A DNA stretch of 64,000 nt, from the NCBI GenBank assembly GCA_903813345.2, contig CAIIXF020000001.1:24729915-24793914 (forward strand), written 5' to 3'. The notes below the pieces were generated by a model that saw only the letters and a program-made list of their open reading frames with translations, was not told the origin of the DNA and ran no database searches. Shown here piece after piece: positions 1-64,000 of this stretch. The position numbers were made by a program, and so were the translations under genes. Each line of letters begins with the position of its first letter. Positions within the stretch are counted from its first letter, which is position 1. This stretch comes from Owenia fusiformis (Eukaryota; Annelida; Polychaeta; Sabellida; Oweniidae).

Positions 1-16
1 AATTTTCAACGGATAA

Positions 17-1165
17 ATATATCAAAATAGGGAATTTTTAGAAATGTGTCTGTTTATTTTTTTGAAATTAATATATTTATCATAGAAATCTACAATATTA
101 AAAATTCCAAAGTGTACATTTTGAGAAAAGGTAGTAAAGCCAAACATATTGATAGCGGTTTGGCAACCTTTGCTCCCCCATTGAACTACGTGTTAGAGCC
201 TCTTAACGTTTGAATTTTTATTTTTTATTTATAATTACTTACTCTGCGATAAAACTACTTATAATATTAATGGAAACGTAACTTGACTTTATTTCCAATC
301 CCTCCAAATTTTCCCAATCTTTTCTTGAAGAACAACTGGTCGAAAATTGATGATAAAGATGAATTTTTGAAAATCGTCATTCCCATGTAAACCAAACTTA
401 TGGAGGGGAGTGTAAGATCCTAGGAATATGGGCTTCATCACTTTCGAATTGCTCTGCAGGCGGTCTTTTGAAGATTGATATATTAACATGCGGCTCAACA
501 TAGAATTTTATAGTTTTTAACAGCTGGCTATATGAGAAATAAGAAATTCACAGAACCTGTTTGTTTTTTTAGAAATACACAATACTAGAAAATTGCATAG
601 TTGACTTTTTGAGAAAAAGACACTTTAGTAAAGCCATATTGATAGCCGTTTATAATGGGAGCTAATGGGGAATTTAAATTCAAATACAAATATCTTTGGA
701 ACTAGGTAAATGGAAAAATTGAACCCTTCCTATTTTGAAGATAATATTGTTATTGTTACATCCTAGGAGTATGGGCTTTATCACTTTTGAACTGTTCTGC
801 AGGTGGTCTTTTGAAGATTGATAAATTAACATGTGGCCCAATCTAGGTGTTTCATAGTTTCTTTTTATATATCTTTGGAACTACGTAAAAGAAATTATAA
901 AGAATTAACCCTTCTCATTGTGAAGATAATCATGTTATTGTAACATACTAGGAGAATGGGCATTATTACTCTAAAACTGTTCTGCAGGGGGTCTTAGCTA
1001 ATTATATCAAAAATTAGAAATGAAATTTTTAGAAATGTACCTGTTTGATTTTTTTTTTAAATCAATATATAAACAATAGAAATCTGCAATATTAGAAAAT
1101 TTTACAGTGGACCTTTTGAGAAAAGAACACTTTAGCAAAGCCATATATATTGCAGTTGTTTCAGT
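17..1165. repeat. Degenerate interspersed repeat cluster in 5' non-coding DNA
   Basis: Three sequence blocks recur with roughly 75-85% similarity by eye. Block A (about 17-170, 535-660, 994-1165) contains a T-rich run, then GAGAAAA and a TAGYAAAGCCA motif. Block B (about 415-525, 760-865, 945-1012) contains ATGGGC, then TTCTGCAGG and GGTCTT. Block C (about 690-762 and 868-948) contains ATCTTTGGAACTA and TGAAGATAAT. No reading frame of interest crosses them, and the short ORF at 289-501 lies inside this repeat DNA. This is probably intron of the gene that continues at 1697, or its upstream flank. Confidence 0.7.
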
Positions 1166-1690
1166 AACTTGTTGTACAAGAGGCAGATGAAAAATAGAAG
1201 AAGCGGCATTATAAAATAACCAATTTTACGCTCCCGCAATGCAAATTCTTGTTGTCCATGGACCCTGGGGCTGACCGATAATAAACATATGAACTAGGGC
1301 ATGGGCAGGCTTTGCCAACAATAATATCAACATTTGATATGCATAATATTTCAAAGAAAATGCATCTGAAATCCAGTCGATCAAAGTTTTGAACATTGAA
1401 TCCTATTGAGAGGTGGTTTAAAAGATGTCATGGATTTTACTTTTTGCATATTTGTCAAAGTCGTTTCCACGTGTGGTATTTTCAATTGGATTGATCACAA
1501 GACATGGGATACACAAAATAACACCTGAAACTGTGGAATGTCTAAGGCAACTTATATAGAATGTCATTTACCTTTTTATAAGATAATTTACCCTTACACA
1601 GGTTGCATTTTACAAATGCAAATACACCTGTTGAATTGCACACTTTTAATATGGAATGCAACATGTATATATATTAATTTATATTGAAAG
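1166..1690. other. Non-coding stretch, nothing recognised
   Basis: AT-rich sequence without a Cys-rich or otherwise exon-like open frame. I looked specifically for an EGF-type exon that could join the phase-1 acceptor at 1696 and saw none. A pyrimidine-containing stretch ending in ACACAG near 1601 could act as an acceptor, but its in-frame extension meets a TAA at 1675-1677, so it cannot feed the downstream array frame. Confidence 0.6.
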
Positions 1691-1696
1691 TTACAG
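1691..1696 (+). other. Splice acceptor of giant exon (phase 1)
   Basis: The array frame has an in-frame TAA at 1675-1677 and no ATG before the repeats, so the exon must be entered by splicing between 1678 and the array. TTACAG ends at 1696 and closely matches the GTTACAG acceptor used at 40217. An alternative AG ends at 1690. Both enter in phase 1, and an upstream exon ending in G would give Val and continue the repeat exactly. The polypyrimidine tract is weak, so the exact base is uncertain. Confidence 0.55.
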
Positions 1697-4600
1697 TGGC
1701 TGACACAACTAATGTGGCTGAAGCAACTACGGCCGATGCTACATCAGTTGATGTTACAACTACAGATGCTGACACAACTACAACTGATGCAACAACAACA
1801 GTTGCTGATGCGACAACGGCTGATGTTACAACAACAGTAGCTGACTCAACTACAGTGGCTGACACAACTACGGCAGATACTACAGCAACTGATGCTACAA
1901 CTGCAGTGGCCGACACAACTACAGCTGATGCTACAACAACAAGTGCTGATGCAAAAACGGCTGGTGTTACAACAACAGTAGCTGACACAACTACAGTGGC
2001 TGACGCATCTACGGCAGATACTACAGCAGCTGATGCTACAACTACAGTGGCAGAAACAACTACAACTGATGCTACAACGGCTGCTGTTACAACAACAGTA
2101 GCTGAGACAACTACAGCGGCTGACGTAACTACGGCAGATACTACAGCAGCTGATGCCACAACTATAGTGGCGGACACAACTACAGCTGATGCTACAACAA
2201 CAGTTGCTGATGCAAAAACGGCTGATGCTACAACAACAGTTGCTGACACAACTACAGTGGCTGACGCAACTACGGCAGATATTCGAGCAGCTGATGCTAC
2301 AACTACAGTGGCTGAGAAAACTTCAGCTGATACTCCAACAACGGTTGCTGATGCAACAACGGCTGATGTTGCAACAACAGTAGCTGACAAAACTACAGCG
2401 GCTTACGCAACTATGTCAGATACTACAACAACTGATGCTACAACTACAGTGGCTGACACAACTACAGCTGATGTTGCAACAACAGTAGCTGACAAAACTA
2501 CAGCGGCTTACGCAACTACGGCAGATACTACAGTAGCTGATGCTACAACTGCAGTGGCCGACACAACTACAGCTGATGCTACAACAACAGTTGCTGATGC
2601 AACAACGGCTGATGCTACAACAACAGTTGCTGACACAATTACAGTATTTGACGCAACTACGGCTGATACTACAGCAGCTGATGCTACAACTACAGTGGCT
2701 GACACAACTTTAGCTGATGCTACAACAACAAGTGCTGATGCAGCAACGGCTGGTGTTACAACAACACAAGCTGACACAACTACAGTGGTTGAAGCATCTA
2801 CGGCAGATACTGCAGCAGCTGATGCTACAACTACAGTGGCTGACACAACAACAGTTGCTGATGCTACTACAACAGTTGCTGATGCAACAACGGCTGATGT
2901 TACAACAACAGCAGCAGACACAACTAAAGTGGCTGACGCAACTACGGCATATACTACAGCAGCTGATGCTACAACTACATTGGCTGACACAACAACAGTT
3001 GCTGTTGCAACAACAGAGGCTCGTGTTACAACAACAGTTCCTGACACAACTACAGTGGCTGACACAACTACAGCTGATGCTACAACAACACTTGCTGATG
3101 CAAGAACGGCTGACGTTACAACAACAGTAGCTGAGACAACTACAGTGGCTGACGTAACTACGGCAGATACTACAGCAGCTGATGCTACAACTACAGTGGC
3201 TGACACAACTATAGCTGATGCTACAACAACAAGTGCTGATGCAACAACGGCTGGTGTTACAACAACACAAGCTGACACAACTACAGAGGTTGAAGCATCT
3301 ACGGCAGATACTACAGCAGCTGATGCTACAAGTACAGTGGCAGACACAACTACAACTGATGCTACAACCGCTGCTGTTATAACAACAGTAGCTAAGACAA
3401 CTACAGTGGCTGACGCAACTACGGCAGATACTACAGCAGCTGATGCCACAACTACAGTTGCTGCCACAACTACAGCTGATGCTTCAACAACAGTTGCTGA
3501 TGCAACAACGGCTGATGTTACAACAACAGTAGCTGACACAACTGCAGTGGCTGACACAGCTACAGCTGATGCTACAACTACAGTGGCTGACACAGCTACA
3601 GCTGATGCTAAAACAACAGTTGCTGACACAACTACAGTGGCAGACGCAACTACGGCAGATACTACAGCAGCTGATGCTACAACTACAGTGGCTGACACAG
3701 CTACAGCTGATGCTACAACAACAGTTGCTGATACAACAACGGCTGATGTAACAACAACATTAGCTGACACAACTGCAGTGGCTGACGCAACTACGGCAGA
3801 TTCTACAGCCTCTGATGCTACAACTACAGTGGCTGACACAACTACAGCTGATGCTACAACAACAGTTGCTGATGTTACAACGGCTGATGTTACAACTACA
3901 GTTGCTGACACAACTACATTGGCTGACGCAACTACGGCAGATACTACAGCAGTTGATGCTACAAGTACAGTGGCTGACACAATTACAGCTGATACTACAA
4001 CAACAGTTGCTGAGGCAACAACGGCTGATGTTACAACAACAGTAGCTGACACAACTACAGTGGCTGAAACAACTATGGCAGATACAACAGCAGCTGATGC
4101 TACAGGTACAGTGGCTGACACAAATACAGCTGATGCTACAGCAACAGTTGCTGATGCAACAACGGCCGATGTTACAATAACAGTTGCTGACACAACTACA
4201 GTGGCTGACGCAACTACGGCAGATACTACAGCAGCTGATGCTACAAGTACAGTGGCTGACACAACTATAGCTGATGATAAAACCACAGTTGCTGATGCAA
4301 CTGCGGCTGATGTTACAACAACAGTAGCTGACACAACTACAGTGGCTGACGCAACTACGGCAGATACTTCAGCAGCTGATGCTACAAGTACAGTGGCTGA
4401 CACAACTACAGCTGATGCTACAACAACAGTTGATGATGCAACAACGGCTGATTTTACAACAACAATAGCGGACACAACTACAGTGGCTGACGCAACTACG
4501 GCAGATACTACAGCAGCTGATGCTACAAGTACAGTGGCTAACACAACTAAAGCTGATGCTACAACAACAGTTGATGATGCAACAACGGCTGATGTTACAA

Positions 4601-7600
4601 CAACAATAGCTGACACAACCACAGTGGCTGACGCAACTACGGCAGATACTACAGCAGCTGATGCTACAAGTACAGTGGCTGACACAACTACAGCTGATGC
4701 TACAACAACAGTTGCTGACACAACTACAGTGGCTGACGCAACTACGGCAGATACTACAGCAGCTGATGCTACAAGTACAGTGACTGACACAACTAAAGCT
4801 GATGCTACAACAACAGTTGCTGATGCAACAACAGCTGATGTCACAACAACAGTGGCTGACACAACTACGGCAGATACTACAGCAGCTGGTGCTACAAGTA
4901 CAGTGGCCGACACAACTACAGCAGATGTTACAACAACAGTTGCTGATGCAACAACGGCTGATGTTACAACAACAGTTGTTGACACAACTATAGTGGCTGA
5001 TGCAACTACGGCAGATACTACAGCAGCTGATGCTACAAGTACAGTGGCTGACACAACTACACCTGATGCTACAACAACAGTTGCTGACACAACTACAGTG
5101 GCTGATGCAACTACGGCAGATACTACAGCAGCTGATGCTACAAGTACAGTGGCTGACACAACTACAGCTGGTGCTACAACAACAGTTGCAGATGCAACAA
5201 CGGCTGATGTTACAACAACAGTTGTTGACACAACTACAGTGGCTGATGCAACTACGGCAGATACTACAGCAACTGATGCTACAACTACAGTGGCTGACAC
5301 AACTACAGTTGCTGACGCAACTACGGCAGGTACTATAGTAGCTGATGCTACAACTACAGTGGCTGACACAACTACAGCTGATGCTACAACAACAGTTGCT
5401 GATGCAACAACGGCTGATGTTACAACAACAGTTGCTGACACAACTACAGTGGCTGACGCAACTACGGCAGATACTACAGCAGCTGATGCTACAACTACAG
5501 TGGCTGACACAACTACAGTGGCTGATGCAACTACGGCAGATACTACAGCAGCTGATGCTACAAGTACAGTGGCTGACACAACTACAGCTGGTGCTACAAC
5601 AACAGTTGCAGATGCAACAACGGCTGATGTTACAACAACAGTTGTTGACACAACTACAGTGGCTGATGCAACTACGGCAGATACTACAGCAACTGATGCT
5701 ACAACTACAGTGGCTGACACAACTACAGTTGCTGACGCAACTACGGCAGGTACTATAGTAGCTGATGCTACAACTACAGTGGCTGACACAACTACAGCTG
5801 ATGCTACAACAACAGTTGCTGATGCAACAACGGCTGATGTTACAACAACAGTTGCTGACACAACTACAGTGGCTGACGCAACTACGGCAGATACTACAGC
5901 AGCTGATGCTACAACTACAGTGGCTGACACAACTACAGCTGATGCTACAACAACAGTTGCTGATGCAACAACGGCTGATGTTACAACAACAAGAGCTGAC
6001 ACAACTACAGTGGCGGACGCAACTACGGCAGATACTACAGCAGCTGATGCTACAACAACAGTTGCTGATGCAACAACGGCTGATGTTACAACAACAGTTG
6101 ATGATGCAACTACAGTGGCTGATGCAACTACGGCAGGTACTACAGCAGCTGATGCTACAACTACAGTGGCTGACACAACTACAGCTGATGCTACAACAAC
6201 AGTTGCTGATGCAACAACGGCTGATGTTACAACAACAGTAGCTGACACAACTACAGTGGCTGACGCAACTACGGCAGATACTACAGCAGCTGATGCTACA
6301 AGTACAGTGGCTGACACAACTACAGCCGATGCTACAACAACAGTTGCTGATGCAACAACGGCTGATGTTACAACAACAGTAGCTGACACAACTACAGTGG
6401 CTGACGCAACTACGGCATATACTACAGTAGCTGTTGCTACAGCTACAGTGGCTGACACAACTACAGCTGATGCTACAACAATAGTTGATGATGCAACAAC
6501 GGCTGATGTTACAACAACAGTAGCTGACACAACTACAGTGGCTGACGCAACTACGGCAGATACTACAGCAGCTGATGCTACAACAACAGTAGCTGACACA
6601 ACTACAGTGGCTGACGCAACTACGGCAGATACTACAGTTGCTGATGCAACAACGGCCGATGTTACAACAACATTTGCTGACACAACAACAGTGGCTGACG
6701 CAACTACGGCAGATACTACAGCAGCTGATGCTACATCTACAGTGGCTGACACAACTACAGCTGATGGTACAACAACAGTTGCTGATGCAACAACGGCTGA
6801 TGTTACAACAACAGTTGCTGACACAACTACAGTGGCTGACGCAACTACGGCAGATACTACAGCAGCTGATGCTACAACCACAGTGGCTGACACAACTACA
6901 GCTGATGCTACAACAACAGTTGCTGATGCAACAACGGCTGATGTTACAACAACAGTAGCTGACACAACTACAGTGGCTGACGCATCTACGGCAGATACTA
7001 CAGCAGCTGATGCTACAACTACAGTGGCTGACACAACTACAGCTGATGCTACAACAACAGTTGCTGATGCAACAACGGCTGATGTTACAACAACAGTTGC
7101 TGACACAACTACAGTTTCTGACGCAACTACGGTAGATACTACAGCAGCTGATGCCACAACTACAGTGGCTGGCACAACTACAGCTGATGCTACAACAACA
7201 GTTGCTGATGCAACAACGGCTGATGTTACAACAACAGTAGCTGACACAACTACAGTGGCTGACGCAACTACGGCAGATACTACAGCAGCTGATGCTACAA
7301 GTACAGTGGCTGACACAAGTACAGCTGATGCTACAACAACAGTTGATGATGCAACAACTGCTGATGTTACAACAACAATAGCTGACACAACTACAGTGGC
7401 TGACACAACTACGGCAGATTCTACAGCAGCTGATGCTACAAGTACAGTGGCTGACACAACTACAGCTGATGCTACAACAACAGTTGCTGACACAACTACA
7501 GTGGCTGACGCAACTACGGCAGATACTACAGCAGCTGATGCTACAACAACAGTGGCTGACGCAACTACGGCAGATACTACAGCATCCGATGCTACAAGTA

Positions 7601-10600
7601 CATTGGCTGACGCAACTACAGCTGATGCTACAACAACAGTTGCTGACACAACTACAGTGGCTGACGCAACTACGGCAGATACTACAGCAGCTGATGCTAC
7701 AAGTACAGTGGCTGAGACAACTAAAGCTGATGCTACAGCAACAGTTGCTGATGCAACAACGGCTAATGTCACAACAACATTGGCTGACACAACTACGGCA
7801 GATACTACAGCAGCTGGTGCTACAAGTACAGTGGCCAACACAACTACAGCAGATGTTACAACAACAGTTGCTGATGCAACAACGGCTGATGTTACAACAA
7901 CAGTTGTTGACACAACTATAGTGGCTGATGCGACTACGGCAGATACTACAGCAGCTGATGCTACAAGTACAGTGGCTGACACAACTACAGCTGATGCTAC
8001 AACAACATTTGCTGATGCAACAACGGCCGATGTTACAATAACAGTTGCTGACACAACTACAGTGGCTGACGCAACTACGGCAGATACTACAGCACCTGAT
8101 GCTACAACTACAGTGGCTGACACAGCTACAGCTGATGCTACAACAACAGTTGCTGATACAACAACGGCTGATGTAACAACAACATTAGCTGACACAACTA
8201 CAGTGGCTGACGCAACTACGGCAGATTCTACAGCCTCTGATGCTACAACAACAGTTGCTGATACAACAACGGCTGATGTAACAACAACATTAGCTGACAC
8301 AACTGCAGTGGCTGATGCAACTACGGCAGATACTACAGTAGCTGATGCTACAAGTACAGTGGCTGACACAAATGCAGCTGATGCTACAACAACAGTTGAT
8401 GATGCAACAACGGCTGATGTTACAACAACAATAGCTGACACAACTACAGTGACTGACGCAACTACGGCAGATACTACAGCAGCTGATGCTACAAGTACAG
8501 TGGCTGACACAACTACAGCTGATGCTACAACAACAGTTGCTGACACAACTACAGTGGCTGACGCAACTACGGCAGATACTACAGCAGCTGATGCTACAAG
8601 TACAGTGGCTGACACAACTAAAGCTGATGCTACAACAACAGTTGCTGATGCAACAACGGCTGATGTCACAACAACAGTGGCTGACACAACTACGGCAGAT
8701 ACTACAGCAGCTGGTGCTACAAGTACAGTGGCCGACACAACTACAGCAGATGTTACAACAACAGTTGCTGATGCAACAACGGCTGATGTTACAACAACAG
8801 TTGTTGACACAACTATAGTGGCTGATTCAACTACGGCAGATACTACAGCAGCTGATGCTACAAGTACAGTGGCTGACACAACTACACCTGATGCTACAAC
8901 AACAGTTGCTGACACAACTACAGTGGCTGATGCGACTACGGCAGATACTACAGCAGCTGATGCTACAACTACAGTGGCTGACACAACTACAGTTGCTGAC
9001 GCAACTACGGCAGATACTATAGTAGCTGATGCTACAACAACAGTGGCTGACACAACTACAGCTGATGCTACAACAACAGTTGCTGATGCAACAACGGCTG
9101 ATGTTACAACAACAGTTGCTGACACAACTACAGTGGCTGACGCAACTACGGCAGATACTACAGCAGCTGATGCTACAACTACAGTGGCTGACACAACTAC
9201 AGCTGATGCTACAACAACAGTTGCTGATGCAACAACGGCTGATGTTACAACAACAAGAGCTGACACAACTACAGTGGCTGACGCAACTACGGCAGATACT
9301 ACAGCAGCTGATGCTACAACAACAGTTGCTGATGCAACAACGGCTGATGTTACAACAACAGTTGCTGATGCAACTACAGTGGCTGATGCAACTACGGCAG
9401 ATACTACAGCAGCTGATGCTACAACTACAGTGGCTGACACAACTACAGCTTATGCTACAACAACAGTTGCTGATGCAACAACGGCCGATGTTACAATAAC
9501 AGTTGCTGACACAACTACAATGGCTGACGCAACTACGGCAGATACTACAGCAGCTGATGCTACAACTACAGTGGCTGACACAACTACAGCTGATGTTGCA
9601 ACAACAGTAGCTGACAAAACTACAGCGGCTTACGCAACTACGGCAGATACTACAGTTGCTGATGCAACAACGGCCGATGTTACAACAACATTTGCTGACA
9701 CAACAACAGAGGCTGACGCAACTACGGCAGATACTACAGCAGCTGATGCTACATCTACAGTGGCTGACACAACTACAGCTGATGGTACAACAACAGTTGC
9801 TGATGCAACAACGGCTGATGTTACAACAACAGTTGCTGACACAACTACAGTGGCTGACGCAACTACGGCAGATACTACAGCAGCTGATGCTACAACCACA
9901 GTGGCTGACACAACTACAGCTGATGCTACAACAACAGTTGCTGATGCAACAACGGCTGATGTTACAACAACAGTAGCTGACACAACTACAGTGGCTGACG
10001 CATCTACGGCAGATACTACAGCAGCTGATGCTACAACTACAGTGGCTGACACAACTACAGCTGATGCTACAACAACAGTTGATGATGCAACAACGGCTGA
10101 TGTTACAACAACAGTAGCTGACACAACTACAGTGGCTGACGCAACTACGGCAGATACTACAGCAGCTGATGCTACAAGTACAGTGGCTGACACAACTACA
10201 GCTGATGCTACAACAACAGTTGCTGACACAACTACAGTGGCTGACCCAATTACGGCAGATACTACAGCAGTTGATGCTACAAGTACAGTGGCTGACACAA
10301 CTACAGCTGATGCTACAACAACAGTTGCTGATGCAACAACGGCTGATGTTACAACAACAGTTGCTGACACAGCTACAGTTGCTGACGCAACTACGGCAGA
10401 TACTACAGCAGCTAATGCTACAAGTACAGTGGCTAAAACAACTACAGCTGATGCTACAACAACAGTTGCTGATGCAACAACGGCTGATGTTACAACAACA
10501 GTAGCTGACACAACTACAGTGGCTGACGCAACTACGGCAGATACTACAGCAGCTGATGCTACAACCACAACGGCTGATAGAACTACAGCTGATGCTACAA

Positions 10601-13600
10601 CAACAGTTGCTGATGCAACAACGGCTGATGTTACAACAACAGTTGCTGACACAACTACAGTTTCTGACGCAACTACGGTAGATACTACAGCAGCTGATGC
10701 CACAACTACAGTGGCTGATACAACTACAGCTGATGCTACAACAACAGTTGCTGATGCAACAACGGCCGATGTTGCAATAACAGTTGCTGACACAACTACA
10801 GTTTCTGACGCAACTACGGTAGATACTACAGCAGCTGATGCTACAACTACAGTTGCTGACACAACTACAGTTGCTGACGCAACTACGGCAGATACTTCAG
10901 CAGCTGATGCTACAAGTACAGTGGCTGACACAACTACAGCTGATGCTACAACAACAGTTGATGATGCAACAACGGCTGATGTTACAACAACAATAGCTGA
11001 CACAACTACAGTGGCTGACTCAACTACGGCAGATACTACAGCAGCTGATGCTACAAGTACAGTGGCTGACACAACTACAGCTGATGCTACAACAACAGTT
11101 GATGATGCAACAACGGCTGATGTTACAACAACAATAGCTGACACAACTACAGTGGCTGACGCAACTACGGCAGATACTACAGCAGCTGATGCTACAAGTA
11201 CAGTGGCTGACACAACTACAGCTGATGCTACAACAACAGTTGCTGACACAACTACAGTGGCTGACGCAACTACGGCAGATACTACAGCAGCTGATGCTAC
11301 AAGTACAGTGGCTGACACAACTAAAGCTGATGCTACAACAACAGTTGCTGATGCAACAACGGCTGATGTCGCAACAACAGTGGCTGACACAACTACGGCA
11401 GATACTACAGCAGCTGGTGCTACAAGTACAGTGGCCGACACAACTACAGCAGATGTTACAACAACAGTTGCTGATGCAACAACGGCCGATGTTACAACAA
11501 CAGTTGTTGACACAACTATAGTGGCTGATGCAACTACGGCAGATACTACAGCAGCTGATGCTACAAGTACAGTGGCTGACACAACTACACCTGATGCTAC
11601 AACAACAGTTGCTGACACAACTACAGTGGCTGATGCAACTACGGCAGATACTACAGCAGCTGATGCTACAAGTACAGTGGCTGACACAACTACAGCTGAT
11701 GCTACAACAACAGTTGCAGATGCAACAACGGCTGATGTTACAACAACAGTTGTTGACACAACTACAGTGGCTGATGCAACTACGGCAGATACTACAGCAG
11801 CTGATGCTACAACTACAGTGGCTGACACAACTACAGCTGATGCTACAACAACAGTTGCTGATGCAACAACGGCCGATGTTACAATAACAGTTGCTGACAC
11901 AACTACAGTGGCTGATGCAACTACGGCAGATACTACAGCACCTGATGCTACAACTACAGTGGCTGACACAGCTACAGCTGATGCTACAACAACAGTTGCT
12001 GATACAACAACGGCTGGTGTAACAACAACATTAGCTGACACAACTGCAGTGGCTGACGCAATTACGGCAGATTCTACAGCCTCTGATGCTACAACTACAG
12101 TTGCTGACACAACTACAGCTGATGCTACAACAACAGTTGCTGATGTTACAACGGCTGATGTTACAACAACAGTTGCTGACACAACTACATTGGCTGACGC
12201 AACTAAGGCAGATACTACAGCAGTTGATGCTACAAGTATAGTGGCTGACACAATTACAGCTGATACTACAACAACAGTTGCTGAGGCAACAACGGCTGAT
12301 GTTACAACAACAGTAGCTGCCACAACTACAGTGGCTGACGCAACTACGGCAGATACTTCAGCAGCTGATGCTACAAGTACAGTGGCTGACACAACTACAG
12401 CTGATGCTACAACAACAGTTGATGATGCAACAACGGCTGATGTTACAACAACAATAGCTGACACAATTACAGTGGCTGACGCAACTACGGCAGATACTAC
12501 AGCAGCTGATGCTACAAGTACAGTGGCTGACACAACTTCAGCTGATGCTACAACAACAGTTGCTGATGCAACAACGGCTGATATTACAACAACAGTAGCT
12601 GACACAACTACAGTGGCTGACGCAACTACGGCAGATACTACAGCAGCTGATGCTACAAGTACAGTGGCTGACACAACTACAGCTGATGCTACAACAACAG
12701 TTGCTGACACAACTACAGTGGCTGACGCAACTACGGCAGATACTACAGCAGCTGATGCTACAAGTACAGTGGCTGACACAACTAAAGCTGATGCTACAAC
12801 AACAGTTGCTGATGCAACCACGGCTGATGTCACAACAACAGTGGATGACACAACTACGGCAGATACTACAGCAGCTGGTGCTACAAGTACAGTGGCCGAC
12901 ACAACTACAGCAGATGTTACAACAACAGTTGCTGATGCAACAACGGCTGATGTTACAACAACAGTTGTTGACACAACTATAGTGGCTGATGCAACTACGG
13001 CAGATACTACAGCAGCTAATGCTACAAGTACAGTGGCTGACACAACTACAGCTGATGCTACAACAACAGTTGCTGACACAACTACTGTGGCTGATGCAAC
13101 TACGGCAGATACTACAGCAGCAGATGCTACAAGTGCAGTGGCTGACACAACTACAGCTGATGCTACAACAACAGTTGCAGATGCAACAACGGCTGATGTT
13201 ACAACAACAGTTGTTGACACAACTACAGTGGCTGAAGCAACTACGGCAGATACTACAGCAGCTGATGCTACAACTACAGTGGCTGACACAACTACAGTTG
13301 CTGACGCAACTACGGCAGATACTATAGTAGCTGATGCTACAACTACAGTGGCTGACACAACTACAGCTGATGCTACAACAACAGTTGCTGATGCAACAAC
13401 GGCTGATGTTACAACAACAGTAGCTGACACAACTACAGTGGCTGACGCATCTACGGCAGATACTACAGCAGCTGATGCTACAACTACAGTGGCAGACACA
13501 ACTACAGCTGATGCTACAACAACAGTTGATGATGCAACAACGGCTGATGTTACAACAACAGTAGCTGACACAACTACAGTGGCTGACGCAACTACGGCAG

Positions 13601-16600
13601 ATACTACAGCAGCTGATGCTACAAGTACAGTGGCTGACACAACTACAGCTGATGCTACAACAACAGTTGCTGACACAACTACAGTGGCTGACGCAATTAC
13701 GGCAGATACTACAGCAGTTGATGCTACAAGTACAGTGGCTGACACAACTACAGCTGATGCTACAACAACAGTTGCTGATGCAACAATGGCTGATGTTACA
13801 ACAACAGTTGCTGACACAGCTACAGTTGCTGACGCAACTACGGCAGATACTACAGCAGCTGATGCTACAAGTACAGTGGCTGAAACAACTACAGCTGATG
13901 CTACAACAACAGTTGCTGATGCAACAACAGCTGATATTACAACAACAGTAGCTGACACAACTACAGTGGCTGACGCAACTACGGCAGATACTACAGCAGC
14001 TGATGCTACAACTACAGTTGCTGACACAACTACAGTTGCTGACGCAACTACGGCAGATACTACAGCAGCTGATGCTACAACTACAGTGGCTGACACAACT
14101 ACAGCTGATGCTACAACAACAGTTGCTGATGCAACAACGGCTGATGTTACAACAACAGTTGCTGACACAACTACAGTGGCTGACGAAACTACGGCAGATA
14201 CTACAGCAGCTGATGCTACAACTACAGTGGCTGACACAACTACAGCTGATGCTACAACAACAGTTGCTGATGCAACAACGGCTGATGTTACAACAACAAG
14301 AGCTGACACAACTACAGTGGCTGACGCAACTACGGCAGATACTACAGCAGCTGATGGTACAACAACAGTTACTGATGCAACAACGGCTGATGTTACAACA
14401 ACAGTTGCTGATGCAACAACGGCTGATGTTACAACAACAGTAGCTGTCACAACTACAGTGGCTGACGCAACTACGGCAGATACTACAGCAGCTGATGCTA
14501 CAACTACAGTGGCTGACACAACTACAGCTGATGCTACAACAACAGTTGCTGATGCAACAACGGCTGATGTTACAACAACAGTTGCTGAAGGAAATACGGC
14601 AGATACTACAGCAGCTGATGCTACAACTACAGTGGCTGACACAACTACAGCTGATGCTACAACAACAGTTGCTGATGCAACAACGGCTGATGTTACAACA
14701 ACAGTTGCTGATGCAACAACGGCTGATGTTACAACAACATTTGCTGACACAACTACAGTGGCTGATGCAACTACGGCAGATACTACAGCAGCTGATGCTA
14801 CAACTACAGTGGCTGACACAACTACAGCTGATGCTACAACAACAGTTGCTGATGCAACAACGGCTGATATTACAACAACAGTAGCTGACACAACTACAGT
14901 GGCTGACGCAACTACGGCAGATACTACAGCAGTTGATGCTACAACCACAGCGGCTGATAGAACTACAGCTGATGCTACAACAACAGTTGCTGATGCAACA
15001 ACGGCTGATGTTACAACAACAGTAGCTGACACAACTACAGTGGCTGACACAACTACAGCTGATGCTACAACAACAGTTGCTGATGCAACAACGGCTGATG
15101 TTACAACAACAGTTGCTGACACAACTACAGTTTCTGACGCAACTACGGTAGATACTACAGCAACTGATGCCACAACTACAGTGGCTGACACAACTACAGC
15201 TGATGCTACAACAACAGTTGCTGATGCAACAACGGCTGATGTTACAACAACAGTAGCTGACACAACTACAGTGGCTGATGCAACTACGGCAGATACTACA
15301 GCAGCTGATGCTACAAGTACAGTGGCTGACACAACTACAGCCGATGCTACAACAACAGTTGCTGATGCAACAACGGCTGATGTTACAACAACAGTAGCTG
15401 ACACAATTACAGTGGCTGACGCAACTACGGCAGATACTACAGCAGCTGATGCTACAGCTACAGTGGCTGACACAACTACAGCTGATGCTACAACAACAGT
15501 TGATGATGCAACAACGGCTGATGTTACAACAACAGTAGCTGACACAACTACAGTGGCTGACGCAACTACGGCAGATACTACAGAAGCTGATGCTACAACA
15601 ACAGTAGCTGACACAACTACAGTGGCTGACGCAACTACGGCAGATACTACAGTTGCTGATGCAACAACGGCCGATGTTACAACAACATTTGCTGACACAA
15701 CAACAGTGGCTGACGCAACTACGGCAGATACTACAGCAGCTGATGCTACATCTACAGTGGCTGACACAACTACAGCTGATGGTACAACAACAGTTACTGA
15801 TGCAACAACGGCTGATATTACAACAACAGTAGCTGACACAACTACAGTGGCTGACGCAACTACGGCAGATACTACAGCAGCTGATGCTACAACCACAGCG
15901 GCTGATAGAACTGCAGCTGATGCTACAACAACAGTTGCTGATGCAACAACGGCTGATGTTACAACAACAGTTGCTGACACAACTACAGTTTCTGACGCAA
16001 CTACGGCAGATACTAGAGCAGCTGATGCTACAAGTACAGTGGCTGGCACAACTACAGCCGATGCTACAACAACAGTTGCTGATGCAACAACGGCTGATGT
16101 TACAACAACAGTAGCTGACACAACTACAGTGGCTGACGCAACTACGGCAGATACTACAGCAGCTGATGCTACAACCACAGTGGCTGACACAACTACAGCT
16201 GATGCTACAACAACAGTTGCTGATGCAACAACGGCTGATGTTACAACAACAGTAGCTGATACAACTACAGTGGCTGACGCAACTTCGTCAAATACTACAG
16301 CAGCTGATGCTACAACTACAGTGGCTGACACAACCACAGCTGATGCTACAACAACAGTTGCTGATGCAACAACGGCTGATGTTACAACAACAGTTGCTGA
16401 CACAACTACAGTGGCTGACACAACTACAGCTGATGCTACAACAACAGTTGCTGATGCAACAACGGCTGATGTTACAACAACAGTTGCTGACACAACTACA
16501 GTTTCTGACGCAACTACGGCAGATACTACAGCAGCTGATGCTACAAGTACAGTGGCTGACACAACTACAGCCGATGCTACAACAACAGTTGCTGATGCAA

Positions 16601-19600
16601 CAACGGCTGATGTTACAACAACAGTAGCTGACACAACTACAGTGGCTGACGCAACTACGGCAGATACTACAGCAGCTGATGCTACATCTACAGTGGCTGA
16701 CACAACTACAGCTGATGGTACAACAACAGTTGCTGAGGCAACAACGGCTGATGTTACAACAACATTTGCTGACACAACAACAGTGGCTGACGCAATTACG
16801 GCAGATACTACAGCAGCTGATGCTACATCTACAGTGGCTGACACAACTACAGCTGATGGTACAGCAACAGTTGCTGATGCAACAACGGCTGATGTTACAA
16901 CAACAGTTGCTGACACAACTACAGTGGCTGACACAACTACGGCAGATACTACAGCAGCTGATGCTACAACCACAGTGGCTGACACAACTACAGCTGATGC
17001 TACAACAACAGTTGCTGATGCAACAACGGCTGATGTTACAACAACAGTAGCTGACACAACTACAGTGGCTGACGCATCTACGGCAGATACTACAGCAGCT
17101 GATGCTACAACTACAGTGGCTGACACAACTACAGCTGATGCTACAACAACAGTTGATGATGCAACAACGGCTGATGTTACAACAACAGTAGCTTACACAA
17201 CAACAGTTGATGATGCAACAACGGCTGATGTTACAACAACAGTAGCTGACACAACTACAGTGGCTGACGCAACTACGGCAGATACTACAGCAGCTGATGC
17301 TACAAGTACAGTGGCTGACACAACTACAGCTGATGCTACAACAACAGTTGCTGACACAACTACAGTGGCTGATGCAACTACGGCAGATACTACAGCAGCT
17401 GATGCTACAAGTACAGTGGCTGACACAACTACAGCTGATGCTACAACAACAGTTGCTGATGCAACAACGGCTGATGTTAAAACAACAGTTGCTGACACAA
17501 CTACAGTTGCTGACGCAACTACGGCAGATACTACAGCAGCTGATGCTACAAGTACAGTGGCTGAAACAACTACAGCTGATGCTACAACAACAGTTGCTGA
17601 TGCAACAACGGCTGATGTTACAACAACAGTTGCTGACACAACTACAGTGGCTGACGCAACTACGGCAGATACTACAACAGCTGATGCTACAACTACAGTG
17701 GCTGACACAACTACAGCTGATGCTACAACAACAGTTGCTGATGCAACAACGGCAGATACTACAGCAGCTGATGCTACATTTACAGTGGCTGACACAACTA
17801 CAGCTGATGCTACAACAACAGTTGCTGATGCAACAACGGCTGATGTTACAACAACAGTTGCTGACACAACTACAGTGGCTGATGCAACTAAGGCAGATAC
17901 TACAGCAACTGATGCTACATACACAGTGGCTGACACAACTACAGCTGATGCTACAACAACAGTAGCTGACACAACTACAGTGGCTGACGCAACTACGGCA
18001 GATACTACAGCAGCTGATGGTACAACTACAGTGGCTGACACAACTACAGCTGATGCTATAACAACAGTTGCTGATGCAACAACGACTGATGTTACAACAA
18101 CAGTAGCTGACACAACTACAGTGGCTGACACAACTACAGCTGATGCTACAGCAACAGTTGCTGATGCAACAACGGCTGATGTTACAACAACAGTTGCTGA
18201 CACAACTACAGTGGCTGACGCAACTACGGCAGATACTACAGCAGCTGGTGCTACAACTACATTGGCTGACACAACTACAGCTGATGCTACAACAACAGTT
18301 GCTGATGCAACAACGGCTGATGTTACAACAACAGTTGCTGACACAACTACAGTGTCTGACGCAACTACGGCAGATACTACAGCAGCTGATGCTACAACCA
18401 CAGTGGCTGACACAACTACAGCTGATGCTACAACAACAGTTTCTGATGCAACAACGGCTGATGTTACAACAACAGTTGCTTACACAACTACAGTTGCTGA
18501 CACAACTACGGTAGATACTACAGCAGCTGATGCCACAACTACAGTGGCTGACACAACTACAGCTGATGCTACAACAACAGTTGCTGATGCAACAACGGCT
18601 GATGTTACAACAACAGTAGCTGACACAACTACAGTGGCTGGCGTAACTACGGCAGATACTACAGTTGCTGATGCAACAACGGCCAATGTTACAACAACAT
18701 TTGCTGACACAACAACAGTGGCTGACGCAACTACGGCAGATACTACAGCAGCTGGTGCTACAACTACATTGGCTGACACAACTACAGCTGATGCTACAAC
18801 AACAGTTTCTGATGCAACAGCGGCTGATGTTACAACAACAGTTGCTTACACAACAACAGTTGCTGACACAACTACAGTGGCTGATGCAACTAAGGCAGAT
18901 ACTACAGCAACTGATGCTACAACCAGAGTGGCTGACACAACTACAGCTGATGCTACAACAACAGTTGCTGATACAACTACAGTGGCTGACGCAACTACGA
19001 CAGATATTATAGCAGCTGATGCTACAACCACAGTGGCTGACACAACTACAGCTGATGCTACAACAACAGTTGCTGATGCAACAACGGCTGATGTTACAAC
19101 AACAGTAGCTGACACAACTACAGTGGCTGACGCAACTGCGGCAGATACTACAGCAGCTGATGCTATAACTACAGTGGCTGACACAAATACATCTGATGCT
19201 ACAACAACAGTTGCTGATGCAACAACGGCTGATATTACAACAGCAGTTGCTGATACAGCTACAGTGATTGACGCAACTACGGCAGATACTACAGCAGCTG
19301 ATGCTACAACCACAGCGGCTGATACAACTACAGCTGATGCTACAACAACAGTTGCTGATGCAACAACGGCTGATGTTACAACAACAATAGCTGACACAAC
19401 TACAGTGGCTGACACAACTACAGCTGATGCTACAACAACAGTTTCTGATGCAACAACGGCTGATGTTACAACAACAGTTGCTTACACAACTACATTTGCT
19501 GACACAACTACGGTAGATACTACAGCAGCTGATGCCACAACTACAGTGGCTGACACAACTACAGCTGATGCTACAACAACAGTTGCTGATGCAACAACGG

Positions 19601-22600
19601 CTGATGTTACAACAACAGTTGCTGACACAACTACAGTGTCTGACGCAACTACGGCAGATACTACAGCAGCTGATGCTACAACCACAGTGGCTGACACAAC
19701 TACAGCTGATGCTACAACAACAGTTGCTGATGCAACAACGGCTGATGTTACGATAACAGTAGCTGACACAACTACAGTGGCTGACGCAAGTACGGCAGAT
19801 ACTACAGCAGCTGATGCTACAACTACAGTGGCTGACACAACTACAGCTGATGCTACAACAACAGTTGCTTATGCAACAACGGCTGATGTTACAACAACAG
19901 TTGCTGACACAACTACAGTTGCTGACGCAACTACAGCAGATACTACAGCAGCTGATGCTACAATTTCAGTGGCTGAAACAACTACAGCTGATGCTACAAC
20001 AACAGTTGCTGATGCAACAACGGCTGATGTTACAACAACAGTAGCTGACACAACTACAGTGGCTGACGCAACTACGGCCGATACTACAGCAGCTGATGCT
20101 ACAACCACAGCGGCTGATACAACTACAGCTGATGCTACAACAACAGTTGCTGATGCAACAACGGCTGATGTTACAACAACAGTAGCTGACACAACTACAG
20201 TGGCTGACACAACTACAGCTGATGCTACAGCAACAGTTGCTGATGCAACAACGGCTGATGTTACAACAACAGTTGCTGACACAACTACAGTGGCTGACGC
20301 AACTACGGCAGATACTACAGCAGCTGATGCTACAACTACAGTGGCTGACACAACTACAGCTGATGCTACAACAACAGTTGCTGATGCAACAACGGCTGAT
20401 GTTACAACAACAGTTGCTCACACAACTACAGTGGCTGACGCAACTACGGCAGATACTACAGCAGCTGATGCTACAAGTACAGTGGCTGACACAACTACAG
20501 CTGATGCTACGACAACAGTTGCTGATGCAACAACGGATGATGTTACAACAACAGTAGCTGACACAACTACAGTGGCTGATGCAACTACGGCAGATACAAC
20601 AGCAGCTGATGCTCCAAGTACAGTGGCAGACACAACTACAGCTGATGCTACAACAACAGTTGATGATGCAACAACGGCTGATGTTACAACAACAGTAGCT
20701 GACACAACTACAGTGGCTGACGCAACTACGGCAGATACTACAGCAGCTGATGCTACAAGTACAGTGGCTGACATAACTACAGCTGATGCTACAACAACAG
20801 TTGATGATGCAACAACTGCCGATGTTACAACAACATTTGCTGACACAACAACAGTGGCTGACGCAACTACGGCAGATACTACAGCAGTTGATGCTACAAG
20901 TACAGTGGCTGACACAATTACAGCTGCTTCTACAACAACAGTTGCTGATGCAGCAACGGCTGATGTTACAACAACAGTAGCTGACACAACTACAGTGGCT
21001 GAAACAACTATGGCCGATACTACAGCAGCTGATGCTACAAGTACAGTGGCTGACACAACTACAGCTGATGCTACAATAACAGTTGCTGATGCAACAACGG
21101 CCGATGTTACAATAACAGTTGCTGACACAACTACAGTGGCTGACGCAACTACGGCAGATACTACAGCAGCTGATGCTACAAGTACAGTGGCTGACACAAC
21201 TATAGCTGATGATAGAACCACAGTTGCTGATGCAACTACGGCTGATGTTACAACAACAGTAGCTGACACAACTACAGAGGCTGACGCAACTACGGCAGAT
21301 ACTTTAGCAGCTCATGCTACAAGTACAGTGGCTGACACAACTACAGCTGATGCTACAACAACAGTTGCAGATGCAATAACGGCTGATATTACAACAACAG
21401 TTGCTGACACAACTACAGTGGTTGACGCAACTACGGCAGATACTACAGCAGCTGAGGCTACAACTACAGTGGCTGACACAGCTACAGCTGATGCTACAAC
21501 AACGTTTGCAGATGCAACAACGGCTGATGTTACAACAACAGTTGTTGACACAACTACAGTGGCTGATGCAACTACGGCAGATACTACAGCCTCTGATGCT
21601 ACAAGTACAGTGGCTGACACAACAACAGCTGATGCTACAACAACACTTGCTGATGCAACAACGGCTGATGTTACAACAAGAGTAGCTGACACAACTACAG
21701 TGGCTGACGCAACTACGGCAGATACTACAGCAGCTGATGTTACAAGTACAGTGGCCGACACAACTACAGCTGATGCTACAACAACAGTTGCTGATGCAAC
21801 AACGGCTGATGTTACAACAACAGTAGCTGACACAACTACAGTGCCCGACACAACTACGGCAGATACTACAGCAGCTGATGCTACAACCACAGTGGCTGAC
21901 ACATCTACAGCTGAAGCTACAACAACAGTTGCTGATGCAACAACGACTGATGTTACAACAACAGTAGCTGACACAACTACAGTGGCTGAAGCAACTACGG
22001 CAGATACTACAGCAGCTGATGCTACAAGTACAGCGGCTGACACAACTACAGCTGATGCTACAACAACAGTTGCTGATGTAACAACGGCTGATATAACAAA
22101 AACAGTTGCTGACACAAATACAGTGGCTGACGCATCTACGACAGATACTACAGCACCTGATGCTACAACTACAGTGGCTGACACAGCTACAGCTGATGCT
22201 ACAACAGCAGTTGCTGATACAACAACGGCTGATGTTACAACAACAGTAGCTGACACAACTGCAGTGGCTGACGCAACTACGGCAGATTCTACAGCCTCTG
22301 ATGCTACAAGTACAGTTGCTGACACAACTACAGCTGATGCTACAACAACAGTTGCTGATGTTACAACGGCTGATGTTACAACAACAGTTGCTGACACAAC
22401 TACAGTGGCTGACGCAACTACGGCAGATACTACAGCAGTTAATGCTACAAGTACAGTGGCTGACACAATTACAGCTGATACTACAACAACAGTTGCTGAT
22501 GCAACAACGGCTGATGTTACAACAACAGTAGCTGACACAACTACAGTGGCTGAAACAACTATGGCAGATACTACAGCAGCTGATGCTACAAGTACAGTGG

Positions 22601-25600
22601 CTGACACAACTACAGCTGATGCTTCAACAACAGTTGCTGATGCAACAACGGCCGATGTTACAATAACAGTTGCTGACACAACTACAGTGGCTGATGCAAC
22701 TACGGCAGATACTACAGCAGCTGATGCTACAAGTACAGTGGCTGACACAACTATAGCTGAGGAAACAACCACAGTTGAGGATGCAACTACGGCTGATGTT
22801 ACAACAACAGTAGCTGACACAACAACAGTGGCTGACGCAACTACGGCAGATACTTCAGCAGCTGATGCTACAAGTACAGTGGCTGACACAACTACAGCTG
22901 ATGCTACAAGAACAGTTGATGATGCAACAACGGCTGATGTTACAACAACAATAGCTGACACAACTACAGTGGCTGACGCAACTACGGTAGATACTACAGC
23001 AGCTGATGCTACAAGTACAGTGGCTGACACAACTACAGCTGGTGCTACAACAACAGTTGCAGATGCAACAACGGCTGATATTACAACAACAGTTGCTGAC
23101 ACAACTACAGTGGTTGACGCAACTACGGCAGATACTACAGCAGCTGATGCTACAGCTACAGTGGCTGACACAACTACAGCTGATGCTACAACAACAGTTG
23201 ATGATGCAACAACTCCTGATGTTACAACAACAGTAGCTGACACAACTACAGTGCCTGACGCAACTACGGCAGATACTACAGCAGCTGATGCTACAGCTAC
23301 AGTGGCTGACACAACTACAGCTGATGCTACAACAACAGTTGATGATGCAACAACGGCTGATGTTACAACAACAGTAGCTGACACAACTACAGTGGCTGAC
23401 GCAACTACGGCAGATACTACAGCAGCTGATGCTACAACTACAGTGGCTGACTCAACTACAGCTGATGCTACAACAACAGTTGCTGATGCAACAACAGCCG
23501 CTGATGCAACAAGTACAGTGGCTGACACAACTACAGCTGATGCTACAACAACAGTTGCTGATGCAACAACGGCTGATGTTACATCAAGAGTAGCTGACAC
23601 AACTACAGTGCCTTACGCAACTACGGCAGATACTACAGCAGCTGATGCTACAGCTACAGTGGCTGACACAACTACAGCTGATGCTACAACAACAGTTGCT
23701 GATGCAACAACGGCTGATGTTACAACAACAGTAGCTGACACAACTACAGTGGCTGACGCAACTACGGCAGATACTACAGCAGCTGATGCTCCAACTACAG
23801 TGGCTGACACAACTACAGCTGATGTTACAACAACAGTTGCTGACACAACTACAGTGGCTGACGCAACTACTGCAGATACCACAGCAGCTGATGCTACAAG
23901 TACAGTGGCTGACACAACTACAGCTGATGCTACAACAACAGTTGCTGACACACCTACAGTGGCTGACGCAACTACGGCAGATACTTCAGCAGCTAGTGCT
24001 ACAAGTACAGTGGCGGACACAACTACAGTGGCTGACGCATCTACGACAGATACTACAGCACCTGATGCTACAACTACAGTGGCTGACACAGCTACAGCTG
24101 ATGCTACAACAGCAGTTGCTGATACAACAACGGCTGATGTTACAACAACAGTAGCTGACACAACTGCAGTGGCTGACGCAACTACGGCAGATTCTACAGC
24201 CTCTGATGCTACAAGTACAGTGGCTGACACAACTACAGCTGATGCTACAACAACAGTTGCTGATGTTACAACGGCTGATGTTACAACAACAGTTGCTGAC
24301 ACAACTACAGTGGCTGACGCAACTACGGCAGATACTACAGCAGTTAATGCTACAAGTACAGTGGCTGACACAATTACAGCTGATACTACAACAACAGTTG
24401 CTGATGCAACAACGGCTGATGTTACAACAACAGTAGCTGACACAACTACAGTGGCTGAAACAACTATGGCAGATACTACAGCAGCTGATGCTACAAGTAC
24501 AGTGACTGACACAACTACAGCTGATGCTACAACAACAGTTGCTGATGCAACAACGGCCGATGTTACAATAACAGTTGCTGACACAACTACAGTGGCTGAT
24601 GCAACTACGGCAGATACTACAGCAGCTGATGCTACAAGTACAGTGGCTGACACAACTATAGCTGAGGATACAACCACAGTTGAGGATGCAACTACGGCTG
24701 ATGTTACAACAACAGTAGCTGACACAACAACAGTGGCTGACGCAACTACGGCAGATACTTCAGCAGCTGATGCTACAAGTACAGTGGCTGACACAACTAC
24801 AGCTGATGCTACAAGAACAGTTGATGATGCAACAACGGCTGATGTTACAACAACAATAGCTGACACAACTACAGTGGCTGACGCAACTACGGTAGATACT
24901 ACAGCAGCTGATGCTACAAGTACAGTGGCTGACACAACTACAGCTGGTGCTACAACAACAGTTGCAGATGCAACAACGGCTGATATTACAACAACAGTTG
25001 CTGACACAACTACAGTGGTTGACGCAACTACGGCAGATACTACAGCAGCTGATGCTACAGCTACAGTGGCTGACACAACTACAGCTGATGCTACAACAAC
25101 AGTTGATGATGCAACAACTCCTGATGTTACAACAACAGTAGCTGACACAACTACAGTGCCTGACGCAACTACGGCAGATACTACAGCAGCTGATGCTACA
25201 GCTACAGTGGCTGACACAACTACAGCTGATGCTACAACAACAGTTGATGATGCAACAACGGCTGATGTTACAACAACAGTAGCTGACACAACTACAGTGG
25301 CTGACGCAACTACGGCAGATACTACAGCAGCTGATGCTACAACTACAGTGGCTGACTCAACTACAGCTGATGCTACAACAACAGTTGCTGATGCAACAAC
25401 AGGCGCTGATGCAACACGTACAGTGGCTGACACAACTACAGCTGATGCTACAACAACAGTTGCTGATGCAACAACGGCTGATGTTACATCAAGAGTAGCT
25501 GACACAACTACAGTGCCTTACGCAACTACGGCAGATACTACAGCAGCTGATGCTACAGCTACAGTGGCTGACACAACTACAGCTGATGCTACAACAACAG

Positions 25601-27765
25601 TTGCTGATGCAACAACGGCTGATGTTACAACAACAGTAGCTGACACAACTACAGTGGCTGACGCAACTACGGCAGATACTACAGCAGCTGATGCTCCAAC
25701 TACAGTGGCTGACACAACTACAGCTGATGTTACAACAACAGTTGCTGACACAACTACAGTGGCTGACGCAACTACTGCAGATACCACAGCAGCTGATGCT
25801 ACAAGTACAGTGGCTGACACAACTACAGCTGATGCTACAACAACAGTTGCTGACACACCTACAGTGGCTGACGCAACTACGGCAGATACTTCAGCAGCTA
25901 GTGCTACAAGTACAGTGGCGGACACAACTACAGCTGATGCTACAACACCACAAGCTGACACAACTACAGTGGCTGACGCATCTACGGCAGATACTACAGC
26001 AGCTGATTCTACAACTACAGTGGCAGACACAACTACAACTGATGCTACAACGGCTGATGTTACAACAACAGTAGCTGAGACAACTACAGCGGCTGACGTA
26101 ACTACGCCAGATACTACAGCAGCTGATGCCAAAACCACAGTGGCGGACACAACTACAGCTAATGCTACAACAACAGTTGCTGATGCAAAAACGGCTGATG
26201 ATACAACAACAGTTGCTGACACAACTACAGTGGCTGACACAACTACGGCAGATAATGCAGCAGCTGATACTACAACTACAGTGGCTGACACAACAACAGC
26301 TGATGTTACAAAAACAGTTGCTGATGCAACAACAGCTGATGTTACAACAACACTAGCTTACAAAACTACAGTGGCTGACGCAACTACGGCAGATACTACA
26401 GCAGCTGGTGCTACAACAACAGTGGCTGAAAGAACTACAACTGATGCTACAACAACAGTTGCTGATGCAACAACGGCTGATGTTACAACATTAGTTCCTG
26501 ACACAACTACAGCGGCTGACGCAACTACGGCAGATACTACAGCAGCTGATGCTTCAACTTCAGTGGCTGACACAACTACAGCTGATGCTACAACAACAGG
26601 TGCTGATGCAACAACAGCTTATGTTACAACAACAGTAGTTGACACAACTACAGTGGCTGACGCAGCTACATCAGATACTACTGCAGCTGATGCTACAACT
26701 ACAATTGCTGACACAACTACAGCTGATGATACAACAACAGTTGATGATGCAACAACGGCTGATGTTACAACAACAGTTGCTGACACAACTACATTGGCTG
26801 TCACAACTACGGCAGATACTACAACAGTTGATGCTTCACTTAGAGTGGCTGTCACAACTACAGCTGATGCTACAACAACATTTGCTGATGCAAGAACGGA
26901 TAATATTACAACAACAGTTGCTGGCACCACTAAAGTGGCTGACGCAACTACGGCAAATACTACAACAGCTGATGCTCTAACTACAATGGTTGACACAACT
27001 ACAGCTGATGCTACAACAACTGTTGCTGATGCAACAACGGCTTATGTAACAATAACAATTGCTGGCACAACTGCAGTAGCTGACGCAACTACGGCATATA
27101 CTACAGCAGCTGATGCTACAACACAAGTGGCTGATGCAACAGCAGCTGATATAACAACTACAGTTGCTGGCACAACTACAGTGGCTGACGCAACTACGTC
27201 AGATACTACAGCAGCGGATGCTACAACTACATTGGCTGACACAACTACAGCTGATGCTACAACAACAATTGCTGATGCAACAACGGCTGATGTTACAACA
27301 ACAGTAGCTGACACAACTACAGTTGATGATACAACAACAGTTGCTGATGCAACAACGGCTAATGTTACAACAACAGTTGCTGACACAACTACAGTGGCTA
27401 ATGTTACACAAGCTGTCACTACGACACATGCAACTACGACAGATACTACAGCAGCTGATGCTACAACTACTGTGGTTGACACAACTACAACTTATGCTAC
27501 AACAACAGTTGCTGATGCAACAACGGCTGATGTTACAACAACACTTGCCAACATAATTACAGTGGCTGACACAACTGCGGCTGATGCAACAAGTACATTC
27601 CCAACATCTGGTCTTACAACTATAAGTTCTTTGCTTTACATAGTTCAACTAAATGGGACTGTCAGAATAACACATTACATGGGGGAAGCTGCAGAGTATA
27701 ATTCTACGCTTGACGACGCGACGTCATATTTTTACTCTAAACTGTCGTCCGAGGCATGTGGAGAG
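1697..27765 (+). CDS. Giant mucin-like protein, exon with array 1 and N-terminal half of SEA domain
   Basis: One exon of about 26.07 kb (about 8,690 codons) is open in a single frame. About 8,630 residues are a Thr/Ala/Asp/Val tandem array with period 47 residues. The array stops at 27597 with Phe-Pro-Thr-Ser-Gly. From about 27628 the sequence becomes non-repetitive (LLYIVQLNGTVRI, then YNSTLDDATSYFYSKL), matching the first beta strand and helix of a SEA domain. The frame reaches TAA at 27778-27780, but GAG|GTAATG at 27765/27766 is a good donor and the SEA fold is completed by the next exon, so the TAA is intronic. The array has essentially no Cys, very few Pro, and Ser mainly in ATST. Such Thr density suggests O-glycosylation, though the Asp-rich, Pro-poor context is unlike classical PTS domains. 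No start codon or signal peptide is present, so upstream exons must exist. Family relatives are secreted or membrane-tethered mucins; the exact orthologue is not recognised. Confidence 0.85.
5083..5938 (+). repeat. Perfect 420-bp tandem duplication inside array 1
   Basis: 5101-5518 is identical base for base to 5521-5938 in my line-by-line comparison. The unit is 420 bp (140 codons), three bases short of three 141-bp units. It includes the unusual residues Ala-Gly-Ala-Thr, Val-Val-Asp and Ala-Gly-Thr-Ile-Val in both copies. The frame is unchanged. Confidence 0.95.
22120..25929 (+). repeat. 1,905-bp tandem duplication inside array 1
   Basis: Copy 1 (about 22120-24024) and copy 2 (about 24025-25929) align at a constant offset of 1,905 bp (635 codons). 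Rare markers such as ACATCAAGAG (23581 and 25486) and GCAGCTAGTGCT (23989 and 25894) occur in both. I count six base differences: near 22317, 22594, 22624, 22764 and two in 23498-23513. Identity is about 99.7%. The copies diverge abruptly from each other's flanks after about 24030/25935. Confidence 0.93.
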
Positions 27766-28107
27766 GTAATGTTTTTGTAAATTATTAATGCCAAATGTCT
27801 GTTATTTCTCGATCAAATTGGCATAGTGAAATAAATAAGCAAATGGAAGAGATACATGTCAAGTTTTTATATGTACAATCTTTATTTTAGATCACTACTG
27901 CATTTGCTTCTACGACATATTCCTCGATTTACGTATCCTGTTCCATAACAGGATTTTCGTCTGGTAGTATTCTTGCAAGTTTTACGTTGGATTTCGAACA
28001 AGAAGTTGAAAGCACGTTGAACTCTTCCAACGCACAGAGTGAGCTTTCTGATAATATAGGAACGTCTACAACAACTGTTGTGTTTGACTCATCACATACG
28101 ACTATAT
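27628..28107 (+). other. SEA domain split across two exons, with candidate autoproteolysis site
   Basis: The domain is encoded by 27628-27765 and 27891-28107. The first part contains a beta strand (YIVQLNGTVRI) and a helix ending SSEACGE. The second contains the strand IYVSCSITGFSSGSILASF, a helical segment (DFEQEVESTL) and a final strand (TTTVVFDS). In many SEA domains the chain self-cleaves between Gly and Ser of a GSVVV-like motif in this strand turn. Here Gly-Ser is retained (27963-27968) as GSILA. Two Cys, one per exon half, could form a disulfide. N-glycosylation sequons NGT, NST and NSS are visible. Assignment rests on motif order and length (about 120 residues), not on a search. Confidence 0.85.
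27766..27890 (+). other. Short phase-0 intron inside the SEA domain
   Basis: This 125-bp intron has donor GTAATG directly after a GAG codon and acceptor CTTTATTTTAG, a good polypyrimidine-AG signal. Joining 27765 to 27891 gives Cys-Gly-Glu-Ile-Thr-Thr-Ala and continues the SEA helix. Reading through instead meets TAA within 15 bases of the donor. Confidence 0.85.
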
Positions 28108-28110
28108 CAG
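27891..28110 (+). CDS. Giant mucin-like protein, exon completing the SEA domain
   Basis: A 220-nt exon entered in phase 0 and left in phase 1, between TTTATTTTAG and the donor TCAG|GTAAATG. It encodes 73 residues plus one base, carrying the second half of the SEA domain with the GSILA turn and a C-terminal Thr/Val strand. The trailing G plus the first two bases of the exon at 40218 makes GAT (Asp), the first residue of the EGF motif D-V-D-E-C. This is strong evidence that the two exons are spliced together, although a further exon of compatible phase inside the 12-kb intron cannot be excluded. Its codon use is mixed and non-repetitive, unlike the flanking arrays. Confidence 0.85.
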
Positions 28111-28154
28111 GTAAATGTACTGCATGTATTTCTCAATTTATTGAATTACATATT

Positions 28155-30136
28155 CACGGTGTTATAGCATGACGGTTACGCCACCTCTGAAAACGAGGTT
28201 GGGCGGCTTCGTTCACTGATTTATCCAATAAAATGGCCGCGGTGGAAGAGAAAACTAAGGTTGGTGCATTATTTTCTACAACTGTGTATCAATGAAAGGA
28301 TGAACGATTTATGTAAGCCTTGCATTCGGTGATGCATCCAGTAATGTATATTTTGAACGTAGTCTTTGCAAATTGATGCCGGGTGATAAAATGAAATAAA
28401 AGAAAAACTGTCGAGTTATAAATTCAAAACTACACAAAATTTAGTAATTTGATTATTTTTGTTGTTAGGACATGGTCTATATTGCCTAACAACCTTGGGG
28501 TATATAAATGTAACCTACATACGATCATAAAAAGCCAATTGAGCATTGGAAACCACCTAATATGTTCTACTCAAGCCATAATAATGTATTTTAAATTTGC
28601 GGTAACGTAAAAAGTATACACCACGTTCCTGTTCTGGATTTGTCATTTTATGGCTTGTTTATACACAGTTTACTTACAGTTAATATTTTGAGTGGCTCTC
28701 AGGCACATGAACTGGGAAAACACGAGGATGGATCAAAAATTATGAATTTGGATATCTTAGTCGGTAGGTTTACAGCTTATATTCTGTTTCTTGTAGACCA
28801 CCTGGCAGATTTGACCCAGTCTTTATAACCATCCATATATACGTCACCGAATGGAACTAGTTTAAAGTGTCTCACATATTCGATCAAAAGGACGATTCTC
28901 GGTTTGGAGAACGAAGTTCATCAATCTAAATGAGCATTATCCCTGCTTCGGACAAATTTGATTTTTTTACATAATATAGATTTGAATGTCTTCTTTTGAA
29001 TAGTCATAATTTAATTTGGGTAATATTTCTTGATTTTTCGCAAAAAGATATCAGCGCAGTACACTGACAGTACACTTTCCCCAAATCGAGACTTGTATTT
29101 TTATTGAATCGGTCTAATTGAAGGCTATCCCTGCTTCAGACCAATTTGTTATTTTTACATCTTGTAGATTTAAATATCCTCTTTTGAATATTCATAGTTT
29201 AATTTGGGTAATATTTCTATATTTTTCCTGAAAAAATTATTAGTCCAGGAGACTGTTCTCCAAACCGAGAATCGTCCTTTCCCATGCAAACATGTTAGTC
29301 TACTTTACTGGCCCCCTTGCTGTAACAAGGAACACAAAACACATTTTAAACGTAAACATAAACCAATTAGTCAGACGATCACTTTACTATGAAAGTTAGG
29401 GGTGTTCAAGGCAAATGTGTATTAGCAGAATACGCTGTGTGCATGGACTAACACAATGTCAGTGGTCATTTACTGTGTCAACTTAGTAACCCTTGCATAT
29501 CGTGCTCACTCAAGTATTAAATAATTTTTTTATGATCTAAATGTTTGTGGTTTATAAAAAAATGTGATATATTTTAGTTGGAAATACATTAATAAATATA
29601 TTCATTCAAACAGCACTAGAATGCGGGGAGAAAGAGCAATGGTGACAAAATGCAGACCGAATTTTCCGTAAGGGTTTCAAACATTTCTGGACACAATCAT
29701 ACATGTACTTCATGTGTACTGTTATTTTTAGTGCTGTCTTTATAGATATAATTTCACGTATTAAAATCATATCTTCCAGCAATGACTTCAAATTCGGAAC
29801 CACCCCCATATCACATTTTCTTTAATAACTCCAAACATGTGTAAACATTGACCATGTGCATATAAATTCAGATTTCACGAGCTCTTTCCTATTCGAGTAC
29901 CTCATACACCCCTGCATTGATTTGAGTTGGATTCGCCTTTTATACGTGAGCCGGTACACATCGCAAACGCTGATTGGATAAAGATTGCGAGAATCTTTAA
30001 AAGGAAATCTTATCTCTGAATATTGCCTACAGGCAAGAAAGAGGACATGCTGCCTTTCCCATCCGCCATTTTTTGTTATCGTTACCGCAAAATTTTGCAA
30101 ATCGCCTTGACGTAACCGTCATGCTATAACACCGTG
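28155..30136. mobile_element. 1,982-bp non-autonomous DNA transposon with 26-bp perfect TIRs
   Basis: The terminal inverted repeats are 28155-28180 and 30111-30136, identical over 26 bp when reverse-complemented and beginning CACGGTGTTATAGC. Both ends are flanked by the same 5 bases, ATATT (28150-28154 and 30137-30141), consistent with a target-site duplication. No long ORF or recognisable transposase lies inside, so the element is presumably mobilised in trans. It sits only 44 bp downstream of the SEA exon's splice donor. A 5-bp duplication with a CAC-initial terminus recalls Transib/RAG-like elements, but seven bases of resemblance do not establish that family. Confidence 0.8.
28887..29280. 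repeat. Nested 394-bp inverted-repeat (foldback) segment
   Basis: 28887-28912 and 29255-29280 are perfect 26-bp reverse complements (core GGACGATTCTCGGTTTGGAG). Between them lie two direct copies of about 120 bp (about 28925-29045 and 29113-29235), both containing TATCCCTGCTTC and TTTAATTTGGGTAATATTTC. It may be a small MITE inserted in the larger element or part of that element's structure. No clear target duplication was identified. Confidence 0.7.
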
Positions 30137-30177
30137 ATATTAGGTTACTAATTATTTTTTATATCAGTCCAACCGCT

Positions 30178-30740
30178 AGTCATCCAGACTGTATTTACTG
30201 AAATAAAATTTCTAATTTTTTTTTGATCTTTAAAAAAAATTCTGCAAAAAACACATCTTTTACCCCAAAACACATTTTGACACCTATTTCTTCTTGTTAA
30301 ATCTCAGTATCAATTAAGAAACCAATTATCTTTCAATTAGTTAACATGACTTGCCTGCTCGTCAAAAAGAGGTCATTATATTTTCAATGCACTGATTCTA
30401 GTCTACATTCATTTCACTATGTGCCAACCATAAGAGAAATCTCTAAAACCTCCCCATAATCACCAAAATCGATCAAAACTAATTAATATTCACTTTTCCA
30501 TAGTCAATCAGATTGTATTTACTAAAATAAAATTTCTAAAAAATGTTTTAAATTTCTAAAAACAAATTCTGCGAAAAAACACGACTTTTACCCAAAAACA
30601 CAATTTGACACCTATTTCGTCTTGTTAAATCTCAGTATCAATTAAGGAACCCTTTTCCTTTCAACTAGTTAACATGACTTGCCTGCTCGTCAAAATATAA
30701 GATGTCATTATATTTTCAACCCCCTGATTCTAGTCTATAT
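30178..30740. repeat. Pair of about 235-bp direct repeats
   Basis: 30178-30407 and 30501-30740 share ordered blocks such as CTGTATTTACT/TTGTATTTACT, TTGACACCTATTTC, AAATCTCAGTATCAATTAA, AACATGACTTGCCTGCTCGT and TGATTCTAGTCTA. Similarity is roughly 85% by eye with small indels. Non-coding, no ORF spans them. Confidence 0.8.
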
Positions 30741-32346
30741 TGGAGTATTTTTGATCTACTCTCTTGACTTTGCTCTACTTATTATTTCTTGACAACAAGC
30801 AAATCAAAAAATTCGACATGAACCGATGTCGATCGACTAACCTCATATATACCGAGTGTCAATTCAGAATGATCTTCGGTTTTGACTCTACTTAGATACA
30901 ACTCCTCAGTTGTATCCATAATAGGTGAACGCCTATGGTGCTAGTGAATAACCAAGTCCCAGGTGAGTGGTTCGTATCTCTCCGTGATATATTATTTTTG
31001 GAGCAAGGAGTAGGTTTGAAAACACGACGCACAAGACAAAATCGTATGGAATAACTTGCGATAAGCTAGTTATTAAGCTTGTTATTATGGTCTTACTAGT
31101 GGTTATTATTGAGTAATGGTACAGGTATTCGATATGGTATTGCAGCTTACACTTAAGTAATGGTACACGTATCCTTGGATTTTAGGCCCGAATACCGAAG
31201 TTTATTTTTTTAATTATCGTGTATTATTATTTTGTGTTAATATTAGTTAACCATATTAGTTAACTATTGGCATGATATGATAACCTTGTTATATTAATAT
31301 AGCGCATAGGCGTAGCCAGGGGGATGCGATGTGTGCGATCGCACCCCCCCCCCCTCCATAACCAATGAAAATAGAACCATTAGATAGAAGAAAAAAGTCT
31401 TAAAATGCTTTTTATTTGAAGCTTCTAGCTCGATTTTGAACGAAGTTGCACCAATTTTTGTAAAATTCAAAACAAATCTTCAAAAACATTTTTTATGCGA
31501 CGATAGTTTTATGAAAAATATCACGGAAGATGTATTCTAGATATCAGTAGTATTCTCAGAAATTTATTATCCGAAACGGATAACATCTGGCCACTCAGAC
31601 AAACAATCGCAGACATAGGCTAAGTTTGTTTATTTAACAGTTAGATTTGTTGACTTACCGATCCGTATTTCGATCTCCGGGAAGACGTTCTTTTCACTTT
31701 GTATTTGCGTGCAGTGTAATATAAGTTGATACTTTTGTTCAAAAATGTACTTTTAATGGCCATTTTATGCCTTTTATTTTCAAATTATGTTTTGTTTGGA
31801 TGTCAGTGTGAAAAGTCAAGAAACGTCAACCCCGACTTTAAATTGTTTTAAAATGTTGGTTAATCACTTATGGCAAATCACAAGGTTGATGATGTCAACG
31901 GACCATGATCGTGGAAGGCTATCAATATATCGCATAGAAAATAAATATAGCTAATTTTTCGCACTGATATGATGATGACTATTCTGGCGAATCGGGTAGA
32001 TATTTCTCAGTTTTTTTCCGGTAATAAAACTATTCATTTCTATCAATTTTACAAACGGGGTCCTTTGAATGCACATTAAAACTATAAAAGTATTTATTGG
32101 GCGTACATACTCGTTCTGTCATGTTACTTACATTTCATTTGCAAGTTGTCCACATATTAATCCGGCGTTTTGTTTAATCAAATTTCCCGCCCCTTGAGGT
32201 TTCCGACTGTAAAACTTAATATTTAATACTAACCAATGCATCAGTTAATATTTTCAGATACAAATTTTCCATTTTTATTTCTCTGATAGATAAAGTCTCA
32301 TTTTGAATCTGTTCGTGTATTAAAGAGTATGCTTTTATAATGCCGT
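30741..32346. other. Non-coding intron sequence with one dispersed-repeat edge
   Basis: Mostly AT-rich sequence without a plausible exon. At 31305-31354 the motif CATAGGCGTAGCCAGG is followed by TGCGAT repeats and 11 C. The same motif recurs at 34263, so it marks a dispersed repeat family. Nothing else was recognised. Confidence 0.5.
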
Positions 32347-32474
32347 GGTCACATTTGCTCAGATTTTCAGCACCGGCGCCCGGCCGATGAGTATTTTGTT
32401 CAAAATTGTATTCAATTCTGAACAAAATACTCAATCGGCCGGGCGCCGTAATGAAAATCGGAACAAATGTTACC
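32347..32474. repeat. Long near-perfect hairpin with GC-rich core
   Basis: The left arm 32347-32408 and right arm 32413-32474 are reverse complements over about 62 bp with few mismatches and a loop of about 4 bases. The arms contain GGCGCCCGGCCGAT and its complement, GC-rich against an AT-rich background. Short ORFs on opposite strands here (32216-32476 and 32345-32596) begin with similar peptides only because they read the two arms. This is probably a foldback element or MITE remnant. Confidence 0.8.
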
Positions 32475-32899
32475 AAGTCATAACTGATGAAAAATCAAAT
32501 GAGAACATGAACATGGATAATAGGGGAACTATTACGCTGCGTGCAGAGTCTAATTATAAACTACGAGAAGACGAGAAACTCTCATTAGAGAAGTGAAGTC
32601 GAACGAATGCAAAGGGTAGGGTACTATAGAAGGGGATCATATAAAAGCACGATCTATTTCACAACCCCTTTAACTTTTGTTCTTCAACTGTTGCCCTTTG
32701 TGCATTTCAAAAATAAAATATCTTAATCTGATTTGTTCCACCTTTCTTTTCGCTCAGTTCTGCACTATTATTTCCATATGTTGTTTAGGATTATGTCATT
32801 TGCGAAATAGCTATAAGACATTATGAGAATGAATATGGGAGTTTCCACGATAATGTTGTTCACATGATTTTATACTCATACCTGCATAACAATCGGAGA

Positions 32900-33584
32900 C
32901 AGAAGTCTTAATATTGTCCAATAAAAAATGAGAATCTAACATTTAATGATAACAAAAGGATTAATTGCTTAGTTCTCTTTGTTTTAGTCTTTGTTTTCTT
33001 AAATGCGGAAGTGTACCAACATCACCTAGATTATATAAGAGATCATCTAACAGTCTAAAATTGCTTTTAATTGCAAGTTAATGCATTCCGACCAAAATTT
33101 GTATACCTGTAATTGGGGGGGGGGGGGCGATGTTACATCACATAACTACAACGTTCATATAGAAATATACAATAAGCATGTCAGTATAAAAGTTAAAATT
33201 ATAAAAACTCATTTCAAAGTCATTCTGTTCATGGAAGCGTCAAGTTATGAAAAACAATGCTAAACACTCAAACAAATCGACTTGATTACCTTTGAAAACT
33301 TCTTGAGAGGAAATGGACAAATGTATTTTTCTAACTCATTAGAACGTCTGTCTGATTGAAATACTATTTTTAAATACAAACATAAATGATTTAATCTTGG
33401 TCAGAAGTCTGAACATTGTCCAACAAAATAATAAGAATCTAACATTTAATGATTACAAAAGGATTAATTGCTATATAGTCTTTGTCTTAGTCTTTGTTTT
33501 TCTAACGGCGGAAGTGTACCAACATCACCTTGATTACCGAAGAGAATCAAGAGATCATCTAACAGTCTAAAATTGCTTTTAATT
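32900..33584. repeat. Pair of about 175-bp direct repeats
   Basis: 32900-33072 and 33402-33584 share CAGAAGTCT, AGAATCTAACATTTAATGAT, ACAAAAGGATTAATTGCT, GCGGAAGTGTACCAACATCACC and GATCATCTAACAGTCTAAAA in the same order. Between them lies a 13-G run (33115-33127). No coding function seen. Confidence 0.8.
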
Positions 33585-35755
33585 CCCGGGTTTTAATTAC
33601 ATTTTATGTATAGACTTTTTTGCCTCTATTCTCATTTTTAAACCTGTTTCTGTTTGCTTATTTAACAATTGTGATAAATTATTCAGTTAGTGTCGAAACC
33701 AAAACAATTTTCTACATTATAGTCCCCTCCTCTTGCACTGACTAAATATTAAAATAAGCTAGTCTGATTGCGAATTTACAAATCCTGTAAAAGTAGCTTC
33801 AAACCGCCTTTTAATCAGAGAAAACAATAAGTTAATTCATCTGATTGCGAAAATACGAATCAATCTGATTATCTGATCTCCATGCTATTTGATTCGTGCA
33901 TTATCTACAAGTCAGTCGGGCAAGGGTGAAATTATTTCATTGAAAACAGAAATAAATATCAGAATCCCTCTAGCATAACTATTCGGAAGAAATTCATACA
34001 AAAAATAAGGTACACAACTGATGAAGGGTCGCAATGCACACACCCCTCTCCTCCTCCTCCGTGTTTGCCCACACACGACCATATTTGACAATTTTTCTAA
34101 AAGCGTTTTCCCCGGGAATATAGGTGTAGCGGTTCCCAGAAGTCGCACAGCTTGGGAGTCAGGGTATCCTGATCCATGCCTCAACGCCTGACGGGTCTGA
34201 TATTTAGAGGGGGCGCAAGAATTATTAGGGGGCGGGGTAAACGTGAAAGTTGCCAAAATATCCATAGGCGTAGCCAGGAGGGGGGGGGGGGGGTGCGATG
34301 GGTGCGATAACAATAAGCTTTATATATGCTTTAATGTTTTATTTATCATGATGCTTTTATGTAGGCTATTAATTACAGTTCTTTTTGCAATATAAAACTG
34401 GTATGTTTATGCAAATTCCGATTGGACTAATATAAAAGGATATTGTTTCATTATGTGGACTTGAGAAAGTCCGACATACTCATTGCTTTCAACCCAAAAC
34501 TTAAAATAGGAAGTTATCAAGATCCCAAGAACACGATCGCTACTTAAACAATACGTTTGTAAAATCCCGGCGATCGAAATGCAATCAAACTTTTGCAATC
34601 AGGTGCCTAATTAGTCTTTTGATCTCTAAAGTTTTACGACTGAACGTTTCAATGAACTCGTGAGAAGCAAACGCAATCATCATATAAACATTTTTCTAGT
34701 AAATCTAAAATAGAGTAAAACCCAGGGAAAAAGATCGCGTGTTCATAGGAATTAGGCATATTTCAATTTTGAAATAACAAAAGTCAGTCTCGGAAGAATT
34801 TTCCAAGCATTCCCTGCTTCGATGCGTTTTTATTGCAAGGGCCGTTTAGCGCCGATATGAATTCATTATAGGGCATTAGGGTTGTGCTTTATTTGTTTTA
34901 TTTATATAAATGTTATAAAATGTGTACGACACTTTAATGAATTATTTTTAGGGTTACAATGCATATTTGACTTTTCCCTCTAAACGTTTAAAATTCATCT
35001 TTTCTTAGTTTGCTTCAATAAGATTAACATTGGATCCCAGACAGTTATCAAATTCTCAGACATTTGATTAATATAGATATTTGTACTTCCTTTGACCAGT
35101 GGTGCTGGTGTGACTGAGATTCGAATCTAATCTGTTTCATTTTTATGTAAATTGAGAGGAATAAAGTTTTATTTTCAGCGTTTTAACAATCTTAACGTTT
35201 GGCGTGCAGCTCAACTTAATACACAATCAAAGGTCAGAATACAGAAATAAGAACATGCCTTTTATTTGTTATTCAATCTCGAGCAATATCCCCGTTATAA
35301 AACCAAAATAACTGCGGTTAGGTACCATATCTTGATTACGGTAAAGACAGGCCATCTCATTCTGGTATGCCAGAGCCACTCTTATCTGCCGATTGTGGAA
35401 GGATAAAGACAAAGGGGTCGCGGCTATCGCGATGAGGCCATCTTATTTCTAGGAATTATTTCTGACTCTCATTCCTTAAACCGGCTTCATTAAACAGTGC
35501 CAAAATATATAAGTCGGAGCCAAAAACAAGACTATTTTTATATTTAAATCCCCTCACCTTGTCAATGTCTATGTCTGCATCTGGTTTTATACAGATATAT
35601 ACACATAGATTACTTACTGGCCATGGACAGGGGGGGGGGGCACAGAAACGAACATTCTGATGTCATAAGGGATACTTGGGGAAGGGGGAGAGGTGGTGGT
35701 GAATAGTAAAGTCCGGGAGTGAAGTTAATGGGTACTGAAATCTTTCTTTTGATAT
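33585..35755. other. Non-coding intron sequence
   Basis: AT-rich, no exon recognised. It holds the second copy of the CATAGGCGTAGCCAGG motif (34263-34278) immediately followed by 14 G and TGCGATGGGTGCGAT, and an 11-G run at 35630-35640. The 133-codon minus-strand ORF at 33912-34313 lies partly in this repeat edge and looks non-coding. Confidence 0.5.
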
Positions 35756-36030
35756 TGAGTGCTTGAATGGAGACTTGTTTCCACTCCCCGCATTCTAGTA
35801 GAATTTAAATATTTGATCCAAAGGAGTTATTTTAAATCAAACTTGCATTCCGATTAATTAACACTCCAATGATTGTACCGCTTCACTATTGTCTAAGATA
35901 ATTATAATGAATTCACGGGACACTATAAAAAAATAGTCTTCCTTTTAAACTTTAGTGGTTGGATGGAGACTTGTTTCCACAGCCCGTACACTAGTAAATT
36001 TGTAAATTTTAAATATTTGATTTAGGGAGG
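35756..36030. repeat. Pair of about 80-bp direct repeats
   Basis: About 35756-35835 and 35953-36030 share GGAGACTTGTTTCCAC, CTAGTA and TTTAAATATTTGAT in order. Both are non-coding. Confidence 0.65.
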
Positions 36031-37545
36031 TATTTGCAATCCAACTCTGATGGTGCAAGACTAGTCAGCCAAGACTAAATTATGAAGTTATTATCATTTA
36101 GACTATTGAGTTCATTAAATTATAATTCCATAGATATCATATTTAATCCTGTCAACACAATAATGGTATTAATTGGCATGATATGTAGTCAGAGACGGTT
36201 TAAAAAGTTGTTTAGTATAGATAGTATTAGGAAAAATCCCAACTCAAAGTTTTTGTTCTCTCGCAATCCAGAGCAAACCACTCGCCGGGCATAAAAACAT
36301 GAAGTTTTCACCATGTTGAGCAGTTTTGAAAATTGTCCAATTTGAACCATTGCCTTGTATATTTCTGTAACTGCCCCCCCCCCCTTGACACTCGAGTGTA
36401 AAAATCCTTTCCACACTGTCAATGGTTTTACAAAATCACTGACTGCGATTTGTACGATTGAACATTATACACTTATCATAGATTCGTAAAGAATAGTTTT
36501 AAAATAAACAGCTTGTTTTATGTTATGATTGGAGTGATGTATGCATAGAAGAATGACACTGGTTTTGAAATATCTTAATTATCCCATTGAATGAAGCCAT
36601 CCGTCCCTCTGTCCATTCTTAACTCATACTAGTGGACTGATTTGATTTAAAGGTGAAATGTCTCGGTGTAGAACGTGTACACACTAATGGGAACGAATTT
36701 TACTCATTTCTATTTAGGATTCGTTCATATACGTGTAGCGGGGCTTTAGAGCATTTACAAACGCACGAATTGTATTGTTTTAAGGCAACTTTTATGACAT
36801 ATAATGTATTTAAAGCTGATTAATTTTAGATTATATTCGGTTCAATTTTACAAATAATGAATAGTATTACAGTATATCAAAAAATATACAATGATTTACA
36901 TTAAATTGCTCAGACTGCAAACAATGTACATGGTTGGCGAATTTGCATGCGCGTTCTTGATAATAAGAATTAAAGGTTGAACTTAAAAATCAAACATTTT
37001 CTTTTTTAAACATAATAAATCTTTAAATCAAGAAAATAAAAATAAGATTGATGATTGAGCTTTTCAGAGTCAACTGCGACTGTGTCGACGCATGTTTATT
37101 TACTTAGCTAATTGTAAAATTGTTAATGGCCGCAACGGATAATACGTACATCTAAGCTGTTCGGATAAGACATTTCTATATGATTAATAACAAATCCCGG
37201 GCAGAATGTTATTCAACAGTAACTGATCTTATTATTTATTATTCAATTTGGATAATAAATCTATTATCTCGTCGTATTGATGTTTATTATATAGTGTTTC
37301 TCGTTGTGACGTTTGTTTGTTTCAAAATAGTTTTGAAAACATTAACTTCTGATAATTGAAGGATTTCCACTTCTGAAGGGCGTCAAGCTACATTTAGATC
37401 TATGAAGTTCATTAATAAAGACAGTGTAATTTTTTTTAGATATGTAATACTGTACGTGTTTGATTAGATACTTTACATATTGAGCTTATTAGGTTAATTA
37501 AAGGGGCAACAAGGGCTGAAGATAGAAAATTCGAAAATTCTTACT
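36031..37545. other. Non-coding intron sequence, nothing recognised
   Basis: AT-rich with an 11-C run at 36374-36384. Short ORFs at 36082-36294 and 36189-36422 overlap on opposite strands and show no domain-like features. No exon-like segment with compatible splice sites was found. Confidence 0.5.
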
Positions 37546-38545
37546 TTTTCTGAGCAAAATGGCCGCCAAATTGAAAAATTCAAAATGGCCACCATGTAAT
37601 TCAGCAAGCATACCCAAAACCTAATCAGATCTTGGCAATAGTCTGCTCTTGCATCTGTAAAAATTTCAAGTTGAACGGATAAGTAGTTTTCCTGGAATTT
37701 TGATGACAAAATTTGTTGAAAAATTCAAAATGGCCGTCACGTAGTTTACCCAGCATGCCCTAAACCTAATCAGATCTTAGCACCAGTCTGCTATTGCATG
37801 TGTAAAAATTTCAAGTTGAACAGGTTAGCGGTTTTCTTGGAATTTTGATGACAAGAATTGATTTGTAGTCTCAAACTTTGAGAAACTTGGATAACATCAT
37901 TTGTGACCTAATTTAATGACCTTGACCTTCGACCTTGAAAATTTCACTTTTTCAGACCTCAGTAGGTGTTTTGTAATTAAGCTGACCTAAATTTAAATCC
38001 AAAATATCAATTTAGAAAATCAACTTTTTGATCTTTTCAAGGTCACTGAAGGTGAACGAAAGGTCAAATCTGAAATCTAAGGTCAGATTTGAACTTCTGA
38101 GAACTTGTAAATGTTTTTTAAAAAAAAAATTGGTCAATTTGGAGCAAGTTGAAAAATTCAAAATGGCCGCCAAATTGAAAAATTCAAAATGGCCACCATG
38201 TAATTCAGCCAGTATACCCAAAACCTATTCAGATCTTGGCAATAGTCTGCTCTTGCATCTGTAGAAATTTCAAATTGAACGGATAAGTGGTTTTCTTAAA
38301 ATTTTGATGACAAGATTTGTTGAAAAATTCAAAATGGCCGCCACGTAGTTTACCCAGCATGCCCTTACCTAATCAGATCTTGGTACTAGTCTGCTCTTGC
38401 ATCTGTAAAAATTTCAAGTTGAACAGGTAAGCAGTTATCCTGGAAATTTGATGAAAAGATTTGGTTTATGTGCCGCCCGCCCGCACACCCGGCCGCCCGC
38501 CCAACAGCACAAGACGACGACAGTATAGCACTTTTTCAAAGTGCG
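37546..38545. repeat. Dispersed repeat with AAAATGGCCGCC modules and CCGCCCGCCCG end
   Basis: Four degenerate modules (about 37556-37712, 37720-37860, 38158-38315 and 38325-38460) each carry AAATTCAAAATGGCC, ACCTAATCAGATCTT (or a variant), TAGTCTGCT and AATTTCAA(A/G)TTGAAC. A block of TGACCTTGACC-type motifs lies between them (about 37905-38050). The cluster ends with a CCGCCCGCCCG tract and a small CACTTTTTCAAAGTGC hairpin at 38529-38544. I associate such repeats with bivalve genomes from general knowledge, which supports the taxon guess weakly. Confidence 0.75.
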
Positions 38546-39520
38546 ATAAAAACTTCGTTCATTGCAAAAACATTGACATTTGCGTGTTTGTGACGCAGCG
38601 CCTTTTTGTTAGATCTTATATCTAGAAGCCCATCAGTTCAAAATTACCCTAGAAGACCTAACATATTTCCCCATGCCGTTTGTCTAAGCGATTCAATTGT
38701 AAACTTTCTCTTAATAAAACTTCCATATTTGTTTATTTTTCTAGTGAAAATCAGCTACACCCCCTCCGTTCGATTCTTCCGATCACCGAGCGTGATTGTG
38801 GTATAACCACGATCTAGCTAGGTTTTAGGATTAAAATCTTTTTTTCTTTCACACAAGACTGATTGTAATGAATGTGATACCGAACCAAGAACTTGATAAC
38901 CACAATTACACGCGTGTACCCATGCTGAATGCCTATAAATAAAGCTATTTAAGCGAAGATCATTCTGAATAGACTAGATGCGAGAAGAAATAATAATGAT
39001 TTACATCATCAAATATTCAAATTTCAGTCAAAGTGATGTCATATTTGAAATCTACATGTAAAACTAGATCTAATAATATGGTTTCGAAAATTGTTTCTCA
39101 ACTTTGAAATTTCTTTTTCTTTGAAAATGTGACTTCTAGTTCGGGTTAATTCCCCATAGACCGCATGTTACAAAATCACAAAAAGTGAAATATCTTTTCT
39201 TGTAATGGACAGATACTATTTTCTTTTACTGGACATATTTTTATTTGCATAACTATCAGATACATATAAGGGTTATATAAAAGTTGAACCACTAAAACAG
39301 ATGTAATTCAAGTAACGGACGTTTTTTTCTCTGACCTGAAATTTGGGCCCCCCCCCCCCCTTGTTGGTTCCCAGATCCGCCCCTGTATATGGTCCTACAT
39401 GTACGCCTTATGGGCTCTTATGTGTATGGATCTATCACGTGACATTCAAGATGACATTTCTATATAAGCCTTATCTATCGCATGGACACCACGTGACCCA
39501 ATACCAATCAAATAAAAACC
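38546..39520. other. Non-coding intron sequence, nothing recognised
   Basis: AT-rich with a 13-C run at 39348-39360. A segment around 38950-38995 resembles the reverse complement of parts of 30780-30890 (shared TCAGAATGATCTTCG and TTATTATTTCTT), suggesting inverted copies of an unidentified repeat. Confidence 0.45.
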
Positions 39521-39800
39521 AAAATTTTATCTTGACCTTTGGATGAGATTTTATAAAAAAATATTCATGAAAAATATCATCTTGTTAGAATTTGCACTGA
39601 AATTTTATCGTTTTATCTTGACCCTTGGATGGAATTGTATGAGAATAAATTATAAAAACCCGTCTTCATGTAAGGATTTTCACTTAAATTTGCTCGTTGT
39701 ATCTTGTCCCTTGGATTGGATTTTATGAAAAAATATCATCATGTTAGGTATTGTTTTTCACGTTTCATCTTAACACTTTGATAAAATTTCATCGCAAATG
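39521..39800. repeat. Degenerate tandem repeat, about 85-90 bp period
   Basis: About four copies of a module reading roughly TATCTTGACCCTTGGAT, then TTTTATGA and a TTAG/TAAGG-containing tail, at about 39528, 39613, 39698 and 39765. Heavily diverged and non-coding. Confidence 0.55.
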
Positions 39801-40217
39801 AACTTTAAAAATATATATAACTCTTAAATAGGACTTTAATTCATGATCAATGTTTTATCAAAATGTATACTAGGTAGGATTCGCACTCTAATTCGCTAAT
39901 AAAATATCAACCCTAAGGTGGGGTTTCGTTAAAAAGAAAATATGTCGTGTCCAGAATCAAATAATTTGTCCAAAACCTTTAACGATCCTGTTTATTGATT
40001 CACTGGCTTTGCGTTCACTACGTTGTGAAAAATATCACAATCTTAAACTCTCTATTGCTTGCGAAATACGGTGGTAACCAAGATACAATGGCGTCAATAT
40101 TCTTTTATAGGTACAAGTCAAACCGAACATTACGAAATTTTAGAATTAGATAAACGTATCTATTGTTTTCTATAACAATTCTACAGATGTATGAGTGACA
40201 TAAATGATATGTTACAG

Positions 40218-40360
40218 ATGTTGACGAATGTATTGAAAGCATCGATACCTGTTCACCATATGCAACATGTAGCAATACAGATGGTGGATACATATGTACC
40301 TGCCTGGATGGATACATAGACACATCGCAAGGAGGATATACAGGACGAGTTTGCAAAGAT
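40218..40360 (+). other. Calcium-binding EGF-like domain
   Basis: The motif D-V-D-E-C starts the domain (Asp supplied by the splice junction). Six Cys lie in order at codons 40229, 40250, 40268, 40295, 40301 and 40352. Between the third and fourth, C-S-N-T-D-G-G-Y-I-C fits the Asp/Asn beta-hydroxylation consensus C-x-[DN]-x4-[FY]-x-C found in calcium-binding EGF modules. The initial acidic residues, this Asn and the Tyr are the expected calcium ligands and packing residue. The domain follows the SEA domain directly if the long intron is removed. Confidence 0.93.
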
Positions 40361-43300
40361 GATGCCGCGACAACAGTGGTTGATCCAACTCGAGTTGATT
40401 CTTCAACAACAGCTGATACTGCAACAACTAAGGTCATCACTTTAACTACAGTGGCTGACACAACTACAGGTGATGTTACAACAACTGTAGCTGAGACAAC
40501 TAAAGTGGTTGGCATGACTACAGCTGATGCTACAGAAGCAGTTTCTGATGGAACAACGGCTGATGTTTCAACAACAGTTGCTGACATATCTACAGTGGTT
40601 GACGCAAGTACTGCAGATACTTCAGCAGATGATGCTTCAACTACAGTGGCTGACACAACTACAGATGATGCTACAACAACAGTTGCTGATGCAAGTACGG
40701 CTGATGTTACAACAACAGTAGCTAACACAACTACAGCAGCTGTTGCTAAAAGTACAGTGGCTGACACAACTACAGCTGATGCTACTACAACAGTTCCTGA
40801 TGCAACAAAGGCTGATGTTACAACAACAGTAGCCGACACAACTACAGTGGCTGACGCAACTACGGCAGATACTACAGCAGCTGATGCTACAACTACAGTG
40901 GCTGACAGAACTACAGCTGATGCTACAACAACAGTTGCTGATGCAACAACTGCTGATGTTACAACAACAGTTGCTGACATATCTACAGTGGTTGACGCAA
41001 GTACTGCATATACTGCAGCAGATGATGCTTCAACTACAGTGGCTGACACAACTACAGATGATGCTACAACAACAGTTGCTGATGCAAGTACGGCTGATGT
41101 TACAACAACAGTAGCTAACACAACTAAAGTGGCTGACGCAACTACGGCAGATTCTACAGCAGCTGATACTACAACTATATTGCCTGATACAACTACAGCT
41201 GATGCTACAACAACATTTGCTGATGCAAAAACGGCTGATGTTACAACAACAGTTGCATACACAACTACAGTGGCTGACACAACTACGGCAGATTTTACAG
41301 CAGCTGATGCTACAACTACAGTGGCTGACAGAACTACAGCTGATGTTACAACAATAGTTGCTGACACAAAAACGGTTAATGTTAGAACAACAGCTGCTGA
41401 CACATTGAAATTGGCTGGCGCAATTACGGCAGATACTACATCAGCTGATGCTACAACTACAGTTGCTGATGCAAGAACGGCTGATGTTAAAACAACAGTA
41501 GCTGACACAACTACAGCGGCTGAAACAACTACTGCTGATGCTACAACAACAGATGCTGATGCAACAACGGCTGATGTTACAACAACAGTTGCTGTTACAA
41601 CTACAGTGACTGACGCAACTACGGCAGATACTACAGCAGCTGATGGTCTAACTACAGTGGCTGACACAACTATAGCTGATGCTACAACAACAATTACTGA
41701 TGCAACAACAGATGATGTTACAACAACAGTTGCTGACACAACTAAAGTGACTGACGCATCAACGGCAAATACTACAGCAGCTGGAGCTCTAACTACAGTG
41801 GCTGACACAACTACAGCTGATGCTACAACAACAGTTGCTGATGTAACTATAGTGGCTGACGCAACTACGGCAGACACTACAGCAACTGATGCTACAAGTA
41901 CAGTGGCTGACACAAATACAGCTGATACTACAACAACAGTTGCTGATGCAACAACGGCTGATGATACAACAACAGTTGCTGACACAACTACAGTGGCTGA
42001 GACAACTACGGCAGATACTACAGCAGCTGATGCTACAAGTAATGTGGGTGACACAACTACAGCTGATGTTACAACAACAGTTGCTGATGCAACAATGGCT
42101 GATGTTACAACAACAGTTGCTGACACAACTACAGTGGCTGACGCAACTACGGCAGATACTACAGCAGCTGATGCTACAACTACAGTGGCTGACACAAATA
42201 CAGCTGATGCTACATCTACAGTTGCTGATGCAACAACGGCTGATGTTACAACAACAGTAGCTGACACAACTACAGTGGCTGAGACAACTACGGCAGATAC
42301 TACAACAGCTGATGCTACAACTACAGTGACTGACACAATTACAGCTGATGCTTCAACAACAGTTGCTGATGCAACAACGGCTGATGTTACAACAACAGTA
42401 GCTGACACAACTACAGTGGCTGACGCAACTACGGCAGATACTACAGCAGTTGATGCTACAAGTACAGTGGCAGACACAACTGCAGCTGATGCTACAACAA
42501 CAGTTGCTGATGCAACATCGGCTGATGTTACAACAACAGTTGCTGACACAACTACGGTGGCTGACGCAACTACGGCAGATACTACAGTAGCTGATGCTAC
42601 AAGTACAATGGCTGACACAAATACATCTGATGCTACAACAACAGTTGCTGATGCAACAACGGCTGATGTTACAACAACAGTAGCTGACACAACTACAGTG
42701 TCTGACGCAACTACGGCAGATACTACAGCAGCTGATGCTACAAGTACAGTGGGTGACACAACTACAGCTGATGTTACAACAACAGTTGCTGATGCAACAA
42801 TGGCTGATGTTACAACAACTACAGTTGATGCTGCAACAACAGTTGCTGATGCAACAACGGCTGATTTTACAACAACAGTTGCTGACACAACTACAGTGGC
42901 TGACACAACTACGGCAGATACTACAGCAGCTGTTGCTAAAAGTACAGTGGTTGACACAACTACAGCTGATGCTACTACAACAGTTCCTGATGCAACAAAG
43001 GCTGATGTTACAACAACAGTAGCCGACACAACTACAGTGGCTGACGCAACTACGGCAGATACTACAGCAGCTGATGCTACAACTACAGTGGCTGACAGAA
43101 CTACAGCTGATGCTACAACAACAGTTGCTGATGCAACAACTGCTGATGTTACAACAACAGTTGCTGACACAACTACAGTTGCTGGCGCGACTACGGCAGA
43201 TACTACAGCAGCTGATGCTACAAGTACAGTGGCTGACACAACTACAGCTGATGCTACAAAAACAGTTGCTGATGCAACAATGGCTGATGTTACAACAACA

Positions 43301-46300
43301 GTAGCTGAGACAACTACAGTGGCTGACGCACCTACGACAGATACTACAGCAGCTGATGCGACAAGTACAGTGGCTGACACAATTACAGCTGATGTTACAA
43401 CAACAGTTGCTGATGCAACAACGGCTGATGTTCCAACAACAGTAGCTGACACAACTACAGTGGTTGACGCAACTACGGCAGATACTACAGCAGCTAATGC
43501 TACAAGTAATGTGGCTGACACAACTACAGCTGATGTTACAACAACAGTAGCTGAAACAACTACTGTGGCTGACGCAACTACGGCAGATACTACAGCAGCT
43601 GATGCTCCAACTACAGTGGCTGACACAACTACAGCTGATGCTACAAAAACAGTTGCTGATGCAACAACGGCTGATGTTCCAACAACAGTAGCTGACACAA
43701 CTAGAGTGGTTGACGCAACTACGGCAGATACTACAGCAGCTAATGCTACAAGTAATGTGGCTGACACAACTACAGCTGATGTTACAACACTAGTTACTGA
43801 TGCAACAACGGCTGATGTTACAACAACAGTAGCTGAAACAACTACTGTGGCTGACGCAACTACGGCAGATACTACAGCAGCTGATGCTACAACTACAGTG
43901 GCTGACACAATTACAGCTGATGCTACAACAACAGTTGCTGGTCCAATAACTGCTGATGCTACAACTACAGTGACTGAGACAATTACAGCTGATGCTACAA
44001 CAACATTTGCTGATGCAACAACGGCTGATGTTACAACAACAGTAGCTGACACAACTACAGTGGCTGAAGCAACTACGGCAGATACTACAGCAGATGATGC
44101 TACAACAACAGTGGCTGACACAACTACGGCAGATAATACAGCAGCTGATGCTACAAGTAATGTGGCTGACACAACTACAGCTAATGTTACAACACCAGTT
44201 GCTGATGCAACAACGACTGATGTTACAACAACAGTAGCTGACACAATTACAGTGGCTGACGCAACTACGGCAGATACTACAGCAGTTGATGCTACAACTA
44301 CAGTGGATGACACAACTACAGCTGATGCTACAACAACAGTTGCTGATGCAACTATAGTGGGTGACGCAACTAAGGCAGATACTACATTAGCTGATGCTAC
44401 AAGTACAGTGGCTGACACAACTACAGATGATGCTACAACAACAGTTGCTGGTCCAACAACTGCTGATGCTACAACAACAGTAGCTGACACAACTACAGTG
44501 GCTGACGCAACTACGGCAGATACTACAGCAGCTGATGCTACAACTACAGTGACTGACACACCTACAGCTGATGTTACAACAACAGTTGCTGACACAACTA
44601 CAGTGGCTGACGCAACTACGGCAGATACTACAGCAGCTGATGCTACAACTACAGTGGCTGACACAACTGCAGCTGATGTTACAACAACAGTTGCTGATGC
44701 AACAACGGCTGATGTTACAACAACAGTAGCTGACACAACTACAGAGGCTGACGCAACTACGGCAGATACTACAGCAGCTGATGCTACAAGTACAGTGGCT
44801 GACACAACTACAGCTGATGCTACAACAACAGTTGCTGATGCAACAGTGGCTGATGTTACAACAACGGTAGCTGACACAACTACAGTGGCTGACGCAACTA
44901 CGGCAGATACTACAGCAGCTGATGCTACAAGTACAGTGGCTGACACAACTACAGCTGATGCTACAGCAACAGTTGCTGGTGCAACAACGGCTGATGTTAC
45001 AACAACAGTAGCTGACACAACTATAGTGGCTGACGCAACTACGGCAGATACTACAGCAGCTGATGCTACAACTACAGTGGCTGACACAACTGCAGCTGAT
45101 GCTACAACAACAGTTGCTGATGCAACAACGGCTGATGTTACAACAACAGTTGCTGACACAACTACAATGGCTGACGCAACTACGGCAGATACTACAGCAG
45201 CTGATGCTACATCTACAGTGGCTGACACAACTGCAGCTGATGCTACAACAACAGTTGCTGACACAACTACAGTGGCTGACACAACTACGGCAGATACTAC
45301 AGCAGCTGATGGTACAAGTACAGTGGCTGACACAACTACAGATGATGCTACAGCAACAGTTGCTGCTGCAACAACGGCTGATGTTACAACAACTGTTGCT
45401 GACACAACTACAGTGGCTGACGCAAGTACGGCAGATACTACAGCAGCTGATGCTACAATTACAGTGGCTGACACAACTGCAGCTGATGCTACAACAACAG
45501 TTGCTGACACAACTACAGTGGCTGACACAACTACGGCAGATACTACAGCAGCTGATGCTACAAGTACATTGGCTGACACAACAACATCTGATGCTACAAT
45601 TACAGTTGCTGATGCAACAACGGCTGATGTTACAACAACAGTTGCTGACACAACTACAGTGGCTGACGCAACTACGGCAGATACTACAGCAGCTGATGCT
45701 ACAAGTACAGAGGCTGACACAACTTCAGCTGATGTTACAGCAACAGGTGCTGATGCAACAACGGCTGATGTTACAACAACAGTAGCTGACATAACTACAT
45801 TTTCTGACGCAACTACGGCAGATACCACAGCAGCTGATGCTACAAGTACAGAGGGTGACAAAACTTCAGCTGATGTTACAGCAGCAGGTGCTGATGCAAC
45901 AACGGCTGATGTTACAACAACAGTAGCTGACATAACTACATTTTCTGACGCAACTACGGCAGATACTACAGCAGCTGATGCTACAAGTACAGTTGCTGAC
46001 ACACCTACAGCTGATGCTACAACAACAGTTGCTGATGCAACAACGGCTGATGTTACAAAAACAGTTGCTGACACAACTACAGTGGCTGATGCAACTACGG
46101 CAGATACTACAGCAGCTGATGCTACAACTACAGTGACTGACACAACTACAGCTGATGCTACAACAACAGTTGCTGACACAACTACAGTGGCTGACACAAC
46201 TGCAGCTGATGCTACAACAACAGTTGCTGATGCAACAACGGCTGATGTTACAACAACAGTAGCTGACAAAACTACAGTGGCTGACGCAACTACGGCAGAT

Positions 46301-49300
46301 ACAACAGCAGCTAATGCTACAACTACAGTGGCTGACAAAACTACAGCTTATGCTTTAACAACAGTTGCTGATGCAACAACGGCTGATGTTACAACAACAG
46401 TTGCTGACACAACTACAGTGGCTGACGCAACTACGGCAGATACTACAGCAGCTGATGCTACATCTACAGTGGCTGACACAACTGCAGCTGATGCTACAAC
46501 AACAGTTGCTGACACAACTACAGTGGCTGACACAACTACGGCAGATACTACAGCAGCTGATGCTACAAGTACAGTGGCTGACACAACTACAGCTGATGCT
46601 ACAACAACAGTTGCTGATGCAACAACGGCTGATGTTACAACAACAGTAGCTGACACAACTACAGAGGCTGAAGCAACTACGGCAGATACAACAGCAGCTG
46701 ATGCTACAGGTACAGTGGCTGACACAACTACAGCTGATGCTACAACAACAGTTGCTGATGCAACAGCGGCTGATGTTACAACAACGGTAGCTGACACAAC
46801 TACAGTGGCTGACGCAACTACGGCAGATACTACAGCAGCTGATGCTACAACTACAGTGACTGACACAACTACAGCTGATGCTACAACAACAGTTGCTGAT
46901 GCAACAACGGCTGATGTTACAACAACAGTTGGTGACACAACTACAGTGGCTGATGCAACTACGGCAGATACTACAGCAGCTGATGGTACAAGTACAGTGG
47001 CTGACACAACTACAGCTGATGCTACAGCAACAGTTGCTGCTGCAACAACGGCTGATGTTACAACAACTGTTGCTGACACAACTACAGTGGCTGACGCAAG
47101 TAAGGCAGATACTACAGCAGCTGATGCTACAAGTACAGTGGCTGACACAACTGCAGCTGATGCTACAACAACAGTTGCTGACACAACTACAGTGGCTGAC
47201 ACAACTACGGCAGATACTACAGCAGCTGATGCTACAAGTACATTGGCTGACACAACAACAGCTGATGCTACAATTACAGTTGCTGATGCAACAACGGCTG
47301 ATGTTACAACAACAGTTGCTGACACAACTACATTTTCTGACGCAACTACGGCAGATACTACAGCAGCTGATGCTACAAGTACAGTTGCTGACACACCTAC
47401 AGTGGCTGACGCAACTACGGCAGATACTACAGCAGCTGATGCTACAACTACAGTGGCTGACAAAACTGCAGCTGATGCTACAACAACAGTTGCTGATGCA
47501 ACAACGGCTGATGTTACAAAAACAGTTGCTGACACAACTACAGTGGCTGACGCAACTTCGGCAGATACGACAGCAGCTAATGCTACAACTACAGTGGCTG
47601 ACAAAACTACAGCTTATGCTTTAACAACAGTTGCTGATGCAACAACGGCTGATGTTACAACAACAGTTGCTGACACAACTACAGTGGCTGACGCAACTAC
47701 GGCAGATACTACAGCAGCTAATGCTACAACTACAGTGGCTGACACAACTGCAGCTGATGCTACAACAACAGTTGCTGATGCAACAACGGCTGATGTTACA
47801 ACAACAGTAGCTGACACAACTACAGTGGCTGACGCAACTTCGGCAGATACAACAGCAGCTAATGCTACAACTACAGTGGCTGACAAAACTACAGCTTATG
47901 CTTTAACAACAGTTGCTGATGCAACAACGGCTGATGTTACAACAACAGTTGCTGACACAACTACAGTGGCTGACGCAACTACGGCAGATACTACAGCAGC
48001 TGATGCTACATCTACAGTGGCTGACACAACTGCAGCTGATGCTACAACAACAGTTGCTGACACAACTACAGTGGCTGACACAACTACGGCAGATACTACA
48101 GCAGCTGATGCTACAAGTACAGTGGCTGACACAACTACAGCTGATGCTACAACAACAGTTGCTGATGCAACAAAGGCTGATGTTACAACAACAGTAGCTG
48201 ACACAACTACAGAGGCTGAAGCAACTACGGCAGATACTACAGCAGCTGATGCTACAACTACATCGGCTGACACAACTGCAGCTGATGCTACAACAACAGT
48301 TGCTGATGCAACAACGGCTGATGTTACAACAACAGTTGCTGACACAACAACAGTGGCTGACGCAACTACGGCAGATACTACAGCAGCTGATGCTACAAGT
48401 ACAGTGGCTGACACAACTACAGCTGATGCTACAACAACAGTTGCTGATGCAACAACGGCTGATGTTACAACAACAGTAGCTGACATAACTACAGTGGCTG
48501 ACGCAACTACGGCAGATACTACAGCAGCTGTTGCTACAACTACACCAGCTGATGCTACAACTACAGTGGCTGACACAACTGCAGCTGATGCTACAACAAC
48601 AGTTGCTTATGCAACAACGGCTGATGTTACAACAACAATTGCTGACACAGCTACAGAGGCTGACGCAACTACTGCAGATACTACAGCAGCTGATGCTACA
48701 ACTACAGTGGATGACACAACTGTAGCTGATGCTACAACAACAGTTGCTGATGCAACAGCGGCTGATGTTACAACAACAGTTGCTGACACAACTACAGTGG
48801 CTGACGCAACTACGGCAGATACTACAGCAGCTGATGCTACAACTACAGTGGCTGACACAACTACAGCTTATGCTTTAACAACAGTTGCTGATGCAACAAC
48901 GGCTGATGTTACAACAACAGTAGCTGACATAACTACAGTGGCTGACGCAACTACGGGAGATACTACAGCAGCTGTTGCTACAACTACAGTGGCTGACACA
49001 ACTGCAGCTGATGCTACAACAACAGTTGCTGATGCAACAACGGCTGATGTTACAACAACAGTTGCTGACACAACTACAGTGGCTGACGCAACTACGGCAG
49101 ATACTACAGCAGCTGATGCTACAACTACAGTGGCTGACACAACTGCAGCTGATGCTACAACAACAGTTGCTGATGCAACAACGGCTGATGTTACAACAAC
49201 AGTAGCTGACAAAACTACAGTGGCTGACGCAACTACGGCAGATACTACAGCAGCTAATGCTACAACTACAGTGGCTGACACAACTGCAGCTGATGCTACA

Positions 49301-52300
49301 ACAACAGTTGCTGATGCAACAACGGCTGATGTTACAACAACAGTAGCTGACACAACTACAGTGGCTGACGCAACTTCGGCAGATACAACAGCAGCTAATG
49401 CTACAACTACAGTGGCTGACAAAACTACAGCTTATGCTTTAACAACAGTTGCTGATGCAACAACGGCTGATGTTACAACAACAGTTGCTGACACAACTAC
49501 AGTGGCTGACGCAACTACGGCAGATACTACAGCAGCTGATGCTACATCTACAGTGGCTGACACAACTGCAGCTGATGCTACAACAACAGTTGCTGACACA
49601 ACTACAGTGGCTGACACAACTACGGCAGATACTACAGCAGCTGATGCTACAAGTACAGTGGCTGACACAACTACAGCTGATGCTACAACAACAGTTGCTG
49701 ATGCAACAACGGCTGATGTTACAACAACAGTAGCTGACACAACTACAGAGGCTGAAGCAACTACGGCAGATACTACAGCAGCTGATGCTACAAGTACAGT
49801 GGCTGACACAACTACAGCTGATGCTACAACAACAGTTGCTGATGCAACAGCGGCTGATGTTACAACAACGGTAGCTGACACAACTACAGTGGCTGACGCA
49901 ACTACGGCAGATACTACAGCAGCTGATGCTACAACTACAGTGACTGACACAACTACAGCTGATGCTACAACAACAGTTGCTGATGCAACAACGGCTGATG
50001 TTACAACAACAGTTGGTGACACATCTACAGTGGCTGACGCAACTACGGCAGATACTACAGCAGCTGATGGTACAAGTACAGTGGCTGACACAACTACAGC
50101 TGATGCTACAGCAACAGTTGCTGCTGCAACAACGGCTGATGTTACAACAACTGTTGCTGACACAACTACAGTGGCTGACTCAAGTAAGGCAGATACTACA
50201 GCAGCTGATGCTACAAGTACAGTGGCTGACACAACTGCAGCTGATGCTACAACAACAGTTGCTGACACAACTACAGTGGCTGACACAACTACGGCAGATA
50301 CTACAGCAGCTGATGCTACAAGTACATTGGCTGACACAACAACAGCTGATGCTACAATTACAGTTGCTGATGCAACAACGGCTGATGTTACAACAACAGT
50401 TGCTGACACAACTACATTTTCTGACGCAACTACGGCAGATACTACAGCAGCTGATGCTACAAGTACAGTTGCTGACACACCTACAGTGGCTGACGCAACT
50501 ACGGCAGATACTACAGCAGCTGATGCTACAACTACAGTGGCTGACAAAACTGCAGCTGATGCTACAACAACAGTTGCTGATGCAACAACGGCTGATGTTA
50601 CAAAAACAGTTGCTGACACAACTACAGTGGCTGACGCAACTACGGCAGATACTACAGCAGCTGATGCTACAAGTACAGTGGCTGACACAACTACAGCTGA
50701 TACTACTACAACAGTTGCTGATGCAACAACGGCTGATGTTACAACAACAGTAGCTGACACAGCTACAGTGGCTGATGCGACTACGGCAGATACTACAGCA
50801 GCTGATGCTACAACTACAGTGGCTGACACAACTACAGCTGATGCTACAACAACAGTTGCTGATGCAACAACGGCTGATGTTACAAGAACAGTTGCTGACA
50901 CAACTCCAGTGGCTGACGCAACTACGGCAGATACTACAGCAGCTAATGCTACAAGTACAGTGGCTGACAAAACTACCGCTGATGCTACAGCAACAGTTGC
51001 TGATGCAACAACGGCTGATGTTACAACAACAGTAGCAGACACAACTACAGTGGCCGACGCAACTACAGCAGATACTGCAGAAGCTGATGCTACAACTACA
51101 GTGGCTGACACACCTACAGCTGATGCTACAACAACAGTTGCTGATGCAACAACGGCTGATGTTACAACAACAGTTGCTGACACAACTACAGTGGCTGACG
51201 CAACTACGGCAGATACTACAGCAGCTGATGCTACAAGTACAGTGGCTGACACAACTACAGCTGATGCTACAGCAACAGTTACTGATGCAACAACGGCTGA
51301 TGTTACAACAACAGTTGCTGACACAACTACAGTGGCTTACGCAACTACAGCAGATACTACAGCAGCTCATGCTACAAGTACAGTGGCTGACACAACTACA
51401 GCTGATGCTACAGCAACAGTTGCTGATGCAACAACGGCTGATGCTACAACAACAGTTGCTGATGCAACAACGGCTGATGTTACAACAACAGTAGCTGACA
51501 AAACTACAGTGGCTGACGCAACTACGGCAGATACTACAGCAGCTAATAATACAACTACAGTGGCTGACACAACTGCAGCTGGTGCTACAACAACAGTTGC
51601 TGATGCAACAACGGCTGATGTTACAACAACAGTAGCTGACACAACTACAGTGGCTGACGCAACTTCGGCAAATACAACAGCAGCTGATGCTACAACTACA
51701 GTGGCTGACACAACTGCAGCTTATGCTACAACAACAGTTGCTGATGCAACAACGGCTGATGTTACAACAACAGTTGCTGACACAACTACAGAGGCTGACG
51801 CAACTACGGCAGATACTACAGCAGCTGATGCTACAACTACAGTGGCTGACACAACTGTAGCTGATGTTACAACAACAGTTGCTGACACAACTACAGTGGC
51901 TGACGCAACTACGGCAGATACTACAGCAGCTGATGCTACAAGTACAGTGGCTGACACAACTACAGCTGATGCTACAACAACAGTTGCTGATGCAACAACG
52001 ACTGATCTAACAACAACAGTTGCTGACACAACTACAGTGGCTGATGCAACTTCGGCAGATACAACAGCAGCTGATGCTACAACTACAGTGGCTGACACAA
52101 CTACAGCTGATGCTACAACAACAGTTGCTGATGCAACAACGGCTGATCTAACAACAACAGTTGCTGACACAACTACAGTGGCTGATGCAACTACGGCAGA
52201 TACTACAGCAGCTGATGCTACAACTACAGTGGCTGACACAACTACAGCTGATGCTACAACAACAGTTGCTGATGCAACAACGGCTGATGTTACAACAACA

Positions 52301-55300
52301 GTAGCTGACACAACTACAGTGGCTGATGCGACTACGGCAGATACTACAGCAGCTGATGCTACAACTACAGTGGCTGACACAACTACAGCTGATGCTACAA
52401 CAACAGTTGCTGATGCAACAACGGCTGATGCTACAACAACAGTTGCTGACACAGCTACAGTGGCTGACGCAACTACGGCAGATACTACAGCAGCTGATGC
52501 TACAAGTACAGTGGCTGACACAACTACCGCTGATGCTACAGCAACAGTTGCTGATGCAACAACGGCTGATGTTACAACAACAGTAGCAGACACAACTACA
52601 GTGGCTGACGCAACTACGGCAGATACTACAGCAGCTGATGCTACAACTACAGTGGCTGACACACCTACAGCTGATGCTACAACATCAGTTGCTGATGCAA
52701 CAACGGCTGATGTTACAACAACAGTTGCTGACACAACAACAGTGGCTGACGCAACTACAGCAGATACTACAGCAGCTGATGCTACAAGTACAGTGGCTGA
52801 CACAACTACAGCTGATGCTACAGCAACAGTTACTGATACAACAACGGCTGATGTTACAACAACAGTTGCTGACACAACTACAGTGGCTGACGCAACTACG
52901 GCAGATACTACAGCAGCTGATGCTACAAGTACAGTGGCTGACACAACTACCGCTGATGCTACAACAACAGTTGCTGATGCAACAACGGCTGATGTTACAA
53001 CAACAGTTGCTGACACAACTACAGTGGTTGACGCAACTACGGCAGATACTACAGCAGCTGATGCTACAACTACAGTGGCTGACACAACTGCAGCTGATGC
53101 TACAACAACAGTTGCTGATGCAACAACGGCTGATGTTACAACAACAGTAGCTGACACAACTACAGTGACTGACGCAACTACGGCAGATACTACAGCAGCT
53201 GATGCTACAACTACATTGGCTGACACAACTGCAGCTGATGCTACAACAACAGTTGCTGATGCAACAACGGCAGATACTACAGCAGCTGATGCTACAACAA
53301 CAGTTGCTGATGCAACAGCGGCTGATGTTACAACAACAGTTGCTGACAGAACAACGGTGGCTGACGCAACTACGGCAGATACTACAGCAGCTGATGCTAC
53401 AAGTACAGTGGTTGACACAACTACAGCTGATGCTACAGCAACAGTTACTGATGCAACAACGGCTGATGTTACAACAACAGTTGCTGACACAACTACAGTG
53501 GCTGACGCAACTACGGCAGATACTACAGCAGCTGATGCTACAAGTACAGTGGCTGACACAACTACAGCTGATGCTACAGCAACAGTTGCTGCTGATGCTA
53601 CAACTACAGTGGTTGACACAACTGCAGCTGATGCTACAGCAACAGTTGCTGACACAACTGCAGCTGATGCTACAACAACAGTTGCTGATGGAACAACGGC
53701 TGATGTTACAACAACAGTTGCTGACACAACTACAGTGGCTGACGCAACTACTGCAGATACTACAGCAGCTGATGCTACAAGTACAGTGGCTGACACAACT
53801 GCAGCTGATGCTACAACAACAGTTGCTGATGCAACAACGGCTGATGTTACAACAACAGTGGCTGACACAACTACAGTGGCTGACGCAACTACGGCAGATA
53901 CTACAGCAGCTGATGCCACAAGTACAGTGGCTGACACAACTACAGCTGATGCTACAGCAACAGTTACTGATGCAACAACGGCTGATGTTACAATAACAGT
54001 TGCTGACACAACTACAGTGGCTGACGCAACTTCGGCAGATACAACAGTAGCTGATGCTACAACTACAGTGGCTGACACAACTACAGCTGATGTTACAACA
54101 ACAGTTGCTGATGCAACAACGGCTGATGCTACAACAACAGTTGCTGATGCAACAACGGCTGATGTTACAACAACAGTAACTGACACAACTACAGTGGCTG
54201 ACGCAACTACGGCAGATACTACAGCAGCTGATGCTACAACTACAGTGGCTGACACAACTGCAGCTGATGCTACAACAACAGTTGCTGATGCAACAACGGC
54301 TGATGTTACAACAACAGTAGCTGACACAACTACAGTGGCTGACGCAACTTCGGCAGATACAACAGCAGCTGATGCTACAAGTACAGTGGCTGACACAACT
54401 ACAGCTGATGCTACAGCAACAGTTGCTGCTGATGCTACAACAACAGTGGCTGACACAACTACAGTGGCTGACGCAACTACGGCAGATACTACAGCAGCTG
54501 ATGCTACAATTACAGTGGCTGACACAACTACAGCTAATGCTACAACAACAGTTGCTGATGCAACAACGGCTGATGTTACAACAACATTTGCTGAGACAAC
54601 TACAGTGGCTGACGCAACTACGGCAGATACTACAGCAGCTGATGCTACAATTACAGTGGTTGACACAACTACAGCTGATGCTACAACAACAGTTGCTGAT
54701 GCAACAACGGCTGATGTTACAACAACAGTTGCTGACACAACTACAGTGGCTGACGCAACTACGGCAGATACTACAGCAGCTGATGCTACAAGAACTGTGG
54801 CTGACACAACTACAGCTGATGCTACAGCAACAGTTGCTGATGCAACAACGGCTGATGCTACAACAACAGTTGCTGATGCAACAATGGCTGATGTTACAAC
54901 AACAGAAGCTGACACAACTACAGTGGCTGTCGCAACTACGGCAGATACTACAGCAGCTGATGCTACAACTACAGTGGCTGACACAACTGCAGCTGATGCT
55001 ACAACAACAGTTGCTGATGCAACAACGGCTGATGTTACAACAACAGTAGCTGATACAACTACAGTGGCTGACGCAACTTCGGCAGATACAACAGCAGCTG
55101 ATGCTACAACTACAGTGGCTGACACAACTACAGCTGATTCTACAACAACAGTTGCTGATGCAACAACGGCTGATGTTACAACAACAGTAGCTGACACAAC
55201 TACAGTTGCAGACGCAACTACGGCAGATACTACAGCAGCTGATGCTACAACTACAGTGGCTGACACAACTGCAGCTGATGCTACAACAACAGTTGCTGAT

Positions 55301-58300
55301 GCAACAACGGCTGATGTTACAACAACAGTAGCTGACACAACTACAGTTGCAGACGCAACTACGGCAGATACTACAGCAGCTGATGCTACAAGTACAGTGG
55401 CTGACACAACTGCAGCTGATGCTACAACTACAGTGGCTGACACAACTGCAGCTGATGCTACAACAACAGTTGCTGATGCAACAACGCCTGATGTTACAAC
55501 AACAGTTTCTGACACAACTACAGTGGCTGATGCAACTACGGCAGATACTACAGCAGCTGATGCTACAACTACAGTGGCTGACACAACTACAGCTGATGCT
55601 ACAACAACAGTTGCTGATGCAACAACGGCTGATGTTACAACAACACTAGCTGACACAACTACAGTGGCTGACGCAACTACGGCAGATACTACAGCAGCTG
55701 ATAATACAACTACAGTGGCTGACACAACTACAGCTGATGCTACAACAACAGTTGCTGATGCAACAACGGCTGATGATACAACAACAGTAGCTGACACAAC
55801 TTCAGTGGCTGACGCAACTACGGCAGATACTACAGCAGCTGATGCTACAACTACAGTGGCTGACACAACTACAGCTGATGCTACAACAACAGTTGCTGAT
55901 GCAACAACGGCTGATGTTACAACAACAGTTGCTGACACAACTACAGAGGTTGACGCAACTACGGCAGATACTATAGCAGCTGATGCTACAACTACAGTGG
56001 CTGACACAACTGCAGCTGATGCTACAACAACAGTTGCTGATGCAACAACGGCTGACACTACAACTACAGTGGTTGACACAACTGCAGCTGATGCTACAAC
56101 AACAGTTGCTGATGGAACAACGGCTGATGTTACAACAACAGTTGCTGACACAACTACAGTGGCTGACGCAACTACTGCAGATACTACAGCAGCTGATGCT
56201 ACAAGTACAGTGGCTGACACAACTGCAGCTGATGCTACAACAACAGTTGCTGATGCAACAACGGCTGATGTTACAACAACAGTGGCTGACACAACTACAG
56301 TGGCTGACGCAACTACGGCAGATAGGTCAGCAGCTGATAATACAACTACAGTGGCTGACACAACTACAGCTGATGCTACAACAACAGTTGCTGATGCAAC
56401 AACGGCTGATGTTACAACAACAGTAGCAGACACAACTACAGTGGCTGAAGCAACTACGGCAGATACTACAGCAGCTGATGCTACAACTACAGTGGCTGAC
56501 ACACCTACAGCTGATGCTACAACAACAGTTGCTGATGCAACAACGGCTGATGTTACAACAACAGTTGCTGACACAACAACAGTGGCTGACGCAACTACGG
56601 CAGATACTACAGCAGCTGATGCTACAAGTACAGTGGCTGACACAACTACAGCTGATGCTACAGCAACAGTTACTGATGCAACAACGGCTGATGTTACAAC
56701 AACAGTTGCTGACACAACTACAGAGGTTGACTCAACTACGGCAGATACTACAGCAGCTGATGCTACAACTACAGTGGCTGACACAACTGCAGCTGATGCT
56801 ACAACAACAGTTGCTGATGCAACAACGGCTGATGTTACAACAACAGTAGCTGACATAACTACAGTGGCTGATGCAACTACGGCAGATACTACAGCAGCTG
56901 ATGCTACAACTACAGTGGCTGACACAACTGCAGCTGATGCTACAAGTACAGTGGCTGACACAACTGCAGCTGATGCTACAACAACAGTTGCTGATGCAAC
57001 AACGGCTGATGTTACAACAACAGTGGCTGACACAACTACAGTGGCTGACGCAACTACGGCAGATAGGTCAGCAGCTGATAATACAACTACAGTGGCTGAC
57101 ACAACTACAGCTGATGCTACAACAACAGTTGTTGATGCAACAACGGCTGATGTTACAACAACAGTAGCAGACACAACTACAGTGGCTGAAGCAACTACGG
57201 CAGATACTACAGCAGCTGATGCTACAACTACAGTGGCTGACACACCTACAGCTGATGCTTCAACAACAGTTGCTGATGCAACAACGGCTGATGTTACAAC
57301 AACAGTTGCTGACACAACAACAGTGGCTGACGCAACTACGGCAGATACTACAGCAGCTGATGCTACAAGTACAGTGGCTGACACAACTACAGCTGATGCT
57401 ACAGCAACAGTTACTGATGCAACAACGGCTGATGTTACAACAACAGTTGCTGACACAACTACAGTGGCTGACGCAACTACGGCAGATACTACAGCAGCTG
57501 ATGCTACAAGTACAGTTGCTGACACAACTACAGCTGATGCTACAACAACAGTTGCTGATGCAACAACGGCTGATGTTACAACAACAGTAGCTGATACAAC
57601 TACAGTCACTAACACAAATACGGCAGTTACTACAGCAGCTGATGCTACAACTACAGTGGATGACACAACTACAGCTGATGCTAGAACAACAGTTGCTGAT
57701 GCAACAACGGCTGATGTTACAACAACAGTAGCTGACACAACTACAGTGGCTGACGCAACTACGGCAGATACTACAGCAGCTGATGCTACAACTACAGTGG
57801 TTGACACAACTGCAGCTGATGCTACAACAACAGTTGCTGATGCAACAACGGCTGATGTTGCAAAAACAGTAGATGACATAACTACAGTGGCTGACGCAAC
57901 TACGGCAGATACTACAGCAGCTGTTGCTACAACTACAGCAGCTGATGCTACAACTAAAGTGGCTGACACAACTGTAGCTGATGCTACAACAACAGTTGCT
58001 GATGCAACAACGGCTGGTGTTACAACAACAGTTGCTGACACAACTACAGTGGCTGACGCAACTACGGCAGATACTACAGCAGCTGATGCTACAACTACAG
58101 TGGCTGACACAACTACAGCTGATGCTACAACAACAGTTGCTGATGCAACAACGGCTGATGTTACAACAACAGTAGCTGACACAACTACAGTGGCTGATGC
58201 GACTACGGCAGATACTACAGAAGCTGATGCTACAACTACAGTGGCTGACACAACTACAGTGGCTGACGCAACTACGGCAGATACTACAGCAGCTGATGCT

Positions 58301-61300
58301 ACAAGTACAGTGGCTGACACAACTACAGCTGATGCTACAACAACAGTTGCTGATGCAACAACGGCTGATGTTACAACAACAGTAGCTGACACAACTACAG
58401 TGGCTGATGCAACTTCGGCAGATACAACAGCAGCTGATGCTACAACTACAGTGGCTGACACAACTACAGCTGATGCTACAACAACAGTTGCTGATGCAAC
58501 AACGGCTGATGTTACAACAACACTTGCTGACACAACTACAGTGGCTGATGCAACTACGGCAGATACTACAGCAGCTGATGCTACAACTACAGTGGCTGAC
58601 ACAACTACAGCTGATGCTACAACAACAGTTGCTGATGCAACAACGGCTGATGTTACAACAACAGTAGCTGACACAACTACAGTGGCTGATGCAACTTCGG
58701 CAGATACAACAGCAGCTGATGCTACAACTACAGTGGCTGACACAACTACAGCTGATGCTACAACAACAGTTGCTGATGCAACAACGGCTGATGTTACAAC
58801 AACACTTGCTGACACAACTACAGTGGCTGATGCAACTACGGCAGATACTACAGCAGCTGATGCTACAACTACAGTGGCTGACACAACTACAGCTGATGCT
58901 ACAACAACAGTTGCTGATGCAACAACGGCTGATGTTACAACAACAGTAGCTGACACAACTACAGTGGCTGATGCGACTACGGCAGATACTACAGCAGCTG
59001 ATGCTACAACTACAGTGGCTGACACAACTACAGCTGATGCTACAACAACAGTTGCTGATGCAACAACGGCTGATGCTACAACAACAGTTGGTGACACAAC
59101 TACAGAGGCTGACGCAACTACGGCAGATACTACAGCAGCTGATGCTACAAGTACAGTGGCAGACACAACTACAGCTGATGCTACAGCAACAGTTGCTGGT
59201 GCAACAACGGCTGATGTTACAACAACAGTAGCTGACACAACTATAGTGGCTGACGCAACTACGGCAGATAATACAGCAGCTGATGCTACAACTACAGTGG
59301 CTGACACAACTGCAGCTGATGCTACAACAACAGTTGCTGATGCAACAACGGCTGATGTTACAACAACAGTTGCTGACACAACTACAGTGGCTGATGCGAC
59401 TACGGCAGATACTACAGAAGCTGATGCTACAACTACAGTGGCTGACACAACTACAGTGGCTGACGCAACTACGGCAGATACTACAGCAGCTGATGCTACA
59501 AGTACAGTGGCTGACACAACTACAGCTGATGCTACAACAACAGTTGCTGATGCAACAACGGCTGATGTTACAACAACAGTAGCTGACACAACTACAGTGG
59601 CTGATGCAACTTCGGCAGATACAACAGCAGCTGATGCTACAACTACAGTGGCTGACACAACTATAGCTGATGATACAACAACAGTTGGTGACACAACTAC
59701 AGAGGCTGACGCAACTACGGCAGATACTATAGCATCTGATGCTACAACTACAGTGTCTGACACAACTGCAGCTGATGCTACAACAACAGTTGCTGATGCA
59801 ACAACGGCTGACACTACAACTACAGTGGTTGACACAACTGCAGCTGATGCTACAACAACAGTTGCTGATGGAACAACGGCTGATGTTACAACAACAGTTG
59901 CTGACACAACTACAGTGGCTGACGCAACTACTGCAGATACTACAGCAGCTGATGCTACAAGTACAGTGGCTGACACAACTGCAGCTGATGCTACAACAAC
60001 AGTTGCTGATGCAACAACGGCTGATGTTACAACAACAGTGGCTGACACAACTACAGTGGCTGACGCAACTACGGCAGATAGGTCAGCAGCTGATAATACA
60101 ACTACAGTGGCTGACACAACTACAGCTGATGCTACAACAACAGTTGTTGATGCAACAACGGCTGATGTTACAACAATAGTAGCAGACACAACTACAGTGG
60201 CTGAAGCAACTACGGCAGATACTACAGCAGCTGATGCTACAACTACAGTGGCTGACACACCTACAGCTGATGCTACAACAACAGTTGCTGATGCAACAAC
60301 GGCTGATGTTACAACAACAGTTGCTGACACAACAACAGTGGCTGACACAACTACGGCAGATACTACAGCAGCTGATGCTACAAGTACAGTGGCTGACACA
60401 ACTACAGCTGATGCTACAGCAACAGTTACTGATGCAACAACGGCTGATGTTACAACAACAGTTGCTGACACAACTACAGTGGCTGACGCAACTACGGCAG
60501 ATACTACAGCAGCTGATGCTACAAGTACAGTTGCTGACACAACTACAGCTGATGCTACAACAACAGTTGCTGATGCAACAACGGCTGATGTTACAACAAC
60601 AGTAGCTGATACAACTACAGTCACTAACACAAATACGGCAGTTACTACAGCAGCTGATGCTACAACTACAGTGGATGACACAACTACAGCTGATGCTAGA
60701 ACAACAGTTGCTGATGCAACAACGGCTGATGTTACAACAACAGTAGCTGACACAACTACAGTGGCTGACGCAACTACGGCAGATACTACAGCAGCTGATG
60801 CTACAACTACAGTGGTTGACACAACTGCAGCTGATGCTACAACAACAGTTGCTGATGCAACAACGGCTGATGTTGCAAAAACAGTAGATGACATAACTAC
60901 AGTGGCTGACGCAACTACGGCAGATACTGCAGCAGCTGTTGCTACAACTACAGCAGCTGATGCTACAACTAAAGTGGCTGACACAACTGTAGCTGATGCT
61001 ACAACAACAGTTGCTGATGCAACAACGGCTGGTGTTACAACAACAGTTGCTGACACAACTACAGTGGCTGACGCAACTACGGCAGATACTACAGCAGCTG
61101 ATGCTACAACTACAGTGGCTGACACAACTACAGCTGATGCTACAACAACAGTTGCTGATGCAACAACGGCTGATGTTACAACAACAGTAGCTGACACAAC
61201 TACAGTGGCTGATGCGACTACGGCAGATACTACAGAAGCTGATGCTACAACTACAGTGGCTGACACAACTACAGTGGCTGACGCAACTACGGCAGATACT

Positions 61301-64000
61301 ACAGCAGCTGATGCTACAAGTACAGTGGCTGACACAACTACAGCTGATGCTACAACAACAGTTGCTGATGCAACAACGGCTGATGTTACAACAACAGTAG
61401 CTGACACAACTACAGTGGCTGATGCAACTTCGGCAGATACAACAGCAGCTGATGCTACAACTACAGTGGCTGACACAACTCCAGCTGATGCTACAACAAC
61501 AGTTGCTGATGCAACAACGGCTGATGTTACAACAACACTTGCTGACATAACTACAGTGGCTGATGCAACTACGGCAGATACTACAGCAGCTGATGCTACA
61601 ACTACAGTGGCTGACACAACTACAGCTGATGCTACAACAACAGTTGCTGATGCAACAACGGCTGATGTTACAACAACAGTAGCTGACACAACTACAGTGG
61701 CTGATGCAACTACGGCAGATACTACAGCAGCTGATGCTACAACTACAGTGGCTGACACAACTACAGCTGATGCTACAACAACAGTTGCTGATGCAACAAC
61801 GGCTGATGTTACAACAACAGTAGCTGACACAACTACAGTGGCTGATGCGACTACGGCAGATACTACAGCAGCTGATGCTACAACTACAGTGGCTGACACA
61901 ACTACAGCTGATGCTACAACAACAGTTGCTGATGCAACAACGGCTGATGCTACAACAACAGTTGGTGACACAACTACAGAGGCTGACGCAACTACGGCAG
62001 ATACTACAGCAGCTGATGCTACAAGTACAGTGGCAGACACAACTACAGCTGATGCTACAGCAACAGTTGCTGGTGCAACAACGGCTGATGTTACAACAAC
62101 AGTAGCTGACACAACTATAGTGGCTGACGCAACAACGGCAGATAATACAGCAGCTGATGCTACAACTACAGTGGCTGACACAACTGCAGCTGATGCTACA
62201 ACAACAGTTGCTGATGCAACAACGGCTGATGTTACAACAACAGTTGCTGACACAACTACAGTGGCTGACGCAACTACGGCAGATACTACAGCAGCTGATG
62301 CTACATCTACAGTGGCTGACACAACTGCAGCTGATGCTAAAACAACAGCAGCTGATGCTACAATTACAGTGGCTGACACAACTACAGCTGATGCTACAAC
62401 AACAGTTGCTGATGCAACAACGGTTGATGTTACAACAACAGTTGCTGACAGAACAACGGTGGCTGACGCAACTACGGCAGATACTACAGCAGCTGATGCT
62501 ACAAGTACAGTGGTTGACACAACTACAGCTGATGCTACAGCAACAGTTGCTGATGCAACAACGGCTGATGTTACAACAACAGTTGCTGACACAACTACAG
62601 TGGCTGACGCAACTACGGCAGATACTACAGCAGCTGATGCTACAAGTACAGTGGCTGACACAACTACAGCTGATGCTACAACAACAGTTGCTGATGCAAC
62701 AACGGCTGATGTTACAACAACAGTAGCTGACACAACTACAGTGGCTGATGCAACTTCGGCAGATACAACAGCAGCTGATGCTACAACTACAGTGGCTGAC
62801 ACAACTACAGCTGATGCTACAACAACAGTTGCTGATGCAACAACGGCTGATGTTACAACAACACTTGCTGACACAACTACAGTGGCTGATGCAACTACGG
62901 CAGATACTACAGCAGCTGATGCTACAACTACAGTGGCTGACACAACTACAGCTGATGCTACAACAACAGTTGCTGATGCAACAACGGCTGATGTTACAAC
63001 AACAGTAGCTGACACAACTACAGTGGCTGATGCGACTACGGCAGATACTACAGAAGCTGATGCTACAACTACAGTGGCTGACACAACTACAGCTGATGCT
63101 ACAACAACAGTTGCTGATGCAACAACGGCTGATGCTACAACAACAGTTGGTGACACAACTACAGAGGCTGACGCAACTACGGCAGATACTACAGCAGCTG
63201 ATGCTACAAGTACAGTGGCAGACACAACTACAGCTGATGCTACAGCAACAGTTGCTGGTGCAACAACGGCTGATGTTACAACAACACTTGCTGACACAAC
63301 TACAGTGGCTGATGCAACTACGGCAGATACTACAGCAGCTGATAATACAACTACAGTGGCTGACACAACTACAGCTGATGCTACAACAACAGTTGCTGAT
63401 GCAACAACGGCTGATGATACAACAACAGTAGCTGACACAACTTCAGTGGCTGACGCAACTACGGCAGATACTACAGCAGCTGATGCTACAAGTACAGTGG
63501 CAAACACAACTACAGCTGATGCTACAGCAACAGTTGCTGGTGCAACAACGGCTGATGTTACAACAACAGTAGCTGACACAACTATAGTGGCTGACGCAAC
63601 TACGGCAGATAATACAGCAGCTGATGCTACAACTACAGTGGCTGACACAACTGCAGCTGATGCTACAACAACAGTTGCTGATGCAACTACAGTGGCTGAC
63701 GCAACTACGGCAGATACTACAGCAGCTGATGCTACATCTACAGTGGCTGACACAACTGCAGCTGATGCTACAACAACAGTGGCTGACACAACTACAGTGG
63801 CTGACGCAACTACGGTAGATACTACAGCAGCTGATGCTACAACTACAGTGGCTGACACAACTGCAGCTGATGCTACAACAACAGTTGCTGATGCAACAAC
63901 GGCTGATGTTACAACAGTTGCTGAAACAACTACAGTGGCTGACGCAACTACGGCAGATACTACAGCAGCTGATGCTACAATTACAGTGGCTGACACAACT
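40218..64000 (+). CDS. Giant mucin-like protein, exon with EGF domain and array 2 (runs off window)
   Basis: Entered in phase 1 after GTTACAG, this exon encodes a calcium-binding EGF domain (40218-40360), then a linker with Thr and Asp (TTVVDPTRVDSSTTAD) and, from about 40440, a second Thr/Ala/Asp/Val array in the same frame. The frame of the first Cys codon and of the last codon (63998-64000) agree, and I found no in-frame stop in the stretches I translated. No complete ORF terminating in this frame exists anywhere between, so about 7,927 codons are open and the exon continues past the window. EGF exons are usually separate phase 1-1 cassettes; here the domain is continuous with the array in one exon. 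Units near the EGF (40.4-44.5 kb) are diverged, those after about 51 kb very homogeneous. Together with the exons at 1697 and 27891 this gives array-SEA-EGF-array in one polypeptide. Confidence 0.85.
46321..50640 (+). repeat. 3,084-bp-offset segmental duplication inside array 2
   Basis: About 46321-47560 and 49405-50640 align at a constant offset of 3,084 bp (1,028 codons), checked at 46385/49469, 47341/50425 and by shared rare motifs such as GACAAAACTACAGCTTATGC and ACTACATTTTCTGACG. Intervening units at 47.6-49.4 kb carry further copies of the Ala-Tyr-Ala-Leu marker. Frame is preserved. Confidence 0.85.
56935..62264 (+). repeat. About 2.4-kb near-identical duplication inside array 2
   Basis: 56935-58970 matches 59950-61985 at an offset of 3,015 bp, then the offset changes to 2,874 bp (one 141-bp unit lost) for about 58970-59389 against 61844-62263. 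Rare markers include CAGTCACTAACACAAATACG (57603 and 60618) and GATAGGTCAGCAGC (57062 and 60077). A third copy of the GATAGGTCAG marker at 56321 is displaced by 741 bp. Within the block, about 58400-58680 is followed by an almost identical 282-bp copy at 58682-58962 (two units). Confidence 0.88.

Follow-up and report, generated by a model that had tools for sequence, protein, structure and literature searches.

The window analysed here, a 64,000-nucleotide stretch of the Owenia fusiformis genome, is probably the middle part of a single animal gene encoding a type I membrane-tethered, SEA-type mucin-like glycoprotein of about 43,000 residues. The predicted gene model comprises 22 coding exons (129,105 nt); it starts with a candidate signal peptide, ends at a stop codon and encodes 43,034 residues, with no internal stops, consistent phases and one transmembrane helix. 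A preliminary description had proposed one gene of at least 16,690 residues; the single gene stands, while its predicted extent is much larger, with five giant exons in the model.

Exons and junctions in the window

The features of the window are as follows, with negative positions lying upstream of it.

1..1696, plus strand: 3' part of the intron between an EGF_CA exon (-1630..-1490; AG/GT borders, phase 1) and array exon D
1697..27765, plus strand: array exon D, 26,069 nt, phase 1 in and phase 0 out; Thr/Ala/Asp/Val array, then SEA N-terminal half
27619..27765, plus strand: N-terminal half of SEA domain number 4 of the gene (relatives at -34964, -23015, -5511 and 101570)
27766..27890, plus strand: 125-nt GT-AG intron within the SEA domain
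27891..28110, plus strand: 220-nt exon, SEA C-terminal half with the motif FSSGSILASF; phase 0 in and phase 1 out
28111..40217, plus strand: 12.1-kb intron
40218..64000, plus strand: array exon E, first 23,783 of 61,478 nt; EGF_CA, array, then a SEA N-terminal half outside the window
40218..40363, plus strand: EGF_CA domain (Pfam, Cys count and patterns)

The plus-strand frames described at 1697-27765 and 40218-64000 were confirmed to the single base. They lie within stop-to-stop frames of 1678..27780 (8,700 aa) and 40208..64000, the latter still open at the window end as had been reported, although the exon itself ends 37.7 kb further on, at 101695. The introns are GT-AG (donors GTAATG and GTAAAT; acceptors TTTTAG and GTTACAG), and the exon phases match as proposed, 0 at 27765/27891 and 1 at 28110/40218. 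No stop was found in the 16,690 codons of the joined frame, against 289 and 2,393 in the other two frames. The claim of giant coding exons belonging to one gene with in-phase junctions holds by computation. An open-frame listing of 1..1696 gave frames of at most 72 aa, those entering the array excepted. The window gave no hits in an Rfam scan at the gathering threshold or in a tRNA scan.

SEA and EGF_CA domains

The 220-nt exon had been called a SEA exon; SEA sequence is present, but it encodes the C-terminal half only. Rebuilt across 27765/27891, as had been suggested, the domain scores 31.6 bits (Pfam cut-off 26.4). Taken alone, the first half gives no score and the second reaches 21.1 bits, below the cut-off. 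The EGF_CA domain proposed at the second junction does span it (35.3 bits, cut-off 27): its first Asp is completed by the final base of the SEA exon. It has six Cys and fits the PROSITE patterns for calcium binding and Asx hydroxylation. All five EGF_CA domains of the gene pass the Pfam cut-off, as do all six SEA domains (31.6 to 40.5 bits), and in the model an intron lies at the matching place in every SEA domain.

On sequence, the Gly-Ser at which SEA domains of the MUC1 type cleave themselves is present in all six SEA domains, and G74-S75 is invariant in 7 of 7 aligned domains (six of the gene and one of a paralogue). Outside this alignment, the SEA domain of a downstream array gene has Arg-Ser in place of Gly-Ser. 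Among modules A-D (six pairs), SEA dN/dS was 0.18-0.33, from which the SEA parts are judged to be under purifying selection; SEA domains 5 and 6 were too diverged for dS and were left out. A search of solved structures with the SEA profile found TMPRSS11D (E 0.0008) and Mucin-1 (E 0.016). A weak match of the SEA exon to the transposase family PF13542, under its cut-off, was taken as chance.

Coding frame of the arrays

Array DNA could be a non-coding satellite with accidental open frames, a reading that is extremely improbable. Codons that a single step would turn into a stop are few in the repeat (151 of 8,634 in the first window array and 152 of 7,873 in the second), which makes an open frame by itself less telling than it looks. 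The minus strand also stays open, over as many as about 5,190 codons. These long antisense frames were rejected as genes and regarded as by-products of the repeat. However, frame-breaking offsets among the repeats are absent: none of the 299,572 shared 40-mer pairs within the two window exons (145,055 and 154,517) is out of frame, and the 26,504 ungapped repeat pairs that were used all keep the frame. Had the sequence undergone 10 % neutral change uniformly, an average of 17.8 stops would be expected in the first array and 15.8 in the second; none was observed. Across all five array exons (41,583 codons) the expectation rises to 90.1 stops for neutral change of 10 % and 33.6 for 5 %, again with none observed. 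Amino-acid constraint within the arrays is weak (pN/pS 0.74–0.85). The selection on the SEA parts and the complete gene structure surrounding the arrays also argue against a satellite, which was rejected on the frame evidence.

Gene model beyond the window

In the flanking contig, an EGF_CA domain, a Thr/Ala/Asp/Val array and a split SEA domain make up a repeating module. The giant array exons A-E measure 14.8, 8.4, 14.0, 26.1 and 61.5 kb; each of these exons ends in a first SEA half that is completed by a 220-nt exon, and EGF_CA precedes arrays B-E. Model junctions outside the window include -5037/-1630 and 101695/102119. Array E is followed, in order, by a Pro-containing Ser/Thr domain, EGF, the sixth SEA, EGF_CA, EGF, a transmembrane helix and a cytoplasmic tail. 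The same genome holds a related gene end (SEA-EGF_CA-TM at C1:55.21 Mb) and, downstream, the second array gene.

Both gene ends had been reported as missing, and candidates are now available for both. The C-terminus, which holds the only strong transmembrane helix of the model, is strong; the signal-peptide exon, near -64026, is weaker. It is the sole such exon on the plus strand within 50 kb, but the opposite strand of that stretch also gave one, as did 1 of 20 random sequences; none was found on either strand in 49 kb downstream. This exon is a candidate and the weakest part of the model. The splice borders are predicted from consensus and homology, and two model donors are poor (0.4 and 0.8) on a donor scoring matrix. 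With this matrix, GT sites scoring at least 4 number 0 of 327, 0 of 552, 0 of 1,012 and 2 of 2,376 in exons B-E, compared with 12 of 1,348 in two control introns. Exon A may be split, because 3 of its 562 GT sites reach this score and one of them, 7.8 at -48620, beats every model donor.

Array evolution and assembly integrity

The arrays have degenerate ends and homogenised interiors, most being homogenised within themselves; passages of a 2026 preprint describe this pattern in about half of human mucins (PMC13345508). Unequal exchange that kept the frame may have lengthened the arrays, and whole modules may have been added when phase 1-1 cassettes were duplicated.

The assembly may overstate the gene if arrays were collapsed or expanded, or if either module B or module C is a haplotype copy. 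This is unlikely, and it would be compatible with the tethered glycoprotein favoured here at a smaller size. The intron flanks of modules B and C are 97.8–98.9 % identical, so one of the two could be a haplotype artefact, and the longest exact repeat, of 1,185 bp, lies in a tandem block of 2,598 bp at 87-91 kb. Arrays B and C, however, align at only about 85 %, the array borders resemble true ends and 314 kb were counted without a single N. The two window arrays (D and the window part of E) share no exact match longer than 156 bp, against 733 within one array, and were rejected as haplotype copies of each other. Long reads could resolve the arrays because the longest exact repeat is so short.

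One chain or several transcripts

It is possible, though rather doubtful, that the locus yields several shorter transcripts through module skipping, internal promoters or poly-A sites and no 43,034-residue chain. Each EGF-array-SEA cassette is phase 1-1, so module skipping keeps the frame, and introns A-B and B-C contain weak leader-like ATGs with phase-1 donors. The window intron 28111..40217 has a single leader-like ATG, at 38359, which misfits the phase-1 acceptor because its donor is in phase 2. Against shorter products, no exon encoding a transmembrane helix plus stop-transfer was found in the four inter-module introns, 28111..40217 included, by a scan that recovers the real one as a positive control, and the chain, read in frame, has one membrane anchor, near its end.

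Composition and proposed function

Array exons A-E contain 41.2–43.6 % Ser+Thr and 0.30–0.61 % Pro. Asp recurs every five to seven residues, and D+E reach 17 % against about 1 % K+R. Passages of PMC9080433 define a PTS domain by more than 40 % Ser+Thr and about 5 % Pro. By this definition the arrays have the Ser+Thr content and fall short in proline; the earlier term 'mucin-like' is apt for the architecture. A 424-residue segment of exon F (53.8 % Ser+Thr, 8.7 % Pro) agrees with both parts. The model shows further traits of tethered mucins: its repeats lie in five exons between 8.4 and 61.5 kb long, and it has EGF domains, a single transmembrane helix and a tail. For SEA domains, passages of PMC1552070 base membership on phylogenetic grouping with mammalian mucin SEA.

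The low proline, the Asp spacing and the acidic excess would suit another reading, in which the SEA-EGF membrane anchor bears an acidic Thr/Asp matrix with, for instance, a calcium-binding or structural role, and the arrays do not count as mucin domains. This seems decidedly unlikely given array Ser+Thr above 40 % and, in the same protein, a standard PTS segment and the SEA-EGF-TM end of tethered mucins.

In the preferred mucin-like reading, the arrays would be densely O-glycosylated at Thr/Ser. With about 6,700 net acidic residues, they would form an extended polyanionic brush some 10 micrometres in length (at 0.25 nm per residue), which the membrane anchor would hold at the surface as a barrier. 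The SEA domains would self-cleave at Gly-Ser as in MUC1, with the halves staying joined non-covalently, so that the chain could part under load. Tentatively, at somewhat less than even confidence, this single protein of about 43,000 residues (4.1 MDa before glycosylation) may be a breakable chain with six self-cleaving SEA joints, its brush shed in defined pieces and its EGF_CA-array-SEA cassettes serving as the evolving unit. The Gly-Ser sites divide the model into segments of 4,970, 2,923, 4,797, 8,810, 20,566, 577 and 391 residues.

If transcripts confirm the model, the tethered-mucin plan would be extendable through duplicated EGF-array-SEA cassettes, and the gene would test both the limits of transcription, splicing, translation and secretion for one chain and whether repeated SEA domains serve as mechanical joints. 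Whether a mucin domain needs proline is likewise put to the test by a repeat that is poor in proline, periodic in aspartate and carried on a mucin anchor.

Comparison with known systems

In length-limited protein database searches, the SEA-EGF piece had no match at E 0.01 among 145 candidates, the array piece had two weak matches among 7,990 scored, and the C-terminal 500 residues had nine among 7,992 scored, those with telling names being EGF or Delta proteins. Misses here say little because full-length relatives would far exceed the search length limit. Titles and abstracts among the matches listed from the open-licence literature report no such gene.

Should transcripts confirm the model, the product would be among the largest proteins predicted for any animal and its chain longer than titin. 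Its length is comparable to that of titin (about 35,000-38,000 residues) and PKZILLA-1 (45,212 residues). These are a muscle spring and a polyketide synthase with other domains, and a sequence relation is not expected.

The paralogue at C1:55.21 Mb shares a Thr-rich acidic array, SEA with Gly-Ser, EGF_CA, a transmembrane helix and a tail. It differs in having array, SEA and tail in one open frame, a different repeat and one SEA in the 3.2 kb read.

The sizes of human MUC16 and titin, named earlier as yardsticks, were too low. Passages of PMC13345508 report still larger human MUC12 alleles, of up to 23,080 residues, with the largest human coding exon in some people. By arithmetic, an allele of 23,080 residues would take up no more than 69 kb, which places the 61.5-kb exon in the range of the longest MUC12 alleles.

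Human MUC3, MUC12, MUC13 and MUC17 resemble the model in their Thr/Ser tandem repeats, membrane-near EGF and SEA, one transmembrane helix and tail (passages of PMC9080433). Parts of PMC4456727 give MUC12, MUC13 and MUC17 a single SEA each, and parts of PMC13345508 describe mucins with a large repeat exon. Chicken Muc13 is known to depart from this plan, its repeats being spread over many small exons (passages of PMC1552070). The present gene differs from this group in its six SEA domains, five giant repeat exons and Pro-poor, Asp-rich repeats.

MUC16 is similar in being very long and tethered with several SEA domains, given as about 56 in passages of PMC4456727. That source proposes DSVLV as the MUC16 SEA site and did not see cleavage there in its study, and passages of PMC9080433 describe MUC16 without EGF. 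Unlike in MUC16, every giant array here ends in its own SEA domain, each with Gly-Ser.

Predicted gene architecture

The preliminary description of the window proposed two giant exons in matching phase, bridged by a 220-nt SEA exon, and at least 16,690 residues. All of this held: open-frame and splice-border checks returned the same coordinates, the phases of the three exons matched, and their joined translation ran for 16,690 residues without a stop. The junctions are further supported because, in a Pfam check, the SEA domain passed the cut-off (26.4 bits) only when joined (31.6 bits; halves nothing and 21.1), and EGF_CA scored 35.3 bits against a cut-off of 27.

In the assembly (498 Mb, 525 contigs) the window occupies C1:24729915-24793914, and flanks of 100 kb on either side of it were examined. 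Array exon E lies in an open frame that starts inside the window and runs out of it (40208..101764; 20,519 codons including the stop), and upstream of the window lie three further array exons, A, B and C, each closing with the same SEA half as array exon D. A 220-nt exon completes the SEA domain after each array. Each of B, C and D has an EGF_CA exon ahead of it; for E the EGF_CA domain lies inside the array exon itself, and none was found before A in the upstream flank. Phases recur as 1-1 (EGF), 1-0 (array) and 0-1 (SEA half). The resulting 22-exon model of a type I membrane-tethered, mucin-like protein comprises 129,105 nt and 43,034 residues (4.136 MDa bare), with GT...AG at 21 of 21 introns, borders having been selected for GT/AG.

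Exons of the gene model (window coordinates, negative values upstream)
-64026..-63966, +, candidate signal peptide
-49591..-34818, +, array A
-34710..-34491, +, SEA after A
-32465..-32325, +, EGF before B
-31276..-22869, +, array B
-22760..-22541, +, SEA after B
-20583..-20443, +, EGF before C
-19394..-5365, +, array C
-5256..-5037, +, SEA after C
-1630..-1490, +, EGF before D
1697..27765, +, array D
27891..28110, +, SEA after D
40218..101695, +, array E
102119..102338, +, SEA after E
102681..104063, +, exon F, Ser/Thr/Pro and EGF
104214..104341 and 104613..104832, +, sixth SEA, two halves
104982..105125, +, EGF_CA
105516..106087, +, EGF, TM and tail
106452..106535, 106970..107080 and 107281..107400, +, tail, the last with stop

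A 19-residue hydropathy scan detected a single strong TM helix, at about residue 42,790, and two weaker windows inside SEA number 5, at about residue 42,055. No TM plus stop-transfer exon was found in the inter-module introns by a scan that recovers the true one at the gene end. The signal peptide lies below the hydropathy cut (best 10 residues average 3.1). At the thresholds applied, its exon is the sole plus-strand candidate within 50 kb; the opposite strand of that stretch also yielded one, as did 1 of 20 random sequences, whereas neither strand of the 49 kb searched downstream yielded any. Introns A-B and B-C each contain one leader-like ATG with a weak phase-1 donor; another, in intron D-E, is in phase 2.

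Scored with a donor matrix, two model donors were low, and exon A may be spliced further, since a donor-like site at -48620 (7.8) outscores every model donor. GT sites scoring at least 4 numbered 3 of 562 in A, 0 of 327 in B, 0 of 552 in C, 0 of 1,012 in D and 2 of 2,376 in E, compared with 12 of 1,348 in two control introns; this scarcity is in line with B-E staying unspliced internally.

In the 12.1-kb intron, two pairs of 144-145-nt tandem repeats lie about 600 nt apart (37571-38463). Other intron segments recur between 131 and 139 kb at 76-91 % identity (first eight matches), and mobile elements are therefore likely.

Coding potential and composition

Openness of repeat frames may mislead, with codons one step from a stop making up 151 of 8,634 and 152 of 7,873 in the two window arrays. 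Three tests speak for coding. Shared 40-mers within the two window giant exons included no out-of-frame pairs (0 of 299,572). If 10 % of the sequence had changed uniformly and neutrally, 17.8 and 15.8 stops would be expected on average in the window arrays, and 90.1 (33.6 at 5 %) over the 41,583 codons of all five; none was observed. The SEA parts of modules A-D gave dN/dS of 0.18-0.33 (six pairs). Inside the arrays pN/pS was 0.74-0.85, a weak amino-acid constraint; what seems to be preserved is thus the frame and the composition, not the exact sequence. Minus-strand open frames at 2508-9449, 9630-17192 and 51721-67299 (2,313 to about 5,190 codons) are by-products of the repeat that could mislead gene finders.

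The arrays have a repeat period of 141 nt (47 residues), also seen at two and three times that length (282 and 423); their sub-repeats span five to seven residues and mostly end in Ala-Asp. Ser+Thr make up 42.4 % (18,249) of the predicted protein, which has 7,074 acidic (Asp+Glu) and 360 basic (Lys+Arg) residues and 206 Pro. Under the mucin definition as quoted in PMC9080433, the arrays qualify by Ser/Thr and not by proline, and a 424-residue part of exon F qualifies by both.

Array evolution and relatives

No N occurs in 314 kb of the region, and exact repeats in the five arrays reach 1,185 bp at most. Array ends are degenerate and interiors homogenised, including at the true 3' end of E, a pattern that an excerpt of PMC13345508 reports in roughly half of human mucins. 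When units were sampled and compared, those of C, D, E and of X1 and X2 (arrays of a second gene downstream) best matched their own array; A did so only barely, and B and X3 did not. Intron flanks of modules B and C are 97.8-98.9 % identical. A recent real duplication fits better than a haplotype copy, because the arrays themselves align at only about 85 %.

This second gene, on the same strand at 157191-247000 (L012, L023-L031), outside the window, has the same arrays in three giant frames (5,554, 4,604 and 7,983 codons), after which come EGF and SEA domains and, near 246 kb, a TM helix. The two genes form a predicted tandem pair of giant tethered mucins. A genome-wide SEA search returned 14 pieces, 11 from the present gene, one at C1:55.21 Mb and two at C2:30.69 Mb, a lower bound because the neighbouring gene's SEA was missed. 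The C1 locus (L001, C1:55211868-55215089) is a paralogous tethered mucin with a different Thr-rich repeat, its array end, SEA, EGF_CA, TM and tail all within one open frame. The C2 relative (C2:30693440-30694365) scored 49 and 38 bits in its two pieces.

Comparison with known mucins

Beyond the architecture, anchor, frame and domain conservation demonstrated here, the protein would, by analogy with known tethered mucins, form an O-glycosylated extended brush at the cell surface. SEA self-cleavage at Gly-Ser, as in MUC1, may also occur. Gly-Ser is invariant in seven of seven aligned SEA domains, and Arg-Ser takes its place in the SEA of the downstream gene; for MUC16, one study found no cleavage at the SEA sites proposed, according to an excerpt of PMC4456727.

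Giant mucin exons are already known from human MUC12, whose alleles reach 23,080 residues and include the largest human coding exon in some people (excerpt of PMC13345508). Chicken Muc13 also spreads its repeats over several exons, but these are small (excerpt of PMC1552070), whereas the predicted gene has five giant ones. As far as literature searches show, the following are new: the total length, the five giant exons in one predicted chain, a SEA domain at the end of every array, and a repeat that is poor in proline and periodic in aspartate.
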